A DNA stretch of 64,000 nt from NCBI RefSeq assembly GCF_023923225.1, contig NZ_CP099489.1, forward strand, positions 2,108,001 to 2,172,000, written 5' to 3'. Under the pieces are notes generated by a model. That model was not told the origin of the DNA, did no database searches, and worked only from the letters and a program-made list of their open reading frames with translations. Below are positions 1 to 64,000 of the stretch, in pieces. The stretch is from Ornithinimicrobium faecis (GTDB lineage Bacteria; Actinomycetota; Actinomycetes; Actinomycetales; Dermatophilaceae). The position numbers and the translations under genes were made by a program. Each line of letters opens with the position of its first letter. The stretch's first letter is position 1.

Positions 1-485
1 GCCTGAGAGTCCTGCGCCTCGACCGGGGCAACCCGGGTCGCGGTGATCACCCGGTGCAGGCTCTCGCGCAAGGTGATCAGGTCTGCGAGCTCCATGTCGA
101 GCCTCGACATCACGGCCGGTGGCACGCCCAGCGCCCGCGACCGCAGGGCCCGCCCCTGGTCTGTGAGGGTCACCGCCAGGGCTCGCTCGTCGTCGGCGTT
201 GCGCTCGCGTCGCAGGAGCCCGTTGGCCTCAAGTCGCTTGAGCAGCGGGGAGAGCGTCGCCGGGTCCAGGTGCAGCAGCGTGCTGAGCTCTCGCACAGAG
301 ACGGGCTCGTGCTGCCACATAGCCAGCATCACCAGATACTGCGGGTGCGTCAGACCGAGCGGCTCCAGGATCGGCTTGTAGATCGCCACGACGTTGCGGG
401 CGGCGACCGAGAGGGCGAAGCAGACCTGTTCCTCGAGGGCGAGGGCGGCGTCCGGATCCAGGCCTGTTTGTGTCGTGTGCGTCAT
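1..485 (-). CDS. OhrR-type MarR family regulator (3' end outside window)
   Basis: The protein starts at the ATG at 485 and is still open at base 1, so about 161 residues are visible. It is a winged-helix MarR protein. The segment with PQYLVMLAMW, LDPATLSPLLKRLE and DDERALAVTLT matches the OhrR subgroup, which senses organic hydroperoxides. Cys22, in EEQVCFAL, sits where OhrR proteins carry the peroxidatic cysteine. The Tyr partners that stabilise the thiolate are harder to place. A TAGACT hexamer on the minus strand at 493-498 lies 7 nt before the ATG and suggests a leaderless transcript. No ohr peroxidase gene is visible beside it; the divergent neighbour is a small unknown protein. A different MarR specificity is possible. 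Confidence 0.8.
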   Translation of the reverse strand, partial: MTHTTQTGLDPDAALALEEQVCFALSVAARNVVAIYKPILEPLGLTHPQYLVMLAMWQHEPVSVRELSTLLHLDPATLSPLLKRLEANGLLRRERNADDERALAVTLTDQGRALRSRALGVPPAVMSRLDMELADLITLRESLHRVITATRVAPVEAQDSQ

Positions 486-498
486 GACCGGTAGTCTA

Positions 499-526
499 CC
501 AATAGTTAGTGGACAAATGATTAGTG
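499..526. promoter_or_regulatory. Possible operator between ohrR-like gene and divergent gene
   Basis: Two near-identical AT-rich copies, AATAGTTAGTG (501-511) and AATGATTAGTG (516-526), are offset by 15 nt. The first sits in an imperfect palindrome, CCAATAGTTAGTGG (499-512, 10 of 14 positions symmetric). They lie just upstream of the TAGACT -10 hexamer of the MarR gene, where a MarR dimer would autoregulate. This is inference from position and symmetry. Confidence 0.4.
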
Positions 527-548
527 TGCAGAAGAATTTGGAGACGTC

Positions 549-752
549 ATGGCGGGAACGGGCAAGAACGAGGGGCTGTCCTTGTGGTATCGATTCTGGT
601 GGCAGGTGAGCTACTTCATCTACCACGTCTTCGGCCCGGCCCAGCTCGACCAGACCCGCAACCCGCACCACAAGTTGCGCACCAAGCGCGCAGCCAAGGT
701 GGCAGCAGCACGTGCCGCTCGCCTCGAACGGGAAGCGAGCCAGGGGGCCTGA
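549..752 (+). CDS. Small basic protein of unknown function
   Basis: A 67-residue protein starting at ATG 549 behind a GGAG ribosome site 5 nt upstream. The N-terminal half is rich in aromatic residues (LWYRFWWQVSYFIYHVFGP) and could lie on or in the membrane. The C-terminal half is strongly basic and helical, with many Ala, Arg and Lys. It is divergent from the OhrR-like gene and shares its AT-rich control region, so it may be under the same regulator. I do not recognise the family. Confidence 0.6.
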   Translation: MAGTGKNEGLSLWYRFWWQVSYFIYHVFGPAQLDQTRNPHHKLRTKRAAKVAAARAARLEREASQGA

Positions 753-803
753 CCCCGCCGAGGTCGGTGTGATGGCGCCAGCACGACGAGGTGCCAGCGC
801 GCA

Positions 804-1160
804 TCAGTCGGCCAGAAAGGCGGGCACCCGATCCTTGGGGCGGCCGATGATCGCCCGGTCGCCCCTGACCAGCACCGGTCGTTGCATCAGTTTGGGGTGC
901 TCGGTCAACACGGCCACCACCTGATCTGCGGTGGCGACATCGTCGTCGGTGAGAGCGAGGGCGGCAAAGGTCGCGTCCCGCCGCACCAGGTCGGTGGCCG
1001 GGTCCTCCAGCTTGCGGATGAGGTCGTGGAGCTGGTCCGCGTTCAGCGGCGTGGTCAGATAACGGACCACGTCAGCGTCGATGCCAACCGCTTCGACCTG
1101 CTCGAGGGCAGCGCGCGAGGTCGAACAGCGAGGATTGTGCAGGAGCATCACGTCAGCCAT
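804..1160 (-). CDS. ArsC/Spx-fold arsenate reductase family protein
   Basis: 118 residues from ATG 1160. The N-terminus carries the glutaredoxin-type ArsC active-site motif HNPRCSTSR with Cys12, followed by a predicted ArsC thioredoxin-like fold. Near the C-terminus MQRPVLV and GRPKDRV match the conserved Arg-containing stretches of ArsC. Length is normal for the family (about 115-140). Such proteins reduce arsenate with glutathione or mycothiol/mycoredoxin; relatives in actinobacteria include housekeeping proteins of unproven substrate. No arsB, acr3 or arsR gene is adjacent, so a role in arsenic resistance is not supported by context. Confidence 0.8.
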   Translation of the reverse strand: MADVMLLHNPRCSTSRAALEQVEAVGIDADVVRYLTTPLNADQLHDLIRKLEDPATDLVRRDATFAALALTDDDVATADQVVAVLTEHPKLMQRPVLVRGDRAIIGRPKDRVPAFLAD

Positions 1161-1322
1161 GCCCAGGACGCTATCGGAGCGGCGCTTCGGGTGTGACTCT
1201 GGCCTCATCACGGCGTTTCTGGGAATCTCCTGAACTGGCAGTCCGTTCTCGAGGTGAGCGTCTGGCGCCGGTGCCGCTGCTGACGCTCTCGTTGTGTTCA
1301 CACCCTGCTCAAGGAATCGCAG

Positions 1323-1490
1323 ATGCCGCGCATCACCCTGTCCCGCCGCCCCTCCGACGTCGACGCCACCCGCGCCACCCGCCCCACGCGGCGCGAGCGT
1401 CGCGAGACCCGCCAGCTGTTCTCCCAGATCTCCACCCGGCCGCAGAACGTGCGCAACGAGTTGCTGGAGATGGCCTCGCGCTCCAACTGA
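1323..1490 (+). CDS. Small basic protein of unknown function
   Basis: A 55-residue reading frame starting at ATG 1323, preceded by AAGGA 8 nt upstream, ending at TGA 1488-1490. It is very rich in Arg and Thr in its first half and ends LLEMASRSN. The ribosome site and actinobacterial third-position bias make it a likely real small gene. No function can be assigned. Confidence 0.5.
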   Translation: MPRITLSRRPSDVDATRATRPTRRERRETRQLFSQISTRPQNVRNELLEMASRSN

Positions 1491-1540
1491 GCCGACACAC
1501 CACCTGACCGACGGGACCAATGTCCCCTAGGGTCGGGCGG

Positions 1541-2197
1541 ATGAGCCACGCCGAAGAGTCCGTGCACGCCGAGATCCGTCGTCGCGCCGCGGCGGCAGTT
1601 GCCGTTGTCTTCGACCTTGACGGGGTGGTCCGTGAGTTCGGTCCGGCCACGACTCAGACGGTCGCGGCCGAGGTGGGACTGGAGCCCCAGGAGTTCCTGG
1701 CCCTGGCCTTCGCCGAGGACCTGCTGGAGCCCGTGATCACCGGGCGGCGGACCTTTGCTGCCTGGTGCGGCCTGATCCGTGACGAGCTTGTGGCCCGCGG
1801 GGCTGCAGCCGCGACGGCGGAGGGGGCCGTGCGGAGCTGGGTCGCCGACCGTGGCACACCGGTCGCGGAGACGGTCGCCCTGATGGCTGAGCTCCAGGCC
1901 AGCGGCACGGCGGTGTTCGTCTTCACCAACGGCACCGACAACATCCCTGCTGAGCTGCGCCAGATCGGCCTCGGACACCTGGTTGACGTGGTGCTGAACA
2001 GCGCCGTCCTGGGCTTTCGGAAGCCCCACCCCGAGGCGTATGCCGCGGCGCACGCCGCCCTGGAAGCTCACCTGAGGCGGTCCATCGACCGCCCCGACGT
2101 GCTGTTCACTGACGACCGGATCAGTAACGTCGAGGGTGCTGCCCGCTTCGGCTGGCAGGCGGTGCACTTCGATGCCGGTGTCGCCACGGACGTCTGA
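1541..2197 (+). CDS. HAD superfamily hydrolase
   Basis: 218 residues from ATG 1541, which follows TAGGGT (1528-1533) by 7 nt, the leaderless arrangement. The four HAD motifs are visible: DLDG with nucleophile Asp25 and acid Asp27, the Thr of FVFTNGT, the Lys in FRKPHPEAY, and the acidic pair in LFTDDRISN. Together they indicate a phosphatase of HAD subfamily IA with a helical cap between motifs I and II. The substrate is unknown. It stands alone between the small basic gene and the convergent ABC exporter operon. Confidence 0.85.
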   Translation: MSHAEESVHAEIRRRAAAAVAVVFDLDGVVREFGPATTQTVAAEVGLEPQEFLALAFAEDLLEPVITGRRTFAAWCGLIRDELVARGAAAATAEGAVRSWVADRGTPVAETVALMAELQASGTAVFVFTNGTDNIPAELRQIGLGHLVDVVLNSAVLGFRKPHPEAYAAAHAALEAHLRRSIDRPDVLFTDDRISNVEGAARFGWQAVHFDAGVATDV

Positions 2198-2237
2198 GGC
2201 CGGCACGCAGCTGGCCGCGAGGGGTCGTGCTGTCTGA

Positions 2238-2301
2238 GTCACTGCTCGTCGGGGTCACTGCTTGTCGAGGTCACTGCTTGTCGGGGTCACTGCTCCTGGT
2301 C
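2238..2301. repeat. 16-bp tandem repeat, four copies, at an ABC gene stop codon
   Basis: Four consecutive copies of a 16-bp unit of the form GTCACTGCTTGTCGGG start at 2238, 2254, 2270 and 2286, with one to four substitutions between copies. The last copy contains the stop codon of the minus-strand ABC gene (2287-2289). No protein or terminator hairpin explains it. Confidence 0.8.
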
Positions 2302-4161
2302 GGGCCGTCCCAGGCTCCAGGCCCGCCACAACTGGGCATACGCGCCACCGTTCGCGAGCAACTGTTCGTGGCTGCCGTGCTCGACGATCCGTCCTTCTGA
2401 GACGAGGGCCACGGCATCCGCCCGCGCAGCCTGGTCCAGGCGGTGGGCGATCACGAGAGCAGTTCGTCCCCGGATGACGGCGTCGGAGGCCGCGTCCAGG
2501 ATCGCGGCCCCGGCGCTCCCCGCCTCTGCCGTCGCCTCATCGAGCAGGGCAACGACCGGATCGAGCAGGTCGATGCGAGCGAGGGCCAGGTGCTGCCCCT
2601 GCAGGGGCGTCAGCTCGATCCCTGCCAGGCCGACGATCTGATCCAGGCCCTCGGGCAGGTCACGCACCCAGTCACCTGCGCCCACTCGATCGAGTGCCTC
2701 CCAGATCCGGTCGTCCTCGGCATCCTCCCGTGCCAGGGTGAGATTGTCGCGCAGGGTCCCGGCGAACACGTGGGTCTCCTGGGTGATCAGGCCGATCACT
2801 TGGGACCGGAGTTCGGGATCGAGCCCGGACAGGTCCTGACCGTCCAGCAGGACCTGGCCACCGTGCGGTGCCCGCAGACCCGCCACCACCCCGGCCAGGG
2901 TTGACTTGCCCGCGCCGGAGACCCCGACCACCGCCAGGGTGCGGCCGGGCTCGATCTGCAGAGTGACGTCCTCGATCGTTGGTCGCATCGCCGCCTCAAA
3001 CGAGAAGGAGACGTCGCGCAGGGCGAGATGCCCGTCGGGCCGGCGAACTGGCGCTGCAGCGCTCGTCTGCCACGCGTCCCGGGTTTGCGACGGGTCCGGG
3101 CTCCGCGACGGGTCCGGGCTCCGCGACGGGTCCGGGCTCCACGACGGCTCCCGGGTCTGCGACAAGTCCCCCGTCTGCGCGGGCACCTGCAGCACTCCGC
3201 TGATGCGGCGCAGGGAGGCGGAGGCTGACTGCCACACGTCGACCACGAGGAGCAGTTGCCCGATGGGACCGAAGAGCCGGTGGAACAGGAGCACGGCAGC
3301 CGTCGTCATGCCCACCGTCCCCTGCCCCTCGCGCACCAGCCAGAACCCCACGCACAGCAGGGCCGACATGCCGATGAACTCGGCCAGGTTGAGGCGACCC
3401 CAGAAGATGTTGTTGATGATGCGCTCACGCATCGACCAGGTCACCACGGACCACGAGTGCAGGGCTGTTCGGGCTCGCTGCTGAGGTTCGAGCCGGAGTG
3501 CCCGCACCGTGGCCAGGCCGCGAAGGGACGAGAGCACCACCTCGGCGCGATCGGCCATGGCCGCGCGCTCTCGCGCGTAGATCTCGGGCGCCCGCGCCAG
3601 GTAGGACCGCACGGCGAAGACCTGGATCGGGAAGATCAGCAGCAGGGCCAGGGCAAAGCGCCAGTCCAGGGCACCGAGCCCCACGAAGGTGGCAGCGATC
3701 ATGAAGGCAGCTGAGGCCACCGTCGGCAGCACCTCGTTGATCGCCGTCGAGACCTCGGCGACATCATCGGTCGCCCGCGAGATGGCATCGCCCGCGCCCG
3801 CATCCTCCACGACCGAGGCAGGCAGGCGCAGGAGCCGGTCCACCAGACGCTCGCGCAGCCGAGCCAGGGCCGTCTCCACCACGCGGACAGTCAGGACAGT
3901 GCCATAGGCCAACAGGATCGCGGCCACCACGGTGCCGACCGCCATCAGGAGCACCAATGGCCAGAGCTCGGTCAGGGTGCCGGACCGGTCCACGAGGTCG
4001 ACGACTCTGCCCAGCGCGGTGGGTGTGATCAGGCCGGCGGCGGAGGCCGCGGACAGCACGAGGGCCGCCAGGACGAGTGGCCGCCGCTGGTCCTGCAGCA
4101 CCTCACGCAGGGACGATCGGACCTCGCGCGGTGTGGCGATCGGGAACCGGAAGCTGCTCAC
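2287..4161 (-). CDS. ABC exporter half-transporter with active ATP site elements
   Basis: 624 residues from GTG 4161, whose GTGA overlaps the stop of the upstream partner. An N-terminal six-helix exporter domain is followed by a nucleotide-binding domain with intact Walker A (GVSGAGKST, near residue 412), Q-loop (LITQETHVF), Walker B plus catalytic Glu (LLDEAT) and switch His (IAHR). The signature motif is degenerate: LTPLQGQ instead of LSGGQ. It therefore supplies ATP binding and catalysis for one composite site, paired with the normal signature of its partner. The linker before the nucleotide-binding domain holds Pro-Ser-Arg repeats encoded by an 18-bp tandem repeat. The substrate is unknown. 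Confidence 0.87.
   Translation of the reverse strand: MSSFRFPIATPREVRSSLREVLQDQRRPLVLAALVLSAASAAGLITPTALGRVVDLVDRSGTLTELWPLVLLMAVGTVVAAILLAYGTVLTVRVVETALARLRERLVDRLLRLPASVVEDAGAGDAISRATDDVAEVSTAINEVLPTVASAAFMIAATFVGLGALDWRFALALLLIFPIQVFAVRSYLARAPEIYARERAAMADRAEVVLSSLRGLATVRALRLEPQQRARTALHSWSVVTWSMRERIINNIFWGRLNLAEFIGMSALLCVGFWLVREGQGTVGMTTAAVLLFHRLFGPIGQLLLVVDVWQSASASLRRISGVLQVPAQTGDLSQTREPSWSPDPSRSPDPSRSPDPSQTRDAWQTSAAAPVRRPDGHLALRDVSFSFEAAMRPTIEDVTLQIEPGRTLAVVGVSGAGKSTLAGVVAGLRAPHGGQVLLDGQDLSGLDPELRSQVIGLITQETHVFAGTLRDNLTLAREDAEDDRIWEALDRVGAGDWVRDLPEGLDQIVGLAGIELTPLQGQHLALARIDLLDPVVALLDEATAEAGSAGAAILDAASDAVIRGRTALVIAHRLDQAARADAVALVSEGRIVEHGSHEQLLANGGAYAQLWRAWSLGRPDQEQ
3087..3140. repeat. 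In-frame 18-bp tandem repeat in ABC exporter linker
   Basis: Three perfect copies of GCGACGGGTCCGGGCTCC (3087, 3105, 3123), flanked on both sides by decayed copies. Being 18 bp long it stays in frame and encodes repeated SPDPSR in the linker between the membrane and nucleotide-binding domains, so copy number probably varies without breaking the gene. Confidence 0.85.
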
Positions 4162-5885
4162 CGCTGCCCCCCTGCGGTCGGAGACACGACCCGGTCGGCG
4201 TGGGAGATCCACGCGGGGGAGGCCGTGACGACCACGGTGGTGCGCCCCCGGCGCAGCTGCGTGACGGCAGCAGCGACGCGCTGCTCGGTCACCGAGTCCA
4301 CGCCAGTGGTGGGGTCGAGCAGGACCAGGACCTGCGGCGCGGCGTGCAACACCCGGGCGAGTCCGACACGTTGCCGCTGCCCACCGGACAGTCGGGAGCC
4401 GGCCTCGCCCACCGGAGACGCCAGGCCGTCCGGAAGGGTGGCGACGACGTCGTCGCAGGAGGCAGCGGTCAGCGCCGGACGGGTCTGTGTCACCGCCGCT
4501 TCCAGGTCCGCCTCGCCCACCTCCTGCAGGAGCACGTTGCCCAGCAGTGACCCGGCGAACAGGTGCGGTTCGTGGGGTGCCACCAGGACCGTCTCGCGCA
4601 GGGCGTCAACGGTGAGGTCGGTGACGAGCACTGGGCTGCCGCGACCATCCAGCAGCTCGACGATCTCGTCCGGGCCGGGCTCACGGGTGCGTTCGAGGAG
4701 GGGGACCAGGCCAGTCGCGACCGTTGGATCAGGGGTGATCACGACGCTCTCACCGGGCTCGACCCGCAGCACGCCTCCCGGCAACCAGGGAGCGGTGAGA
4801 CGCAGTCCCCAGGGGGCGCCGCCATCAGGCACAGGCCCGGCTGCCGGGGTGTCTCGGACAGCGTGCTCGGTGCGCAGGACGTCCAGCACCCGGCCAGCCG
4901 CCGCCACGCCGGGGTTCCAGTAGAAGCTGATCATCTGGGCGAGGGCGGCGATCGGCTCCATCACGAACTGGCTGATCATCACCACCGTGATGAGCTGACC
5001 GACGGAGATCTGATCGTCGAGTGCCATCCAGCCGGCCGCGCCGCCGACACCGACCACGAACAGACCACCGAGCACCGAGAGCCCTGCCATCGAGCGCTGC
5101 TGTGCCCCTGCAGTCAGGACCGCCCGCTCCCGAGACTGCTGCGAGAGCAGGCGATAACGACCCGAGGTGACGGTCTGGGCCCCGAGGCCCTTGATGATGC
5201 GCAGCCCCTGCATCAGGTCGGCCGCGCTCCCGGCCGCGTCGGCCACGGCGGCCTGCTGGGCCGCGACCCGACTGCGCAGGACCCCACCGAGCAGGTCACC
5301 GAGGAGGAGCACCACCAGGCTGCCGACCAGGACACCGACCCCGAGCGGCCACGAGACCGTCAGCAGGATGACGGCGCACACCGTGATGGCGGTGATCCGG
5401 GAGGGACCGTAGACACCGAGCCCGATGCTCCGGGACAGGATCGTGGTGTCGGCCGTCGACACGGATAGGTCCGCCCCGACGGAGCGACGCCGACCAGACG
5501 TGCCGTGGGGGGAGATCAGCCGATCGGTCACCATCATCCGCAGGTCGTGCTGCACCGAATGCATGCCCAGCCAGCCGATGCGTGATCCGAACCGAAAGGA
5601 CATCGAGAGTCCGAGGAAGGTCAGCCCGAGCAACAGGATCCAGCGCAGCAGCGCGGGTCCGTCCGCGGCAGCGACCGCCTCGTCAACGGCCCGCCCGACG
5701 ATGAAGGGGACCAGGGCCTCACCGGCTTGGTGCAGGCTGGTGAGGATTGAGGCCGGCACGACGTGCCGGGGTGAGGCCAGAATGGTCCGGATCGTGAGGC
5801 CGCGTGCCGTGGTGTCGGCGTCCACCCGGACCGAGCGGATAGCAGGCGGCGTGGCCGGCGCCTCGAACCAGACGGGGAGTCTCAC
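4158..5885 (-). CDS. ABC exporter half-transporter with degenerate ATP site
   Basis: 575 residues from GTG 5885; first gene of a two-gene operon. The exporter membrane domain is normal, but the nucleotide-binding domain is unusual. Where Walker A belongs (near residue 380) it reads VVITPDPTVATGLVPLL, with no GKS/T. The Q-loop Gln is His (VAPHEPHLF), the catalytic Glu after Walker B is Pro (VLLDPTTGVD), and the switch His is absent (VTASPAW). Only the signature LSGGQRQ is intact. It must act as the non-catalytic half of a heterodimer, giving its signature to the partner's Walker A. Loss of Walker A itself goes beyond the usual loss of the catalytic Glu in heterodimeric exporters. Confidence 0.87.
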   Translation of the reverse strand: MRLPVWFEAPATPPAIRSVRVDADTTARGLTIRTILASPRHVVPASILTSLHQAGEALVPFIVGRAVDEAVAAADGPALLRWILLLGLTFLGLSMSFRFGSRIGWLGMHSVQHDLRMMVTDRLISPHGTSGRRRSVGADLSVSTADTTILSRSIGLGVYGPSRITAITVCAVILLTVSWPLGVGVLVGSLVVLLLGDLLGGVLRSRVAAQQAAVADAAGSAADLMQGLRIIKGLGAQTVTSGRYRLLSQQSRERAVLTAGAQQRSMAGLSVLGGLFVVGVGGAAGWMALDDQISVGQLITVVMISQFVMEPIAALAQMISFYWNPGVAAAGRVLDVLRTEHAVRDTPAAGPVPDGGAPWGLRLTAPWLPGGVLRVEPGESVVITPDPTVATGLVPLLERTREPGPDEIVELLDGRGSPVLVTDLTVDALRETVLVAPHEPHLFAGSLLGNVLLQEVGEADLEAAVTQTRPALTAASCDDVVATLPDGLASPVGEAGSRLSGGQRQRVGLARVLHAAPQVLVLLDPTTGVDSVTEQRVAAAVTQLRRGRTTVVVTASPAWISHADRVVSPTAGGQR

Positions 5886-5998
5886 CGAAATAGGATAGAC
5901 AGGCGTTCGCTAAAGCGGTGGGTCGGGGCCGATCTCTGCCCAGGCTGGCCCCGACCAGCAGGGTCCAGGGCCCAGGCAGGCCCGGCTAGAGTTGGGCG

Positions 5999-7153
5999 GT
6001 GCGACAGCGGCGGAGGGGACAGCAGACCGAGGTGGACGCGCCGGCAGAGCCGACCGGTCCGCATACGACCACCGTCATCTTCGACCGGAGCAACATCTGG
6101 CGCATCGCCTGGACGGTCGTCACGGTCTTCGTGATCGTGCGTCTCCTGCTCTTTGTCCACCGCGACGGTGGGGGCGTGCTCGGCACGATCATCATGGCCT
6201 GGGCCGCCAGCCTGGCCCTCGAGCCCGCCGTGAGTCGCCTCACCCGGCACATGAAGCGCGGCTGGGCCACGCTCATCGTCCTGGTCGCCCTGATGGCGGC
6301 CGGTGCCGCCTTCCTCTATCTGTTCGGTGGCATGCTCGCTGAACAGATCACGATGTTCGTCCAGGGGATCCCCGGCTATGTCAACAGCCTCAACGAGCTG
6401 TTGTCGGAGTATGTCGACACCGACGGGCTGCTGGACAAGATCGGTGAGCCGCTGGACCTGGGAGCCGTGGCCTCCAGCGTCGCGGGCGGCGTGTTCAGCT
6501 TCGTCGCGAGCCTGGTCGGCAGCCTGTTCTCGGTCTTCACCTTCGCCTTCTTCGTCTACTACCTGACCGCAGACGGCCCCCGTCTGCGCACCTGGCTGGC
6601 CCGGCTCTTCCCTCCGGCCCAGCAGAGGGTCTTCGCGACCGTGTGGGACCTCGCGATCACCAAGACCGGCGGTTATGTCGCTGCGCGCCTGACTCTCGCC
6701 GTCTGCTCGGCGACGGCCACCGCGATCTTCCTGCTCATCATCGACATGCCCTACTGGTTGCCGCTGGGCATCTGGACCGGGGTCGTGGCCCAGTTCGTCC
6801 CGACCGTCGGCACCTACATCGCGATCGCGGTCCCGGTGTTCATCGGCCTGGTCGGCGAGAACCCGTGGCAGGGCGTGTTCGTGCTGGTCTTCGCCACGCT
6901 CTATCAGCAGGTTGAGAACCTGATCCTGGATCCCCGGATCAGCTCGAAGGCCGTGGAGGTGCACCCCGCCATCGCCTTCGGATCGGTCATGCTGGGGGTG
7001 GCCCTGTTCGGCGTGGCCGGCGCCTTCGTGGCCGTGCCGGCGGCAGCGCTGGGGGTGGCTCTCCTGGAGATCTACACCCGAAAGTACGACCTGCTGGCGG
7101 ACGTCCGGGCCGACGTCGAGGCGGAGGAGACGACTGGTGACCGGCCGGGCTGA
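5999..7153 (+). CDS. AI-2E family membrane transporter (YdiK/TqsA/PerM type)
   Basis: 384 residues from GTG 5999, 6 nt after TAGAGT (5987-5992), so probably leaderless. An N-terminal pair of membrane helices, an amphipathic central region, and a C-terminal cluster of helices with PYWLPLGIWTGVVAQFVPTVG and the conserved stretch ending in ENLILDPRI are typical of this family. Members have been linked to autoinducer-2 export, Na+/H+ antiport and other transport; the substrate cannot be told from sequence. It is divergent from the ABC exporter operon and convergent with the Nramp-like gene, with stops only 3 nt apart. Confidence 0.85.
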   Translation: MRQRRRGQQTEVDAPAEPTGPHTTTVIFDRSNIWRIAWTVVTVFVIVRLLLFVHRDGGGVLGTIIMAWAASLALEPAVSRLTRHMKRGWATLIVLVALMAAGAAFLYLFGGMLAEQITMFVQGIPGYVNSLNELLSEYVDTDGLLDKIGEPLDLGAVASSVAGGVFSFVASLVGSLFSVFTFAFFVYYLTADGPRLRTWLARLFPPAQQRVFATVWDLAITKTGGYVAARLTLAVCSATATAIFLLIIDMPYWLPLGIWTGVVAQFVPTVGTYIAIAVPVFIGLVGENPWQGVFVLVFATLYQQVENLILDPRISSKAVEVHPAIAFGSVMLGVALFGVAGAFVAVPAAALGVALLEIYTRKYDLLADVRADVEAEETTGDRPG

Positions 7154-7156
7154 CCG

Positions 7157-8455
7157 CTAGCCGATGACGTCCTGCAGGGCACTCCACAGCTGGTTGATGC
7201 CCAGAGCCAGGAAGAGCAGTGCGGTGATGCCGAGGGCGATGTTGGTGTGCAACCGGTTGGCCCACTCCTTGGGGATGCGGCGGCCGTTGAGCAGTCCGAG
7301 CAGTGTCAGGGCCAGGAACGGCATGAACAGTGAGCCCAGGACGCCATAGGCCAGGACCAGCCCGATCGGACGCCCCAGGAACAGCAGGATCATCGGCGGG
7401 AAGGTCAGCCACAGGATGTAGAACTTGAAGTACTTGCCCCCGACCCGGGTGTCCGGGTGGTCGGAGCCGACGCCGCGCATGTTGCCCCAGAAGTCGGCGA
7501 ACATCAGGGACACGCCGTTCCAGACGCCGATGATCGAGGAGAAGGCTGCGGCCCAGAAACCGACGAGGAACATCGTGCCGATGAAGTCGCCATAGCGCTC
7601 GTTGAGCACCTCGCGCAGGTCGAGCAGCCCCTCGTCGCCGGCACTGATCGAGACGCCGGCGGCCTGCACGACCTCGGCGCCGACGACGAGCATCGAGAGC
7701 ACGAAGATGCCGGTGAGGACATAGGCCATGGTGTTGTCGATGCGCATGACCCGCATCCACTTGGGGGTGTACCAGCCCTTCTCCCGCAACCAGTATCCGT
7801 AGGCCGCCAGGGTGATCGTGCCTCCGACACCGCCGGCCAGGGCGAGCGTGTAGATCAGGCCACCCTCGGGGATCATCGGCACCAGGCCCTTGATCATGTC
7901 CGGGAAGTTCGGGACGGCGATGATCGCGAGCGTCACGATGGTCACGAACATGATCCCGACCAGGGCTGCGGTGATCTTCTCGAAGACCGCATAGCGGTTG
8001 AACCACACCATCACGAACCCGGCCAGGCCCATGATGATCGCCCAGACGGTGAGGGGGACGGCCGGGAAGAGTGCTGCGAGCGGGAGCGCGGTCGAGCTCA
8101 TCGCCGAGGCGCCGTAGACGAAGCCCCAGATGATGATGTAGGGCCCGAAGTACCACGTGGTCCAGCGGCCCAGGGTGCGCCAGCCCTCAAAGATCGTGTA
8201 GCCGGTGGCCAGCGTGTAACGGCCCGCGCCCTCCACCAGGATGATCTTGAGGATGACGCCCAGAATGACCGCCCAGAGCAGGCCGTAGCCATACCGGGAA
8301 CCCGCCGCGAGCGTGGCCACCATGTCGGCGGCCCCAACGCCGGTGGCGGCGACCACCAGGCCCGGACCGACGATCTTCCAGCGGGGCACAGCCCCCTCGT
8401 CGTCGTCCACCCGCTCGCTGTGGCCGGTCTTGCGTCCGAAGTCGTCGGTGCTCAT
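7157..8455 (-). CDS. Nramp-related transporter lacking the canonical metal motif
   Basis: 432 residues from ATG 8455 behind a strong AGGAGGA site. The overall fold signature (GPGL start, DMVATLAAGSRYGYGLLW, EGAGRYTLATG) and about eleven hydrophobic segments place it in the Nramp superfamily. The helix-1 motif DPGN that binds Mn2+/Fe2+ reads TGVGAAD here, and I cannot find the helix-6 MPH motif. It probably belongs to a divergent branch whose substrate may not be Mn2+ or Fe2+. It stands alone, and no metalloregulator site is evident upstream. Confidence 0.8.
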   Translation of the reverse strand: MSTDDFGRKTGHSERVDDDEGAVPRWKIVGPGLVVAATGVGAADMVATLAAGSRYGYGLLWAVILGVILKIILVEGAGRYTLATGYTIFEGWRTLGRWTTWYFGPYIIIWGFVYGASAMSSTALPLAALFPAVPLTVWAIIMGLAGFVMVWFNRYAVFEKITAALVGIMFVTIVTLAIIAVPNFPDMIKGLVPMIPEGGLIYTLALAGGVGGTITLAAYGYWLREKGWYTPKWMRVMRIDNTMAYVLTGIFVLSMLVVGAEVVQAAGVSISAGDEGLLDLREVLNERYGDFIGTMFLVGFWAAAFSSIIGVWNGVSLMFADFWGNMRGVGSDHPDTRVGGKYFKFYILWLTFPPMILLFLGRPIGLVLAYGVLGSLFMPFLALTLLGLLNGRRIPKEWANRLHTNIALGITALLFLALGINQLWSALQDVIG

Positions 8456-8619
8456 TGCGTCCTCCTCGTGCCCACCGGGTGTGGTGCACGGCGCCAGTGT
8501 GACGCAGCACGGCCGTCAACCGCTCGCAGTTGGCAGACCTGTGTCAGATCTTGGGGAGATCGTGGGGGAGCCTTGGGGTTTGTGGGGGCACCGGCAGTTC
8601 GCGCGCGGAGCCTGGGAGC

Positions 8620-9282
8620 ATGGTGCCTGTGCGCGACATCACCTCAGAGCTCTTCGCAGCGGTCCTGTTCGACAACGACGGCACCCTGATCGACTCCCGT
8701 GCGGCTGTTGTGCGCTCCTGGCTTGCCTGGGCTGCTGATCACGGCGTGCCCCCGGAGAGCCTCATCGGCTTTCACGGTGTGCCCAGCAGCGGCATCGTTG
8801 CCTCGGTGGCCCCCCACCTGGACCCGGTGACGGCCACGACCGACATCGACCGGCGTGAGCTGGCGGACACCGAGGGCGTGGTCGCCCTGCCCGGCGCGGC
8901 CGAGGCAGTTGCCGCCGTGGGGTGGCGCGGCGCCATCGTCACGTCGGCGAGCCGGGCCCTGCTGACGGTGCGGTTGGGGGCGGCGGGTTTCACCGCCCCT
9001 GAGGTCCTGGTGACAGCAGACGACATCACCCGAGGCAAGCCCGATCCGGAGCCGTATCTGATCGGTGCAGAAAAGCTGGGGGTCGACCCGAGCCGGTGCC
9101 TCGTCATTGAAGACGCCCCGGCCGGACTCCGGTCCGGGCGCGCCGCCGGCGCGGCGACGGTGGCCGTGGTCACGACCAGCACGCGCGAGGAGCTCGAGCC
9201 ACTCGCCGACCTGGTCGTCGAGGACCTCTCAGAGCTCGCCTTCGCCCTGAGTGACGACGGTGTGCGCGTGTCGCGGCGCTGA
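8620..9282 (+). CDS. HAD superfamily sugar-phosphatase-like hydrolase
   Basis: 220 residues from ATG 8620; a GGAG lies 9 nt upstream, and GTG codons at 8623 and 8629 are alternative starts. Motifs: DNDGT (Asp18, Asp20), the Thr/Ser of IVTSASR, Lys in ITRGKPDPEPY, and IEDAPAG. The GKPDPEPY and EDAPAG stretches are typical of the group containing sugar-phosphate and glycerol-phosphate phosphatases. The phosphate substrate is not determined. Confidence 0.85.
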   Translation: MVPVRDITSELFAAVLFDNDGTLIDSRAAVVRSWLAWAADHGVPPESLIGFHGVPSSGIVASVAPHLDPVTATTDIDRRELADTEGVVALPGAAEAVAAVGWRGAIVTSASRALLTVRLGAAGFTAPEVLVTADDITRGKPDPEPYLIGAEKLGVDPSRCLVIEDAPAGLRSGRAAGAATVAVVTTSTREELEPLADLVVEDLSELAFALSDDGVRVSRR

Positions 9283-9385
9283 TCTCACCGTCCCAGGCGA
9301 TGCGCCAGTGGACTGACGGCGCCTGCTTGTAGGGTGCCAATCGGCTGGTCGCAGACACCGGCCACCCCGAGGCAAAGGAGCCCGC

Positions 9386-10936
9386 GTGCAGATCGGCGTC
9401 CCGCGTGAGTCGACCCCTGGCGAGACCCGTGTCGCTGCCACACCCCAGACCGCAGGTCGGCTGATTGCCCTGGGGCACACGGTGATTGTGCAGGCCGGGG
9501 CGGGGGAGCGGGCCAGTTATCCCGATGAGCAGTATGCCGAGGTGGGGGCTGCCATCGACCCCGGACCGGGGGTGTGGGGAGCCGACGTCGTGGTCACCAT
9601 CGATGCCCCCGAGTCGGGTGAGCTGGACCAGATGCGGCCCGGTGCCTATCTGGCCGCCCAGCTCGGCCCGGCGCAACACACGGACCTGTTGGAGGACCTC
9701 GCCCAGCGCGGGGTCACCGCCCTGGCGATGGATGCGGTGCCCCGCATCTCTCGGGCGCAGTCCCTGGACGTTCTGTCGTCGATGACCAACCTGGGTGGCT
9801 ATCGCGCGGTGATCGAGGCAGCCAACGCCTACGGCTCAGTGTTCACCGGACAGGTCACCGCTGCGGGCAATGTGCCGCCGGCCAAGGTCTTCGTCATCGG
9901 AGCGGGCGTGGCCGGCCTGGCGGCGATTGGCACGGCCAGCAGCCTGGGGGCCATCGTGCGGGCCACCGACATTCGCTTCGAGACGGCCGAGCAGGTCGAG
10001 TCGATGGGGGCGCACTTCGTGCCGATCACGGTGGAGGAGACGGCGTCCAGCTCGGACGGCTATGCCCAGGAGATGGGGGAGGATCTGCAGCGTCGCGCCC
10101 TGGAGGTCTATGCCCACGAGTGCGCCGAGGCTGACATCGTCATCACCACCGCACTGATCCCGGGTCGTCCCGCGCCGAGGCTGGTGACGGCGGACACGGT
10201 CGCCGCGATGCGGCCGGGCAGCGTGCTGGTCGACATGGCTGCCCGCAACGGCGGCAACTGTGAGCTCACCGAGCCGGGCGCCGTCATCACGCCGGGCAAC
10301 GGTGTGACGATCGTGGGCTACACCGATCTCCCGGCGCGGCTGCCCACGCAGGCCTCGCAACTGTTCGGCACCAACATCGTCAACCTGATCGCGCTGCTCA
10401 CCCCGGGCAAGGACGGGCAGATCGTGCTGGACCTGGAGGACGAGGTGCAGCGCGGCCTGACGGTCACCCACGAGCACCAGGTGCTGTGGCCGCCGCCACC
10501 GGTGTCCGTCTCCGCGACACCGCCGCCAGCGGCCGCAGAGGCGGAACCTCCAGGGGCTGAGCCGGAGCCGCAGAAGCCGAGGGACCCGCGACGAGGCTAT
10601 GTCGCAATGGGGCTGGCCGCTGTCCTGTTTGCCCTAGTGGCCAGCGTGTCCCCGCCCTCCTTCCTGGGCCACTTCACGGTCTTCGCGCTGGCCGTGATCG
10701 TCGGCTTCTATGTGATCAACAATGTCTCGCACGCCCTGCACACCCCGCTGCTGGCCGAGACCAACGCGATCAGCGGCATCATCCTGGTCGGAGCCATCCT
10801 GCAGGTCGGCAACGAGGACCTGCTGGTCCGCAGCCTGGCGCTCGCGGCGACGATCGTGGCCAGCATCAACGTCTTCGGTGGGTTCGCCGTGACTGGTCGG
10901 ATGCTGCGCATGTTCCGGCGGGAGGAGTCGGCGTGA
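9386..10936 (+). CDS. pntA: NAD(P) transhydrogenase subunit alpha
   Basis: 516 residues from GTG 9386, with AAGGAG 7 nt upstream. The N-terminal two-thirds is the NAD(H)-binding domain I: IGVPRES start, [11 protein letters not shown], and the Rossmann motif [12 protein letters not shown] Pro/Ala/Glu-rich linker (near residues 372-405) follows, then about four membrane helices of domain II. This is the undivided PntA form; many actinobacteria split it into PntAA and PntAB. With PntB it couples hydride transfer between NADH and NADP+ to proton entry and so supplies NADPH. Its stop overlaps the pntB start. Confidence 0.95.
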
Positions 10937-12324
10937 CCCTCAACCTGGTGCAGGCGGCCTACATCATCGCCGCTGTCCTGTTCGTGCTCTCCCTGGCGGG
11001 TCTGTCCCAGCACGAGACGGCACGGCGCGGCAATGTGTTCGGCATCATCGGCATGACGATCGCGCTCGGTGCCACGATCTGGCTGGCTGCGGAGCGGGCT
11101 GACAACCCTGCACTGACGCTGGCCCTGATCCTGGCCGCCATGGCGGTGGGCGCGAGCATCGGTCTCTGGCGGGCTCGGGTCGTGGAGATGACCGGCATGC
11201 CGCAACTGATCGCCATGCTGCACAGCTTCGTCGGCATCGCCGCCGTGCTCATCGGCTACAACGCCTACCTCGCACCAGGCCCGCTCACGGGTTCGGAGGA
11301 GACCATCCACCTGGTGGAGGTCTTCCTCGGGATCTTCATCGGTGCTGTGACCTTCACCGGGTCGGTGGTCGCGGCCCTGAAGCTGAGCGCCCGGATCAAC
11401 TCCAACCCGCTGATGCTGCCGCACCGGCACCTGCTCAATCTGGTGGCGCTGCTGGCCTCCGCGGGCCTGCTGGTCTGGTTCGTCCTGAGTCACGCCCTGC
11501 TGCCACTGGTGGCGATGACCGTGATCGCGCTGGCCTTCGGATGGCACCTGGTCGCCTCCATCGGTGGCGGAGACATGCCGATCGTCGTCTCGATGCTCAA
11601 CAGCTATTCGGGCTGGGCCGCCGCAGCCGCCGGCTTCCTGCTCGGCAACGACCTGCTGATTGTCACCGGCGCCCTCGTCGGATCCTCCGGTGCGATCCTG
11701 TCCTACCTGATGTGCCAGGGCATGAACCGCTCGTTCATCTCCGTCATCGCCGGAGGCTTTGGCACCGAGGGAGCCACCTTCGAGGGCGATCAGGACTACG
11801 GCGAGCACCGCGAGAGCAACGCGCCCGAGGTGGCCGAGTTGCTCCGAACAGCCAAGTCCGTGGTGATCACGCCCGGCTACGGCATGGCCGTGGCCCGCGC
11901 GCAGTATCCCGTCGCAGACCTGACCGCACGCCTGCGCAAGCAGGGCACCCAGGTGCGCTTCGGCATACATCCCGTGGCAGGGCGGTTGCCCGGCCACATG
12001 AACGTGCTGCTGGCCGAGGCCAAGGTGCCTTATGACATCGTGCTGGGCCTGGACGAGATCAACGACGACCTGCCGGACACCGACGTGGTGCTGGTCATCG
12101 GTGCCAACGACACCGTCAACCCGGCTGCCGTCGACGAGCCCGGCTCACCGATCGCGGGGATGCCGGTGCTCGAGGTGTGGAAGGCACGTGACGTCGTGGT
12201 GCTCAAGCGGTCGATGGCCAGCGGCTATGCGGGAGTGCAGAACCCGCTGTTCTTCAAGGACAACACCCGGATGCTCTTCGGCGACGCCAAGGATGTCGTC
12301 GAGGAGGTCGTCAAACTCCTCTAG
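10933..12324 (+). CDS. pntB: NAD(P) transhydrogenase subunit beta
   Basis: 463 residues from GTG 10933; the GTGA overlap with pntA implies translational coupling. The first half is the membrane domain II with eight or nine helices. The C-terminal domain III binds NADP(H), with [34 protein letters not shown] and the [12 protein letters not shown] motif. It completes the proton-pumping transhydrogenase in the cytoplasmic membrane. A weak hairpin (CCACGC / GCGTGG, 12327-12347) follows the stop. Confidence 0.95.
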
Positions 12325-12326
12325 AC

Positions 12327-12347
12327 CCACGCCGCCCACCAGCGTGG
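12327..12347 (+). terminator. Weak hairpin after pntB
   Basis: CCACGC (12327-12332) and GCGTGG (12342-12347) can pair around a 9-nt loop, 3 nt after the pntB stop. There is no U-run, so termination is only suggested. Confidence 0.35.
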
Positions 12348-12527
12348 AGGGTGTGAGCGACTGGGCGCGGCTCACCGTGCATTCAAACAGGTGACGTCGC
12401 GTGCCGTTGTGCAACGCTGCAGGTCAGGGGGCCGGGCTCCTCGGCGGTGAGCGACGTTACCTTTCTGGATGCACGTCATTGACTGATTCTCCTGTCCCCA
12501 GGGCCCCATCCTCGATAGCGTCGGAGG

Positions 12528-13355
12528 ATGACTGCCTCCATCGCGAGTCCCGCCGATCGCTTCCTCGCGCTGCACCGACCGGGGGAGCCGCTCCTGCTGC
12601 CCAACGCCTGGGACGTCGGGTCGGCGCGGTTGTTTGCCTCGCTGGGCTTCTCTGCGCTGGCCACGACCAGCAGCGGTTTCGCGGCGACCCGCGGCCTTCT
12701 GGACGGACAGGTCGACCGTGAGGGCGTGCTGGCCCACGCCGCGGAGCTGGTGTCCGCCACGAGCCTGCCGGTCAGCGCCGACCTGGAGAACTGCTTCGCC
12801 GAGGACGCCGCCGGAGTGGCCGAGACGATCCGGCAGGCGGCCGCGGTCGGGCTGGCCGGGGCCTCGATCGAGGACTTCACCGGCGATCGTGACGCGCCGA
12901 TCTATCCGCTCGACGTGGCGCGTGACCGGGTGGCCGCCGCGGCGGAGGTGTCTCGCAGTGCAGGATCACGTCTGGTGCTGACAGCCCGCGCGGAGAACCA
13001 CCTCTATGGGCAGGGCGGTCTGGACGACACCATCCGCCGGTTGCAGACCTTTGCCGAGGTGGGGGCCGACGTGGTCTATGCGCCCGGGCTGACTGACCTG
13101 AGTGACATCCGCCGGGTTGTCTCGGAGGTCGGTGTGCCGGTGAATGTGCTCACCCGAGGTGGAGGACCCACTGTTGCCGAGTTGGCCGGGGCCGGAGTGG
13201 CCCGGATCTCGGTGGGTGGCGCGCTCGCCATTGTCGGTCTGGCCGCAGTGGCCGAGGCGGCTCGCGAGCTGCTCGAGCAGGGGACGGTCGGTTTCACCGA
13301 GCGCGCCCAGGAGGGCGCCGCCGTGGCACAAGCCGCCTTCGGTGACGGGAGTTGA
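12528..13355 (+). CDS. Isocitrate lyase/PEP mutase family protein
   Basis: 275 residues from ATG 12528, 6 nt after TAGCGT (12516-12521). The (beta/alpha)8 family signature is seen in LLPNAWDVGSARLFA, TTSSGFAATRG (loop for the carboxylate), PVSADLENCF with acidic metal ligands, ASIEDFTGD, and LTARAENHLYG. These are the short members of the family that cleave or rearrange C-C or C-P bonds next to a carboxylate. It lacks the KKCGH motif of true isocitrate lyases, so 2-methylisocitrate lyase-like or unknown lyase activity is more likely. It stands alone. Confidence 0.82.
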   Translation: MTASIASPADRFLALHRPGEPLLLPNAWDVGSARLFASLGFSALATTSSGFAATRGLLDGQVDREGVLAHAAELVSATSLPVSADLENCFAEDAAGVAETIRQAAAVGLAGASIEDFTGDRDAPIYPLDVARDRVAAAAEVSRSAGSRLVLTARAENHLYGQGGLDDTIRRLQTFAEVGADVVYAPGLTDLSDIRRVVSEVGVPVNVLTRGGGPTVAELAGAGVARISVGGALAIVGLAAVAEAARELLEQGTVGFTERAQEGAAVAQAAFGDGS

Positions 13356-13404
13356 CGGTGGACGAGAAAGCACGGTGAACGGGAATGCACCGTGACGCGA
13401 TGTT

Positions 13405-13418
13405 GTTGATCGATTAAC
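13405..13418. promoter_or_regulatory. Near-perfect palindrome upstream of oxidoreductase gene
   Basis: GTTGATCGATTAAC is symmetric at 12 of 14 positions and sits in an AT-rich patch 25 nt before the start of the NAD(P)H-binding oxidoreductase. The location suits an operator. The cognate regulator is not visible nearby. Confidence 0.4.
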
Positions 13419-13442
13419 TAATTCTGATCGAGAGGCACTGAC

Positions 13443-14306
13443 ATGGCAATCGTGGTCACTGGCGCAACCGGACACTTTGGACGACTCGTGGTCGAGTCCC
13501 TGCTCGAGCGGGGCGTTCCCGCAGGGGACATCCTTGCCACCGGCCGGTCCACGGAGCGACTGACGGAGCTGCAGGCGCGCGGGGTGCGCACGGCCGTCCT
13601 GGACTTCGATGCACCGGCCGACGGTGTGCTCAGCGCTGGCGACGTCCTGCTCCTGGTCTCCGCCAGCGAGGTGGGTCAGCGTGCGCGGCAGCACCAGAAT
13701 GTGATCGACGCGGCGGTCCGTGCGGGCGTGTCCACCATTGCCTACACCAGCCTGCTCGATGCCGCCGAGAGCGACCTGATCCTCGCGCCGGAGCACAAGG
13801 TCACGGAGGAGGCCCTTCAGGCATCCGGGCTCCCGGTCACCATCCTGCGCAACGGGTGGTACACCGAGAACTTCGAGCCCGCGCTCGCCCAGGCGCAAGC
13901 GACCGGAGCCGTGCTCGGGAGCACCGCCGGGGGACGCATCTCTGCTGCCCCGCGAGCCGATTTCGCCGAGGCAGCCGCCGTGGTCCTCACCACCGAGGGC
14001 CACCAGGGCAAGGTCTATGAGTTGGCTGGCGACAACTCGTTCACCCTGGACGACCTGGCGACCGCCTTCGGGGACGTGCTCAACACCGAGGTCTCGCACC
14101 GGGACGTGGACGCCGACACGCACCGCGAGATGCTGGCCGCCGCAGGTCTGGCCGACGGGCTGGTCGGCTTTCTGGTCGCCGTCGACCAGAGCACGGCGCA
14201 GGGCGCGCTCGAGAGCTCATCAACGGACCTGTCCCAGCTCATCGGGCGCCCGACCGAGCCGCTGGCCACTACGGTCCAGGGCTGGAGCCCTTCTCGCGCC
14301 GCCTAG
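13443..14306 (+). CDS. NmrA/QOR2-like NAD(P)-binding oxidoreductase
   Basis: 287 residues from ATG 13443. The N-terminal Rossmann motif VTGATGHFG binds NAD(P). The run LLVSASEVGQRARQHQNVID, followed by AYTSLL and LRNGWYTEN, is typical of the atypical short-chain dehydrogenase group that includes quinone oxidoreductase 2 (YtfG) and NmrA-like redox sensors. The catalytic Tyr-x3-Lys of classical SDRs is not retained. In other bacteria this type is often beside an HxlR regulator; here the only HxlR gene lies 12 kb away. Function as quinone reductase is inference. Confidence 0.85.
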   Translation: MAIVVTGATGHFGRLVVESLLERGVPAGDILATGRSTERLTELQARGVRTAVLDFDAPADGVLSAGDVLLLVSASEVGQRARQHQNVIDAAVRAGVSTIAYTSLLDAAESDLILAPEHKVTEEALQASGLPVTILRNGWYTENFEPALAQAQATGAVLGSTAGGRISAAPRADFAEAAAVVLTTEGHQGKVYELAGDNSFTLDDLATAFGDVLNTEVSHRDVDADTHREMLAAAGLADGLVGFLVAVDQSTAQGALESSSTDLSQLIGRPTEPLATTVQGWSPSRAA

Positions 14307-14371
14307 AGACCGGCCATCCACACGGGCCGTGTTGACATCTGTTGTTTACCCAGGAAAGGGACACTCCACCC

Positions 14372-17300
14372 GTGACCGAGTCCGTCCACGACATCCCCGG
14401 TGTCTTCCTGGCAGGTGAGCGTGCTGCAGCGCCGCGCACCCTGGTCGACATCTTTGAGCGCACGGTCGAGGAGGCCCCCGACGCGATCGGCCTCGACAGC
14501 GGCGCTCAGACCCTGACCTATGGCGAGTTCCTGGAGGCGGCCGAGGCCCTGGCGGCACGACTCGCGGAGGCAGGCGTCGGTCGCGGGGCCCGCGTCGGGG
14601 TGCGGATCAAGTCCGGCACCACCGACCTCTACGTCGCCATCGTGGGGACGTTGTTGGCCGGTGCCGCCTATGTCCCCGTGGACGCGGACGACCCGGAAGA
14701 GCGGGCGCGGGTGGTCTTCACCGAGGCCGGCGTGGCGGCAGTCCTCGGCAATGACCTGAGCATCAGCGTGCGCGAGGGCGCGACGATGGGGCATCCGGGG
14801 GAGCGGGCGCAGCCAGACGACGACGCGTGGATCATCTTCACCTCCGGGTCGACCGGCACGCCCAAGGGTGTGGCTGTGACCCACCGCAATGCCGCTGCTT
14901 TCGTGGACGCGGAGTCGCGGATGTTCCTGCAGGACGAGCCGATTGGCCCGCAGGATCGGGTCATGGCGGGGCTCTCCGTCGCCTTCGATGCCAGCTGCGA
15001 GGAGATGTGGCTGGCCTGGGCCTATGGAGCGGCCCTGGTGCCCGCCCCCCGATCGTTGGTGCGCTCTGGTGTCGACGTCGGGCCCTGGTTGGTGGCCAAC
15101 GACATCACGGTCGTCTCGACCGTGCCGACGCTGGTCGCGCTCTGGCCCGCCTCGTCCCTGGACCAGGTCCGCCTGCTCATCATGGGCGGCGAGGCCTGCC
15201 CCACCGAGCTCGCAGCCCGGCTGCAGGCACCTGGGCGAGAGGTCTGGAACACCTACGGCCCCACCGAGGCCACCGTCGTGGCCTGCGGGGCCATCCTGGA
15301 CGGCACCGACCCCGTCCGCATCGGGCTGCCACTTGACGGCTGGGACCTCGCGGTCGTCGACCAGGACGGTCACCCGGTCGCCGAGGGCGCCTCGGGGGAG
15401 CTGATCATCGGCGGCGTCGGTCTCGCGCGCTATCTCGACCCGGCCAAGGACGCCGAAAAATACGCTCCGATGCCAACGCTGGGGTGGGAGCGCGCCTACC
15501 GCTCGGGAGACGTGGTGGTCAACGACCCCGCGGGCCTGCTGTTCGCCGGTCGCGCGGACGACCAGATCAAGCTCGGTGGCCGCCGCATCGAGCTGGGCGA
15601 GATCGACGGTCAGCTGCTGCGCCTGCCGGGTGTTGCCGGAGCGGCAGCAGCGGTGCGCACGACGAAGTCCGGCAATCAGTTGCTCGTCGGCTATCTCGCG
15701 GTCGATGACACCTATGACTCGGAGACCGCCCTCGCCTTGCTCCGCGAGCGCATGCCGGCCGCCCTGGTGCCGCGCCTGGCCGTGGTGGACGACCTGCCGA
15801 CCAAGACCTCCGGCAAGGTCGATCGCGACGCCCTGCCCTGGCCACTGACCAGGACGGGCACGGGACCCAAGGGTCTGAGCGAGCTGCAGCTGTGGATCGG
15901 TGAGATCTGGGCTGACGTGCTCGGCGCCGAGGTGACCACACCCAAGGACGACTTCTTCGACTTCGGCGGCGGCTCCCTGACTGCCGCGCAGACCGTGGGG
16001 CGACTGCGCGAGCAGTACCCCGAGGTGGCCGTCGGCGATCTCTATCGCAATCCGCGTCTCGGTGCGCTGGCAACCGCGCTGGAGAACCTCGGCCCGGGCC
16101 CGGCAAAGTCGGACCGCACCGTCCCACCGATCCCACCGAAGACGCAGATCGGCCAACTGCTCGCCCTGCTCCCACTGCGCACGCTGGCCGCCGGCCGTTG
16201 GCTCGCCTGGGTGCTCCTGCTGAGCACCCTGGCCAGCGCGACCCTCGGACTCGACTGGCTGCCGAGCTTCCCGCTGTGGCTGGTCATCGCGACCGGCCTC
16301 ATCTTCCTGGTCCCACCGGTGCGGATGGCCCTCGCGGCCCTGCTGATTCGCGGCACCCTGCGTGGAGTGCGTCCAGGGTCGTGGCCGCGCGGCGGCAAGG
16401 TGCACCTGCGCGTCTGGCTCGCGGCGCGGATCCAGGACGAGCTGGCGGCCGTGTCGACCGCCGGTGCGCCCTGGCTGCAGTGGTATGCCCGGTTGCTCGG
16501 GGCCAAGATCCGCCCCGACGTTGACCTGCACGCCCTGCCGCCGGTCACCGGCATGCTCGAGATCGGCACCGGTGCCTCGGTCGAGCCCGAGGTGGATCTC
16601 ACTGGCTATTGGATCGATGGCGACCTCGTGCACATCCACCCCATCCGGATCGGTGCCCACGCCCGGATCGGTGCGCGCAGCACGCTCAGCCCTGGTGCCC
16701 GCGTGCGCCCGAGGTCGGTCATCGCACCGGGCTCGCTGGTGTTCGGGGAGGTGCCGGCGGGGCAGACCTGGTCCGGCGCGCCGGCCGAGCGGGTCTCGGA
16801 GACGGCGCGCGGTCCCTGGTCGGAGGAGCGGCCACCCAAGGGCCGGGTCTGGTGGCTCGGTTATGCCCTGGCCGGCATCCTGGTGGCCGGGCTGCCGGGC
16901 CTGGCCTCGCTCGCGGGTGCGGCGGTTCTGTGGCCAGCGGTGCAGGACGCGGACACCTGGGGCGAGGCCCTGCGGGCCGGTCTCCCGTGGCTGCCGGTCG
17001 CCGCACTGCTGGGGTATGCCGTGCTGGGACTGCTCGTGCTCGTCCTGGTCCGTCTGTGCGGGCTGGGTCTGCAGGCTGGCTTCTATCCGACCCGCTCGGC
17101 CTCCGGCCTGCGGATCTGGCTCACCTTCCGGGTGCTCGACGAGGCCCGCACCTGGCTGTTCCCCTACTACGCCGGAGCGATCACCCCCCTCTGGCTGCGG
17201 CTGCTGGGAGCCCGCGTCGGCAAGGGGGTGGAGGCCTCGACGGTGTTGCTGCTGCCCAAGTTTGCGCACATCAACGACCACGCGTTCCTCGCCGACGACA

Positions 17301-18244
17301 CCCTGATCGGCTGCTACGAGCTGGGTGGCGGGTGGATCCGGGTTGAGCACGTCAAGATCGGCAAGCGTGCCTTCGTCGGCAACTCCGGCATGGTCTCGGC
17401 CGGGCGCAAGGTGCCGCGCGAGTCGTTGGTCGCGGTGCTCTCGGCCGCCCCGCAGCGCAAGAGCATCAAGAAGGGCTCCTCGTGGCTCGGCAGCCCGCCG
17501 ACCAAGCTGCGACGTGCCGCCGAGGAGGTCGACTCCAGCCGCACCTACGACCCGCCGACCCGGTTGAAGGTCTATCGCGGGATCGTCGAGACCTGCCGGC
17601 TGGTGGTCCTGCTGCTCCAGGTCGCGCTGCACGTCGCGGTGGGCGCCGTGCTCCTGGTGCTGCTCGCCTGGCACCCGCTGGCGGCCTTCGCCCTCGGCGG
17701 GGTGGTGCTGATCGGTGCCGGCGTCCTGGCTGCCCTGCTCACGGTGGCCGCGAAGTGGTCACTGGTGGGACGGCATACGACGCAGGACCACCCACTCTGG
17801 TCCGGTTTCGTCTGGCGCAACGAGCTCGCCGACACCTTCACCGAGGTCCTGGCCGCGCCGTGGTTCGCCTCGGTGACCCAGGGCACCGTGGCGCTCAACG
17901 TGTGGCTGCGGATGCTCGGTGCGCAGATCGGTCGCGGCGTCTGGTGTGACAGCTACTGGTTGCCGGAGACCGACCTGGTCCACCTCGGCGACGGCTCGAC
18001 CGTCAACCATGGCTGCGTGGTGCAGACCCACCTGTTCCACGACCGGGTGCTGAGCATGGACCGGGTCACCCTGCGCAAGGGCGCCACGCTCGGACCCAAC
18101 AGCGTGATCCTGCCCGCGGCCACCATCGGCCGGCACGCCACCATCGGCCCCGCGTCCCTGGTCATGCGCGGAGAGTCGGTACCCTCCCAGACGCGGTGGA
18201 TCGGCAATCCGATCGGGCCCTGGGAGCAGGAGGAGGAACAGTGA
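14372..18244 (+). CDS. Pls/PosA-type membrane-bound NRPS (A-PCP-transmembrane-triple LbH)
   Basis: 1290 residues from GTG 14372; GGAAAGGG lies 11 nt upstream, and TTG 14342 would place that site inside the gene. The adenylation domain (residues 25-490) shows TSGSTGTPKG, the Lys of TSGKVDR and GPTEAT. A carrier domain follows with phosphopantetheine Ser in FGGGSL (near 530). Then come membrane helices interleaved with three left-handed beta-helix acyltransferase-like domains (near 700-815, 930-1050 and 1165-1285). There is no condensation or thioesterase domain. This is the layout of epsilon-poly-L-lysine synthetase and relatives, which make isopeptide homopolymers at the membrane. Aligning to GrsA by hand gives the specificity residues D-A-E-S-I-G-T-V-V-K; the acidic residue at the W239 position fits a basic amino acid. 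The product is inference. Confidence 0.88.
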   Translation: MTESVHDIPGVFLAGERAAAPRTLVDIFERTVEEAPDAIGLDSGAQTLTYGEFLEAAEALAARLAEAGVGRGARVGVRIKSGTTDLYVAIVGTLLAGAAYVPVDADDPEERARVVFTEAGVAAVLGNDLSISVREGATMGHPGERAQPDDDAWIIFTSGSTGTPKGVAVTHRNAAAFVDAESRMFLQDEPIGPQDRVMAGLSVAFDASCEEMWLAWAYGAALVPAPRSLVRSGVDVGPWLVANDITVVSTVPTLVALWPASSLDQVRLLIMGGEACPTELAARLQAPGREVWNTYGPTEATVVACGAILDGTDPVRIGLPLDGWDLAVVDQDGHPVAEGASGELIIGGVGLARYLDPAKDAEKYAPMPTLGWERAYRSGDVVVNDPAGLLFAGRADDQIKLGGRRIELGEIDGQLLRLPGVAGAAAAVRTTKSGNQLLVGYLAVDDTYDSETALALLRERMPAALVPRLAVVDDLPTKTSGKVDRDALPWPLTRTGTGPKGLSELQLWIGEIWADVLGAEVTTPKDDFFDFGGGSLTAAQTVGRLREQYPEVAVGDLYRNPRLGALATALENLGPGPAKSDRTVPPIPPKTQIGQLLALLPLRTLAAGRWLAWVLLLSTLASATLGLDWLPSFPLWLVIATGLIFLVPPVRMALAALLIRGTLRGVRPGSWPRGGKVHLRVWLAARIQDELAAVSTAGAPWLQWYARLLGAKIRPDVDLHALPPVTGMLEIGTGASVEPEVDLTGYWIDGDLVHIHPIRIGAHARIGARSTLSPGARVRPRSVIAPGSLVFGEVPAGQTWSGAPAERVSETARGPWSEERPPKGRVWWLGYALAGILVAGLPGLASLAGAAVLWPAVQDADTWGEALRAGLPWLPVAALLGYAVLGLLVLVLVRLCGLGLQAGFYPTRSASGLRIWLTFRVLDEARTWLFPYYAGAITPLWLRLLGARVGKGVEASTVLLLPKFAHINDHAFLADDTLIGCYELGGGWIRVEHVKIGKRAFVGNSGMVSAGRKVPRESLVAVLSAAPQRKSIKKGSSWLGSPPTKLRRAAEEVDSSRTYDPPTRLKVYRGIVETCRLVVLLLQVALHVAVGAVLLVLLAWHPLAAFALGGVVLIGAGVLAALLTVAAKWSLVGRHTTQDHPLWSGFVWRNELADTFTEVLAAPWFASVTQGTVALNVWLRMLGAQIGRGVWCDSYWLPETDLVHLGDGSTVNHGCVVQTHLFHDRVLSMDRVTLRKGATLGPNSVILPAATIGRHATIGPASLVMRGESVPSQTRWIGNPIGPWEQEEEQ

Positions 18245-19536
18245 GAGGTGCCGATCCCTACATTTCCGGGCACGGGGACCTGCGGTATGCCGTGGAGCAC
18301 TACGACCTGTTCCTCACCTACGGGTTGCCGAGCAACAAGCTCGACGGCACGGCGGTGATCACGGCTCGTGCGCTGGAGCCGCTCACGCAGGTGGTCCTGG
18401 ACCTGCGGCTCAAGCCGCTCAAGGTCACCGTCGAGGGGCGGCGGGTGACCCGGCACAAGCACCTGGTCGGCAAACTCACCATCACCCTGGCCGAGCAGGT
18501 GGCTGCGGGCGAGGAGTTCACCGTCACCGTGAAGTTCTCGGGCAACCCCAAGCCGATTGCCAAGCGCGGGCAGGACTCGGCCGGTTGGGAAGAGCTCGAG
18601 GACGGGGTCATCGTGGCCTCGCAACCACATGGCGCGCCGTCCTGGTTCCCGTGCAACGACCGCCCGTCGGACAAAGCGACCTACGAGCTGACGCTGGTCA
18701 CGGCCGCGGACTATCACGTGGAGTTCAGTGGCGAGCCGGTGTCTGTGCGGCGCCGGGGCGCCAACCGCATCTGGACCTTCGCGCAGACCGAGCCGATCTC
18801 GCCCTATCTCGCCACGGTGCAGATCGGTCGTTACACCGTGATCGAGCAAAAGGCGGTCGTGCCGCTGCGCGTCGTGGGGCCGGCGAACATCAGACGCAAC
18901 GGGTTCTCTGCCTCATTCGGCAAGCAGCCCGAGATGATCAAGCTCTTCGTGGACCGGTTCGGGCCCTATCCGTTCAGCGGCTACACCGCCGTGATCACCG
19001 ACGACGATCTCGAGATCCCCCTGGAGTCGGCCTCGCTGTCGACCTTCGGTCGCAACTTCGCCTCGGGGGAGTGGGAGTCGGTGCGCCTCGTCGCCCACGA
19101 GATGGCGCACCAGTGGTTCGGCAACGCGGTGACCGTCGCGGAGTGGAAGGACATCTGGCTGCACGAGGGCTTTGCCTGCTATGCCGAGTGGCTGTGGTCT
19201 GAGGAGAGCGGTCACCAGACCGCCGCGCACTGGGCCAACCATCACCACGGCATACTCGCTGGTCAGTCGCAGAAGGCGCCGCTGAGCGACCCCGGCGCCG
19301 CCCTGATGTTTGAGGACTGGGTCTACAAGCGCGGGGCGCTGACCCTGCACGCGCTGCGCACCGAGGTCGGCGATGAGGCCTTCTTTGGGGTCCTGCGCTC
19401 CTGGGTGGCCGCCAACCGTGGCGGCTCGGTCACCACGGAGCAGTTCGTCGCGCACTGCTCACTGGAGCTCGGCCGCGACCTGTCCGCGTGGTTCACCCCC
19501 TGGCTGGACGAGAAGCCCCTCCCGCCCCTCCCGTAA
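18241..19536 (+). CDS. M1 family zinc metallopeptidase
   Basis: 431 residues from GTG 18241, whose GTGA overlaps the stop of the NRPS gene, so the two are probably translated together. The zinc site is HEMAHQWFGN (near residue 286) with the third ligand Glu in WLHEGFACYAEW about 18 residues later. An N-terminal beta-sandwich precedes the thermolysin-like domain. The long C-terminal helical domain of classical aminopeptidase N is missing, as in short actinobacterial M1 proteins. There is no signal peptide, so it acts in the cytoplasm. Beside an isopeptide-polymer synthetase, a role in trimming or degrading the product is plausible but unproven. Confidence 0.9.
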   Translation: MRGADPYISGHGDLRYAVEHYDLFLTYGLPSNKLDGTAVITARALEPLTQVVLDLRLKPLKVTVEGRRVTRHKHLVGKLTITLAEQVAAGEEFTVTVKFSGNPKPIAKRGQDSAGWEELEDGVIVASQPHGAPSWFPCNDRPSDKATYELTLVTAADYHVEFSGEPVSVRRRGANRIWTFAQTEPISPYLATVQIGRYTVIEQKAVVPLRVVGPANIRRNGFSASFGKQPEMIKLFVDRFGPYPFSGYTAVITDDDLEIPLESASLSTFGRNFASGEWESVRLVAHEMAHQWFGNAVTVAEWKDIWLHEGFACYAEWLWSEESGHQTAAHWANHHHGILAGQSQKAPLSDPGAALMFEDWVYKRGALTLHALRTEVGDEAFFGVLRSWVAANRGGSVTTEQFVAHCSLELGRDLSAWFTPWLDEKPLPPLP

Positions 19537-19541
19537 AAAGA

Positions 19542-19622
19542 TAGAGGTTTCGCACGCCCTGCCCGTCTTTTCGTAGAGGTTTCGCACGCGCGCTGCCCGT
19601 GCTTCGTAGCGGTTTCGCACGC
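19542..19622. repeat. Three-copy 32/33-bp tandem repeat
   Basis: The core TAG(A/C)GGTTTCGCACGC occurs at 19542-19557, 19574-19589 and 19607-19622, with spacings of 32 and 33 bp. The intervening part is also partly conserved (TGCCCGT plus a T-rich stretch ending TTCG). It lies between the stop of the M1 peptidase and the start of the methyltransferase-like gene. Confidence 0.85.
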
Positions 19623-19647
19623 CGGCGCCGTCTGCTTCACTGGGGGC

Positions 19648-20079
19648 GTGGCCGCAGGACTCTCCCCCCGCCTCGCCGCCATCGTTGACGCCCTGCCCCT
19701 GCGACCAGGCCTGCGGGTCCTGGAGATCGGTGGAGCGCCGGGCGTTGCTGCTCGGGCCGTGGCCGCGCGGATCGGTCCGGGTGGTCACATCCTGGTGATC
19801 GACAGGTCAGCCACCGGCGTGGCCAAGACTGAGCGACTCGCAGCACGTGAGATCGGAAGCGGCCTGCTCAGCACCAGGTGCGTGGCCGTTGAGGACTTCG
19901 AGTGCCTCGGCGACGAAGGGCGCTTCGACCTCGCTTTCGCGGTCCGCGTCGGCGCCCTGGACGGGAGGCACCCGCGCGCCGGTGAGCTCGCCCTGCCCCG
20001 GATCAGGGCGGCGCTGGTGCCGGGTGGGACTTTGCTGGTCGACGGGGGTGATCCACTGGGTGAGATCCCACTGGACTGA
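19648..20079 (+). CDS. Small class I SAM-dependent methyltransferase-like protein
   Basis: 143 residues from GTG 19648. Motif I reads VLEIGGAPGVAARAVA, followed by the acidic residue of LVIDRS at the end of strand 2 and FDLAFAVRVGAL where motif IV belongs. LVPGGTLLVDGG is the usual post-motif. The fold is complete only as far as strand 5, so this is a short member without a substrate-recognition extension. The substrate is unknown. It is convergent with the membrane gene on the minus strand. Confidence 0.75.
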   Translation: MAAGLSPRLAAIVDALPLRPGLRVLEIGGAPGVAARAVAARIGPGGHILVIDRSATGVAKTERLAAREIGSGLLSTRCVAVEDFECLGDEGRFDLAFAVRVGALDGRHPRAGELALPRIRAALVPGGTLLVDGGDPLGEIPLD

Positions 20080-20085
20080 CGGGAC

Positions 20086-20457
20086 TCAGGTGTCCTTGCG
20101 CCTGCCGCGAATCAGGACACAGAGCCCGCCGAGGCCGAAGAAGATGGCGCCGAGAATGCAGACGATCAGAACCGAGCTCGCAGGGAAGCGGGCGTAGGTC
20201 ACTGATGCCGGGTCAGTGATTGCAAAGAAGGCACCCAGCGCGCAGGCAACCCCCAGGAAGGCCGAGGCCGCGCCGATCGTGCGGAAGAAGCCGTCCTTGG
20301 TGATGTTGGCGTGCTGCACCGTCAGCAGCACCAGCAGCCCCCCGCCGAAGAAGAGCCCGCCGATCACCGCGATGGGCCGCGAGCCTGGGTCGACCACCCA
20401 CAAGAAGATGCAGGCGATGACCAAGGCCGCGGCCCCGAGGACTGCTGGCGTCGGCAC
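20086..20457 (-). CDS. Small four-helix membrane protein
   Basis: 123 residues from GTG 20457, with a strong AGGAGG site 7 nt upstream. Four hydrophobic segments are visible (near 8-24, 28-46, 60-80 and 95-113), and a basic tail (IRGRRKDT) follows the last one. The family is not recognised and nothing nearby suggests a role. Confidence 0.75.
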   Translation of the reverse strand: MPTPAVLGAAALVIACIFLWVVDPGSRPIAVIGGLFFGGGLLVLLTVQHANITKDGFFRTIGAASAFLGVACALGAFFAITDPASVTYARFPASSVLIVCILGAIFFGLGGLCVLIRGRRKDT

Positions 20458-20501
20458 GGTGAGACCTCCTGGATCGCTTCACATGACGAGCCAGTGTGCC
20501 A

Positions 20502-21200
20502 TCAGCCGCAGTGATACCAGTCAGACATGTAGGACGCGTCATCCATGTCGGAGCCGTAGTCATGACCGTTGACCTGTCCGTACATCGCGGTGCACTTGCC
20601 GTTGACATCGTTGAGGAAGGAGCCGCCGGCGTAGCTGTAGTAGTGGCCCTCGTCGTAGCGCCAGCGGTTCTCGCCACCACCAAAGTTGTCGTCATCGACC
20701 CAGATGGACGCGTCGGTGAAGGTCGCGTCACCGTCGAGGTAGTTGTGCGTGATCACGCAGTTCTGACCGCCGGAGCCAGCCGTCGAGGAATACCAGAGCT
20801 CGACACGACCGATCGTGGTGCCATAGCCATTGACCAGGTCCTCGCTCTCCAGCAGCGTGCCCACGCACGCGTCGCGGATCCCTCCGTCGACGCCTTGTGG
20901 TGTGCCCGTCCCCTCGAGTGCACCCGTGCTCATGGGAACACCGCCCATCATGTCGGTCTTGCTGGCCCCGTCGGCCCCCGTCTCGCTGGTGCCAGCCTCG
21001 GTGGCACCGGCGCTAGTCAGGGACGCCGGTGCAGCGTCAGTGAGGGCTGACCGCATCTCCTCCATGCCGCCGGCCACCGCACTGCGCAGCAAGTCCACGG
21101 TGTCGGCCTCGGGACCGGCCGCACTGGCTGCCCCCACCCCCGCGGTGGCCAACAGCGCCCCCGCTGCCATCGTGCCCAGGACTGTCGAGAACTTCTTCAT
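20502..21200 (-). CDS. Secreted protein, possibly spore-associated protein A-like
   Basis: 232 residues from ATG 21200, with AAGGAGA upstream. A clear Sec signal peptide ends near ASAAG (residue 28). A low-complexity Ser/Thr/Gly/Ala region follows, then a Cys-containing C-terminal domain with GRVELWYSSTAGSGGQNCV, many Trp, Tyr and Asp residues, and a final CG. The C-terminal pattern recalls secreted spore-associated protein A-like domains of Streptomyces; that likeness is from memory. Four Cys residues suit disulfides outside the cell. Confidence 0.78.
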   Translation of the reverse strand: MKKFSTVLGTMAAGALLATAGVGAASAAGPEADTVDLLRSAVAGGMEEMRSALTDAAPASLTSAGATEAGTSETGADGASKTDMMGGVPMSTGALEGTGTPQGVDGGIRDACVGTLLESEDLVNGYGTTIGRVELWYSSTAGSGGQNCVITHNYLDGDATFTDASIWVDDDNFGGGENRWRYDEGHYYSYAGGSFLNDVNGKCTAMYGQVNGHDYGSDMDDASYMSDWYHCG

Positions 21201-21404
21201 CAGATGTCTCCTTCGTCGAGTGGGGCGATGTTGCTCCTTCCGAATCCCCCTGATCCGGTTGCTCAACACGACGAGACGCCGCCTGCCGAGAATTGCGGAC
21301 TTTGCCCAAAATTTGCGCAACCTTTGGGTGCTCCCGCACGTGCTTGACCCGCGGGAAGGCAAATCTGGTTGCCTTCCCCGGGCCGCTCAGCCATCCTCGG
21401 TGAC

Positions 21405-21782
21405 ATGACCAACAGCTCGTATGCCGACAGTTGGGTGCCCGTGCATCGCGACGACGGGGAGCTGATCGGGTTTGTGGCGCAGGACGCGACAGGGTGGCGT
21501 CCCCTGACCGTCTTCGGTCACCCGATCGCTGCTGCCCGGGGTCAGGAGAGCGCACTGGACCGGGACAGCGCCGAGGACCGGTTGCACGCCGTGGGCATGA
21601 GTTATCTCGCCGAGAGGTGGGAGGTGCGTGATGGCGCTGACTGGATCAGCGCCCAGCTCGTGGAGGCCTCGCCGGCCGGCGTCACGGTGCAGCTGGTCGA
21701 CTTCTTTGACCACGCCGACCGCTATGGCGAGCGGCAGAGGCTGACAGCACCGGTCGAGGAGGACCAGCTGCGACTGGCCTGA
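21405..21782 (+). CDS. Conserved-looking cytoplasmic protein of unknown function
   Basis: 125 residues from ATG 21405. The sequence alternates short beta-like segments (WVPVHRDDGELIGFVAQ, ISAQLVEASPAGVTVQLVDFF) and has no membrane segment or recognised motif. It is divergent from the secreted protein gene. Only codon bias and length support it. Confidence 0.65.
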   Translation: MTNSSYADSWVPVHRDDGELIGFVAQDATGWRPLTVFGHPIAAARGQESALDRDSAEDRLHAVGMSYLAERWEVRDGADWISAQLVEASPAGVTVQLVDFFDHADRYGERQRLTAPVEEDQLRLA

Positions 21783-21792
21783 CTCCACCCAT

Positions 21793-21898
21793 GCGCTCGG
21801 TGGGATCAGTGAGGACAACACCATGCGCTCGGTTGGGGTGATTTTTCGGTCGCCCGCGCGCTCGGTGGGGTGATTTTTCGCGCGCCCGCGCGCTCGGT
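21793..21898. repeat. Four-copy 32/33-bp tandem repeat
   Basis: The core GCGCTCGGT occurs at 21793, 21825, 21858 and 21890, with spacings of 32, 33 and 32 bp. The middle two units share most of their length, including GGGGTGATTTTTCG. The array fills the gap between two convergent genes. Its period equals that of the unrelated-sequence array at 19.5 kb. Confidence 0.85.
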
Positions 21899-21908
21899 CG
21901 CTGTGGGG

Positions 21909-23531
21909 TCAGGCTTGGCCGCGGTAGAACCCGACGCGGGCCAGCGGCTCGACCAGCTGGTCCTCCTCGTAGGACAGGTGGGAGAGCAGCGTGTCGCTGA
22001 GGGCGTTGACGGCGTCGTCCAGGGCGGTGAAGTCGTCTGGCGTGGAGACGAACTGCACCAGGGCGCGGTCGACGGACTCGATGACGTCGTGGATCACGAT
22101 GTGCTCCTGCTCGAGGCGGTCCAGCACCGGTGTCAGCTCCTTCTCGACCGATCGCAGGTGCGGGAAGACCGAGGTGTCCTCCAGGCTGTGGTGCGAGGTG
22201 ACGGTGGTGCAATAGCGCGAGCAGTAGGCACCGAGCGTCCAGTTGTTCTGCTTCATCGTCATCTCGTTGAGGGAGGACCGCGCCGAGCCCACGTCGAGGG
22301 TGCTGGCCTTGACCTGGTCGATGATCGAGCGCACCTGCGCGAGCTCGTCACGCAGCATGTCGTGGACGTCGATGAGGTGCTTGCCCATCTGCGCCCCGCG
22401 AGCGGTGTAGGTCACCTCCGGCCCGGACTCGGCGCGACGCGGTCGGGTCGACTCGTCCCACGGCATCGAGTCGCCGAGGCGGGTGCCGTCGTCCGGGGTC
22501 GGGTGCACGCCGAGGCGGTCGTACTGCGCCTGAGCCGCTGGCGCCGGACCGCCAGGCTCAGTGGTGGTGACGATCTGACCGTCCGCGTCGCTCTCCGGTG
22601 CCGCACCGGGGGTGACGGCGGGGGAGACCTGCGTGTCGGCAGACTGCCGCTCGGCGGCGACCAGCTCGCGGACCGCCGGCGCGACCTCCTGGCCGAAGAC
22701 CTGGATCGCGTTGGGGTCGTCGGCGGCCAGGATGAAGGTGCCGATGCCGTGGCCCAGGGCCAGCTCGGCGAGGCGCTCCACCCAGGCGTCGGTGCCGCCG
22801 CGAGGAGGGCTGATGTTGAGCAGCCGGCGGACGTCGCGGGGGTCGCGGCCAGCGCCATCTGCCGCCTCGTCGATGATCTCGTTGCCGACGCGCAGGTCGT
22901 CGTCGGACTTCAGATAGCCCTCGGAGGGCAGCCAACCGTCGGCGAGCCGGCCGGTGACTCGCAGCATGCGGGGCTTGTAGGCACCCAGCCAGATGCCCAT
23001 GTCATGCGCTGGTGCGGGGCCTCGCTTGGCGCCGACCACGTGGTGGAACTCGCCGTCCACGCGCAGCACCGAGGTGTCACCCGCCGCCCAGATGCTGCGG
23101 ATGACCGCGATGGCTTCCTGCAGCGCCCGCACGGACTCGCCAGGGGTGAGCCGGTCGGCGCCCATGGCGACCATCGCGTCCCAGAAGGCCCCGGTGCCCA
23201 GGCCCAGCTCGACCCGGCCGTTGCTGAGCAGGTCAAGGCTGGCGGCGGAGCGGGCCAGCACGGCGGGTTGCCGCAGGGGCAGGTTGGCGACGTTGGGCGC
23301 CAGGTGCACCCGCTCAGTGCGGGCCGCGACATAACTGAGCAGTGTCCAGGTGTCCAGGAAACCGGGCTGATAGGGGTGGTCCTGGAAGGTCACCAGGTCC
23401 AGCCCCGCCGCCTCGCTCAGCTGGGCGAGCGTCACCGCCTGCTGCGGCTGCTGGTTCGTCGGGGTGTGGAAGGTGCCGAACTGCAGGTCATGGCCATAGT
23501 CAGTGCGGGGCGTTGGGGTCTGCGAGGTCAC
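21909..23531 (-). CDS. Luciferase-like monooxygenase fused to hemerythrin domain
   Basis: 540 residues. Residues 15-330 form a luciferase-like F420/FMN barrel (GLDLVTFQDHPYQPGFLDTW, GRVELGLGTGAFWDAM, LGAYKPRMLRVTGRLADGWLPS). A Pro/Ala/Asp-rich linker leads to a C-terminal HHE hemerythrin domain (near 375-535). That domain carries His and Glu ligands in HLIDVHDML, HHSLEDTSVFPHL, EQEHIVIHDVIE and HLSYEEDQLV, which can hold a di-iron centre. The fusion joins a flavin-type oxidoreductase to an O2- or NO-sensing or -binding module. Its substrate is unknown. Confidence 0.88.
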   Translation of the reverse strand: MTSQTPTPRTDYGHDLQFGTFHTPTNQQPQQAVTLAQLSEAAGLDLVTFQDHPYQPGFLDTWTLLSYVAARTERVHLAPNVANLPLRQPAVLARSAASLDLLSNGRVELGLGTGAFWDAMVAMGADRLTPGESVRALQEAIAVIRSIWAAGDTSVLRVDGEFHHVVGAKRGPAPAHDMGIWLGAYKPRMLRVTGRLADGWLPSEGYLKSDDDLRVGNEIIDEAADGAGRDPRDVRRLLNISPPRGGTDAWVERLAELALGHGIGTFILAADDPNAIQVFGQEVAPAVRELVAAERQSADTQVSPAVTPGAAPESDADGQIVTTTEPGGPAPAAQAQYDRLGVHPTPDDGTRLGDSMPWDESTRPRRAESGPEVTYTARGAQMGKHLIDVHDMLRDELAQVRSIIDQVKASTLDVGSARSSLNEMTMKQNNWTLGAYCSRYCTTVTSHHSLEDTSVFPHLRSVEKELTPVLDRLEQEHIVIHDVIESVDRALVQFVSTPDDFTALDDAVNALSDTLLSHLSYEEDQLVEPLARVGFYRGQA

Positions 23532-23602
23532 ATCGGTCCCAACGTCGTCAGCCGACCCGTTTAGTCCCAGCTGCCGTTGTCACAGCCGACGTCAAGGATG
23601 GA

Positions 23603-24079
23603 TCACTCCGCCATGGAAGCTCCCCAGGCATCCAGGGCCGCCTGGATCTGCTGGTCGGTGCGGTGCTCAGTGCGGCACATGATCGTCCAGCGGACGCCGA
23701 ACGGGTCCTGGATCGAGCCGAACCGGTCGCCGGTCACCTCGAAGTCCGCGGGCTCCTCGCGCACCCGCGCTCCGCGCTCGCGGGCCAGCTCGACCGTCGC
23801 GTCGACGTCGGGCACGTAGATGGCCAGGCTGAAGGTGACGTCGTCGGAGGTCGGGTCGCTGGCCACGGCATGGAACTGGTCGCCCGGATCCATCACCTGC
23901 AGGCGTCCGGCCGCCAGCTGGAGCTCAGCGTGCAGCACGGACCCGCCAGGGCCGTCCATACGCGAGGTCACGCTCGCGCCGAAGACCTGCGTGTAGAAGT
24001 CGATCGCCTCGCTCGCGGGGGAGACCACGAGCATCGGGCTGAGGGTGGAGTAACCGTCGGGCGTGTAGTTCGTCGTCAT
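23603..24079 (-). CDS. VOC/PhnB-like glyoxalase-fold protein
   Basis: 158 residues from ATG 24079; ATG 24088 and GTG 24094 in frame are alternatives. Paired beta-alpha-beta3 modules are seen in PMLVVSPASEAIDFYTQVFGA and SLAIYVPDVDATVELARERG, ending with FGSIQDPFGVRWTI. This is the PhnB/SnoaL-adjacent group of the vicinal oxygen chelate fold. Enzymatic function is not evident. It is divergent from an AraC-type regulator that may control it. Confidence 0.85.
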   Translation of the reverse strand: MTTNYTPDGYSTLSPMLVVSPASEAIDFYTQVFGASVTSRMDGPGGSVLHAELQLAAGRLQVMDPGDQFHAVASDPTSDDVTFSLAIYVPDVDATVELARERGARVREEPADFEVTGDRFGSIQDPFGVRWTIMCRTEHRTDQQIQAALDAWGASMAE

Positions 24080-24106
24080 GTCACCCATCGTCACTAGGCT
24101 CGAGGG

Positions 24107-24979
24107 GTGGCGCTTGTAGATCTGCGACAGGTCTATCCGGGTCGGCCCAGGGGAGTGCTCTGGCCGGCGGCCGGTCAGGACGTCTTCTCGGTGGACCGTG
24201 AGGAGGACATCCCCGAGCCTCTCTCACTCGTCGTGCGCCACCTGTGGAGCGTCACCTGGCGTCACCCGGGTCCGGGGGGCCACCGCTCCAGCGTGCTGAC
24301 CAACCCCATCGTGCACCTCACGTTCGAGGACGCAGAGGGCGGCGAGCTGCATGGTCACCGCGTGCCAGCGGCCCTGGTGCACGGCCTGGTGAGCCGCGTC
24401 TTCAGCGTCGATCTGCCGGTGGCCGGACGCGTCACCGGTGTGGCCTTCCACGCCGGTGGACTGGCTGCGCTCCTTGGCGTCGGGATGCAGGAACTCACCG
24501 ACCGCGTCGTCCCCGCCACGGAGCTGTTCGAGGAGACCGTCACCCGGCTTGCCGGCCAGGTGCTGGCCGAGCCTGATGAGGCGGCCCGTCGCCGACTGGT
24601 CCTGGACCACCTCGGTGAGCTGCTCGCACCGGAACGTGACCGGGTGGCTGGCGACTCGGCATACGCCATGGTGCGGGAGGCGGAGAGGTTGATGCGGTCC
24701 CGGGAGTTGGTGACGCTGGGGCCGATCGCCCAGCAGTTGAGTGTCTCGACGCGCACTCTGCAGCGGATGTTTGCTCACTCTGTCGGTGCCTCCCCGCTGT
24801 GGGTGCTGCGCCGCTATCGGTTGCAGGATGCAGCCACCGCGATCGATGCCGGGGAGGGCACTGATCTGGCCGGACTCGCGGTGTCGCTGGGGTTCGCCGA
24901 CCAGGCCCACTTCACGCGGGCCTTCACCCAGGTGATCGGGGTGTCGCCCTCGCGTTATCGCGCGGGCGAGCGGCCCTAG
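24107..24979 (+). CDS. AraC family transcriptional regulator
   Basis: 290 residues from GTG 24107, 6 nt after TAGGCT (24095-24100). The N-terminal half is a beta-rich sensor-like region (VFHAGGLAALLG). The C-terminal 100 residues hold two helix-turn-helix units: LGPIAQQLSVSTRTLQRMF and LAVSLGFADQAHFTRAF with the final SPSRYR. It is divergent from the VOC gene and its last 4 nt overlap the end of the convergent MFS gene. Control of the VOC gene is inferred from the arrangement only. Confidence 0.88.
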   Translation: MALVDLRQVYPGRPRGVLWPAAGQDVFSVDREEDIPEPLSLVVRHLWSVTWRHPGPGGHRSSVLTNPIVHLTFEDAEGGELHGHRVPAALVHGLVSRVFSVDLPVAGRVTGVAFHAGGLAALLGVGMQELTDRVVPATELFEETVTRLAGQVLAEPDEAARRRLVLDHLGELLAPERDRVAGDSAYAMVREAERLMRSRELVTLGPIAQQLSVSTRTLQRMFAHSVGASPLWVLRRYRLQDAATAIDAGEGTDLAGLAVSLGFADQAHFTRAFTQVIGVSPSRYRAGERP

Positions 24980-26262
24980 CCCCGGCGACCTGCGGTGAGC
25001 GTGTAGGCGCCCAGGCTCAGGGCGACCAGGGCGCCGAGACCACCGAGCCAGTCATAGCCGAAATATTGCACGACCACGCCTGCCAGTGCTCCGGCGGCCG
25101 CGGCGGACAGGCCCATCGTCAGGTCCGAGGCGCCCTGCACCGAGGCACGGTCCTGCACCGAGGAGCCACCGGCGATCAGACCGGAGCCGGCAACCATCGT
25201 GCACGACCAGCCCAGGCCCAGCAGGAAGAGCGCCGCCAGCAGACCGAGTGACCAGCCGGCCTGCGACAGGGCCGCCAGCACGCACGCGGTCACCTGGATC
25301 ACCACCCCGGCCAGGATCACCGGACGGGCCCCCCAGCGGTCGGTCAGGTAACCGGCGACGGGAGAGAGGCCATACATGCCCAGGATGTGCATCGAGATGA
25401 CGAAGCCGATCACCTCGACCTCGGCGTGGCCGTGGGCCATGTGGATCGGTGTCATCACCATGACCGAGACCATCACGATGTGCCCGCCGGTGACCGCCAG
25501 TGTGCCAAGGAGGATGGTGGGGGAGGCCAGGATGACGCGCAGCCCGTGGGCCATCGAGCCACGCTGTCGGACACGCGGTCCCGTCGGAGTGCCGTGGTCA
25601 GCGAGGGCTCGTGCGGTCAGCAGGGGGTCGGGTCTCAGCGCCAGACTGACGACCAGGGCAGCGAGCAGGAAGCCTGCGGCGCTGAACAACCAGGCACCGG
25701 CGAGCGGCGGGATGCCCAGGCTCGAGGCGAGGGCCTGGCCCGGGCCGAGGATGTTGGGTCCCAGCACGGACCCGATCGTGGTGGCCCAGACGACGAAGCT
25801 CAGGTGTCGCCCGCGCCGCGAGGGCGGGGCGAGGTCGACGGCGGCATAGCGGGCCTGGCTGTTGGCCGTCGACGACGCGCCGAAGAGCGCCGTGCCGAGC
25901 AGCAGCAGCCAGAAGCTGCCGAGGACGGCCGCCGTGATGGCCAGGGCGGCGCCGACGGTGCCGATCAGATAGGCGGTGACCAGCCCCACGCGCCGGCCGC
26001 GTGCCGCCATCAGGGCCGCGATCGGGATGGTGATCAGGGCACCGCCGAGCACCTGGGAGGTGTTGGCCAGGCCAGACAGGTCGTCCCGGCCGCTGATCTC
26101 GGCGGCCATCAGCGCGGCCACCGCGATCCCGCTGGCCACCCCGACGCCACCGAGGACCTGGCTGGACATCAGAGTGCCCACGGTGCGGGTCTGGAGGGCG
26201 TGGATCTCGGGCGGCAGGGGCGGCGCTGGGGTGCTCCCAGTCTGATCGCCAGGGTGTGTCAC
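24976..26262 (-). CDS. MFS transporter
   Basis: 428 residues from ATG 26262, with twelve hydrophobic segments. The MFS loop 2-3 motif appears as LMAARGRRVGLVTAYLIG, and YLTDRWGARPVI is the second copy in loop 8-9. The topology fits a drug or metabolite exporter of the major facilitator superfamily. The substrate is unknown. A direct repeat of 15 bp (26273-26302) lies just upstream of the start. Confidence 0.88.
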   Translation of the reverse strand: MTHPGDQTGSTPAPPLPPEIHALQTRTVGTLMSSQVLGGVGVASGIAVAALMAAEISGRDDLSGLANTSQVLGGALITIPIAALMAARGRRVGLVTAYLIGTVGAALAITAAVLGSFWLLLLGTALFGASSTANSQARYAAVDLAPPSRRGRHLSFVVWATTIGSVLGPNILGPGQALASSLGIPPLAGAWLFSAAGFLLAALVVSLALRPDPLLTARALADHGTPTGPRVRQRGSMAHGLRVILASPTILLGTLAVTGGHIVMVSVMVMTPIHMAHGHAEVEVIGFVISMHILGMYGLSPVAGYLTDRWGARPVILAGVVIQVTACVLAALSQAGWSLGLLAALFLLGLGWSCTMVAGSGLIAGGSSVQDRASVQGASDLTMGLSAAAAGALAGVVVQYFGYDWLGGLGALVALSLGAYTLTAGRRG

Positions 26263-26272
26263 CGGGACAGTC

Positions 26273-26302
26273 TGTCAGGGTGCTTGGTGTCAGGGTGCTT
26301 GT
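26273..26302. repeat. 15-bp direct repeat upstream of MFS gene
   Basis: Two copies of TGTCAGGGTGCTTGG, the second ending GT, lie head to tail. This is one of several short tandem duplications in the intergenic regions of this window. Confidence 0.7.
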
Positions 26303-26319
26303 CCGGGCCGGCAGAGCCC

Positions 26320-27009
26320 CTACGCGGTGGGCAGCGTGGGGCGCGCGACCCCGGCGAACGTGGACAGACTGAGCCAGCCGGGCAGCGCCGCCCTGGCTGT
26401 GGCGCTGCCCTCGAGGCGGAGGTCATGATCGCGCTGGGCCTGGGCCCAGGAGATGTCGCCGCGCCAGACCCGCACCATGGTGCGGAGAGGGCAGATCACC
26501 GAGACAGCCGCCGCAAAGCCCGGGTCGAAGTCGCACAACTCGACCTCACCCGCCTGGACCACCAGCCACCACCGGTTCTGCCCCCGGACGGGCACGTCCG
26601 TGAAGTGGAAATTCACGACCGTGCGCTCGTCGGGGAGCGCGCCGAGCACCACGTTGCGCCGGACGTCCCACATGAGCAGGTGCGGGTCGAGATCCTCGTC
26701 GCCCAGTTGCGTCATCCACCGGGCGCCCCACTCGCCGAGCGCCATGATGACCGGCGCCAGTTCCTGACCGCCAGGCGTGAGCTCATAGCGCACCCGTCCG
26801 CCGATCTCCTGTCGCTCGACGATGCCCACCCGAGTCAGGTCACGCAGCCGCTTGGACAGCAGAGCGGGTGACATGCGCGGCACGCCCCGGCGCAGTTCGT
26901 TGAAGTGGTGGCTGCCGCAGAGCAGCTCGCGGACGATGAGCACGGTCCAGCGCTCGTCCAGGACCTCCATGGTTTTGGCGATCGGGCAGAACTGGCCATA
27001 GCCGTGCAT
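26320..27009 (-). CDS. HxlR family transcriptional regulator
   Basis: 229 residues from ATG 27009. The N-terminus shows the HxlR winged helix: CPIAKTMEVLDERWTVLIVRELL, GVPRMSPALLSKRLRDL and the wing GGRVRYELTPGGQEL. Cys8 is the usual redox/effector-sensitive residue of this family. An extra C-terminal domain of about 110 residues resembles sterol-carrier-like ligand domains found in some HxlR proteins. It is divergent from the methyltransferase gene, which is its likely target. Confidence 0.88.
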   Translation of the reverse strand: MHGYGQFCPIAKTMEVLDERWTVLIVRELLCGSHHFNELRRGVPRMSPALLSKRLRDLTRVGIVERQEIGGRVRYELTPGGQELAPVIMALGEWGARWMTQLGDEDLDPHLLMWDVRRNVVLGALPDERTVVNFHFTDVPVRGQNRWWLVVQAGEVELCDFDPGFAAAVSVICPLRTMVRVWRGDISWAQAQRDHDLRLEGSATARAALPGWLSLSTFAGVARPTLPTA

Positions 27010-27135
27010 CGTGACTCCCTCTCCGAGATCACCGTACTCCTGATGATGCGCGCTGGTACAGGTCTGGAACTATCGCCGCGGACGCCGTGGGTCCACCGTG
27101 GAGAGTGCACATTTCACCCCGTGAAGGAGCCCATG

Positions 27136-28239
27136 ATGACCACCCTCTCCACCCCAACCCCTGCCACTGACCACACCCCACGGCCGGACCCGACGTCGGC
27201 ACCTGCACCCACACCGGCACCCGAGGGGCCGACGCTGCCCCAGCAGGCCGGCGCCCTCCTGGGCCACGTGGCCGGCTATATGGCCAGCCACATCATCGAG
27301 ATGGGCCTGAACGCTGGCTTGATCAGGGCGCTGGGCGAGCAACCCAGCCTGAACCCCGAGCAGCTCGCGGACCTGCTGGACCTGGACGACTTCTACACGT
27401 CCGTATGGTGTCGGGGCGCCTTTGGCGCCGGCGTCCTGGAACGCTCTGGTGACGGTTATCAGTTGGCACCGCACCTCGCCACCCTGCTGCTCGACACCAC
27501 CTCACCGGCGTATGTCGGAGGGATCTTCCCACTCATCCAGCGTCCGGAGATGTTCGGACGGTTCGCCGAATCGCTCCCCACGGGGGAGCGGATGTGGTGG
27601 GACGACACCAGCCCAGAGTGGATCAGGGCCGTGGCCGGGACGGGCGGCCCGTTCTATACCCGACTGATCCCGGGCGGGCTCGGACAGGTGCCCGGTCTCG
27701 CGGAGCGACTGGCCGGCGGTGCCACGATCGTGGACTCGGCCTGCGGTGCCGGCACCGGTGTGATCCGACTCGCTGAGCACTACCCGGGCTGCCGGATCAC
27801 CGGTGTTGACGGTGACCCGCACTCGGTCGAGCGGGCGCGCGAGCGGGTGCTCGCCGCTGGCCTGACGGATCGGGTGCAGGTCCTCTGCCAACCGCTGGAG
27901 GAGATGCACCTGCCGGAGCCGGCTGCACTGGTGGTGAACAACATCTCCATGCACGAGTGTCGCGACATCGACCAGGTCACGCAGCGGGTCCGGGCGACGC
28001 TGGAGCCGGGCGGCTGGTTCGTCATCTCAGACTTCCCCTTCCCGGAGTCCGATGACGGCCTGCGCTCGGTGCCGGGGCGGATCATGTCCGGCATCCAGTT
28101 CTTCGAGGCGCAGATCGACGACCAACTGCTGCCGCGGTCGGCCTATGACGACCTGCTCACCCGGCACGGGTTTGCTGACCTGGGCACCGTCGGCCTGACG
28201 CCCATGCACGCCCTGACCTGGGGACGTCGCCCCGCCTAG
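27136..28239 (+). CDS. Class I SAM-dependent methyltransferase with winged-helix dimerisation domain
   Basis: 367 residues. ATG 27136 is chosen over ATG 27133 because it gives 6 nt spacing to GAAGGAG. A Pro/Thr-rich N-terminal tail is followed by an O-methyltransferase-like dimerisation helix region (GYMASHIIEMGLNAGLIRAL). The SAM fold shows motif I (DSACGAGTGVIRLAE), acidic ITGVDGD and ALVVNNISMHE. LEPGGWFVISDFP is the post-motif. A small-molecule or polyketide-type substrate is likely. It is divergent from the HxlR regulator. Confidence 0.83.
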   Translation: MTTLSTPTPATDHTPRPDPTSAPAPTPAPEGPTLPQQAGALLGHVAGYMASHIIEMGLNAGLIRALGEQPSLNPEQLADLLDLDDFYTSVWCRGAFGAGVLERSGDGYQLAPHLATLLLDTTSPAYVGGIFPLIQRPEMFGRFAESLPTGERMWWDDTSPEWIRAVAGTGGPFYTRLIPGGLGQVPGLAERLAGGATIVDSACGAGTGVIRLAEHYPGCRITGVDGDPHSVERARERVLAAGLTDRVQVLCQPLEEMHLPEPAALVVNNISMHECRDIDQVTQRVRATLEPGGWFVISDFPFPESDDGLRSVPGRIMSGIQFFEAQIDDQLLPRSAYDDLLTRHGFADLGTVGLTPMHALTWGRRPA

Positions 28240-28260
28240 ACAGCTCGCCTAGACAGCTCG
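28235..28260. repeat. 13-bp direct repeat at methyltransferase stop codon
   Basis: CCTAGACAGCTCG occurs twice head to tail. The first copy contains the TAG stop of the methyltransferase gene, and a third partial copy follows. Confidence 0.7.
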
Positions 28261-28282
28261 ACTCGACAGCTGGTGTGACAGC

Positions 28283-29065
28283 GTGGGCGCTGTGCAACCC
28301 TCGCCCGAGATCTTCGACCTGTTTGCGGTGCCCGCGCACCCCCTGCCGGTCGACGGTGGGCAGGGTCACGGCGTCCGCGCCGGTGACCTGGTGCTCTCGC
28401 CCGGGCGCGACGCGGCCACCGCGGCCTGGCTCAACCCGGTCCTGGCCCGCCTCGCTGCCCAACTCGACCACGAACAACCGAGATCACTGCGGATTGCCAT
28501 GCCCATCCCGTCGCGCGACCTGCGATGGGTCATCGACGGGTGGAGCGCCACCCGGCACGAACCCGACGCGCAGCCGTGTCGGGACCTGGACGTGCTGCGA
28601 GCCACAGCTCGCTTGCTGCACGCCCACCTCGCCGCTGCGGTGACGACGGCGCCGAGCGGCTTGGCCGCCCGGGACGATCGCTGGGTCCGCGCCGAGCAGG
28701 CGACCTTCGGGACCGAGCCGCCCCTCGGCATACTCGGCAGTGATCTGGCCGCGGAGTGGGTGGTGACCGATCTCGGGCCCGACCAGTTGGTGCATGGCGA
28801 TCTCGCCAACAATGTCCTGTTGGACACGAGCGGTCTGCCCGTGGTCATCGACGTCGCGCCCTACTGGCGCCCCGCGCTGTGGGCGGAGGCGGTCGTCGTG
28901 CTGGATGCGGTGCTCTGGCTCGGTGCGGATCTCGGCGTGCTGGGGGAGTGGACCGCCGGTGCGCGGCGGCAGGCCATGCTGCGGGCCGCACTCTTTCGCT
29001 TGCTCAGCGATGCCGAGCCCGATGTGCCACGTTATCGGGCGCTGCTGTCGGCGCCGGTGAGCTGA
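28283..29065 (+). CDS. APH-fold phosphotransferase-like protein (TIGR02569-type)
   Basis: 260 residues from GTG 28283. The Brenner motif LVHGDLANNVLLD and VIDVAPYWRP in place of the metal-binding DFG region mark an aminoglycoside phosphotransferase/choline kinase fold. The N-terminal lobe is short. The pattern matches the actinobacterial family I know as TIGR02569, of unknown function. It is convergent with the TPR-like gene. Confidence 0.75.
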   Translation: MGAVQPSPEIFDLFAVPAHPLPVDGGQGHGVRAGDLVLSPGRDAATAAWLNPVLARLAAQLDHEQPRSLRIAMPIPSRDLRWVIDGWSATRHEPDAQPCRDLDVLRATARLLHAHLAAAVTTAPSGLAARDDRWVRAEQATFGTEPPLGILGSDLAAEWVVTDLGPDQLVHGDLANNVLLDTSGLPVVIDVAPYWRPALWAEAVVVLDAVLWLGADLGVLGEWTAGARRQAMLRAALFRLLSDAEPDVPRYRALLSAPVS

Positions 29066-29078
29066 CGAACGCCTGGAC

Positions 29079-29675
29079 TCAGGTTTCGTCCTGGTGCTCG
29101 GCCACGGCCTCCTCGAAGCCCATGCCGAGCTCGTCCAGCTCGTCGGGGTCAAGACCGAGGGAGCGGCGCACGCGCCACCGCCCGGAGCACAGCAGGCCCA
29201 GGTCGGCCGGTGGCCCGTCGCTGTCCTCGACCAGGGCGATGCCGCGGTTGTACCACGCCAGCGCCTGCTTGGTCTCGCCGCGAGCCTCCCAGATCGTGGC
29301 CATCGTCCAGTAGGTCTCCGGGTCGACCGGCCTGCTGCGACGCAGGTCCTCGGAGGTGGCTTTTGCGTCGTCGGGGCGCTCGAGCAGGAAGAGCAACTCG
29401 GTGGCGAAGGCCCGTGGGTCGGCGCCCTCGGAGATGCCTGCGTCGCTGGAACGCAGGGCCTGCGCCAGGGCACCCTCGACATCGCCGGCCTCGGAGAACT
29501 GGAAGGCGGCGCGCAGCAGGATGTCACCGACCCAGGCGCCATCCTGCTCGTGCGGGTCCGCGGCCCGGGCCACCAGCTGCGTGGCTGCCTCCGCATGCGC
29601 GGCCCGGGAGCTGTCAGCCAGCCCCTCGTCGAAGCGGTCCAGCCAGTCAAGGTCGATAGGTTCACGCACGCCCAC
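29079..29675 (-). CDS. TPR-like helical protein
   Basis: 198 residues from GTG 29675; GTG 29669 is an alternative start. Helix pairs with conserved small and aromatic positions (DILLRAAFQFSEAGDVEGAL, TYWTMATIWEARGETKQAL) look like tetratricopeptide repeats. Such proteins scaffold interactions; no partner is evident. No signal peptide or membrane helix is seen. Confidence 0.75.
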   Translation of the reverse strand: MGVREPIDLDWLDRFDEGLADSSRAAHAEAATQLVARAADPHEQDGAWVGDILLRAAFQFSEAGDVEGALAQALRSSDAGISEGADPRAFATELLFLLERPDDAKATSEDLRRSRPVDPETYWTMATIWEARGETKQALAWYNRGIALVEDSDGPPADLGLLCSGRWRVRRSLGLDPDELDELGMGFEEAVAEHQDET

Positions 29676-29735
29676 ACCCTAAGGGTTGGGCGCTCGCGGG
29701 AAAGGACTTGGTGACTGTCGGTGGTGGGGGCGAAG

Positions 29736-30686
29736 ATGCCCCATGTGACTTCAGCCGGAGCAGGGGCCCCCATCGTTGTCGCCGAGGACCTCACCAAGGT
29801 CTATGGCGACAACCGAGCGGTCGACGGAATCTCGTTCAGCATCAGCACGGGGGAGTCCTTCGGGCTGCTCGGGCCAAATGGCGCCGGCAAGTCGACCACC
29901 ATGCGGATGATCGGTGGCACGCTGACCCGGACCAGCGGTTCCATGCAGGTCGCAGGGCTGGACCCGGCCGAGCGCGGCCCCGAGGTCCGGGCGCACCTGG
30001 GTGTGGTCCCGCAGCAGGACAACCTCGATGAGGAGCTGACGGTCCGGGACAACCTCATCGTCTATGGCCGCTATTTCGGGCTGCCACACTCCTATCTGCG
30101 CACCAAGGCCGATGAGCTGATCGAGTTTGCCCAGCTCACCGAGAAGGCCAAGGCCAAGACGACGGCGCTGTCCGGCGGCATGAAGCGCCGCCTGACGATT
30201 GCTCGTGCCCTGGTCAACGAGCCGAAGCTGCTGCTGCTCGACGAGCCGACGACGGGTCTGGACCCGCAGGCCCGCCACGTGCTGTGGGACCGGTTGTTCC
30301 GGCTCAAGGAGGTCGGCGTCACCCTCGTGGTCACCACGCACTTCATGGACGAGGCCGAGCAGCTGTGTGACCGGCTGATCGTCATCGACCACGGCCAGAT
30401 CATGGCCGAGGGCAGCCCGCGTGCCCTGATCCGCGAGCACTCCACCCGTGAGGTGCTCGAGGTGCGCTTCGGGGCCCAGCGCAACGCCACGGTCGTCGAC
30501 CAACTCGAGGACGTCGCCGAGCGGCTGGAGTTGCTCCCTGACCGGATCCTGATCTACACCGATGACGGTGAGGCCGCCCTGGAGGAGATCTCCGGGCGTG
30601 GCCTGACCCCGATCACCTCGCTGGTGCGCCGCTCCTCTCTGGAGGATGTCTTCCTCCGGCTGACCGGACGGACCCTCGTTGACTGA
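29736..30686 (+). CDS. Drr/NodI-type ABC exporter ATPase
   Basis: 316 residues from ATG 29736; GTG 29721 is an upstream alternative. Walker A GPNGAGKST, Q-loop VVPQQDNLDEEL, signature ALSGGMKRR, Walker B LLLLDEPTTGLD and switch His in VTTHFMDEAEQL are all intact. The C-terminal extension of about 80 residues is typical of DrrA/NodI ATPases that power ABC-2 exporters. It is followed with overlaps by two permease genes. The exported compound is unknown. Confidence 0.92.
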   Translation: MPHVTSAGAGAPIVVAEDLTKVYGDNRAVDGISFSISTGESFGLLGPNGAGKSTTMRMIGGTLTRTSGSMQVAGLDPAERGPEVRAHLGVVPQQDNLDEELTVRDNLIVYGRYFGLPHSYLRTKADELIEFAQLTEKAKAKTTALSGGMKRRLTIARALVNEPKLLLLDEPTTGLDPQARHVLWDRLFRLKEVGVTLVVTTHFMDEAEQLCDRLIVIDHGQIMAEGSPRALIREHSTREVLEVRFGAQRNATVVDQLEDVAERLELLPDRILIYTDDGEAALEEISGRGLTPITSLVRRSSLEDVFLRLTGRTLVD

Positions 30687-31542
30687 CACCGCCGCAGACC
30701 TGCAACGTCTCGCCGCCTCCGGTCGTGTCCCACCACCGGAGGTGATGGCGGCGCGTGCCCGCCGGTGGGGCTGGTGGTATTACATCGAGTACTGGCTGCG
30801 CACAGCCAAGGCGTGGGCGCAGTCGATCCTGATCTACATGATCGGGGAGCCGTTGCTCTATCTGATCGCCCTCGGTGTCGGTCTCGGCACCCTGGTCGAC
30901 AGCGGAGTCGGCACCGTGGACGGGGTCTCCTACCTGGTCTTCGTCGCACCTGCCCTGCTGATCTCCACGGTGGTGATGTCCACGGGCGGCGAGCTGACCT
31001 ACCCGGTCATGGCCGGCTTCAAGTGGGACCGGCTCTACTACGGCCCGCACGCCACCCCCGTGACCCCGGCCCAGATCGGCACCGGCCACTTCCTTGCGGT
31101 GCTGATCCGGTTCTTCGTGCAGGCCGCGATCTTTTGGGCCATCATGGTCGCCTTCGGTGCCGTGCCCCGCGGTGTCCTGGTCTCTGCCCTGGTGATCCCG
31201 ATCGGGGTGCTGTCTGCTGCGGCCTTCGGTTCGCTGCTGCAGGCCTATGCCTCGACGTTGACGGACGAGGGCTATCAGTTCGCCTTCGTGCAGCGCTTCG
31301 TCATCATGCCGATGTTCCTGTTCGCTGGCACCTTCTTCCCGCTGTCCTCCATGCCGATCTATCTGCACTGGATCGGCTGGATCTCACCGGTGTGGCACGG
31401 CACCCAGTTGGCCCGCCAGGCCAGCTATGGGGCGGTCGAATCGCTGTGGCTCACGGCGGTCCACGTGCTCTTCCTGGTTGCCTGCACGGTGATCGGCGTG
31501 TTCTGGCTCAGGCGCAGCTACACCCGACGGATGGGGGCCTGA
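30679..31542 (+). CDS. ABC-2 type permease
   Basis: 287 residues from TTG 30679, overlapping the ATPase gene by 8 nt. Six hydrophobic segments are visible, with PVMAGFKWDRLYYGPHATPVTP and the ABC-2 signature region MPMFLFAGTFFPLSSMP before the last helices. It forms the channel together with the next permease. Confidence 0.88.
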   Translation: MTDTAADLQRLAASGRVPPPEVMAARARRWGWWYYIEYWLRTAKAWAQSILIYMIGEPLLYLIALGVGLGTLVDSGVGTVDGVSYLVFVAPALLISTVVMSTGGELTYPVMAGFKWDRLYYGPHATPVTPAQIGTGHFLAVLIRFFVQAAIFWAIMVAFGAVPRGVLVSALVIPIGVLSAAAFGSLLQAYASTLTDEGYQFAFVQRFVIMPMFLFAGTFFPLSSMPIYLHWIGWISPVWHGTQLARQASYGAVESLWLTAVHVLFLVACTVIGVFWLRRSYTRRMGA

Positions 31543-32390
31543 TGAGCGTGCCGGACCAGCCCAGCGTGAGCAAGCGCCCGCTGTTGCCCGAGTTCCCGGC
31601 GGATCGTCCGCTGGGCGCGATCTACGGTCGCAACGCCCGTGCCGTCATCGAGCGTGGTTTCCGGGTCATCGCTCGTCAGAACTGGGCCATCCTGGTCTCC
31701 GGGTTCTTCGAGCCGGTGCTGTATCTGCTCGCGATGGGGCTGGGCCTGGGCGCCCTGGTCGGGGAGGTGAGGGGCCCGGGAGGCACCTCGATCCCGTACA
31801 CCGCCTACATCGCTCCCGCGCTCCTGGCGACCTCGGCGATGAACGGTGCGATCTACGACTCCACCTGGAACGTCTTCTTCAAGCTGCGGTTTGCCAAGCT
31901 CTATCAGGCGATGCTGCAGACGTCGCTCGGCCCCATGGACGTCGCGCTCGGTGAGATCTTCATGGCGCTCTTCCGCGGCTTCCTCTATGCCTGTGGCTTC
32001 ATGGGCGTGATGCTGGTGATGGGCCTGGTCACCTCACCGTGGGCCATCCTCATGGTCCCGGTGGCACTGCTCATCGCTGTTGGCTTCGCCAGCGTCGGGA
32101 TGGCGGTCACGTCCTATCTGAAGTCCTTCCAGCAGATGGACGTCATCAACTTCGTGATGCTGCCGATGTTCCTGTTCTCCGCGACGCTCTATCCGATCGA
32201 GGTCTTCCCCGAGGCCCTCCAGTGGTTCATCAAGGCGATGCCGCTCTGGCACGGCGTGGAGCTGATGCGCCACCTGGCCGTTGGCTTCGTCTCGGGCGCA
32301 ACACTGGGGCACGCGCTCTATTTCGTGGTCATGACGATCTTCGGCGTCTGGTTCACCACGACCCGACTGCGAGCCCTCTTCCTGCGCTAG
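31542..32390 (+). CDS. ABC-2 type permease
   Basis: 282 residues from ATG 31542, which shares one base with the preceding stop (TGATG). It is homologous to the first permease: FKLRFAKLYQAMLQTSLGPMD and MLPMFLFSATLYPIEVFPE align with the corresponding regions there. Two different permeases and one ATPase suggest an asymmetric channel. Confidence 0.88.
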   Translation: MSVPDQPSVSKRPLLPEFPADRPLGAIYGRNARAVIERGFRVIARQNWAILVSGFFEPVLYLLAMGLGLGALVGEVRGPGGTSIPYTAYIAPALLATSAMNGAIYDSTWNVFFKLRFAKLYQAMLQTSLGPMDVALGEIFMALFRGFLYACGFMGVMLVMGLVTSPWAILMVPVALLIAVGFASVGMAVTSYLKSFQQMDVINFVMLPMFLFSATLYPIEVFPEALQWFIKAMPLWHGVELMRHLAVGFVSGATLGHALYFVVMTIFGVWFTTTRLRALFLR

Positions 32391-32468
32391 GCCCCGAGCT
32401 CGGCGTTTGACAGCTTGATTGGTCGACGGTTGCGCGGATTAATGATGGCTTTTGCGTGGCTTAATGGG

Positions 32469-32474
32469 TAGAAT
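32469..32474 (+). promoter_or_regulatory. -10 hexamer of the Xre/RES operon (leaderless)
   Basis: TAGAAT ends 6 nt before ATG 32481, placing the transcription start at or next to the start codon. The surrounding 80 bp is clearly richer in A/T than the neighbourhood and contains two TTAATG repeats that may be an operator. Confidence 0.6.
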
Positions 32475-32480
32475 TGGCTC

Positions 32481-32858
32481 ATGAGATCCGATGTAGTGGC
32501 CACGCACGCCGATGCCACCAGGATGGACGTCCATGATCTGGTGCGCATTCTGAACGAGAGCGTTGGAACCACGGTTGTGCAAGCAATGACTGGCACGAAG
32601 GATCGTGGTCAGCCCGCCAGGTGGGCGCGACCCGATGGGCCCGAGCCGCGTTTGAAGACGGTGAACCAGCTCCGGTTGGGCTACCGCGTGTGGCACCTCC
32701 TGTCACAGGAAGAAGGGCCTGACGTTGCCCTCGCCTGGCTCGTCGGATCTAATCCGCGCCTCGGGGAGGCAACGCCAGTCACTGCGGTGCGCGACCTCAA
32801 GAGTGCCGAGGTTGTCGGGGCCGCTCTGGCCTTCATCGACGGGTCCCCGGCTGCGTGA
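32481..32858 (+). CDS. Xre/MbcA/ParS-like antitoxin
   Basis: 125 residues from ATG 32481. The C-terminal half (WHLLSQEEGPDVALAWLVGSNPRLGEATPV) is the toxin-binding domain of Xre/MbcA/ParS antitoxins. The N-terminal half replaces a classical Xre helix-turn-helix with a shorter region (VHDLVRILNESVG). The gene overlaps the RES-domain gene by GTGA, as expected for a toxin-antitoxin operon. It should block the NAD-consuming partner and probably represses its own promoter. Confidence 0.83.
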   Translation: MRSDVVATHADATRMDVHDLVRILNESVGTTVVQAMTGTKDRGQPARWARPDGPEPRLKTVNQLRLGYRVWHLLSQEEGPDVALAWLVGSNPRLGEATPVTAVRDLKSAEVVGAALAFIDGSPAA

Positions 32859-33667
32859 GCACCGCGGCACGCTCCCGTGTCTGTCCTCGAACCGGGTTCT
32901 ATCTCGTGCCGGCGCGCGGTCAGGACGGCTGGCGTGTGGCGCAGGAGCGCTACACCCGCTCTGGCGGCATCCTCGCGGTACGCGCAAATCGGCACGTTGG
33001 CCCGATGCCAGAGGATGTTCCCGACCGTCGTGGCCGTTTCGACACGATCGGGCGAACTGTCTACTTCGGCGACCAGGCGATGACTGCGTTCGCCGAGGTT
33101 CTGCAGGATTTCCGTGCCGCGCGGGTGGCACTGCAGGCCGACGCGGACTCTATCGGCATGACTGCGGAGGAGTACATCACCAAGGTTGGCGATGATGCTT
33201 CGGCCAATGGCCGTGAGCGACCATGGGCCATCGGTGTCGACTGGCAGATGAGCCGCTGCCTGCACCGCGTAGCTATGCCCTCTGATGGGTGGTGGGTGCA
33301 AATCGATCGCAAGGAAACACTCAACCGCCTTGGACTGGATCTCGCCGAGCCCTTGAGGCAAGCGGGAGTTCCCATGCTCACCCTCAGTGGAACCAGCGGC
33401 GAGGACCGAGCAGTGACGACGCTTCTTGCCGAGCATGTCCGTGGCCAAACGCTCTTCGATGGATCTCGCCCGCTCGGCATCCAGTTCATCTCCAAAACCG
33501 GATACGGCGCCTGCTGGGCTTGGTGGGACCGCCGAGCCGACGGCGGCCTCACGCCAGGTGCGAATGACCCGAAGAGCATTGGTGACTGGAACATTGACGG
33601 TGCCGCATTCCGCTCCGTCGCCAGCGACTGGGATCTCGGGGTGCTCCCCGGGAAACCTCGCTACTGA
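32855..33667 (+). CDS. RES domain toxin (NAD+-degrading family)
   Basis: 270 residues from GTG 32855. The RES triad is traceable: Arg in GRFDTIG, Tyr/Glu in TVYFGDQAMTAFAEVL, and Ser in GIQFISKTGYG. RES toxins such as MbcT and ParT degrade or phosphorolyse NAD+ or modify targets by ADP-ribosylation. It is longer than minimal RES toxins (about 150-190), with an extra N-terminal segment. Translational coupling to the antitoxin and a terminator right after it mark a self-contained module. Confidence 0.83.
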   Translation: MSTAARSRVCPRTGFYLVPARGQDGWRVAQERYTRSGGILAVRANRHVGPMPEDVPDRRGRFDTIGRTVYFGDQAMTAFAEVLQDFRAARVALQADADSIGMTAEEYITKVGDDASANGRERPWAIGVDWQMSRCLHRVAMPSDGWWVQIDRKETLNRLGLDLAEPLRQAGVPMLTLSGTSGEDRAVTTLLAEHVRGQTLFDGSRPLGIQFISKTGYGACWAWWDRRADGGLTPGANDPKSIGDWNIDGAAFRSVASDWDLGVLPGKPRY

Positions 33668-33683
33668 TCGCACCGGGGATGTC

Positions 33684-33708
33684 CCGCTTCCCGAACGCCG
33701 GGAAGCGG
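33684..33708 (+). terminator. Strong hairpin after the RES toxin gene
   Basis: CCGCTTCCCG (33684-33693) and CGGGAAGCGG (33699-33708) form a perfect 10-bp stem with a 5-nt loop, 16 nt after the stop. There is no long T-run, which is common for actinobacterial terminators. The rest of 33709-33889 holds nothing I recognise. Confidence 0.75.
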
Positions 33709-33889
33709 TAAGTTGATCGATCGGCTCTCGGGTGGGCTCTGGTGCGGGCTCGTGTGACTTGACCGCCAGCTGTTTCGTCGTCGCTCGCCGCCGACGGACC
33801 GATTCGGGGACCCTCATCCGCCAGGGCGCAGGCCTTCTTTGGTCCACGTTGAGAGGGGCATAGGGACCTTGAACGCGCGGTTGCTGGCT

Positions 33890-36097
33890 TTATTGGTTTG
33901 ATTGAGCGAACACGGGGCCGGCTCGGAATTGGGTCGCGTCGGCTTCGGTGAGGAGCGTGAGACCACCGTTCTGGGTGTCCCACAGGACGTAGTGGGTGAG
34001 TCCGTCGTCAGCGACCCTCACGATGAGGGTGCCGCGGTCGACCCAGCGCACTGGTGTCACGGTGTCAGCGTCGGCCTGCAGGACACTGAGATTGTTCAGC
34101 GTGCCGTCCTTGGCGAGCACCAAGCTCACGGACTCCGGCACTTCGCCCTGCCACCCTTCGGGTTCGATCACGGTCTGGTCCTGGGTGGTGATGACGGTCG
34201 CGACGCGGTCCTCGGCCAGTGCTGACTGGTAGCCAGGCTGGCTGGTGAAGCCCAGCGGGGTTTCCTCGACCACGTCGCCGGCCGCGTCCAGCTGCTGCAG
34301 CACGACCGGGCCGGACTGCTCGATCTCGCCGGACTCCTCGTCCTCGGCGGCCTGCACGATGATGCGCCATGGGGTGATCTCCCGGAGTTGGCTCCACGAG
34401 GCGTCGTGGGTGACCTGCCCGGTTGAGGTGTCGATGATCATCGCGCGGTCCTCGCGCAGGTCGACCGCGAGGCGGTCGTCGTCGAGCCAGAAGAAGTCAT
34501 TGGGGACAGTGTCGGGATACTGCCCGCCGGCCTGGTGCTGGGCTGCCTCACCGGTCGATGCTGTGACGATGACGATGCCCTCGTTGGTGCGGTAGGCGAG
34601 CTGGTGACCCGTGGGAGAGATGGAGGTGTCCAGGAGGGGTGGCGACCCACCGATAGAGAGGTGGGGTCTCGGAGTCACCCGGCCCACGCCGGTGGCGGCC
34701 GTGCGCCACTGCTGGTCTGGCCCCAGGACGAGGAGCGCGCCGTCATCCTCGGACACGACGGCCGCGATGAAGGATTCCGTGGGGTCCTCGGTGAGGGTCG
34801 GTATGCCGTCAGTTGGGGGCTCGAGGACCTCCGGCAGGAGGGTGGCTGCCTGGGTCAACTGCTTGAGGTCGATGAGCTGCATCGCTGGACTCAGGATCTC
34901 GGGCCGCGGATCCTCAACGATGGGTTGCGGGTCGAGGACGGTGGGGGCGACCCAGCCGTCGATGACCAGGTAGTCACCGTGGACGCTGATCTCCGCCCCA
35001 TCCCTGAGCATCCCGGTCACCAGGGACTCCTGGCGGACCCCGGGCCCGTCGCAGCCAAGGGCAAGGACGGCCTCGAAGGGGTCGTGGAAGATCGCTGCCT
35101 CGCCGGTGTCCAGCAGCCAGGACTGCGTGAACCCCCCACCACAGCCACCGGCGATCCTGAGGTCCCCAACCCCCGGCGAGGTGAGCCGCAGGTCCGCCTC
35201 CGGGTCGGGCTCGGTGTCGACGAACTCACGATCCGGGAACTGCGCAACCAGCTCTTCAAGCGGGGCCTCAGCCCAGTCCTGCGCGAGGTCCTCCCACGAC
35301 GCTGCCCGCGCTGCCCCGATCTGCGGGTCCGTGATGTCAGAGCGTGCGAAACCGACAGAGACCGGCTCGAGGACCGGCTCCTCGCCGACAGTGCCGCTCA
35401 AAAGCAAGGTGGTCCCGTCCTGGGCGACCAACGGTGATCCGCTCAGGAGTGACTCCCACCATTCGGAGTCCCGCCAGGACGCCCGGTTGGGCACGCAGGT
35501 TGCCGCCGGGTCTGGGTCGGGATCGACGTCCCAGTCGCCAGTGGTCACCACCCGCCCTCCGGTGACCGTCCCTGGTGCCTGCAGCGCTAGACCACAGCCG
35601 CGGACGGACCAGGTGCCCTCCTCGAGGGTCAGTGTGATGCCAGGGTCGTGCTGCTCGGCCTGCTCGGGGCCTCCCATCCACATGAGTTCATCGGTGAGGT
35701 GCCAGGTTGTGGTCGACCCGTCGTCGGGGGTCCACGGCTCCAAGAGGCCGCCGGCGTGCCCGATCTCGCCCTTCTCGCTGGTGAAGGCCAGCACGGTCGG
35801 CTGCCCGCTTATGGCCGGCTCGTCCGTCCCGGACGTCGGCCCGGCCTCGGAGGTCTGTGCCGTGTCGTCACCGGCGGTGCCTGCCGGCCCTGAGTCAGGC
35901 AGGGACAGCGCGCCGCCGTTCCAGGCGATCGCGCCGACGAGGGCGGCCGCGGCGACCGCGCCACCGGCTCCCCACCATGCCCGAGAAGTGCGACGTTTGC
36001 GGGATCGTCCGGCAGACCAGGCGGTGTGGGACAGGTCCGGGTCGGGGACCTTCTCGGCGGCACGATCCATGGCGTCGCGGATCTCGTTCTCGGACAT
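33890..36097 (-). CDS. Membrane-anchored probable anti-sigma/beta-propeller protein
   Basis: 735 residues from ATG 36097, sharing one base with the sigma-factor stop (TGATG). The N-terminus (residues 1-40) is cytoplasmic and could bind the sigma factor. A single membrane helix (near 43-62, AVAAAALVGAIAW) precedes a Ser/Thr/Asp-rich linker and a large extracellular part with repeated beta-rich blades. Those carry many Trp, Asp and Gly residues, as in a beta-propeller. The gene order sigma then membrane protein is typical of SigE-family regulons. No zinc-binding HxxxCxxC anti-sigma motif is seen, so the anti-sigma role is inferred from context. Confidence 0.72.
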   Translation of the reverse strand: MSENEIRDAMDRAAEKVPDPDLSHTAWSAGRSRKRRTSRAWWGAGGAVAAAALVGAIAWNGGALSLPDSGPAGTAGDDTAQTSEAGPTSGTDEPAISGQPTVLAFTSEKGEIGHAGGLLEPWTPDDGSTTTWHLTDELMWMGGPEQAEQHDPGITLTLEEGTWSVRGCGLALQAPGTVTGGRVVTTGDWDVDPDPDPAATCVPNRASWRDSEWWESLLSGSPLVAQDGTTLLLSGTVGEEPVLEPVSVGFARSDITDPQIGAARAASWEDLAQDWAEAPLEELVAQFPDREFVDTEPDPEADLRLTSPGVGDLRIAGGCGGGFTQSWLLDTGEAAIFHDPFEAVLALGCDGPGVRQESLVTGMLRDGAEISVHGDYLVIDGWVAPTVLDPQPIVEDPRPEILSPAMQLIDLKQLTQAATLLPEVLEPPTDGIPTLTEDPTESFIAAVVSEDDGALLVLGPDQQWRTAATGVGRVTPRPHLSIGGSPPLLDTSISPTGHQLAYRTNEGIVIVTASTGEAAQHQAGGQYPDTVPNDFFWLDDDRLAVDLREDRAMIIDTSTGQVTHDASWSQLREITPWRIIVQAAEDEESGEIEQSGPVVLQQLDAAGDVVEETPLGFTSQPGYQSALAEDRVATVITTQDQTVIEPEGWQGEVPESVSLVLAKDGTLNNLSVLQADADTVTPVRWVDRGTLIVRVADDGLTHYVLWDTQNGGLTLLTEADATQFRAGPVFAQSNQ

Positions 36098-36633
36098 CAG
36101 CGCTCATCTCCCTCAGCGGGTGCAGCAGTGGCCAGGTCGGGCAGCAACCCGCGCAGCGTGACCAGTGCCCGGTGCGCCTGGCTCTTGACGGTGCCCGGGC
36201 TGATCCCGAGGGCATCGGCGATCTGGACCTCGGACTGGTCCTCGTAGTAGCGCAGCACCAGCACCGCCCGCTGCCGCGGCGGCAGCTGGGCCAGCGCGTC
36301 GCGCATGTCTGCCCCGGAGATCCAGGACTCCACCGGGTCCGTCCACTGGTCCTCGCCTCCGGTGCCGGTCAGCGTGTCATCACGGATGTCGTGGGGCCAC
36401 TCGCGTCCGACCTTGCGCCAGCGCGAGACCGCGTCGCGATAGACGATGCGGCGCACGAACCCCTCCGGTGAGCCGGTGCGGACCCGCTCCCAGTGATGGG
36501 CCAGCTTGGTCAGCGCCTCCTGCACTAGATCCTGGGCGATCTGGTGGTCGCCACAGACCAGGTATGCTGCCCGCACCAGTGCACGTTGCCGCGCCCGCAC
36601 GAAGGCGACGAACTCCTCCTCGAGTGGATCCAC
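36097..36633 (-). CDS. SigE-family ECF RNA polymerase sigma factor
   Basis: 178 residues from ATG 36633. Region 2 is seen in YLVCGDHQIAQDLVQEALTK. Region 4 with its helix-turn-helix reads LPPRQRAVLVLRYYEDQSEV followed by IADALGISPGTVKSQAHRAL. Length and sequence fit the actinobacterial SigE-type group. It is the first gene of a two-gene operon with the membrane-anchored protein, which probably controls its activity. An AT-rich stretch upstream (36690-36750) is the likely promoter region. Confidence 0.92.
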   Translation of the reverse strand: MDPLEEEFVAFVRARQRALVRAAYLVCGDHQIAQDLVQEALTKLAHHWERVRTGSPEGFVRRIVYRDAVSRWRKVGREWPHDIRDDTLTGTGGEDQWTDPVESWISGADMRDALAQLPPRQRAVLVLRYYEDQSEVQIADALGISPGTVKSQAHRALVTLRGLLPDLATAAPAEGDER

Positions 36634-36824
36634 GTCACCTCCTGTGCCGACCGTTGACAGCCCCAGCCTGCCGCGTCGGGGGCAGACCCGTTAAGAATTG
36701 AACGCGAAATCAGTCCCGGAAGGTTGCATCAGCGGGAAATCACCGAACGCTCCTACGCCAAGTGTCGGGCCTCCATGCCGGGAGTCAGCACTCAACGCTT
36801 GACAACCGTCCCCCGGGAAGGGAC

Positions 36825-38105
36825 TCAGTCGGTGCTCTTCTCGCAGTCCGGTAGGGGCGGCACCTCGTCCATTGGTCGGACGACAGCGCGGCCCTGAAGG
36901 TGTTTGTCCTGCGCGTCCGTGTGGTGCAGCGCCAGGTGTCCGGGATAGGCGTGGAAGTCGCTCGATCCCAATGGTGCATGGCTGGTGAAGCTCTCACTGC
37001 GAGAGTCGTAGACGTACTGGTGATACTCGGACTCCGAGTCCTGGCCGTACAGGGTGAGCACGTCGTCGTTGAGGGTGAGTGTGCCGACCTCCCACACCTG
37101 TTCGGCCATGGCCGTGCCAGGGCCGGTGATCGTCTCCACGCCTCCCCTGTTGGGGTCGTAGAGGTGCACGGTTGACTGGGTGGTCACCCACGCCAGAGAG
37201 TCTCCGCCCGCGGCAAACTCGCTGAGCCCCTGGGCATCAAGCAACTCAGCCGGAACCTCTGGCACGTCGGCTCCGATCGGGACCTGGAGGACGTGCGCTT
37301 GTCCGTCGTGGGGCCAGGATCCGACCAGCAGGGAGTCGCCGAAGAATTTGGGTTTGTCGAATGGTCCTCGGGCTAAGGTTTCGGTCTGGCCCGTGCCGAC
37401 GTCGTAACTCTTGAGCGCGCGGTAGTCTCGCTCTTCCTCGGTGGGATCGGACTGCACCCAGTAGGCATTCCCATCGTTCATCAGGGGGTACATCAAGGGC
37501 ATAGCGCCCGGGGCTCCGTCGGGGTAGTCCTCGCGGGGGCTGGCTGCAATCTGTGTTGCTTCGCCACGCTCCGCGCTGTCCCAGACAAACCCTGTCCAGG
37601 GGCTGGAGAACAACTCTTCGTTCTCATAGACGGAGAAGGCCAGGTAGCGTCCGTCGAATGAGGCGCCGAGGACCTGCTGACCAGGGGTATCGCTGAGGTC
37701 CATGACCTTCACCTGTTCGCCGTTGGCGGAGGTCCATATGAGGACCACCCCCTCGTCAGCTTCGAGATAGAGCGCCTCTGCCCTGGAACCGTCATCATGG
37801 ACGGTCAACAGCGTCGCAAAGTCGTCTTGGTCGGCCCCGCGGGGTGCCCCCAAAGCGTCTTGCCATGTCTGAGGAAGCTGTACCTCGCACCGCCCGGCAC
37901 CTGCCGGTGGGGCCGCCTGCGTTGCTGGCACCGAATCTTCGGACTCATTAGCTGCCGCAGTGTTTGGCCGTGCCCTGTCCGCTTCGGTCGTGACGTCTGC
38001 AACTGATGTGGGCGAGGGAGAGACGGTCGCGGTGGGCGAGCAGGCGGTGAGGCCAAGGGCCGTGAGCAGAGCCAGAGTGACGGCCGCAGTGCCCCTACCA
38101 GACAT
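36825..38105 (-). CDS. Lipoprotein with probable beta-propeller domain
   Basis: 426 residues from ATG 38105; an in-frame ATG at 38165 would give an unusually long signal peptide. The lipobox LTAC (near residue 21) is preceded by a basic and hydrophobic segment. After a Thr/Ser/Ala-rich linker come repeated beta-strand blocks (DGRYLAFSVYENE, DSLAWVTTQSTVHLYDP), suggesting a propeller. It resembles the extracellular part of the protein encoded after the sigma factor and may be a paralogous exported sensor. It lies just left of the cassette array. Confidence 0.7.
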   Translation of the reverse strand: MSGRGTAAVTLALLTALGLTACSPTATVSPSPTSVADVTTEADRARPNTAAANESEDSVPATQAAPPAGAGRCEVQLPQTWQDALGAPRGADQDDFATLLTVHDDGSRAEALYLEADEGVVLIWTSANGEQVKVMDLSDTPGQQVLGASFDGRYLAFSVYENEELFSSPWTGFVWDSAERGEATQIAASPREDYPDGAPGAMPLMYPLMNDGNAYWVQSDPTEEERDYRALKSYDVGTGQTETLARGPFDKPKFFGDSLLVGSWPHDGQAHVLQVPIGADVPEVPAELLDAQGLSEFAAGGDSLAWVTTQSTVHLYDPNRGGVETITGPGTAMAEQVWEVGTLTLNDDVLTLYGQDSESEYHQYVYDSRSESFTSHAPLGSSDFHAYPGHLALHHTDAQDKHLQGRAVVRPMDEVPPLPDCEKSTD

Positions 38106-38282
38106 GGCCACGATCAACGCCTGCCCCACCACTGGCCGGGTCCACGTAGTAGGCAGTCGAAACATGGTTGCCGTAGCCCCTGATCGCGCAGATGTGTTTC
38201 ACAGTCTGCGCAGACTACCCAGGATTGAGTCAGCTGGTGGAGACCTCACCACTCGCTGGGCTCAACTCGGCCCGAACCACCT

Positions 38283-38301
38283 GCGGCAGATGTACGCGTG
38301 C
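38283..38301 (+). other. Cassette site 1 (variant)
   Basis: GCGGCA at 38283-38288 after ACCACCT, with TGC 10 nt later instead of 6 or 8. It is the leftmost recognised site, and the left flank ACCT is shared with several others. Confidence 0.45.
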
Positions 38302-38344
38302 GCGGATGGCAACCAGCCGGGGATAGGCACGACATAATGTTGGA

Positions 38345-38620
38345 GTGTCGCTTCGTGTCGTTGGGCAACAGGCGCTTTTCTTCGTCGGCGCTGCGCTCAT
38401 ATTTGCTGGCGTGGTCACTTATGCTGCCGAGGGCTCCAGTTCCTTCGGTTGGTTCGCTTACCAACCCTTGGGCGATTCGGTCGACTCCAACCTTCTGATC
38501 CTTCTGCCAGGTCATATCTGGGGACTAGGCATGAGCTTCGTTGGCTTACTGGTGCTGACTGGCTTGGTCGGTTACCGACTGGGTCTGAGGCGTCACTCCC
38601 ACGCGCAGAGTCAGGACTGA
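38345..38620 (+). CDS. Small two-helix membrane protein (cassette cargo)
   Basis: 91 residues from GTG 38345, exactly 6 nt after CATAAT (38333-38338). Two membrane helices (near 8-26 and 52-74) and a basic, His-rich tail are visible. It fills the cassette between sites 1 and 2. The family is unknown. Confidence 0.6.
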   Translation: MSLRVVGQQALFFVGAALIFAGVVTYAAEGSSSFGWFAYQPLGDSVDSNLLILLPGHIWGLGMSFVGLLVLTGLVGYRLGLRRHSHAQSQD

Positions 38621-38663
38621 GCGCGCCGCAGAGAAGTCGGGCGCGCCGCGTTCATAGCTACTC

Positions 38664-38678
38664 GCGGCAGCAGCGTGC
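38664..38678 (+). other. Cassette site 2
   Basis: GCGGCA-GCAGCG-TGC, 44 nt after the stop of the membrane-protein gene. Only 28 bp separate its GCGGCA from that of site 3. Confidence 0.6.
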
Positions 38679-38691
38679 GCGCGCGCTCAGC

Positions 38692-38708
38692 GCGGCATGC
38701 GCGTCTGC
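38692..38708 (+). other. Cassette site 3
   Basis: GCGGCA-TGCGCGTC-TGC, the 8-nt spacer form, at the left end of the RHH/BrnT-like cassette. The promoter of that cassette (GTGACA 38712-38717, TACGCT 38736-38741) follows at once. Confidence 0.65.
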
Positions 38709-38747
38709 ACGGTGACAGGTCCCCCCATTCTGTATTACGCTTTAGAG

Positions 38748-38996
38748 ATGGAGAAGATCGAGGGCGTCCCGGTCACCGACGAGATGATCCAGAAGTGGGC
38801 CGACGAGGCTGAGAAGGGCTACGACGTCGATCAACTGCGCAAGCGAGGCCGTAAGCTAATGGGCGATGGCCCAGCTCGAGTGGTGCCGGTCCGTCTCGAC
38901 GACACCCTGCTCATGGCACTGGACAAGCGTGCCGAACGTGATCACACAACCCGCTCTGAGCTGATCCGTGCGGCCCTGCGTGCCTACGTCGCGTGA
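38748..38996 (+). CDS. Ribbon-helix-helix antitoxin-like protein
   Basis: 82 residues from ATG 38748, 6 nt after TACGCT, with GTGACA 18 nt further upstream: a complete leaderless promoter. The C-terminal 45 residues (VVPVRLDDTLLMALDKRAER, TTRSELIRAALRAYV) form a CopG/Arc ribbon-helix-helix DNA-binding domain. The N-terminal half is probably the toxin-binding part. The stop overlaps the start of the BrnT-like gene (GTGA). Antitoxin and autorepressor roles are inferred. Confidence 0.8.
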   Translation: MEKIEGVPVTDEMIQKWADEAEKGYDVDQLRKRGRKLMGDGPARVVPVRLDDTLLMALDKRAERDHTTRSELIRAALRAYVA

Positions 38997-39232
38997 AGGT
39001 CAACCCTTCAGCGCTCAAGCACGGCATCAGCGAACCCGACGTTCTGTATGCGGTCAACCACTGGGCCTACGCCAGCGATCCAGACGATGACATGCCCGCC
39101 AAGCAGTTCGTGCTGGGCTTCGACCGCAGCGGCCGACTTCTCGAGCTCACCATCCTGACCTTCGACAGTGGGCACCAACTCGTGATTCACGCGATGAAGG
39201 CTCGGCGCAAGTACCTGCACCTGCTCGAATGA
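38993..39232 (+). CDS. BrnT-like toxin
   Basis: 79 residues from GTG 38993. KHGISEPDVLYAV at the start and DRSGRLLELTILTF plus VIHAMKARRKYLHLL at the end match the layout of BrnT, a RelE-fold ribonuclease toxin. It is clearly homologous to the 78-residue protein of cassette B (KHGI/RHGI, LLEL/WLEL, IHAMKARRKY/IHADRLRPKF), yet the partner gene differs in family and order. Catalytic residues cannot be assigned with certainty. Confidence 0.7.
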   Translation: MKVNPSALKHGISEPDVLYAVNHWAYASDPDDDMPAKQFVLGFDRSGRLLELTILTFDSGHQLVIHAMKARRKYLHLLE

Positions 39233-39264
39233 GCAGACACGCACGTTGGGCACTCGACCTTAGT

Positions 39265-39281
39265 GCGGCAGTTTAGGAAGC
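39265..39281 (+). other. Cassette site 4 (variant), left end of integrase module 1
   Basis: GCGGCA followed after 8 nt by AGC. It overlaps the hicB stop codon (39273-39275). A further degenerate site, GAGCAGACACGCACGTT, lies at about 39236-39252. The equivalent position in module 2 is 47234-47250. Confidence 0.5.
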
Positions 39282-39614
39282 GTCTGAGAGGCGGCGTACG
39301 AGGTACTGGTTCAGGCTGAGGTGTTCCTGGGCGGCGTTCACGGCTAGCTGGCGGTGTAGGTACTCTCCTACGCGCAGGTTGAATTTGCCTGAGTAGTTGC
39401 GGGTCGCAAAGGGCACGGGCACGGGCTCGCCGGTGGCGGTGAGATCGTCGACGACTTCGCGGACGAGGTCACGCAGGCCGGCCAGTGCCTCTTCCTGGGT
39501 GCTGGCCAGCCAGGACAGGGATGGCAGCTCGAGGCAGGTAGCGAGGAACTCCTGGTCCTCGGCGGACCAGGTGACGCGGTAGCCGTAGTGGGTGATGTCG
39601 ATGGTCGTGGTCAT
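39273..39614 (-). CDS. hicB: HicB family antitoxin, copy 1
   Basis: 113 residues from ATG 39614. The N-terminal HicB partial RNase-H-like fold (HYGYRVTWSAEDQEFLATCLELPSL) is followed by a C-terminal ribbon-helix-helix (NLRVGEYLHRQLAVNAAQEH, LSLNQYLVRRL). It lies downstream of the recombinase and the hicA remnant. The ancestral hicA stop overlapped this start by ATGA. HicB2 at 47.3 kb is a close homologue. Its own toxin is truncated, so it may only cross-neutralise HicA2 or act as a repressor. Confidence 0.85.
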   Translation of the reverse strand: MTTTIDITHYGYRVTWSAEDQEFLATCLELPSLSWLASTQEEALAGLRDLVREVVDDLTATGEPVPVPFATRNYSGKFNLRVGEYLHRQLAVNAAQEHLSLNQYLVRRLSDAS

Positions 39615-39859
39615 CGCTGTGCCTCCTTCTTGTCGATTGCTGTCAGCACCTGTCGGACCTGTTAGGTCTTGGCCTTGCCGTGCTCATTCTGGATATTTAC
39701 GCGCGGGTCACCGGGCCAGGGCGTCTTGAACACCGCGTGAGAACCCCCGCGTGTCCGCGGTGGACCGAAGTAGTGCTCACATACCTTGGCAAGTTCCTCG
39801 TACCGCACGTTGCGAGGGTTGGTTCTCATCGAGTCCAGGATCTTCGCGACGGACGGCAC
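39611..39859 (-). pseudogene. hicA: hicA toxin copy 1, truncated by a nonsense mutation
   Basis: It starts at GTG 39859 and stops early at TAA 39664-39662 after 65 residues. Compared with intact HicA2 (82 residues), a Tyr codon TAC has become TAA right after GKAK. The remaining codons still encode QVRQVLTAIDKKEAQR in frame down to a TGA at 39613-39611 overlapping the hicB start. The lost part includes the C-terminal helix of the double-stranded RNA-binding-like fold. The catalytic His in GGSHAVFK is retained. Toxin activity is probably lost. Confidence 0.85.
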
Positions 39860-39864
39860 GCTCC

Positions 39865-39884
39865 ATGGTACCGCGGACAGTACC
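39865..39884 (-). promoter_or_regulatory. Promoter and operator of hicAB copy 1
   Basis: On the minus strand TACCAT (39870-39865) ends 5 nt before the GTG start, with TTGAGC 17 nt upstream. The inverted repeat GGTAC-N8-GTACC (39867-39884) overlaps the -10 box. The same GGTAC/GTACC arms are at the same place in copy 2, which supports a HicB operator. Confidence 0.7.
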
Positions 39885-39933
39885 GAGGCTCAACGGCTTG
39901 AGGGTCGCTCTTTCGCTGCGCTGTCAGGCAAGG

Positions 39934-40857
39934 TCAGGTGCCTGAGGCCATGTAGGCGGCGAGGATGTAGTTGGGGTGGCGGTCCAGGTTCTTACGGGCC
40001 CGGTCGTAGCGCATCGTGGTGCGCGGGTCGGCGTGACGGGCGGCGATCTGCACGTCGCGCAGGTCCACGCCCGCGTCGAGCATGGTGGTAACGAAGGTGT
40101 GGCGCAGCATGTGCGGGTGCATCCGAGGCAAGCTGATGCCCGCATCCTCCGCTAGATGCCGCAGGCGACGCGTGGCGGCGTGCCGGTCCATCCGCACCTG
40201 CCGACGATTGCGCAGGACCGGACCCGCGTCTCGGCCATCCACCGCTCGTTCGATTGCCCGTTGCACGGTCGGCGGCAGAGGTGTCAGCACAACTTGGGAG
40301 CCTTTCCCGCGGACTTTCAGAACCCGGTGGCCGTGCTCCTCGCGCAGGTCCTCGACGTCCGCACCGCAGGCCTCGAAGATCCGCAGGCCCAGGAGCCCGA
40401 GCATGGTGACCAGCGCGAAATCGTTGATGTTCGGGCTCGACCGGGCAGCGTGCAACATCGCCTCGAACTGCAGGTGAGACAGGCCCAGTGTGGGCGATTC
40501 GGGAGGGACATGAGGGCGACGGACGTGCTCGGCCGGGGACATCTCCAGGAGCCCGTCGATCAAACAGGTGCGGTAGAACCCCACGACCACGGACAGTCGG
40601 CGGGAGATCGTGGCCGGCCTGTACCGGCGAATCTCCTGCATCCACCGCACGTACAGCTCGACATGTACCCGGCCAGCGGCCAACGGGCCAAGGCCGCGGT
40701 CCGCGCACCAGATCAGGAAACATCGCAGATCTGAGTCGGTGTGGCTCCGAGTCAGCCCGGTGTACCGGGCCAGATGCGCCGCGACCGCACGACGCAAGAC
40801 ACCGTCATCACCAAGCGCGACGGGAACGAGAACAGGCTGGGACCGGGATGCACTCAT
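39934..40857 (-). CDS. Tyrosine recombinase, integrase module 1
   Basis: 307 residues from ATG 40857. An N-terminal SAM-like core-binding domain (residues 15-105) precedes the catalytic domain with Arg in GLLGLRIFEACG, HMLRHTFVTTML (His-x2-Arg), HADPRTTMRY with the second His and the nucleophile Tyr. It resembles XerC/XerD-type enzymes and lacks the extra helix seen between conserved patches in IntI. Module 2 carries a homologue, roughly four-fifths identical by eye. It is transcribed away from a cassette site 58 nt upstream, the layout of intI and attI. It probably moves the cassettes here. Confidence 0.92.
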   Translation of the reverse strand: MSASRSQPVLVPVALGDDGVLRRAVAAHLARYTGLTRSHTDSDLRCFLIWCADRGLGPLAAGRVHVELYVRWMQEIRRYRPATISRRLSVVVGFYRTCLIDGLLEMSPAEHVRRPHVPPESPTLGLSHLQFEAMLHAARSSPNINDFALVTMLGLLGLRIFEACGADVEDLREEHGHRVLKVRGKGSQVVLTPLPPTVQRAIERAVDGRDAGPVLRNRRQVRMDRHAATRRLRHLAEDAGISLPRMHPHMLRHTFVTTMLDAGVDLRDVQIAARHADPRTTMRYDRARKNLDRHPNYILAAYMASGT

Positions 40858-40914
40858 AGGCCATCATGACGCTGCCCGTGCACCACGGAGAAGGCCACGA
40901 CCCACGCGCCCGCC

Positions 40915-40931
40915 GCGGCAGCAGAGAGTGC
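40915..40931 (+). other. Cassette site 5, upstream of integrase 1 (attI-like position)
   Basis: GCGGCA-GCAGAGAG-TGC, 58 nt upstream of the recombinase start and oriented toward the array. Site 48906-48920 has the same relation to integrase 2. Confidence 0.65.
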
Positions 40932-41015
40932 TTCTAAGGCGCCCCGGGATCTTCATTGAGCTCTTCCCGAAGTCGAACCCACCAGGGGCCGGCTCGTCAG
41001 TCGCCAAGCGCAAGA

Positions 41016-41444
41016 TCAGCGGTCCGGACCGCTCCGAGGGCGTTTGACGATCGCAGCGAGCAGAGCCAGTGCCGGCGTCAGGAGGGACACGGCAGCCACG
41101 GTGGCCGCACCGTGGACCGAGGTGAAGAGTGAAACCAGGGTGGCGACGATGGCGGTGAAGAGAAACCACATAGGGAGAGCGAGCACTGCCAGCACCACAA
41201 ACAACGGGCGCAGGCGTGGGAGAGGGCGAACCACTGTTGTTGACCCAGTAATCAGGGCGATCAAGCCGACCGACCACAGCCACCACGCCGCCCGCCAACG
41301 TGCCGGATCCTCCAACGTGCCGCACTGGGCGATCTGGCAGGCGCCGGTCACGATCAGTTCCGGCTGCGGGGGTGCCCACACGCTCGCGGCCGCCATGATC
41401 ACGAGCCCGGCCAGCATCAGGAGCGCGGGAAGCTTCAGTCGCAC
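41016..41444 (-). CDS. Four-helix membrane protein (cassette cargo)
   Basis: 142 residues from GTG 41444, 6 nt after CAGACT on the minus strand. Four hydrophobic segments are clear (near 6-23, 52-70, 79-100 and 108-130); a short soluble loop with two Cys (GACQIAQCGT) follows the first. It occupies the cassette between sites at 40915 and 41518. The family is unknown. Confidence 0.65.
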   Translation of the reverse strand: MRLKLPALLMLAGLVIMAAASVWAPPQPELIVTGACQIAQCGTLEDPARWRAAWWLWSVGLIALITGSTTVVRPLPRLRPLFVVLAVLALPMWFLFTAIVATLVSLFTSVHGAATVAAVSLLTPALALLAAIVKRPRSGPDR

Positions 41445-41517
41445 GGTGTCAGTCTGACCCAAGCTTTGGCCCGGCTGGACGGATCGCACATCGACCGACC
41501 CTCGGCACGAGCCGGAC

Positions 41518-41532
41518 GCGGCATGACAGTGC
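41518..41532 (+). other. Cassette site 6, left end of cassette A1
   Basis: GCGGCA-TGACAG-TGC followed by GTTTCG. Everything right of GCGGCA recurs at 45731; the left flank (GAGCCGGAC) does not. Confidence 0.8.
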
Positions 41533-42140
41533 GTTTCGTGCAGGTCCCATCCGAACGCCTCTAGGCTCGCAGCATGAAGCCAGCCCCTCGGCAGGTAGCC
41601 AAAACCGTGACTCAGATCCTCCGGTCAGTCTGGCCGCAGGGCCTCGATGAGGGACTCCTATGGCTGGAGGCGATGGGAATTCGGACCGACACGGCCACGG
41701 AGACACCCCGGAGACGATCCTCTCGTTCCTGGCATATGGCCTCCATGCCCACGTGGGGGACGGCGAGAGCGGGTTGGGGCACTTACCAGGACCGGTTCGC
41801 CGACGTTTTCTGGTTCCTCTGGGACGACGAAAGCTCCGAGCGCGTCCTTCACGCGGCGACCGAACTGGCTGACCATCTCGCCGACGCCCTGGGTGAACCG
41901 ACAGAGACCACAGAACCGACACCACTCAGCGGAGGGACCTGGTGGTGGCAACTGGAAGGGCACAGCATCGAGATGTATGCCTACACCGACGCCCGAACGC
42001 CTGATGGCCACCCGACAGGGCCGCCCTGCGTGCAGCTGTCCGTCGACCTGCGAGAGGTGTCAGATCCTCGCGAAGCCGAAGCGCGTCGGTTGCAAGGAGC
42101 GCCGGGGTTTGGATAGTGCCGTCAAGCGCGACCTGCGGCA
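41524..42140 (+). repeat. Cassette A, copy 1 (617 bp)
   Basis: The interval from just after GCGGCA at 41518-41523 to the end of GCGGCA at 42135-42140. It is repeated without any difference I can see at 45731-46347. It contains the 180-residue gene and its promoter. Here it precedes cassette B; in the second locus it follows it. Confidence 0.9.
41574..42116 (+). CDS. Cassette A protein of unknown function, copy 1
   Basis: 180 residues from ATG 41574, 6 nt after TAGGCT (41562-41567), so leaderless. The ends look like a normal folded protein (VAKTVTQILRSVWPQGL; DRFADVFWFLWDDESSERVL). Residues 40-65 read as Arg/Ser-rich low-quality sequence, while frame +3 across the same bases gives a plausible DTPETILSFLAYGLHAHVGD. 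A pair of compensating indels may therefore have altered this stretch before the cassette was duplicated, since both copies share it. The family is unknown. Confidence 0.6.
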   Translation: MKPAPRQVAKTVTQILRSVWPQGLDEGLLWLEAMGIRTDTATETPRRRSSRSWHMASMPTWGTARAGWGTYQDRFADVFWFLWDDESSERVLHAATELADHLADALGEPTETTEPTPLSGGTWWWQLEGHSIEMYAYTDARTPDGHPTGPPCVQLSVDLREVSDPREAEARRLQGAPGFG

Positions 42141-42151
42141 TGTGCGGATGC
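42135..42151 (+). other. Cassette site 7, A1/B1 junction
   Basis: GCGGCA-TGTGCGGA-TGC. The left flank (GCGCGACCT) recurs at 46333-46341 and the right flank recurs at 45137, each with a different partner. Confidence 0.8.
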
Positions 42152-42177
42152 TTCTGGTCGCATGGACCTACCTACTG

Positions 42178-42218
42178 GTCAACCTTAGGTTGACGACGGG
42201 TTTGTGGCCGTCTAGTGT
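42178..42218 (+). promoter_or_regulatory. Cassette B promoter with palindromic operator, copy 1
   Basis: TTGACG (42190-42195) and TAGTGT (42213-42218) are 17 nt apart, and the GTG start follows after 6 nt. A perfect inverted repeat GTCAACC-TTA-GGTTGAC (42178-42194) overlaps the -35 box. This is a textbook place for autorepression by the antitoxin encoded in the cassette. Confidence 0.8.
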
Positions 42219-42224
42219 TGAAGT

Positions 42225-42461
42225 GTGCGGTTGACGGACTCAGCGTTCAGGCATGGGATCGCCGAGTCCGACATTCTGCACGCGTTGAGAAACGCGGTGC
42301 GACTCGTGGAGATTGAGCAGTATGGCGAGGAGCGGCTCGTCGTGATCGGGCCGGACAGGGCTGGCAACTGGTTGGAGTTGGTAGCCATGCCAGCCCATGA
42401 TGCAGACCGGATCATCCATGCCGACCGACTGCGACCGAAGTTCTACGAGCTCCTGAAGTGA
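42225..42461 (+). CDS. BrnT-like toxin, cassette B copy 1
   Basis: 78 residues from GTG 42225. FRHGIAESDILHALRNAV, LVVIGPDRAGNWLEL and DRIIHADRLRPKFYELL parallel the 79-residue protein at 38993. The compact RelE-like size and pairing with a downstream DNA-binding protein suggest the toxin of a toxin-antitoxin pair. Toxicity is not shown by sequence alone. Confidence 0.7.
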   Translation: MRLTDSAFRHGIAESDILHALRNAVRLVEIEQYGEERLVVIGPDRAGNWLELVAMPAHDADRIIHADRLRPKFYELLK

Positions 42462-42471
42462 GGTGATCTGC

Positions 42472-42714
42472 ATGGCAACAACGAACATGAACGATATCGA
42501 GAAGGTGCTGGACGACCTCGACCCAGTAACGGTCCAAGCTCGCGACGCCGTTCACTTCCGCCGGATTATCGCGGCGAAGGAAGGAGTGTCTCAGGCCGAG
42601 CGCGAACTGCACGACGCCGTTCGTGCGGCGCGCGAAGCCGGTGACTCCTGGTTGAGTATCGGTCTCGCGCTCGGCGTCACGAAGCAGGCCGCACAGAAGC
42701 GCTTCGGCCGCTAA
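42472..42714 (+). CDS. Helix-turn-helix partner (probable antitoxin), cassette B copy 1
   Basis: 80 residues from ATG 42472 with AGGTGA upstream; GTG 42463 is an alternative start. The C-terminus ends in a helix-turn-helix (SWLSIGLALGVTKQAAQKRF) like that of small sigma-like or Xre-like DNA-binding proteins; the first half is an acidic helix. It follows the BrnT-like gene by 10 nt and is the likely antitoxin and repressor acting on the palindrome at 42178. Confidence 0.72.
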   Translation: MATTNMNDIEKVLDDLDPVTVQARDAVHFRRIIAAKEGVSQAERELHDAVRAAREAGDSWLSIGLALGVTKQAAQKRFGR

Positions 42715-42728
42715 TCATGTGCCACCTC

Positions 42729-42743
42729 GCGGCAGATGAGTGC
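42729..42743 (+). other. Cassette site 8, right end of B1
   Basis: GCGGCA-GATGAG-TGC. The left flank GTGCCACCTC recurs at 45715-45724 joined to cassette A. Confidence 0.8.
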
Positions 42744-42745
42744 GT

Positions 42746-43168
42746 TCAGGCTAGGTCTTCGAAAGAGTCCTCTCCCGGCCGCCAGCACATCCACTCGCGG
42801 TCACGGAACCCCTGGAGAAGAGCGATTTCGGGACCGACGAGGTCCTGCCGGTCAGGGTGTACAACGACAGCCCCGTCATCGAACTCGATTCGCAGGCCGA
42901 GTCGGGTCTCTTCACGGGTCTGCCGCACAACGCCCGGAATCAGGGCTCGGAGCGCATCGGCGTAGCCGATCTGCCCGTCCACAAGCGTGCCGGAGTTGTG
43001 TTCCACACTTGGCATCACGTCACAGTTGAGGACCGGCATGTCTGCCGTTGGGCCGTCGAACCGCAATTGGACGTAGTCCATAACGAATTGCACGGAGAAG
43101 AGGCGGAAGCCGACTAGCCGGCCAAGCAGCTCGTTCGGGACGTAGGAAGGTCGCGGCTCCATGGACAT
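42746..43168 (-). CDS. Cassette protein of unknown function
   Basis: 140 residues from ATG 43168, 6 nt after GATGAT on the minus strand; the next in-frame ATG is 43162. Its stop lies 2 nt from the end of site 8. It is a soluble protein with alternating hydrophobic strands (GFRLFSVQFVMDYVQLRFD, GLRIEFDDGAVVVHPD). The pattern resembles small DUF families of beta-sandwich immunity-like proteins, but I do not recognise a particular one. Confidence 0.65.
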   Translation of the reverse strand: MSMEPRPSYVPNELLGRLVGFRLFSVQFVMDYVQLRFDGPTADMPVLNCDVMPSVEHNSGTLVDGQIGYADALRALIPGVVRQTREETRLGLRIEFDDGAVVVHPDRQDLVGPEIALLQGFRDREWMCWRPGEDSFEDLA

Positions 43169-43225
43169 TGGGCCATCATCCAGCACTCGGCGATCTGGCG
43201 TCCGCATTATCGGCGCGAGCGGATC

Positions 43226-43242
43226 GCGGCAAAACCGGACGC
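43226..43242 (+). other. Cassette site 9
   Basis: GCGGCA-AAACCGGA-CGC, 8-nt form, 57 nt upstream of the minus-strand cassette gene. Bases 43243-43463 between it and the GNAT promoter hold no convincing gene. Confidence 0.6.
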
Positions 43243-43476
43243 TTGTCACCCGAGGCGTGGGAGCACGGTTTTCGGATTCGCTATGGCTCTTCCACCGCCT
43301 GGTTGCCGTTCATCCGGAACATGTAACCGCGCGTCGTCCCACGTCGGCAGCCTGCTCGACGAGGCGCTCATGGAAGGGAGTCCGGAAAGATCTTGGCGCG
43401 GAACCGGTAACAACGCTAGTAGAGGCCCGGGCACCCAAACCTAGCCTCCGTGGTCGGTATGTCTATGCTTTCGCCC

Positions 43477-44094
43477 ATGCCTGAACCGCTCCAGACACCC
43501 GTCCTCGCCGGCGGCGTGGTGACGCTGCGCCCGCACACGATGGCGGACCTGCGACCGGTGCTGGAGCGGTGCCTGGACCCCGAGTCGGTCCGGTGGACGA
43601 CCGTGCCGACGGGGTACACCGAGGACATGGCGCGGGACTACCTCGAGCAGATCATCGAGCCGTCCGCTGAGCAGATCTCCTGGGCGATCGAGGCGGACGG
43701 GCAGTATGCGGGCACGATCGACCTGCGATCCGGCGGTGGCGAGGGGGAGCACGCCTCGGGCGACGTCGGTTACGTCACTCATCCACGATTCCGGGGGCGG
43801 GGCATCATGACCGCCGCAGTGACCCTCGCGGTCGACCACGCCTTCGACGTCCTCGGCTGGGAGTTGCTGGTCTGGCAGGCCAACATTGGCAATGTCGCCA
43901 GCTACAAGCCCATGTGGCGCAACGGCTTTCCTCGACCACTGTCTGTGCCCGCCCTGCTCAACCACCGGGGGGTGATGCGCGACGGGTGGCATTCGGTCCT
44001 GGAGCCGGGCATGCCCCGCGAGCCGCAGGGCCGGTGGGAGGATGTGAGCGCCGCCCTGCTCCGCGATGTCGAGCAGGCGCGTCGCCCAGGTTGA
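43477..44094 (+). CDS. GNAT family N-acetyltransferase (RimJ/RimL-like)
   Basis: 205 residues from ATG 43477, 7 nt after TATGCT (43464-43469). Motif A for acetyl-CoA binding is HPRFRGRGIMTAAVTLAVDH (R/Q-x2-G-x-G/A form). N-terminal VVTLRPHTMADL and WQANIGNVASYKPMWRNGF are typical of the RimJ-type group that acetylates protein N-termini or small amines. It lies alone in its cassette. The substrate is unknown. Confidence 0.87.
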   Translation: MPEPLQTPVLAGGVVTLRPHTMADLRPVLERCLDPESVRWTTVPTGYTEDMARDYLEQIIEPSAEQISWAIEADGQYAGTIDLRSGGGEGEHASGDVGYVTHPRFRGRGIMTAAVTLAVDHAFDVLGWELLVWQANIGNVASYKPMWRNGFPRPLSVPALLNHRGVMRDGWHSVLEPGMPREPQGRWEDVSAALLRDVEQARRPG

Positions 44095-44205
44095 CGATCG
44101 AGCCTCCCCGCATGGCGCTGGGGCAGGACCCTCCGAAGGCCTGGGAGGGGTGACCTCACCACAGGGCGAGCGACACCCCGATCTCCAACAATGTGCTGCC
44201 TGCAC

Positions 44206-44220
44206 GCGGCATGAGCGTGC
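44206..44220 (+). other. Cassette site 10
   Basis: GCGGCA-TGAGCG-TGC followed by GGTTCC. It separates the GNAT cassette from the lipoprotein cassette. Confidence 0.65.
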
Positions 44221-44331
44221 GGTTCCTTGGGTGCGTTCGCAGCGGTGTGCTGCCATTGCCGTGATTCCTCCCGGTTCACTGATCTGCGTCTGTCTATGCT
44301 GGCGGGACCGATTGCCTTGAGGGGGCCGTTC

Positions 44332-45045
44332 GTGGGGATCCACCGAGTAGGTAGAAAGTGGGTCTTGGTTTGCCTGGCCGTTGTTGTGGCCGGTTGCTCG
44401 GGCCCAGGTGGTGAAGGTGCCATCGCGCAGACAAGCGGCGCAGAGTCAACAAGCCCCCCACGGCCGCAGGTTCCGCAGGAGATCGACGGGCTCGTGGAGG
44501 CTGCCGACGACGGCGGGGGTGACGGGGCCTCGTCCCATGAGGACACACTGGAACAGTTCGCCGCGATGGCCGGGATCGAGGATCCGCCCGAGGTGGATCC
44601 GATCCGGGTGATCAGCCAGGCGGAGTGGTCGGATGTCATGTTCGAGTGCCTGACCGAGGTCGGGTTCCCGGTGACGGTCGGGGAGCATGGCGACGTCGGC
44701 ATGGAGTTCGCCTCCTCGGACCAGATGGCAGCCTACGACCGCGCAATGTATGTCTGCATGGCTCAGTACCCGGTGGACTCCCGGCATGCCGAGGCACTGA
44801 CCGACGACGAGCTGGAGATCTACTACGGCTGGGTGCTGGAGCATCCGGTGGCGTGCATGCGTGAACGGGGGCATCCCGTGGCCGAGCCGCCGACGCTCTC
44901 CACGTTTATCGCGAACTACCGGGCTCGTGGTGAGCTCAACTTCTTCGCCGACGGGCTACCCGTCGGACAGGAGGCAGAGATCATGAATGATGTCTTGGAA
45001 CACTGTGAGACTGAACCGCCGCTGGAGGTGTTATCCACCGACTGA
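44332..45045 (+). CDS. Lipoprotein of unknown function (cassette cargo)
   Basis: 237 residues from GTG 44332, with GAGGGGG 6 nt upstream; ATG 44296 is a less likely start because it would lengthen the signal peptide. TATGCT (44295-44300) is a candidate -10. The lipobox is VVAGC (near residue 21). The mature part is acidic, with four further Cys (FECLTE, YVCMAQ, VACMRE, HCETE), suggesting two disulfides. It would be anchored outside the cytoplasmic membrane. The family is not recognised. Confidence 0.75.
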   Translation: MGIHRVGRKWVLVCLAVVVAGCSGPGGEGAIAQTSGAESTSPPRPQVPQEIDGLVEAADDGGGDGASSHEDTLEQFAAMAGIEDPPEVDPIRVISQAEWSDVMFECLTEVGFPVTVGEHGDVGMEFASSDQMAAYDRAMYVCMAQYPVDSRHAEALTDDELEIYYGWVLEHPVACMRERGHPVAEPPTLSTFIANYRARGELNFFADGLPVGQEAEIMNDVLEHCETEPPLEVLSTD

Positions 45046-45072
45046 GGGCATCTCATCGTCACTCGGTCCAGC

Positions 45073-45115
45073 CGACAGTTGAGTCGGGTGGGTTCGAGCC
45101 CGACCTTCGACACCA
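45073..45115 (+). other. 3'-end fragment of a tRNA (possible old attachment site)
   Basis: A T-arm (GTGGG-TTCGAGC-CCGAC, 45088-45104, one mismatch) is followed by a 7-nt acceptor half CTTCGAC, a discriminator A and CCA at 45113-45115. Before it, CGAC-AGTTGA-GTCG (45073-45086) could be a long variable arm as in tRNA-Ser/Leu. The matching 5' half (GTCGAAG) is not found upstream. This is what an att site left by tRNA-targeting integration looks like. Confidence 0.65.
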
Positions 45116-45130
45116 TCCCTCACACGGTCC

Positions 45131-45147
45131 GCGGCATGTGCGGATGC
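45131..45147 (+). other. Cassette site 11, left end of B2
   Basis: GCGGCA-TGTGCGGA-TGC. The right side is identical to site 7 but the left flank (CACACGGTCC) is different. Confidence 0.8.
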
Positions 45148-45173
45148 TTCTGGTCGCATGGACCTACCTACTG

Positions 45174-45214
45174 GTCAACCTTAGGTTGACGACGGGTTTG
45201 TGGCCGTCTAGTGT
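45174..45214 (+). promoter_or_regulatory. Cassette B promoter and operator, copy 2
   Basis: Same TTGACG-N17-TAGTGT promoter and GTCAACC-TTA-GGTTGAC palindrome (45174-45190) as copy 1. A repressor from one copy should act on both. Confidence 0.8.
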
Positions 45215-45220
45215 TGAAGT

Positions 45221-45457
45221 GTGCGGTTGACGGACTCAGCGTTCAGGCATGGGATCGCCGAGTCCGACATTCTGCACGCGTTGAGAAACGCGGTGCGACT
45301 CGTGGAGATTGAGCAGTATGGCGAGGAGCGGCTCGTCGTGATCGGGCCGGACAGGGCTGGCAACTGGTTGGAGTTGGTAGCCATGCCAGCCCATGATGCA
45401 GACCGGATCATCCATGCCGACCGACTGCGACCGAAGTTCTACGAGCTCCTGAAGTGA
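45221..45457 (+). CDS. BrnT-like toxin, cassette B copy 2
   Basis: Identical in deduced sequence to the product of 42225-42461, from GTG 45221. Two unmutated copies imply recent duplication. Confidence 0.7.
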   Translation: MRLTDSAFRHGIAESDILHALRNAVRLVEIEQYGEERLVVIGPDRAGNWLELVAMPAHDADRIIHADRLRPKFYELLK

Positions 45458-45467
45458 GGTGATCTGC

Positions 45468-45710
45468 ATGGCAACAACGAACATGAACGATATCGAGAAG
45501 GTGCTGGACGACCTCGACCCAGTAACGGTCCAAGCTCGCGACGCCGTTCACTTCCGCCGGATTATCGCGGCGAAGGAAGGAGTGTCTCAGGCCGAGCGCG
45601 AACTGCACGACGCCGTTCGTGCGGCGCGCGAAGCCGGTGACTCCTGGTTGAGTATCGGTCTCGCGCTCGGCGTCACGAAGCAGGCCGCACAGAAGCGCTT
45701 CGGCCGCTAA
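45468..45710 (+). CDS. Helix-turn-helix partner, cassette B copy 2
   Basis: Identical in deduced sequence to the product of 42472-42714, with the same AGGTGA ribosome site. It is the probable antitoxin of the preceding gene. Confidence 0.72.
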   Translation: MATTNMNDIEKVLDDLDPVTVQARDAVHFRRIIAAKEGVSQAERELHDAVRAAREAGDSWLSIGLALGVTKQAAQKRFGR

Positions 45711-45724
45711 TCATGTGCCACCTC

Positions 45725-45739
45725 GCGGCATGACAGTGC
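45725..45739 (+). other. Cassette site 12, B2/A2 hybrid junction
   Basis: The left flank GTGCCACCTC comes from site 8 and the right flank TGACAGTGCG comes from site 6, joined at GCGGCA. This is the junction expected in an excised A-B circle. Confidence 0.88.
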
Positions 45740-46347
45740 GTTTCGTGCAGGTCCCATCCGAACGCCTCTAGGCTCGCAGCATGAAGCCAGCCCCTCGGCA
45801 GGTAGCCAAAACCGTGACTCAGATCCTCCGGTCAGTCTGGCCGCAGGGCCTCGATGAGGGACTCCTATGGCTGGAGGCGATGGGAATTCGGACCGACACG
45901 GCCACGGAGACACCCCGGAGACGATCCTCTCGTTCCTGGCATATGGCCTCCATGCCCACGTGGGGGACGGCGAGAGCGGGTTGGGGCACTTACCAGGACC
46001 GGTTCGCCGACGTTTTCTGGTTCCTCTGGGACGACGAAAGCTCCGAGCGCGTCCTTCACGCGGCGACCGAACTGGCTGACCATCTCGCCGACGCCCTGGG
46101 TGAACCGACAGAGACCACAGAACCGACACCACTCAGCGGAGGGACCTGGTGGTGGCAACTGGAAGGGCACAGCATCGAGATGTATGCCTACACCGACGCC
46201 CGAACGCCTGATGGCCACCCGACAGGGCCGCCCTGCGTGCAGCTGTCCGTCGACCTGCGAGAGGTGTCAGATCCTCGCGAAGCCGAAGCGCGTCGGTTGC
46301 AAGGAGCGCCGGGGTTTGGATAGTGCCGTCAAGCGCGACCTGCGGCA
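45731..46347 (+). repeat. Cassette A, copy 2 (617 bp)
   Basis: Same length and, by eye, same sequence as 41524-42140. It ends at GCGGCA 46342-46347, where the following sequence is new. Confidence 0.9.
45781..46323 (+). CDS. Cassette A protein of unknown function, copy 2
   Basis: Identical in deduced sequence to the product of 41574-42116, including the suspicious Arg/Ser-rich stretch. It has the same TAGGCT leaderless promoter, at 45769-45774. Confidence 0.6.
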   Translation: MKPAPRQVAKTVTQILRSVWPQGLDEGLLWLEAMGIRTDTATETPRRRSSRSWHMASMPTWGTARAGWGTYQDRFADVFWFLWDDESSERVLHAATELADHLADALGEPTETTEPTPLSGGTWWWQLEGHSIEMYAYTDARTPDGHPTGPPCVQLSVDLREVSDPREAEARRLQGAPGFG

Positions 46348-46358
46348 GATGCGTGTGC
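46342..46358 (+). other. Cassette site 13, right end of A2
   Basis: GCGGCA-GATGCGTG-TGC. The left flank equals that of site 7; the right flank starts the luciferase-family cassette. Confidence 0.8.
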
Positions 46359-46423
46359 CTGCTCGGCGGGCCCGTGTATGGAAACGCGTGGCGTTCTGAT
46401 CCTCGCTCGATAAGGTTCACCCC

Positions 46424-46882
46424 GTGCTGAACGAACCCCGAGCTGGCGCTCGGCCAACCACGTCCGAAGACGGCCCACACCGACAGGTCGACCAGCAGGC
46501 ACCGCCAGCCATCTGGGGGCAGCTGGTCGCCGATGTCTTCTCCCTCGAGGGCGTCGTCGAGGGGATCAGCCAGGTGTCTCCCGCATCGTCGCGGGCGGTC
46601 TACCTCAGAGACATGACGCAGGAAATTGCGCCTGAAACGTCTCTGGCGCCGGGCAAGCGACTCGAGCCGGTCCATCTTCACGGGGTACAGGACACCAGCG
46701 TGCACCTGGTACTGCCCACGGCCCGAGGCCAAGAACTGGTCCGTCTGGGCTGGGCAGAACCGCACCAGTACGCGGATTACGGCACAGAGTTCATGATCTA
46801 CGGTCCTCGAGACACCGCCGAGCTGACAGGTGTTCTGTCAGTCATCGACGAGAGCCTGAACTTCGCGCGCGCCGGCGCCTAA
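46424..46882 (+). CDS. Luciferase-family (DUF5519-like) protein, cassette cargo
   Basis: 152 residues from GTG 46424, 7 nt after TAAGGT (46411-46416). The C-terminal half with VHLVLPTARGQELVRLGWAE and YGPRDTAELTGVLSVIDES matches the small family annotated as luciferase-like/DUF5519, of unknown biochemical role. The N-terminal 30 residues are polar and disordered. It is the only gene of its cassette. Confidence 0.7.
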   Translation: MLNEPRAGARPTTSEDGPHRQVDQQAPPAIWGQLVADVFSLEGVVEGISQVSPASSRAVYLRDMTQEIAPETSLAPGKRLEPVHLHGVQDTSVHLVLPTARGQELVRLGWAEPHQYADYGTEFMIYGPRDTAELTGVLSVIDESLNFARAGA

Positions 46883-46904
46883 CAGCACTGGAAACACGCG
46901 CGTC

Positions 46905-46919
46905 GCGGCAGAAGCGTGC
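46905..46919 (+). other. Cassette site 14
   Basis: GCGGCA-GAAGCG-TGC, 23 nt after the stop of the luciferase-family gene and directly before the end of a minus-strand membrane gene. Confidence 0.7.
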
Positions 46920-46920
46920 G

Positions 46921-47172
46921 TCAGGCGGCTGCGTGATCGGGGGCCTGACGGTTCTTGCGTCGCCGTCTGAATAGGTGGAGCAGCGACTGATGGACCGCAA
47001 CTCCGACAGCGGTGTTCAAGGCAGCGAGGGCAGCTGCTCCGAGGAACTCAGTGGGTGACTCGATGATGTTGTCGAACCACAGAAACAGCGGCCAGCCCAG
47101 GGCCCCGACCACGAGGCAGGTCTTCCACCAGCGGCCTAGGACCAACCCGAACAAGAGCATCGCGGGAATCAT
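46921..47172 (-). CDS. Small membrane protein (cassette cargo)
   Basis: 83 residues from ATG 47172, with GAGGAGGGG 4 nt upstream. Two or three hydrophobic segments (near 3-13, 17-33 and 43-62) and a basic C-terminus (LFRRRRKNR) are visible. Unlike most cassette genes it has a clear ribosome site. Its family is unknown. Confidence 0.65.
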   Translation of the reverse strand: MIPAMLLFGLVLGRWWKTCLVVGALGWPLFLWFDNIIESPTEFLGAAALAALNTAVGVAVHQSLLHLFRRRRKNRQAPDHAAA

Positions 47173-47233
47173 CGGCCCCTCCTCAGATCCTCACCGTACG
47201 CCGTGAGACCCGGTCATGGCCATGCTGCCATCA

Positions 47234-47250
47234 GCGGCATTTCCGGATTC
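47234..47250 (+). other. Cassette site 15 (near-consensus), left end of integrase module 2
   Basis: GCGGCA-TTTCCGGA-TTC followed by GTTCAGG. It lies 13 nt before the hicB2 stop codon, as site 4 does for module 1. Confidence 0.6.
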
Positions 47251-47252
47251 GT

Positions 47253-47597
47253 TCAGGATGCGTCGCCAAGTTTGCGGATGACGTACTGGTTGAGGCTGAG
47301 GTGCTCTTCGGCTGCCTTGATGGCGAGCTGGCGGTGGAGTCGTTCACCGACGCGGAGGTTGAACTTGCCCGAGTAGCTGCGCGAGGACAGTGGGTCGGGG
47401 ATCGGCTCATCGTTGCGGTGCATGTCCTCGACGACGGTGTTCACGAGATCGCGAAGGCTGTGCAGTGCCTCGTCCTGAGTGGGTGCGAGCCAGGACAGGG
47501 AGGGCAGCTCGAGGCAGGTGGCGACGAACTCTTGGTCCTCAGGAGACCAGGTGACGCGGTAGGTGTAGTGGGTGACGTCGGGGATCGTGGCGCTCAC
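47253..47597 (-). CDS. hicB: HicB family antitoxin, copy 2
   Basis: 114 residues from GTG 47597, overlapping the hicA stop by GTGA. HYTYRVTWSPEDQEFVATCL and NLRVGERLHRQLAIKAAEEH parallel HicB1, with the same C-terminal ribbon-helix-helix. With intact HicA2 it forms a complete type II toxin-antitoxin pair and should bind the palindrome at 47850. Confidence 0.87.
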   Translation of the reverse strand: MSATIPDVTHYTYRVTWSPEDQEFVATCLELPSLSWLAPTQDEALHSLRDLVNTVVEDMHRNDEPIPDPLSSRSYSGKFNLRVGERLHRQLAIKAAEEHLSLNQYVIRKLGDAS

Positions 47598-47842
47598 GGG
47601 GCTTCCTCCTTCTTGTCGATCGCTGCCAGGACCTGGCGGACCTGGTAGGCCTTGGCCTTGCCGTGGTCGTTCTGGATATTCACTCGCGGGTCCCCGGGCC
47701 AGGGCGTCTTGTACACGGCGTGGGAGCCGCCGCTTGTCCTGGGCGGTCCGAAGTAGTGCTCGCACACCTTGGCCAGGTCCTCGTACCGGATGTTGGCCGG
47801 ATTGGCCCTCATCTGAGCCAGGATCTTCACAACTGACGGCAC
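47594..47842 (-). CDS. hicA: HicA family toxin, copy 2 (intact)
   Basis: 82 residues from GTG 47842, 6 nt after TACCAT on the minus strand. GGSHAVYKTPWPGD carries the catalytic His of HicA mRNA interferases, and the C-terminal AYQVRQVLAAID helix is present, unlike in copy 1. It should cleave mRNA unless bound by HicB. It lies between recombinase 2 and hicB2, so loss of the module would be selected against. Confidence 0.87.
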   Translation of the reverse strand: MPSVVKILAQMRANPANIRYEDLAKVCEHYFGPPRTSGGSHAVYKTPWPGDPRVNIQNDHGKAKAYQVRQVLAAIDKKEEAP

Positions 47843-47848
47843 AACTGG

Positions 47849-47869
47849 ATGGTACTACCCATAGTACCA
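47849..47869 (-). promoter_or_regulatory. Promoter and operator of hicAB copy 2
   Basis: TACCAT (minus strand, 47854-47849) lies 6 nt before GTG 47842. TGGTACTA-N4-TAGTACCA (47850-47869) is a perfect 8-bp inverted repeat over the -10 box. Copy 1 shares the GGTAC/GTACC core. Confidence 0.8.
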
Positions 47870-47925
47870 CTGAGCAAGGGTCGCGACCCGAAGCCGGGCT
47901 GGTCAAGGCGCGGACCGTCGTTCGT

Positions 47926-48855
47926 TTAGGTGCCGGAGGCCATGTAGGCGGCGAGGATGTAGTTGGGGTGCCGGTCGAGGTTCTTGCGTGCTCGGTCATA
48001 GCGCATGGTGGTGCGGGGATCGGCGTGGCGCGCGGCGATCTGGACGTCGCGCAGGTCCACGCCGGCGTCGAGCATGGTGGTGACGAAGGTGTGCCGAAGC
48101 ATGTGCGGGTGCATCCGCGGCAAGTTGATGCCGGCGTCGTCGGCCAGGTGGTGAAGGCGACGGGTAGCGGCGTGCCGGTCCATCCGCCCGCCCTGCCGGT
48201 TCCGCAGGATCGGCCCTTCCTCACGGTGGTCGACGGCGCGTTCGATCGCGCGCTGCACGGCTGGCGGCAGGGGTGTCAGGACGACCTTGCCGCCCTTGCC
48301 ACGGACCTTCAGCACCCGGTGGCCGTGCTCCTCGCGCAGGTCCTGGATGTTCGCGCCGCACGCCTCGAAGATGCGCAGGCCGAGCAGTCCGAGCATGGTG
48401 ACGAGAGCGAAGTCGTTGATGTTGGCGCTGGTGCGGCCGGCCTGCAGCATCGCCTCGAACTGCAGGTGGGACAGGCCCAGGGTGGGTGATTCGGGTGGAA
48501 CGTGCGGGCGGCGGACGTGGTCGGCCGGGGAGGCGGTCAGGACACCGTCGATGACGGCCGTGCGGTAGAACCCGGCCACGACGGACAGCCGCCGGGAGAT
48601 CGTGGACGGCTTGTACCGGCGGGTCTCCTGCATCCACCGCACGTACAGCTCGACGTGCACCCGATGGGCGGTCAGCGGGTCGACGTGGCGTGCGGCGCAC
48701 CAGGCCAGGAAGGCGCGCAGGTCTGACTCGGTGTGGGTGCGCGTCTGCCCGGTGTAACGGGCAAGGTGCGCCGCTATCGCCTGGCGCAGCGCGGCAACGG
48801 AGGGGTCCTCGGTCGGGACCGGAACGAGGGCGGCGGTGATCTGGAAGTTGTTCAT
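47926..48855 (-). CDS. Tyrosine recombinase, integrase module 2
   Basis: 309 residues from ATG 48855. It shares the domain layout and catalytic residues with integrase 1: Arg in GLLGLRIFEACG, HMLRHTFVTTML, and HADPRTTMRYDRA with the nucleophile Tyr. The last 60 residues are almost the same in both; the N-terminal core-binding domains differ more. A cassette site lies 51 nt upstream. Either enzyme, or both, could have moved cassettes A and B. Confidence 0.92.
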   Translation of the reverse strand: MNNFQITAALVPVPTEDPSVAALRQAIAAHLARYTGQTRTHTESDLRAFLAWCAARHVDPLTAHRVHVELYVRWMQETRRYKPSTISRRLSVVAGFYRTAVIDGVLTASPADHVRRPHVPPESPTLGLSHLQFEAMLQAGRTSANINDFALVTMLGLLGLRIFEACGANIQDLREEHGHRVLKVRGKGGKVVLTPLPPAVQRAIERAVDHREEGPILRNRQGGRMDRHAATRRLHHLADDAGINLPRMHPHMLRHTFVTTMLDAGVDLRDVQIAARHADPRTTMRYDRARKNLDRHPNYILAAYMASGT

Positions 48856-48905
48856 GAACCATCCTGACCCGCAGATGATCGATGCGAACTCGAGCCGACC
48901 GACGC

Positions 48906-48920
48906 GCGGCAGAGTCGTGC
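48906..48920 (+). other. Cassette site 16, upstream of integrase 2 (attI-like position)
   Basis: GCGGCA-GAGTCG-TGC followed by GCTTGG, 51 nt upstream of the recombinase start. Same arrangement as site 5 and integrase 1. Confidence 0.7.
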
Positions 48921-48962
48921 GCTTGGTGAACCTCCCGATGATCAAGGTGTCAGGCTGGAGTC

Positions 48963-49394
48963 ATGGCTTTCGAGGATGGCTCCTACGCGCGCATGTTCCA
49001 GCGACACGCCCATCCCTTCAGCGCCTGGTCCAGGTTGCTGAGCACACCCCTGCTCTTGGTGCCACTGTGGACCCGGCGCTCGTGGCTGTACGTGCCCGTC
49101 GGCGCCTGGTTCGCGGTCAACCCGGTGATCACTCCTCCGGCGCAAGACACGTCATCCTTCGCGACAAGTGCCATCGTGGGCGAAGAGTCCTGGAGTCGAG
49201 ACCTGACATCCGAGCCAAGGGTCCTGGCCCTGACAGGCGCAGCCACTGCATCGCTCGTGAGCGCCATGGTGGCGAGCTACCAGCACAGGAAGGCCGTGGC
49301 GGTCGCCTGCACGGGAAGCTCCGTGGCACTTACGTTGTGGCAGTGGAAGATGTGGGCGGACCGGTTCACGCGCGAGACAGTGCCGGCCACCTGA
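48963..49394 (+). CDS. Membrane protein, DUF6653-like (cassette cargo)
   Basis: 143 residues from ATG 48963, 6 nt after CAGGCT. Conserved-looking HAHPFSAWSRL, TPLLLVPLWTRRSW and NPVITPPA resemble the DUF6653 membrane family as I remember it. Three or four hydrophobic segments are visible. Function is unknown. Confidence 0.68.
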   Translation: MAFEDGSYARMFQRHAHPFSAWSRLLSTPLLLVPLWTRRSWLYVPVGAWFAVNPVITPPAQDTSSFATSAIVGEESWSRDLTSEPRVLALTGAATASLVSAMVASYQHRKAVAVACTGSSVALTLWQWKMWADRFTRETVPAT

Positions 49395-49443
49395 ATCCGA
49401 GCCGTCTTCGACGGGCACCCCCATCACCCCACCCGTCCTTGCC

Positions 49444-49460
49444 GCGGCAAGACAGGATGC
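49444..49460 (+). other. Cassette site 17
   Basis: GCGGCA-AGACAGGA-TGC. GCGGCA here is part of the palindrome TTGCCGCGGCAA. The nucleotidyltransferase gene ends at the very next base. Confidence 0.65.
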
Positions 49461-49943
49461 CTACAGTTCGTCGAGGACTGCGAGGTCGTGGAGGTCCACG
49501 GCACGCGGGGGATAGCCACTTCGAAGCTCTCGGGCTCGCTCGGCACTGGCCACGACGACCGCTTGGCCGTCGATGAGGCCGGTGACTCTCTGCTTAGAAG
49601 GGTGGAGGTACACCTCGCCGTCGAGACCTTGTTGAACTCCGGTACCGGCCGGGTCCAAGCGCATTGCGTGGACGTCTACTTGCCCCAAGGGACTCGATAG
49701 CTCCACGCGGACTGGTCGCCAATCCTCGGTGACTCGGTAGCCGCGGGAGGTGAGCCAGGCCATGAAGTCGGCCTCGTGATCTTCGTCGATAAACACGTCG
49801 AGATCTTGGTGGGGTCGAGTCTGTCGTCCCACCAGCGCATCGACACCCCATCCGCCGTTGACCTGATAGACCACACCGTTGGCGTCAAGCCAGGCGACGA
49901 TCTGCACCACCTCGGCGGCGGTCATCTGGGAGGAGGTCTCCAT
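49461..49943 (-). CDS. Lincosamide-type nucleotidyltransferase (Lnu-like), cassette cargo
   Basis: 160 residues from ATG 49943, 6 nt after GAGACT on the minus strand. The nucleotidyltransferase motif GGWGVDALVGRQTRPHQDLD has the metal-binding Asp residues. VDVHAMRLD and the end GYPPRAVDLHDLAVL follow the pattern of Lnu(A)-type enzymes (about 160 residues). Those adenylylate lincosamide antibiotics. Related nucleotidyltransferases, such as lnu(F) and aadB, are known cargo of clinical integrons. The true substrate here is unproven. Confidence 0.78.
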   Translation of the reverse strand: METSSQMTAAEVVQIVAWLDANGVVYQVNGGWGVDALVGRQTRPHQDLDVFIDEDHEADFMAWLTSRGYRVTEDWRPVRVELSSPLGQVDVHAMRLDPAGTGVQQGLDGEVYLHPSKQRVTGLIDGQAVVVASAERARELRSGYPPRAVDLHDLAVLDEL

Positions 49944-49984
49944 AGGACAAGTCTCCCTCACCACCCACGGGGATCTTGCGACCT

Positions 49985-49999
49985 GCGGCATGTGCGTGC
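49985..49999 (+). other. Cassette site 18
   Basis: GCGGCA-TGTGCG-TGC followed by GTTTCC, with left flank GCGACCT as at sites 7 and 13. Confidence 0.7.
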
Positions 50000-50040
50000 G
50001 TTTCCTCCCGGCGTGACGGCAGAGGCCCTAACCTGACCGT

Positions 50041-50202
50041 ATGAAAAGCGGCAAAAGTCGGCTACAGCACGTCACCCCGACGGCTGTTGTGGGAGTCGGC
50101 CTCATTGTGGTCGCGCTCCTGTTATACGCCACAGAGTGGAGTCGCGCTGCAGCCGCTGAGTTTGTTCATGCCTTCGGTCGTTCTGAGTGGGCGGACGGCT
50201 GA
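50041..50202 (+). CDS. Single-helix membrane peptide (cassette cargo)
   Basis: 53 residues from ATG 50041, 6 nt after TAACCT (50029-50034). A basic N-terminus (MKSGKSR) leads into one membrane helix (TAVVGVGLIVVALLLY) and a short outer tail. Its size and single helix would fit a small toxin or regulator, but nothing more can be said. A variant site (CCTGCGGTG, near 50202-50210) follows. Confidence 0.6.
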   Translation: MKSGKSRLQHVTPTAVVGVGLIVVALLLYATEWSRAAAAEFVHAFGRSEWADG

Positions 50203-50264
50203 CCTGCGGTGATGTGGCCTGGCAACTGCGTTTTGACGCACTAATTGGTGCCTAGGGTCGCGGC

Positions 50265-50432
50265 GTGACGTTCATCAGGCGGGTGCCGACGGCCTCGGGA
50301 GCGACCGCGGTACAGATCGCTGAGTATGCCAACGGGCGGCAGCGGATCGTGAAGCATCTGGGGTCGGCGCACACTGAGGCTGGGCTCCCACTCCCGAAGT
50401 CGGTGGCCGTTCCTTGCCCACCTGGCCAGTGA
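50265..50432 (+). pseudogene. N-terminal fragment of an IS1634-type transposase
   Basis: A 55-codon frame from GTG 50265, 6 nt after TAGGGT (50253-50258). FIRRVPTASGATAVQIAEYA followed by RQRIVKHLGSAHTEA is the N-terminus typical of IS1634-family transposases. The homology breaks off after about 40 residues, and no DDE domain, terminal repeat or target duplication is visible. It is a remnant captured in the array. Confidence 0.72.
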
Positions 50433-50595
50433 TCCCAAGCGTGGCGTCCTGGAGGTGACAGTGATGGACAACTTCGGACGATGGCTCAACGTTGACTCCT
50501 CTGGATGTTCGGCACTCACGCACGTAGCCGCGCACGGTGACGTTCTGCTCGCACAGATCACGGACGAACTCGAGGCACTAAGCCAGCGTGAGTGA
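50393..50595 (+). pseudogene. 3' remnant of an unknown gene
   Basis: In the frame ending at TGA 50593-50595 the sequence reads like real protein (WPFLAHLASDPKRG, EVTVMDNFGRWLNVD, LLAQITDELEALSQRE), but it has no start of its own and its 5' part is replaced by the transposase fragment. It is probably a gene 3' end joined to the IS remnant. Bases 50596-50700 hold a possible degenerate site (GCGGCT, 50671). Confidence 0.45.
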
Positions 50596-50700
50596 TTCCA
50601 AGACCAGAGACACCTGCGCCCCGGCACAGAACAGCAGTCCAACGATTGTCACGGGCGGCCCCCATCCATCGACCTGCGGCTCCGGTCGACAGCGCTAAGC

Positions 50701-51396
50701 TCATAGGTACGGTTTGGGAAACAGAACAGCAATCAGGAATGCCCACCCGCCGGTCAGGCGGCGTCCCGTCGGTTCCAGCGGCTTACCAGCCCCCGCCAGC
50801 CCGAACAGGGGGAAGAGCACGAGTGCGAACGGACCCGTGCCGCAGATGAGCCAGAACCAGGCCCAGCGGGTTGCTCTTCGTGGCTCGGGACCGACAATCA
50901 GGGTGACCAGCACAGTCAGTACCCAGGCCATGAAAGCAACGGCGACCCACGTGGACACCCGCCATTCGAAGAGGACCCCGTGCGAGCCGGCATGGACCTC
51001 TCGACTTGTGACCTGCAGTTGCCCAGTTGGCGTCGATGCGGTCAGCACATCACGCAGGTCGCTCCCGACCACAGAAGTGGGCCACGGCGCGGGAGGCGGC
51101 GCCTCTGGAAGCACGCCGGCTGACGTCTGCTGCACGGTGGTGTATCGGGCGAACAGACCGTCCTGCCATACAATGTCAACGAGCGAGGTGCCGGCTGCTG
51201 CGGGCTCCAGTTCGCCGACCAGTTCAACCTGAGATAGCTGGCCCGAACTGAGTGCCTTCTGAAGGTCGGCCATACTCGCGGGGCGTGTGGCAGTGAGCCA
51301 GACACCGATGATGATGACGCCCATCACGACGAGCATCACGGAGCGAAATAGACCCCACCCCTGGGACACAGTGCGGCCTCCGACGGTCTCTAACAT
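50701..51396 (-). CDS. Membrane protein of unknown function (cassette cargo)
   Basis: 231 residues from ATG 51396, 6 nt after TAGGGT on the minus strand. An N-terminal helix (near 16-36) is followed by about 110 soluble residues and three C-terminal helices (near 145-168, 178-197 and 212-228). It was not matched to a family. It ends just left of the GCGGCT-like variant site. Confidence 0.7.
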   Translation of the reverse strand: MLETVGGRTVSQGWGLFRSVMLVVMGVIIIGVWLTATRPASMADLQKALSSGQLSQVELVGELEPAAAGTSLVDIVWQDGLFARYTTVQQTSAGVLPEAPPPAPWPTSVVGSDLRDVLTASTPTGQLQVTSREVHAGSHGVLFEWRVSTWVAVAFMAWVLTVLVTLIVGPEPRRATRWAWFWLICGTGPFALVLFPLFGLAGAGKPLEPTGRRLTGGWAFLIAVLFPKPYL

Positions 51397-51479
51397 GAAC
51401 GCACCCTATGGGGCGTGCCCCTACGTAGAGCACCGGCATGCGTCCGGCAACATCTTCTTGACAGTTGGCGGCGCGATCT

Positions 51480-51494
51480 GCGGCATGGTCGAGC
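51480..51494 (+). other. Cassette site 19 (near-consensus)
   Basis: GCGGCA-TGGTCG-AGC, with T changed to A in the distal triplet. Only 34 bp separate its GCGGCA from that of the next site. Confidence 0.5.
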
Positions 51495-51513
51495 GATCCT
51501 AGTCGCACTCGGA

Positions 51514-51528
51514 GCGGCAGATCCGCGC
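51514..51528 (+). other. Cassette site 20
   Basis: GCGGCA-GATCCG-CGC followed by GTTTAC. It bounds the last GNAT cassette on the left. Confidence 0.6.
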
Positions 51529-51586
51529 GTTTACGGCGCGCCCCATGAACGCCCCGTCAAGACAACGGTTTAGCTGCATGGTGACA

Positions 51587-52057
51587 TCAGAGCGCTCTGC
51601 GCATGAAGCGTCTTCCCTGCCTCGCGCCGACCGTTTCGTATCCTTCCGATTCATAGAGCCCCCGCGCGACCATGTTCGCGTCCGCCACGGTGAGGGCCAC
51701 CCCGTGGTAGCCACGCTCCCGGGCGATCTCCTCCGCGGCCCGCATCGCTGCGCGACCAAAGCCCCGCCCGCGAAACTGACCGTCGATCTCGACGTCGAAG
51801 ACGTAGAAGTCGTCGGTCGAGTCGGACGGGCCCACCCACAGGTATCCGCCAGCCTCGCCTTCGATGACCACTTCGAGTACGGAGTGCCCTTCCCTGAGAC
51901 CACCGTCCGGGAAGAGTTCGCGGGCACTCTCGGCGACGTGCTGGGCGATCTGCTCACCCGTCAGACTGCTTGAGGTGAGGTCTTCCGCGTACACCGTGAG
52001 TGTGTGCTCCTGCCAGGAGATGAGACGCTCTTGTGGCATAGAGCGCAGCCGGAACAT
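51587..52057 (-). CDS. GNAT family N-acetyltransferase (cassette cargo)
   Basis: 156 residues from ATG 52057, 6 nt after TAGCCT on the minus strand; ATG 52039 is an internal alternative. Acetyl-CoA motif A is DGQFRGRGFGRAAMRAAEE, with VADANMVARGLYESEGY downstream as motif B. It is unlike the RimJ-type GNAT at 43.5 kb. The substrate is unknown. Confidence 0.87.
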   Translation of the reverse strand: MFRLRSMPQERLISWQEHTLTVYAEDLTSSSLTGEQIAQHVAESARELFPDGGLREGHSVLEVVIEGEAGGYLWVGPSDSTDDFYVFDVEIDGQFRGRGFGRAAMRAAEEIARERGYHGVALTVADANMVARGLYESEGYETVGARQGRRFMRRAL

Positions 52058-52160
52058 GCGTCGAGGCTATCAGCGACGCAAATTGATCCACCAACGTTAC
52101 AACGTTCGACTCTCGGCGTGACCGGATCACCTACATATCCCTGATGACAGTGTCCGCTCA

Positions 52161-52175
52161 TCGGCAGTTGAGTGA
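52161..52175 (+). other. Cassette site 21 (variant), right end of array
   Basis: TCGGCA-GTTGAG-TGA keeps the 6-nt spacing but differs in the first and last base. No further site is recognised to the right. A repeat AACGTT-AC-AACGTT lies at 52093-52106. Confidence 0.4.
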
Positions 52176-52280
52176 TGTCACGACTCCCGCGGCGGTTCGC
52201 ACATCATGCGTCCGTTCCCGACGGATCCGCGGAAACGCATAGGGGATGCCGTGGTCGCGTCGGAGTGGGACGGTGGAGCG

Positions 52281-52922
52281 ATGAATACCTATGCGCACAA
52301 GGACTTGCTCGAGGCTGGTCTCACTGATTGGCGGGACCTGGCACAGGGGTTGCACGCACGGTTCGCGACCGGTGACTTTGCGGCGGGACTGCGATTTGTG
52401 GACGCTGTCGGCGCAGCCGCGGAGGAGGCCGGGCACCATCCGGATGTCACGCTCACCTATCCGCAGGTGGACATCGCCCTGGTCAGCCACGATGTCGGAG
52501 CCATCACCGGGAGGGACGTCGAACTCGCCCAGAGGATCAGCGCGATCGCTGCGGACCAGAACATCGAGGCCCGACCAGCCGACCTGGTCCAGGTGGAGCT
52601 CGCCCTGGACACAGCCGACATTCCTGGCATTGGTCCGTTCTGGGCCGCACTGCTGCACGGAGACACCGACTCACTCCAGGGCGGCGACGTCGTGGGCAAC
52701 GCCCGGGTGCCGCTGCTGTGGTTCCAGGACACCGACGCGCACGAGACACCGCGCCAGCGCTTCCACCTCGACGTCTGGGTGCCAGCCGAGCTGGCCCAGG
52801 AACGGATCGAGGCAGCGCTCGCTGCCGGCGGGACCATGGTCGACGAGGAGGCCGCCCCGGCGTTCGTCGTGCTGGCAGATGCCGAGGGCAACCGCGCCTG
52901 CGTCTGCACCACTGAGCGCTAG
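52281..52922 (+). CDS. Pterin-4a-carbinolamine dehydratase-VOC fusion protein
   Basis: 213 residues from ATG 52281, with GGTGGAG upstream. The first 95 residues are a PCD/DCoH domain: GLRFVDAVGAAAEEAGHHPD and the active-site pattern HHP...Y...HD (VTLTYPQVDIALVSHDVG). The second half is a VOC/glyoxalase-fold domain (QRFHLDVWVPAELAQERIEA, FVVLADAEGN). PCD recycles 4a-hydroxytetrahydrobiopterin. No aromatic amino acid hydroxylase is nearby, so the PCD domain may serve another role. Confidence 0.85.
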   Translation: MNTYAHKDLLEAGLTDWRDLAQGLHARFATGDFAAGLRFVDAVGAAAEEAGHHPDVTLTYPQVDIALVSHDVGAITGRDVELAQRISAIAADQNIEARPADLVQVELALDTADIPGIGPFWAALLHGDTDSLQGGDVVGNARVPLLWFQDTDAHETPRQRFHLDVWVPAELAQERIEAALAAGGTMVDEEAAPAFVVLADAEGNRACVCTTER

Positions 52923-52950
52923 GAGCAAGCAGCACGCGGCTGTCCTGCGG

Positions 52951-53502
52951 TCAGCGCCGCCGGGACGGTGAGCGTCTGCGACGCCCGGCCACAGACCGAC
53001 GCAGGATCAACACCGCGCTGTCGGACCGGGGTGCCGGGTCGAACGCGCGTGCAGGAACATGCTGGCCCACCAGCGCGCTGAAGCCCCGGGGCGGGCTCGC
53101 CTCGTAGCGGCGGGCCATCCACCGGGGCACCACGAGATCCGCCCTCACCAGGTGACTGCGGCGATCGGTGAGACGGCGCACCAGAGCCGCCCCGACGGCA
53201 TACGGCGGGTTGGCAACCACCCGGAACGGTCTCCCGGGGAGCGGCACACTGAGGATGTCAGCCTCGATGACCGTCACTGACCGCTCACCAAACCGGCGCC
53301 GCAGCCCGGCCGCACGGCCCGCGTGCAGTTCCACCGCCACCGTCCGGGCCCCCTGATCGACCAGGGGAGCGGTCAGTGCGCCCGTCCCGGCCCCGAGATC
53401 GAGCACCAGCTGTCCAGCGCGCACTCCGGCGCCACGGACGATCCGGTCAGCCCAGGTGCTCCGCAACAGGTGCCGGCCCCAGCGCCGCCCGGCCACGGCC
53501 AC
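52951..53502 (-). CDS. Short Erm-like 23S rRNA adenine N6-methyltransferase
   Basis: 183 residues from GTG 53502. Motif I LVLDLGAGTGALTAPLV, acidic VAVELHAG, and the adenine N6-methyltransferase motif VVANPPYAVG mark the KsgA/Erm family. At this length it lacks most of the C-terminal helical domain, like Erm(37) of Mycobacterium tuberculosis (179 residues). A very basic tail (GRRRRSPSRRR) may bind rRNA. Resistance to macrolides or lincosamides is plausible but unproven. It lies 0.8 kb from the cassette array. Confidence 0.82.
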   Translation of the reverse strand: MAVAGRRWGRHLLRSTWADRIVRGAGVRAGQLVLDLGAGTGALTAPLVDQGARTVAVELHAGRAAGLRRRFGERSVTVIEADILSVPLPGRPFRVVANPPYAVGAALVRRLTDRRSHLVRADLVVPRWMARRYEASPPRGFSALVGQHVPARAFDPAPRSDSAVLILRRSVAGRRRRSPSRRR

Positions 53503-53632
53503 GACGTACCATCATCATGAACAGACTCATGCCAGCCACGGTAGGCAGTGCTTGCCTGGCCCTCAACGGGTTTCCGGGACTGACGCCCAAAACCGTTTGG
53601 GTGGCCACCGGCCGCGGCCTAGGGTCGGGGCC

Positions 53633-54589
53633 GTGACCGAGGAGAACGCACCGGCCCTGACCGAACTCGCCGCAGCCTTCGGGCTGCAGGACCTGCAGCC
53701 CGAGTCGCTGACCCGGTTCGCCCGCGTCCACCGGGCCCGCACCGTCGACGGAGTGGAGGTCGTCGTCAAAGTTGCGGGCGCCCAGCCAGAGCGAGTCGGC
53801 GCGATGGCTCGTTGGCAACGTGGGCTAGCGACCCAGGGAGTGCCGGTGGTCACGGCGCTGGAACTCGACCGCGACAACCCGCAGCAGGTGGGCGAGGACT
53901 GGTGGGTGGTCTACCCGTTCCTGGACGGTGCTGCCTACACCGGCACCACTGAGCAGATCGAGTCCGCGGGCGAACTGCTGGGGCTGATCCACGCCGCGGG
54001 CGCAAGCACCGAGGGGCTGCGCGACTACGAGTGGCCGGACACGCCGCACGAGGATGTCGTCTCGGACCTGGAGACGCTGGAGGCAGTGCTGACGGCCCAG
54101 GGTGACCCGGACGCGTTCGCCGCGGTCCGGGCCCTCGCTGACAGGTGGTGGGACAACAAGTCCAGGCTCGAGGCGCGCGACGGCGACCTGCCCCGGTGCG
54201 GCGTCTCCAGCGACTACAAGGCCAACAACCTGATCTGGGCCGGGCCCGTCCCGACCTTGGTCGACCCCGACAACGGTGGACACGAGCCGCGCCTGTTCGA
54301 GCTTGCTTTCGTCGCGACCCTGTTCCACAACGAGTGCGATGGTGCCCCGGGCAGGCTGCTGGACGCGGGGGAGTGGGCCCGCTTCCTGACTGGTTATGGC
54401 CGTCACGTCGAGCTCACGGCGGCCGAGCGGGAGCTGTGGCCCCTGGTGCTTGACCACATCCTGTGGGAGGAAGGCACCTGGGCGCTCGAGGACAACGACG
54501 AGACTGCCTGGGCCGACCCCCGCCAGCGCGCCTACCTGCTGGATCTGGCCCGCGCGAGCGTGGGCCGCTTCCCGCTGCTGCCAGCCTGA
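53633..54589 (+). CDS. APH-like phosphotransferase with altered catalytic motif
   Basis: 318 residues from GTG 53633, 7 nt after TAGGGT. The kinase lobe and hinge (WWVVYPFLDGAAYTGT, GELLGLIHAAG) fit the aminoglycoside phosphotransferase superfamily. Brenner's motif HGDxxxxN reads SSDYKANN, so the catalytic Asp and Asn remain while His is Ser. VDPDNGG replaces the metal-binding D-F-G type motif. It may be a small-molecule kinase of changed specificity. It is followed closely by a VOC gene. Confidence 0.78.
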   Translation: MTEENAPALTELAAAFGLQDLQPESLTRFARVHRARTVDGVEVVVKVAGAQPERVGAMARWQRGLATQGVPVVTALELDRDNPQQVGEDWWVVYPFLDGAAYTGTTEQIESAGELLGLIHAAGASTEGLRDYEWPDTPHEDVVSDLETLEAVLTAQGDPDAFAAVRALADRWWDNKSRLEARDGDLPRCGVSSDYKANNLIWAGPVPTLVDPDNGGHEPRLFELAFVATLFHNECDGAPGRLLDAGEWARFLTGYGRHVELTAAERELWPLVLDHILWEEGTWALEDNDETAWADPRQRAYLLDLARASVGRFPLLPA

Positions 54590-54607
54590 GGGAGTTGGGG
54601 ACTGGTG

Positions 54608-55012
54608 ATGGACTCGATCCCGGCGGCCACGACCGTGCGGATCGCGAGGCCGACGTCGGATCTGGCTGCCCTGGAACGCTTCTGGGTTGACGGGGTCGGA
54701 CTGGAGGTCCTCTGGCGGACCGACGGCGTCCCCGACCATGGCCACGAGCTGCTGATGGTCGGCCCCGCAGGTGCTGGTTGGCACCTGGAGCTGGTCGCCG
54801 ACGCGCAGGCAGCCCAGGAGAGCCACCCTGGTCCCGAGGACCTGCTGGTGCTCTATCTCGGAGAACCTGCCGGGCAGGAGTGGGTGGCCCGCATCCGCGC
54901 CCACGGCGGGACCGTCGTCCCGGCGCACAACCCCTACTGGGACACGTGGGGTGTCACGATCCAGGACCCCGACGGCTACCTGCTCGTGCTGTCCCACCGC
55001 ACCTGGGGATGA
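54608..55012 (+). CDS. VOC family protein
   Basis: 134 residues from ATG 54608; GTG 54605 is an adjacent alternative. Two half-modules (VRIARPTSDLAALERFWVDG, WVARIRAHGGTVVPAHNPYW) and the ending TIQDPDGYLLVLSHR fit a glyoxalase/bleomycin-resistance fold. It starts 18 nt after the kinase stop and may be co-transcribed with it. The ligand is unknown. Confidence 0.85.
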   Translation: MDSIPAATTVRIARPTSDLAALERFWVDGVGLEVLWRTDGVPDHGHELLMVGPAGAGWHLELVADAQAAQESHPGPEDLLVLYLGEPAGQEWVARIRAHGGTVVPAHNPYWDTWGVTIQDPDGYLLVLSHRTWG

Positions 55013-55048
55013 CGCGACGCCAGCCAGGCCACGGCATACAGTTTGGGC

Positions 55049-56674
55049 ATGAAGTCGCACGCCACAGGTGAGTCACAACCGCTGCTCGAGGAGACCATCG
55101 GAGTCAACTTCGAGCGGACCGCCGCCGCCCACGCCGACCGGGAGGCGCTCGTCGAGGTGGCGACCGGACGCCGCTGGACCTGGGCCGAGCTGGACGCCGA
55201 CGTCAACGCCCTGGCCCGCGGCCTGATCGGCGCCGGGATCGCAGCCGGCGACCGGGTCGGGATCTGGGCGCCAAACTGCGCCGAGTGGACCCTGACGCAG
55301 TATGCAACCGCCAAGATCGGCGCCATCCTGGTCAACATCAACCCGTCCTACCGCACGCACGAGCTGGCCTACGCCGTCAACCAGAGCGGGCTGCGGATGA
55401 TGCTGTCTGCCAGCCGATTCAAGACCAGCGACTATCGCGGCATGCTGGAGCAGACGGCAGCCGACTGCCCCGACCTGGAGCGGGTCGTCTATCTCGACAC
55501 CGACGACTGGGCGGGCCTTCTTGCTGAGGGGGAGGGACTGCCGCAGGACGCGGTCGCCCAACGGATGGCGAAGCTTTCGCCCACCGATGCCATCAACATC
55601 CAATACACCTCCGGCACCACCGGCAGGCCCAAGGGTGCCACGCTCAGCCACCGCAACATCCTCAACAATGGCTATTTCGTCACCGAGCTCATCAACTTCA
55701 CCGAGGAGGACCGGCTCTGCATCCCGGTGCCCTTCTATCACTGCTTCGGCATGGTCATGGCCAACATCGGCTGCACCACGCACGGCGCCACCATGGTGAT
55801 CCCGGCCCCCGGTTTCGATGCCGAGACGACCCTGCAGACCGTCACCGAGGAGCGGTGCACGGGCCTCTATGGCGTGCCGACGATGTTCATTGCCATGCAG
55901 AACCACCCGACCTTCGCCGAGCACGACCTCTCCACGCTGCGGACCGGGATCATGGCGGGCTCACCGTGCCCCGTGGAGGTGATGAAGAAGTGCCTGGACG
56001 TGATGCACATGTCTGAGGTCTCCATCGCCTACGGCATGACCGAGACCTCACCGGTCAGCACCCAGACCCGGGCCGACGACGACCTGGAGCGGCGGACTGC
56101 GACCATCGGCCGGGTCCACCCGAACCTGGAGATCAAGATCATCGACCCAGTCTCCGGCGACACCGTGCCGCGAGGTGAGACCGGCGAGCTGTGCACCCGC
56201 GGCTACTCGGTGATGCTCGGCTACTGGGAGGACGAGGAGAAGACCGCCGAGGTGCTGGACGCCGAGGGGTGGATGCACACCGGCGACCTCGCGGTCATGC
56301 GCGAGGACGGCTACTGCGCCATCGTCGGGCGCAGCAAGGACATGGTCATCCGCGGCGGGGAAAACGTCTATCCCCGCGAGATCGAGGAGTTCCTCTACAC
56401 CCACCCCGATGTCCAGGACGTCCAGGTGGTGGGGGTGCCGGACGAGAAATACGGCGAGGAGCTCTGTGCCTGGGTCCAGCTCAAGGAGGGCGCCGCACCA
56501 CTGACGGCCGAGGCGGTGCGTGAATTTGCGACGGGCAAGCTGGCCCACTACAAGATCCCGCGCTATGTCATGGTGGTCGAGGAGTTCCCGATCACCGTCA
56601 CCGGCAAGGTCCGCAAGGTCGAGATGCGCGAGACGTCGGCGCGCCAGCTCGGGTTGACTGGCCCGACGTCCTGA
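55049..56674 (+). CDS. Fatty acyl-CoA synthetase (AMP-binding protein)
   Basis: 541 residues from ATG 55049, 6 nt after TACAGT. Adenylate-forming motifs are complete: [49 protein letters not shown], and the catalytic Lys in [13 protein letters not shown]. The hinge and sequence fit medium/long-chain acyl-CoA ligases. It activates free fatty acids with ATP and CoA for degradation or lipid use. Confidence 0.9.
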
Positions 56675-56839
56675 CCGTTCGGTCGGCTCCGACCGGAGTG
56701 TGCATGGAGCCCGCCGAAGGAAATCCCTTGACCGACCGCGCGGGGGTGTGCCTACTCTCGGGGCCGGGGTTTCGGCTGCCATCGTCCCCAGCAGGGGTGG
56801 GACGTCAGGGGCGCCGCACGAAGGAAGGGACATGCCACC

Positions 56840-57652
56840 GTGCACAACCTGAGAACCACCACCGCGCGGGCACTCTCGCGCCGCACGCTTGCCGTGACCG
56901 GGGCTGGGCTCATCCTGGCCGTGACGGGCTGCTCCGAGCAGAGCCCGGAGGAGGCCGCCGAGCCGCCCGCCTCCACTGTGGGAGGGAGCCAGGCTCCCCA
57001 GACCGGTGCACCGGATCCGTTGCCCTCCACCGGCGCGGCGAACCCGTCCGCGGACGAGGGTGCGAGCACCGAGACGACCGAGGACGTCCGGGAGGAGCAG
57101 GATGGAGAGGTCACTGGAGAGGGCGAGCAGGGGAGTGCAGTGGCCGGACCAGCGCCGTATGCCGAGGGGCAGGACCCGTGCAAGAACGTTGCGTCAGAGG
57201 ATCTCGCCGAGGCCGTGGGGCACCCGCTGGGTGAGCGGCTGGAGGAGGGCTCGAACAACGTCGCCGAGCAGCTCGAGGAGTCTGGCGGCGACCTTGCCAA
57301 CTGCTGGTATCCCCAGAAGGACGGCGATGACGCTGGGCTGTCCATCGCCTGGCTGCGGCTCGGTGTGGACTTCCCGGACGAGATGCCAGAGGACATCCGG
57401 GCCGAGCACGAACGGAGCCGCCACGTCAGCTACGCGACCGTGGAGGACGATGTCAAGGAGGTGGCCGTCTCGGGTGTCCCCGAGGCCTACTCCCGGGTGT
57501 TCGACTTCTACGACAGCACGCAGGTGAGCGTGTCAGTCCCGTTCGACGACGCGGTGCTGGTCGCCACCCTGGTCGGCGACCAGGGCAGCCTCGACGAGAG
57601 CGACATCCCGCGAGTCGTCAGGGCTGCGGAGGTGGCTTTCGCCCAGCCCTGA
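56840..57652 (+). CDS. Lipoprotein of unknown function (DUF3558-like)
   Basis: 270 residues from GTG 56840; GGAAGGG lies 10 nt upstream, and the ATG at 56832 is in another frame that stops at once. The lipobox is AVTGC (near residue 31). A long Ser/Thr/Pro/Glu linker leads to a globular domain with two Cys (DPCKNVASEDLAEAVG, LANCWYPQ), as in actinobacterial DUF3558-type lipoproteins. It is convergent with the amino acid transporter operon. Confidence 0.75.
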   Translation: MHNLRTTTARALSRRTLAVTGAGLILAVTGCSEQSPEEAAEPPASTVGGSQAPQTGAPDPLPSTGAANPSADEGASTETTEDVREEQDGEVTGEGEQGSAVAGPAPYAEGQDPCKNVASEDLAEAVGHPLGERLEEGSNNVAEQLEESGGDLANCWYPQKDGDDAGLSIAWLRLGVDFPDEMPEDIRAEHERSRHVSYATVEDDVKEVAVSGVPEAYSRVFDFYDSTQVSVSVPFDDAVLVATLVGDQGSLDESDIPRVVRAAEVAFAQP

Positions 57653-57660
57653 TCGCCGAC

Positions 57661-58428
57661 TCAGAGCACCTTGGACAGGAACGACTGGGTGCGCCGGTGC
57701 TGCGGGTTGGTGAGCACCTCTGTGGGGTCACCCTCCTCGACAATGACGCCGCCGTCCATGAAGACCAGTTTGTCGCCGACCTCCCGGGCAAAGCCCATCT
57801 CGTGGGTGACGACCATCATCGTCATGCCCTCGTCGGCGAGCCGTCTCATCACGTCGAGCACGTCGCCGACCAACTCGGGGTCCAGCGCCGACGTCGGCTC
57901 GTCGAAGAGCATCATGTCGGGATTCATCGACAGGGCCCGGGCGATCGCCACGCGCTGTTGCTGACCACCGGAGAGGTGCGCGGGAAAGGCAGCCTCCTTG
58001 TCGGCCAGGCCGACCTTGGCGAGGTTCTCGCGGGCGATCTTCTCGGCCTCCTTGCGGCCGCGGCCCTTCACCCGCTGCTGAGCGATGGTCAGGTTGCGCA
58101 GGGCGGACATGTGGGGGAAGAGGTTGAACTGCTGGAAGACCATGCCGATCCGGGAGCGCACCTTGTCTAGCTCGGTGTCGGGGTCGGTGATGTCGATCCC
58201 CTCGACCAGGATCTGACCGGAGGTCGGCTCCTCCAGCCGGTTGACACAGCGCAGCAGCGTCGACTTGCCAGAGCCGGAGGGACCGATGACGCACACCACC
58301 TCGCCACTGTTGACGTGGAAGTTGATGCCAGTGAGGACCTCGTTGTCACCGAAGCTCTTGTGCAGGTCGCGCACCTCGATGGCTGGGGCACTCGTGTCGA
58401 TGCCCTGGTGGGGGTTGAGCTGTTCCAT
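57661..58428 (-). CDS. Polar amino acid ABC transporter ATP-binding protein
   Basis: 255 residues from ATG 58428, sharing one base with the permease stop. Walker [11 protein letters not shown]-loop [12 protein letters not shown], signature HLSGGQQQR, Walker [15 protein letters not shown] and switch His in VVTHEMGFA are intact. It belongs to the GlnQ/HisP group. It is third in an operon binding protein-permease-ATPase and powers uptake of a polar amino acid. Confidence 0.93.
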
Positions 58429-59222
58429 CACCGGCTCCTCTTCTGCTTGCGCTCCATCCAGGCCACCAGCTGGGTCAGCGGTAGGGTGATGGCTAGATAG
58501 AGCAGGGCGGCAAACATCAGGCTCGTGGCGGTGCCCGCCGAGGGTCCGCTGGCCATGAAGTCGCGGGCCAGGGTGGTCAGCTCCTTCTGATTTGCCGCCA
58601 GTCCGACGACGAAGAGCAGTGAGGTGTCCTTGAGCAGGATGACCAGCTCGTTGGTCAGGGGCGGGATCACGATGCGCAGCGCCTGCGGCATCACGATTGA
58701 GGCCATCGTCCACGGCGCATTCATGCCGAGGGAGCGCGCCGCCTCGTTCTGTCCCTTGGGCACTGCCTCGATGCCTGCGCGCAGGGTCTCCGCCATGTAG
58801 GCGCCGGCCACCAGCATCAGGGCCAGCAGGCCAGCGCCAACGGTGCCACCCGGCGGACGCCAACCGAAGGCGATCGGCACGCCGAGGGCCATGAAGAGGA
58901 TGACGACCAGCGCGGGGAGCCCGCGGAAGAACTCGATGTAGGCCGTGGCCAGCCACCTGAACGGCGCGATCGGAGCCAGCTTCATCAGCACCAACACCAA
59001 AGCCAGCACGAAGCCTCCGACGAAGGCCACGATGGTGTAAAGGATCGTGTTCTTCACCCCGACGAAGACCATGTCCTGCCAGTTGCCGGTGAAGCCCTCG
59101 GTGAGGAAGAAGTTGCTCTTGATGGCCGGCCAGTCGGCGACGAGGACGAAAGCGACCACGATCACCACAAAGATCGCATACAGCGAGAGCGTCGTCAGTC
59201 GGGTGCGCGCGCTCCGAGTCAT
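58428..59222 (-). CDS. Polar amino acid ABC transporter permease
   Basis: 264 residues from ATG 59222. The HisM/GlnP-type EAA loop reads [20 protein letters not shown], and [16 protein letters not shown] is the conserved N-terminal region. One permease gene implies a homodimeric channel. It lies between the binding protein and ATPase genes. Confidence 0.92.
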
Positions 59223-59252
59223 GGGTTAACCCTCGTCCTCGTCGTCACTTGA

Positions 59253-60167
59253 TCAGCGGCTCGTGGACTCGGCGTCGTCGGAGGCAGCGTCCTCCGAGAA
59301 GTACTGGTCATAGAGCGTGTCGTACTCCCCACTGTCGCGGAGCTCGGTGAGCTGGGCGTTGACTGCCTCGACCAGTGCGTCATTGTCCTTCTTGATCGCC
59401 AGACCGTAGGTCTCGTCGGTGTCGTACTCCTCCACGATGGTGAAGTCGCCCTTCTTGGCGTTGTCGACATTGACCGGCAGGTCCTGCAGCGCCGCGTCCA
59501 CCTGACCGGCGAGGAGCGCCTGATAGATCTCGGCGTTGCTCGGGAAGGCGACCAGCTCGGCACCGGTGGCATTCTCCTTGGCGTAGGCCTCACCCGTGGT
59601 GCCCTGCTGCACGGCCACGCGCTTGCCCTCCAGGTCAGCGATGGCTGCGATGTCGGAGTCGGACGGGACCAGCAGGGACTGCAGGGAGTCGTAGTAGCCG
59701 TCGCTGAAGGCGAGGTTTTTGGCGCGGTCCTCGGTGATCGTCATCGCAGATGCGACCAGGTCACACTCGCCGGCGTTGAGCGACAGGCCGGATTGGAGGC
59801 CGTCGAAGGCAGAGTCCTTGACGGCCAGCTCGACGCCGAGGCCGTCAGCGACGTAGGAGACGATGTCGATGTCGAAGCCGCTGAAGCCGGACTCAGCGGA
59901 CTCGTCAAAGTCCTCGAAGGGCGGGTAGGGGACGTCGGAGCAGACGGTCAGCGTGCCCTCACTCACGAGATTGAGGGCCGCGGTGTCGACCTCGGCGGAG
60001 TCGCCGTCATCGGTCGAGCCGCCGTCGTCGCCGGAGTCGTCGGCACCAGCGTCAGCGTTGTCGCCGGCGCCATCACCTCCAGACGTGTCCTCCTCGGAGC
60101 CACAGGCCGAGAGGGACAGAACCAGGCATGCGGCAGCTGTTGCCGCGAACAGGGGTTGAATCTTCAT
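59253..60167 (-). CDS. Amino acid ABC transporter substrate-binding lipoprotein
   Basis: 304 residues from ATG 60167, 6 nt after TACAGT on the minus strand. The lipobox is LSAC (near residue 22), followed by a Gly/Asp/Ser-rich linker of about 35 residues. The family 3 binding-protein fold shows LTVCSDVPYPPFEDFD, GFDIDIVSYVADGLG and VAVQQGTTGEAYAKE. It delivers its ligand to the permease. Polar or glutamine-like amino acids are likely; cystine or basic amino acids cannot be excluded. Confidence 0.92.
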   Translation of the reverse strand: MKIQPLFAATAAACLVLSLSACGSEEDTSGGDGAGDNADAGADDSGDDGGSTDDGDSAEVDTAALNLVSEGTLTVCSDVPYPPFEDFDESAESGFSGFDIDIVSYVADGLGVELAVKDSAFDGLQSGLSLNAGECDLVASAMTITEDRAKNLAFSDGYYDSLQSLLVPSDSDIAAIADLEGKRVAVQQGTTGEAYAKENATGAELVAFPSNAEIYQALLAGQVDAALQDLPVNVDNAKKGDFTIVEEYDTDETYGLAIKKDNDALVEAVNAQLTELRDSGEYDTLYDQYFSEDAASDDAESTSR

Positions 60168-60239
60168 TTCTGCACTGTATTCGGTTGACAGGCCGAATGA
60201 CAGAACCTTGAAAGGACGGCGTGGTAGGCGCCGCGCCGG

Positions 60240-61316
60240 TCAGGGAGCTCCGCGGCGCCCCTGCGTCCGGGACGGGTCATAGCCACCCTCGGGCGGCACC
60301 ATCTCGCCGCGCACACCGAGCAGCCGGATGGGACGGTCGTCCGCGAGCTTGTCGAGCAGTGCCAGGGCCGTCGCAGCGATGACCTGCGGATCGAGGGTGG
60401 GTTCGGGCAGTTTGCGGACCCGCGTGAGTGTGAAAAACGGAGCAAAACGCACCTTCAGGTGCACGCGGATGCAGGCCCGTCCCTCGGCGGCCAAATCCGC
60501 CACGACCTGGCGGGACAGGCCACCCAGGGCGTCCTCGACCTGAGCTCGCTCGGTGAGGTCGACCTGGAAGGTCACCTCGTGCCCGTGGGCGCGAGCGACC
60601 CACGGTGTGTCATCGACGTGGTTGCTGCCTTCTCCGCGGCCGAGGCGCCCCAGGTGCGGCCCGGTCGCGGCGCCGAAGGCGGCCACCAGGTCCTCCTCTG
60701 GTGCCTCGGCCAACTGCCGCACCGTCTGTATGCCGAGGCGCGCCAGGCGCGCGCCGATCGCCTTCCCGATGCCCCAGAGAGCAGTGGCCGGACGGTCACC
60801 CATCACCTCGAACCAGGTGTCCTGGGTGAGCGAGAAGATGCCTTGCGGCTTGCCGAAGTCGGTTGCGATCTTGGCCCGCACCTTCGTGTCGCCGATGCCG
60901 ACAGAGCAGTGCAGACCGGTGGCAGCCAGCACCGCGTCGTGGATCGCGCGGGCCGCGACCTGCGGGTCCGCGCTGTCCAGACCGACGAAGGCCTCATCCC
61001 ACCCGAGCACCTCGACGACGGCACCAGGGACGTCGCGCAGAGTCTGCATGACCTGCTCGGAGGCCGCCTCATAGACCGGGAAGTCCACGGGCAGGAAGAC
61101 CGCTTCTGGACACCTACGCACGGCGACCTTGAGCGGCATACCTGACCTGATCCCGAACTCCCGGGCCTCATAGGACGCGGTCGACACGACGGCCCGCTCG
61201 GTCGGGTCGCCCCGTCCGCCGACCACCACGGGCTGACCGACCAGCTCCGGTCGGCGCAGCAACTCGACGGCCGCCAGGAACTGATCCATGTCGACATGCA
61301 GCACCCAGCGGGACAT
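60240..61316 (-). CDS. dinB: DNA polymerase IV (Y-family)
   Basis: 358 residues from ATG 61316, with GGGAGGG upstream; an in-frame start 51 nt earlier (61367) is less likely. HVDMDQFLAAVE gives the first metal-binding Asp; EVLGWDEAFVGLD gives the catalytic Asp-Glu pair, with Trp where SxDEA is usual. The little-finger region is present (HLKVRFAPFFTLTR). No clear C-terminal beta-clamp motif is seen, as in DinB2/DinB3-like actinobacterial forms. It performs translesion synthesis. No LexA box was identified upstream. Confidence 0.9.
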   Translation of the reverse strand: MSRWVLHVDMDQFLAAVELLRRPELVGQPVVVGGRGDPTERAVVSTASYEAREFGIRSGMPLKVAVRRCPEAVFLPVDFPVYEAASEQVMQTLRDVPGAVVEVLGWDEAFVGLDSADPQVAARAIHDAVLAATGLHCSVGIGDTKVRAKIATDFGKPQGIFSLTQDTWFEVMGDRPATALWGIGKAIGARLARLGIQTVRQLAEAPEEDLVAAFGAATGPHLGRLGRGEGSNHVDDTPWVARAHGHEVTFQVDLTERAQVEDALGGLSRQVVADLAAEGRACIRVHLKVRFAPFFTLTRVRKLPEPTLDPQVIAATALALLDKLADDRPIRLLGVRGEMVPPEGGYDPSRTQGRRGAP

Positions 61317-61485
61317 AGACACACCCTCCCGCGAGGTGACCTCCGTCACGACTCGAGGGGAGATCACCCGGAGAACGGTCAGATGAGAGAGCTCTCACCA
61401 ACTTTTCACGACCGGCTCATGACTGTCCGGTGAACTGTTCTCCATCGCACCGAAGGACGGTGCGGCTCGACCAGGAGGTTGACGG

Positions 61486-62688
61486 ATGATCCGCACCGAG
61501 CACCACGACCCGTTCCGGGTCCTGCTCTATTCCCACGACTCCGTGGGCCTGGGGCACATCCGCCGCAACCTCGCGTTGGCCCACACGCTGACCACCGACA
61601 TCCCGGCTCTCACCGGACGCTCGGTGACCGGCATGCTCCTCACCGGCGTCGGTCACGGTGCCGACCTGGACGTCCCCGAGGGCTTCGATGTCGCGCTGCT
61701 GCCGGGCATCCGCAAGGGCAGTGAGGGCTATCAGCCCCGCCACATGCAGGTGCCGATGAATGACCTGATCTGCATCCGCGAGCAGATGGTCCGCGGCGTC
61801 GTCAACGGTCTGACCCCCGATCTGATCATCGTCGACCGCCATCCCTACGGAGTTGACGGCGAGTTGCGTGAGACGTTGGCTGAGACCCGTCGGATCCACC
61901 CCCAGACCACCATCGTCCTGGGTCTGCGCGAGGTGCTCGATGAGCCTGAGGCCGTGGCCCGCGAGTGGGAGCAGGTCGGTGACCTGGGTGAGCTGCGCGA
62001 GATCTTCGACGAGATCTGGGTCTATGGCGACCCGCAGGTCCATGACGTGCGGAGGACCGGCGAGGTCCCCGCTGAGCTGCACGACCTGATCCGCTACACG
62101 GGCTATCTCGCGACCGGCCGCCGCTGCGTCCCCGAGACAGACCCGACTGAACTGCCGTATGTGCTGAGCATGGTCGGCGGTGGCAGCGACGGCAAGGAGG
62201 TCCTGACCCGGGCCGCCAGCGCCACGGTGCCCGCCGGGCACCGTCACCTGGTTGTCGCGGGACCGCAGATGCCCGCCGAGGACCTGGCCGAGATCCAGCT
62301 GGCCGCCGCACCGGGCACCACCGTTGTGGCCTCCGTCCCCGACGGGCTGGCCACCATCCGCCGCGCCAGCGCGCTCGTCGCCATGGCCGGCTACAACACC
62401 GTGTGCGAGGCGCTGACGACGGACACGCCCGTGCTGCTCGTGCCTCGCGAGAAGCCCCGTCAGGAGCAGCTCATCCGTGCCCGCGGCCTCAAGCAGGCCG
62501 GTGCCGTGGACCTGGAGCGCCTCGATGACCTCACCGCAGGCCGGCTCACCAGCTGGTTCGCCGCTGCCGTGCACCGCACCGCCGTCCGAGACCACCTCGA
62601 CCTGGCCGGCCTGGCCGGAGTCGCCCACCGCGTCGCTGCCCTGCAGCCTGGCGCCCCCGTCAAGGAGTTCACCCGTGTCGCCGTCTGA
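61486..62688 (+). CDS. MurG-like GT-B glycosyltransferase
   Basis: 400 residues from ATG 61486, with AGGAGG upstream. The start LLYSHDSVGLGHIRRNLALA is the glycine-rich acceptor loop of MurG/GT28-like proteins. The C-terminal half has MVGGGSDGKEVL, VVASVPDGLATIRRASALVA and GYNTVCEALTTDTPVLLVPR, which matches the nucleotide-sugar binding end. It is first in an operon of three or more glycosyltransferase genes. The donor and acceptor are unknown. Confidence 0.85.
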   Translation: MIRTEHHDPFRVLLYSHDSVGLGHIRRNLALAHTLTTDIPALTGRSVTGMLLTGVGHGADLDVPEGFDVALLPGIRKGSEGYQPRHMQVPMNDLICIREQMVRGVVNGLTPDLIIVDRHPYGVDGELRETLAETRRIHPQTTIVLGLREVLDEPEAVAREWEQVGDLGELREIFDEIWVYGDPQVHDVRRTGEVPAELHDLIRYTGYLATGRRCVPETDPTELPYVLSMVGGGSDGKEVLTRAASATVPAGHRHLVVAGPQMPAEDLAEIQLAAAPGTTVVASVPDGLATIRRASALVAMAGYNTVCEALTTDTPVLLVPREKPRQEQLIRARGLKQAGAVDLERLDDLTAGRLTSWFAAAVHRTAVRDHLDLAGLAGVAHRVAALQPGAPVKEFTRVAV

Positions 62689-63928
62689 GTCCACCCAGCG
62701 CGTCGGCTATGTCCTCAAGGTCTATCCGCGGTTCTCCGAGACCTTCGTGGTCACCGAGATCCTCAGCCGCGAGGCCGCCGGTGAGGACCTGGCGATCTTT
62801 GCACTGCGCCCCACCACGGACGCCCGCTTCCACCCCGAGATCTCCAAGGTGGCTGCCCCCGTGACCCACCTGCCCAAGCCAGCGAAGTTGACTGACGCCT
62901 GGGCCGTGCTGCGTCAGGCCCGCGCGGTGGTGCCCGAACTCGACAACCGGCTCCCCGGCATCCTCCCGCTGTTGACCCAGCTCGAGGCCTCCGAGGCGGT
63001 GCAGGGCATCCACCTGGCACTCAGCGCCACCGAGCAGGGCATCACCCACCTGCACGCACACTTCGGCTCGATGGCAGCCCGGGTCGCCCGGGTCGCCAGC
63101 GCGATCGCCGACATCCCCTTCTCGGTGACCACCCACGCCAAGGACCTCTTCCATGAGTCCGTGGACCACGACCTGTTGCTGGAGGTGCTGGGCGCCGCCG
63201 ACCACGTCGTGGCCATCAGCGAGTTCAACCAGCGCTTCCTGCTGGCCCGCTATCCCAGCTTGGCCGACAAGATCGTGCTGATCCGCAACGGTCTGGACCT
63301 GGCGAAGTTTGGCTATGACGACCCCGAGCCGCTGACCGGACCCCTCAAGGTCGTCGCCGTCGGTCGCCTGGTGGAGAAGAAGGGCTTCAACCACCTCATC
63401 GAGGCCGTGCGTGAACTCGCCGGCACCGCAGGACCCGCCGTCCAGGTGCGCATCGCCGGTGACGGCGAGCTGCGTGCCGACCTGGCGGCCCACCTCGAGG
63501 AGGCCGGGCTCGGCGACACCGTCGAGCTGCTCGGCCCCCGTCACCAGGAGGAGATCCGCGACCTGCTGCGCTGGGCCGACGTGATGGCCGCACCGTGCGT
63601 GGTCGGTGCCGACGGCAACGCCGACGGCCTGCCCACCGTGCTGCTGGAGGCCATGGCGATGGGCGTGCCCGTCATCGCCAGCGATGTCACTGGCATCCCC
63701 GAGGCCGTCCAGGACGGTCGCACCGGTCAGCTGCTCGCGGCCGACCGGCTCACAGCGGGGGACGTGAGCGAGCTGGTCGACGCGCTGGTGCGCGTCGCCG
63801 ACCCCGACTATCCGCGCGTCGCCATCGCCCGCGCGGCCCGCGAACTGATCGCAGCCGAGTTCGACACAGCGCGCCAGGCGCGCCGACTCGCCGACCGTCA
63901 GCAGGGCGCCGCCCTGCTGGCCGGTTGA
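62675..63928 (+). CDS. GT4 family glycosyltransferase
   Basis: 417 residues from GTG 62675 with AAGGAG upstream, overlapping the previous gene by 14 nt. GYVLKVYPRFSETFVVTEIL at the start and the retaining-GT motif region (GLPTVLLEAMAMGVPVIASD, with Glu) are typical of family 4. VVAVGRLVEKKGFNHLIEA binds the nucleotide sugar. Together with its neighbours it probably builds a polysaccharide or glycolipid. Confidence 0.9.
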   Translation: MSPSESTQRVGYVLKVYPRFSETFVVTEILSREAAGEDLAIFALRPTTDARFHPEISKVAAPVTHLPKPAKLTDAWAVLRQARAVVPELDNRLPGILPLLTQLEASEAVQGIHLALSATEQGITHLHAHFGSMAARVARVASAIADIPFSVTTHAKDLFHESVDHDLLLEVLGAADHVVAISEFNQRFLLARYPSLADKIVLIRNGLDLAKFGYDDPEPLTGPLKVVAVGRLVEKKGFNHLIEAVRELAGTAGPAVQVRIAGDGELRADLAAHLEEAGLGDTVELLGPRHQEEIRDLLRWADVMAAPCVVGADGNADGLPTVLLEAMAMGVPVIASDVTGIPEAVQDGRTGQLLAADRLTAGDVSELVDALVRVADPDYPRVAIARAARELIAAEFDTARQARRLADRQQGAALLAG

Positions 63929-63941
63929 GAGGAGAGGACCA

Positions 63942-64000
63942 CATGACCCACGTTGCCTACCTGTCCGCAGACCCCGGCGTGCCCGCCTTCGGCACCAAGG
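63942..64000 (+). CDS. Start of a third glycosyltransferase (cut by window end)
   Basis: ATG 63942 behind GAGGAGAGGA. The first 19 residues include YLSADPGVPAFGTK, the usual start of GT4 enzymes of this cluster type. It continues past the window, in the same operon as the two preceding genes. Confidence 0.7.

Follow-up and report, generated by a model that had tools for sequence, protein, structure and literature searches.

We found that positions 38283-52161 of the window, the 64,000-nucleotide stretch of Ornithinimicrobium faecis DNA that was analysed, form a head-to-tail array of 18 gene-bearing and two geneless units, all bounded by one site type in a single direction. This confirms the cassette array described in a sequence-only reading of the same DNA, whose count of about 17 units was close. 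The units are very probably mobile gene cassettes that conservative site-specific recombination has assembled at duplex sites of dif-like form, through a dedicated Xer-like recombinase. Actinobacteria thus seem to possess a counterpart of integrons, and we consider it likely that this is a third, independently evolved class of cassette array beside integrons and Xer/dif modules, in which a dedicated actinobacterial Xer-like clade takes up single-gene cassettes, reorders them and shares them by way of a universal GCGGCA site. In the open-access literature we found no description of such a system. In the excerpt of the IntegronFinder 2.0 paper cited here (PMC9024848), integrons are essentially missing from Actinobacteria and no complete integron is reported for that phylum.

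Layout, cargo and sites of the array

The array is part of an insertion relative to congeners (Table 1), whose flanking genes lie 46-676 bp apart in six congeners, representing the empty locus. The boundary at 38283, placed by its fit to the earlier pattern alone, is the least certain of the array.

Table 1. Features of the array and its insertion, in window coordinates
Feature	Coordinates	Strand	Remarks
Insertion relative to congeners, ~19.9 kb	32400..52264		5.9 kb of other genes (32.4-38.28 kb) plus array
Cassette	38283..38663	+	weak site GCGGCA-GATGTACGCG; small ORF 38345-38620; motif score 0.7
Geneless 28-bp unit, site only	38664..38691	+	motif score -0.4; same length class as tandem 28-bp units elsewhere
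Cassette, RHH (CopG-type) protein and small partner, toxin-antitoxin-like	38692..39264	+	PF01402, 1.9e-8
Recombinase cassette 1	39265..40914	+	HicB-family gene, small ORF, YR1
HicB-family gene, recombinase cassette 1	39273-39614	-	
Small ORF, recombinase cassette 1	39662-39859	-	
YR1, 307-aa Xer-like tyrosine recombinase	39934..40857	-	family matches, alignments, tree
Cassette	40915..41517	+	ORF 41016-41489 (-); site 57 nt upstream of YR1; motif score below -1
Cassette A, copy 1	41518..42134	+	orphan ORF 41574-42116; 617 nt identical to 45725-46341
Cassette B, copy 1	42135..42728	+	two small ORFs; 594 nt identical to 45131-45724
Cassette	42729..43225	+	orphan ORF 42746-43249 (-)
Cassette	43226..44205	+	GNAT acetyltransferase 43450-44094; PF13302, 5.9e-22
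Cassette	44206..45130	+	orphan ORF 44227-45045
Cassette B, copy 2	45131..45724	+	here preceding A
Cassette A, copy 2	45725..46341	+	here following B
Cassette	46342..46904	+	luciferase-domain protein 46424-46882; PF17648, 5.6e-17
Cassette	46905..47233	+	small protein 46921-47172 (-), without Pfam family
Recombinase cassette 2	47234..48905	+	HicB-family gene, small ORF, YR2
HicB-family gene, recombinase cassette 2	47253-47597	-	PF05534, 1.6e-15
Small ORF, recombinase cassette 2	47601-47842	-	
YR2, Xer-like tyrosine recombinase	47926..48855	-	81% identical to YR1 over alignment
Cassette	48906..49443	+	site 50 nt upstream of YR2; DUF6653 protein 48963-49394
Cassette	49444..49984	+	nucleotidyltransferase (Aminoglyc_resit family) 49461-49991 (-); PF10706, 9.8e-37
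Cassette	49985..51479	+	small ORFs and ORF 50701-51396 (-), without Pfam family
Geneless 34-bp unit	51480..51513	+	site motif score -0.6; 34-bp size class
Last cassette	51514..52160	+	GNAT acetyltransferase 51587-52057 (-); PF00583, 2.6e-14
Terminal site, variant core TCGGCA	52161..52176	+	left arm GTCCGCTCA; motif score 2.0

The cargo comprises an RHH antitoxin-like protein, whose small partner has no family match, two HicB-family proteins, two GNAT acetyltransferases, a nucleotidyltransferase, a luciferase-domain protein, a DUF6653 protein and orphans, in agreement with the usual cassette-type cargo (toxin-antitoxin-like genes, acetyltransferases, nucleotidyltransferase, orphans) read from the sequence earlier. 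Across arrays the cargo is varied, with acetyltransferases ranking first; the median cassette size is 951 bp (n=285) and cargo genes lie on both strands (110 versus 131). The suggestion that units mostly carry their own promoter is not supported by a sigma-70 consensus scan, a test that is weak in a high-GC actinobacterium and returned 4 matches versus 1.5 expected, all four of them in the two cassette B copies.

The site is a fixed-length, dif-like motif with a left arm of ~10-12 bp, the hexamer GCGGCA and an inverted right arm of ~10-12 bp. Of the high-scoring sites given by an EM motif from 79 loci, its inverted arms centred on GCG^GCA, 290 lie opposite the recombinase strand and 14 on it; left arms are weakly conserved and conservation ends ~12 bp to each side of the hexamer. 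We take the site sequence to differ from that of dif sites. An attC with paired R and L boxes was rejected, given this ~12-bp conserved stretch on each side, the core GCGGCA and no overall arm covariation (z=1.5 within sites, z=1.8 within cassettes); mild covariation within sites is seen at two of the 12 arm positions (z 2.6 and 2.3). Geneless units carry a small hairpin, and an Rfam search of 37500-53000 gave no match.

The spacing first read from the sequence, GCGGCA-N6/N8-YGC, proved a misregistered view of this motif. Its enrichment on the + strand stands: between 38201 and 52260 the pattern occurs 18 times on the + strand (sixteen had been counted) and never on the - strand, versus 5 + and 6 - in the remaining ~50 kb of the window, and a first-order Markov simulation of the region expects 0.94 on the + strand, bearing out the earlier estimate of about one. 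The match at 48117 falls within the YR2 gene and is probably coding sequence. The pattern missed boundaries 39265 (motif score 6.4) and 47234 (4.2), which are ends of the recombinase cassettes, as well as 51480 (-0.6) and the terminal TCGGCA at 52161 (2.0); the sites at 38283 (0.7), 38664 (-0.4), 38692 and 40915 (both below -1) fit it with low motif scores. Spacing supports 38664/38692 (28 bp apart) and 51480/51514 (34 bp apart), and at 40915 homology breaks at the last base of the hexamer. Upon searching the 4.62-Mb genome for the strict form GCGGCADDWSMGKRYG, we find 17 sites, 11 of them in the array on one strand (reversed-pattern control, 1+1); equal density elsewhere, which the sequence-only reading had named as grounds for refutation, is thus not seen. 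In 37 genus and family loci, chosen for having a recombinase or sites, orientation is 388 versus 6.

The Xer-like recombinases

The two tyrosine recombinase genes each point away from a site upstream, as noted before at 50-60 nt: with start codons checked, the start of YR1 (40857) lies 57 nt from site 40915 and that of YR2 (48855) lies 50 nt from site 48906. The proteins are 84% identical over residues 9-307, and the catalytic R, K, HxxR, H and Y are visible in alignments. They consist of core-binding and catalytic domains with RKHRH/Y, without an arm-binding domain (model mean pLDDT 71, moderate confidence). Among solved structures the best sequence match is XerD, and the best fold match of this moderate-quality model is XerA. 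The alignment to XerD (246 versus 252 residues) is without insertion, the model's last part being of low confidence; XerD is not known to have the IntI-specific catalytic-domain insertion. IntI-family identity was rejected, with scores under the cut-offs for the NCBIfam integron integrase model TIGR02249 (49.6 and 61 bits, cut-off 265) and PRK15417 (39.7 and 40.4, cut-off 435). The XerD model gives 109.9 and 124.4, and the PRK00283 (general tyrosine recombinase), XerD and XerC models outscore the integron ones, all below their own cut-offs. The 79 rows of array-associated recombinases form one clade (support 100/100) in a tree that largely tracks host families; integrases 45-46% identical occur in 20 Arthrobacter phages among the matches listed, of 111 phage records.

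When examining the surroundings of these genes, we observe an upstream site within 150 bp of the gene start in 44 of 82 copies, at 34-62 bp in 37 of them; downstream, 2 of 82 have a site within 150 bp. Overall, 104 sites lie upstream and 78 downstream, densest beside the gene and thinning with distance. At least three sites occur on the site strand in 58 of 80 loci versus 5 of 80 on the other; 22 of 80 have fewer than three, and five have none. Around relatives at 40-50% identity sites are almost absent, in short pieces and in 20-kb pieces, and among the tyrosine recombinases examined only the array-associated clade has several surrounding sites. The earlier view of recombinase and array needs correction: the gene sits not at a fixed end but in a cassette with a HicB-family gene, and many arrays are without it.

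This last point bears on an account that treats the sites as Xer/dif-type modules which the host XerC/XerD or another recombinase moves, the array-borne recombinase being a passenger. In 23 of 37 array loci the piece examined holds no such recombinase; one genome with arrays (G005) has no relative at E<=1e-40, and the sole relative in another (G017) is a ~40% paralogue. Strict sites among 31 congeners average 21.9 with the recombinase (n=15) versus 15.0 without (n=16), a difference that is not significant (p=0.11). Among the 24 loci L159-L182, a broad profile picks out four with weak and distant tyrosine-recombinase-like frames, in addition to the split copy in L164, so another enzyme could act, and the commonest short units across arrays, 28-29 bp, have the length of a dif site (PMC6449649, as excerpted). 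We nonetheless consider this account unlikely, since the sites cluster round the recombinase gene, often just beside its start, and do so for this clade only among the tyrosine recombinases examined. We infer that the Xer-like recombinase is the enzyme moving the cassettes.

A diverged true integron, whose IntI-like integrase would use folded single-stranded attC sites, is very improbable. The layout, cassette sizes and varied cargo are alike, many recombinase genes point away from a close site, and the hairpin and the two mildly covarying positions would fit; against it stand the integrase scores below those of XerD, the loss of information past ~12 bp from the hexamer, which leaves no second box pair, the missing overall covariation, and cargo on both strands. 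Duplex rather than single-strand chemistry is suggested.

Cassette movement within and between genomes

Within the array, cassettes A and B each occur twice, identical and in swapped order (A-B, then B-A). Related genomes hold cassettes up to 99.9% identical in differing contexts, with ends at GCGGCA. Among inter-genome blocks (at least 85% identity and 100 bp, recombinase excluded), 292 of 657 ends fall at a site versus 20.4 expected, counts that are non-independent owing to tandem units and overlapping loci of one genome; an earlier set of 80 loci gave 22 of 87 versus 1.8. For example, G017 shares 3298 bp at 99.7% with G001 and 760 bp at 99.9% with G003, with sites at both ends. Copies of cassettes from the array include one of A in G005 (97%, one end at a site), one of 46905..47233 in G003 (95%, ends -1/+5 at a site in both) and those of the nucleotidyltransferase cassette (90-92%), which run site to site in G007 and G010 and have one end away from any scored site in G001 and G005. 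The 91% block that recombinase cassette 1 shares with Ornithinimicrobium murale begins at site 39265 and stops with the final base of the GCGGCA at 40915; in that species a scored site marks its right end but not its left. Recombinase cassette 2 shares a 1686-bp block with Serinicoccus chungangensis, site to site, at 89.6%.

At one array locus, the close genomes G003 and G004 share 4312 bp at 99.2% identity, made up of the flank, the recombinase cassette and the first cassette and ending with the final base of a GCGGCA. Beyond it they are nearly unrelated (two short matches, 112 and 57 bp), until the right flank, which starts with the first base of a TCGGCA and is 94.8% identical. As at terminal site 52161, a TCGGCA is where the common right flank of L140 and L164 begins. 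Cassettes recur both inside the array and from genome to genome, and their breakpoints lie at GCGGCA, so that gain and loss at sites, a feature of integrons whose absence the earlier reading had proposed as a refutation, is seen. Dispersed repeats rearranged by homologous recombination or a transposon, without dedicated site-specific recombination, are hardly credible, as homologous recombination could yield the two identical cassettes and the island's tandem repeats but is disfavoured because the six conserved bases at breakpoints, between otherwise unrelated neighbours, are too short, and the sites run one way. Together with the integrase models and the site form, both observations on refutation support the proposed independent cassette-capture system without IntI and attC.

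Under site-specific recombination by the Xer-like enzyme, each cassette would span one GCGGCA to the next. With sites of ~28-30 bp, in which two arms of ~11 bp enclose the 6-bp hexamer, it would open with a right arm and close with a left arm. The recombinase would bind the inverted arms and exchange strands inside the invariant hexamer, and cassettes would probably be excised as circles and reinserted at any site in the same orientation, foreign cassettes presumably entering naturally. Repeated events would account for the arrays, for swapped and duplicated cassettes and for the geneless units of 28-34 bp. Accompanied by a HicB-family gene, the recombinase would travel within a cassette of its own but pass down mainly along host families, while cassettes cross species.

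If true, a cassette system fills a phylum where integrons are almost absent, and the one-at-a-time gain of small accessory genes in actinobacteria receives an answer that it did not have before. A second cassette-array lineage, whose site differs and whose reaction is simpler and probably of duplex type, makes it possible to ask for the minimal needs (recombinase and ~28 bp). It also offers an inventory of mobile genes (orphan, toxin-antitoxin and defence-like) from Micromonosporaceae, Nocardioidaceae, Ornithinimicrobiaceae and further groups, as well as a possible tool for ordered gene assembly in GC-rich hosts.

Comparison with known systems

The system behaves like an integron, yet does not pass as one. 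As in integrons (IntI, attI, attC; sedentary chromosomal integrons, CALIN), small mobile cassettes stand in tandem with one unidirectional site each, the tyrosine recombinase often points away from a close site, cargo is varied, the recombinase tree goes largely with host families, and some arrays lack a recombinase. In contrast to integrons, the recombinase is XerD-like, under the integron-integrase cut-off, and lies inside a cassette, with two copies in this array; the site, with its invariant GCGGCA, is an inverted repeat of duplex type, ~28-30 bp long, and not a folded attC, and cargo occupies both strands.

Simple tyrosine recombinases (XerA/XerD/XerH, small phage integrases) likewise have core-binding and catalytic domains only, whereas the array clade is linked to many sites and not to a single chromosomal or phage site.

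Finally, the dif (pdif) modules of Acinetobacter, which use the host XerC/XerD, are compared as the cited excerpt of PMC6449649 describes them. They likewise have sites of the 28-bp class, arm-6 bp-arm, and the array site has the defining ~28 bp with two ~11-bp inverted arms and a 6-bp centre; they too are discrete modules with adaptive genes and toxin-antitoxin pairs. They differ in that here the recombinase is encoded in the array, the hexamer is nearly invariant whereas the pdif centre is variable, and arrays are long and chromosomal. The pdif modules have sites of opposite orientation (XerC/D and XerD/C) at their two ends, whereas the sites of these arrays run one way.

Site density, site structure and cassette exchange

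We found that the window (positions 2108001-2172000 of a single-contig 4.62-Mb genome) contains, from 38283 to 52161, a succession of short units, each starting with GCGGCA on the plus strand. The sequence-only reading had described an integron-like cassette array here, with sites of the form GCGGCA-N6 or N8-(T/C)GC, and the array is borne out, with 18 matches on the plus strand and 0 on the minus strand, against 0.94 expected on the plus strand in a first-order simulation. The rest of the window (~50 kb) has 5 plus and 6 minus matches, and GCGGCAN{6,8}YGC occurs 33 times over the whole window versus 16.9 ± 4.4 in shuffles. The strict site GCGGCADDWSMGKRYG is found 17 times in this genome, with a reversed-pattern control of 1+1; 11 of the 17 lie in the array, all on the plus strand, and the sites are therefore not equally dense elsewhere.

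In many of 79 related loci, GCGGCA clusters on the strand that does not encode the recombinase (the site strand), most strongly in Pimelobacter simplex (L113; 52 versus 10). A mixture model of the 10 bases that follow the hexamer, trained on 79 loci drawn from the 80 best among 239 confirmed stretches, outlines the right arm as GCGGCA-[GT][AG][TA][CG][CA]G[GT][AG][CT]G, and sites scoring at least 5 number 290 on the site strand as opposed to 14 on its complement. The left arm, CGCnC[GT] at -10 to -5, is the right arm mirrored about GCG^GCA, and A and T are weakly enriched immediately outside both arms. This order of arm, 6-bp centre and arm, judged from sequence, matches that of dif-like sites for tyrosine recombinases. 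The motif is of fixed length, which rules out the N6 and N8 spacer variants first proposed. GCAGCA was rejected as a second core type (47 versus 3): the window's one copy, at 40104, was inspected and lies inside the YR1 coding sequence, and the excess, whose other 46 members were not inspected individually, probably stems from conserved coding DNA. No common hairpin was seen by eye in sites folded with 40 nt of left flank. Additionally, site information was not detected more than ~12 bp away from the hexamer. Overall covariation between the arms is lacking both in single sites (n = 395, z = 1.5, with two single positions at z 2.3-2.6) and in cassettes (n = 266, z = 1.8), and there is accordingly little to suggest that folding as a single strand has been selected for. 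These covariation counts, and those of site spacing, GCAGCA and TCGGCA by strand, terminal sites and geneless units, are inflated by genomes counted twice (e.g. L044 with L143 and L045 with L140); moreover, loci were picked for having a recombinase, sites or flanking genes, so that counts on loci are not prevalences.

Cassette A (41518-42134, 617 nt) is followed by cassette B (42135-42728, 594 nt), and the pair recurs as B (45131-45724) then A (45725-46341), with zero mismatches between the copies of either. Bases preceding each GCGGCA move with the upstream cassette, whereas bases after it belong to the downstream one, a split that places the exchange inside the hexamer. When comparing loci, 22 of 87 ends of shared blocks fall at sites versus 1.8 expected (80 loci including the window; at least 80% identity, between loci, recombinase excluded), as do 292 of 657 versus 20.4 expected in 37 genus and family loci, neither count being one of independent events. 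Blocks with both ends at a site are shared by genomes G001 and G017 (3298 bp, 99.7% identity) and by G003 and G017 (760 bp, 99.9%). Window stretch 46905-47233 recurs in G003 at 95% identity with both ends at a site, the nucleotidyltransferase cassette (49444-49984) in G001, G005, G007 and G010 at 90-92% with both ends at sites in the last two, and cassette A in G005 at 97% with one end at a site. At the orthologous array locus of G004 (L140) and G003 (L164), left flank, recombinase cassette and first cassette form 4312 bp at 99.2% identity, which stops at the last base of a GCGGCA; the array middle shares no more than a 112-bp and a 57-bp match, and the right flank resumes, at 94.8% identity, at the first base of a TCGGCA. 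At this locus, two close genomes thus differ in content from a site onward, as opposed to keeping one order without gain or loss there.

The recombinases and their relatives

YR1 and YR2, the putative recombinases of the array sites, are 81% identical over their alignment, and their closest named relatives come from Ornithinimicrobium murale, O. tianjinense and Serinicoccus chungangensis, which makes an ornithinimicrobial actinobacterium the probable host. Among NCBIfam models, those for the general tyrosine recombinase, XerD and XerC score highest (107-128 bits), although none reaches its cut-off, and the integron integrase model scores 49.6 and 61 bits where 265 are required. The earlier proposal of an independent capture system with neither IntI nor attC is supported; its account of the site gives way to a fixed-length, dif-like one. 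The residues expected of a tyrosine recombinase (R, K, HxxR, H and Y) can be recognised, the second R deviating in one of 25 aligned rows. In the predicted model (mean pLDDT 71), a four-helix domain at the N-terminus accompanies the catalytic domain, and an additional arm-binding domain is absent; fold matches (TM 0.33-0.53) confirm a tyrosine recombinase and nothing further.

Coordinates of the recombinases, tandem geneless units and TCGGCA-core sites
Feature	Coordinates	Strand	Remark
YR1	39934-40857	-	Phage_integrase domain
YR2	47926-48855	-	Phage_integrase domain
Tandem geneless site units	L172:8636-9196; L142:6740-6884; L113; window 38664-38691, 51480-51513		28/29/34/39 bp
TCGGCA-core sites	window 52161; L142:16411; L144:16625; others		oriented to site strand

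In the window, each recombinase's cassette also carries a HicB-family gene and a small ORF; Serinicoccus has the YR2 cassette conserved from one site to the next, and O. murale has the YR1 cassette conserved between 39265 and 40920. A site lies within 150 bp upstream of the start in 44 of 82 recombinase copies, 37 of them at 34-62 bp, and within 150 bp downstream in 2 of 82, and site density declines with distance on both sides (39 loci; 104 sites upstream, 78 downstream). In a tree of 102 of 115 rows, short, redundant or fragmentary rows, including L104 and L115, being dropped, the 79 array-type recombinases group in a single clade (support 100/100); by inspection, the clade largely sorts by host family. 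The recombinase of L044 (QEUR01000004.1, labelled Acidobacteria bacterium isolate ATN4) groups with Ornithinimicrobium, and the label is probably wrong. That of L164 (G003:C1:1388693-1389593) is split into two overlapping matches and looks broken, in an array locus otherwise 99% identical to that of G004.

The clade excludes a phage integrase, the 42-50% identical relatives and the ~40% identical paralogues found within the genus. No site was found near the 42-50% relatives in pieces of 2.6-3.9 kb, and one in the short piece around the phage integrase gene; the paralogues have one in 10 short pieces and 1, 0 and 0 in three 20-kb pieces (L148-L150). These paralogues are a second tyrosine recombinase family (L020-L022, L026-L031, L148-L150), almost without GCGGCA sites, of which G001 has several members and G007 two; the family may have its own system. 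In the phylum sample, in which each listed genome had up to five candidates scored, 8 of 396 genomes match at E ≤ 1e-60, seven of them with 42-50% relatives. Plasmids gave two distant recombinase matches (39-44%), viral contigs two weak ones, and phages 111 records, 110 under 60% identity and one at 60-80%, with the 20 Arthrobacter phages listed among the 111 at 45-46%. The two phages examined, both of Arthrobacter (L183, L184), encode small tyrosine integrases ~45% identical to YR1, in the vicinity of esterase genes and a second tyrosine integrase. Furthermore, family-level counts of the strict pattern (184 genomes) reveal a strand-skewed excess in several genomes of other genera, which suggests more arrays there. 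Plus/minus counts are 15/0 in G170, 2/16 in G132 and 2/14 in G158.

Several counts weigh against the link between recombinase and sites. Fewer than three sites are present on the site strand in 22 of 80 loci, five of which have none, and within the genus, strict sites are not significantly more numerous in recombinase-positive genomes (21.9, n = 15, versus 15.0, n = 16; p = 0.11), the 15 positives including a partial copy (G001) and copies split into two matches (G003, G019). An array-type recombinase is missing from the stretch examined in 23 of 37 array loci; G005 has long arrays and no recombinase relative at E ≤ 1e-40, and G017 long arrays and only a ~40% paralogue. Such arrays may be acted on by another enzyme, for which distant recombinase-like frames in L168, L172, L174 and L182 (broad profile) speak. 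By analogy with the CALIN elements of integrons, as defined in PMC9024848, they may also be remnants or served in trans.

Flanks, geneless units and cargo

The island lies between an ABC-2 transporter gene ending at ~32390 and a pterin dehydratase-domain gene from ~52265, which are only 46-676 bp apart in six congeners. It consists of the array plus, on the array's left, 5.9 kb of further genes, so the array was not simply inserted alone. Encoded in that left part (window 32681-38165) are a sigma factor plus three proteins that match no Pfam family, and a 2.8-kb portion that includes the sigma factor has homologues elsewhere in congeners (L132-L134).

GCGGCA-to-GCGGCA spacings of 28, 29 and 34 bp number 50, 54 and 31 on the site strand versus 2, 1 and 4 on the other, and the congener G029 has 21 consecutive sites at 28-bp spacing. 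The common geneless units could form a small hairpin, and the 34-bp class shows a two-sided matching change, GGACG/CGTCC and GGGCG/CGCCC, around AGCGTAGC. TCGGCA sites scoring at least 6 count 61 on the site strand and 9 on the other, frequently with a strong left arm (CCGCTCA). TCGGCA sometimes marks the array's right end and is possibly a terminal or chromosomal attachment site; a clear one is found up to 4 kb to the right of the last site in only 4 of 27 arrays (to the left in 1 of 27), and its role as a general terminal site therefore stays tentative.

Site-to-site spacing has a median of 951 bp (285 intervals of 100-4000 bp), and cargo lies on the same strand in 110 cases and the opposite in 131. 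Cargo statistics cover 129 of 148 ORFs sampled out of 238, the 19 removed being presumed recombinase genes by coordinates. These 129 cassette ORFs match 111 Pfam families, acetyltransferases being the top family with 7 ORFs among the best 25 of the 111. Among the best 25 of 66 defence-model families matched in cargo are MADS components, UzuA and the candidate PDC-S01; ten cargo proteins of the window gave no match to defence models. The MADS matches are to mad1, mad2 (4 ORFs), mad3 and mad8, in cassettes of several loci.

Comparison with integrons and dif modules

Among the open-access titles and abstracts listed, no description of this system was found; a prior one may exist in preprints or subscription journals. 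On its sequence features, we class it as a putatively new, independently evolved cassette array, with integron-like behaviour, a dif-like site and its own recombinase clade. Its cassette-array behaviour is like that of integrons, whose attC sites are recombined as bottom strands and whose recombinases have a specific catalytic insertion, according to PMC2727003 and PMC8138268, respectively; here, in contrast, we observe little sign of a folded single-strand site. The site layout is common to dif modules, which differ in depending on host XerC/XerD and in having flanking sites of opposite orientation, as set out in PMC6449649.
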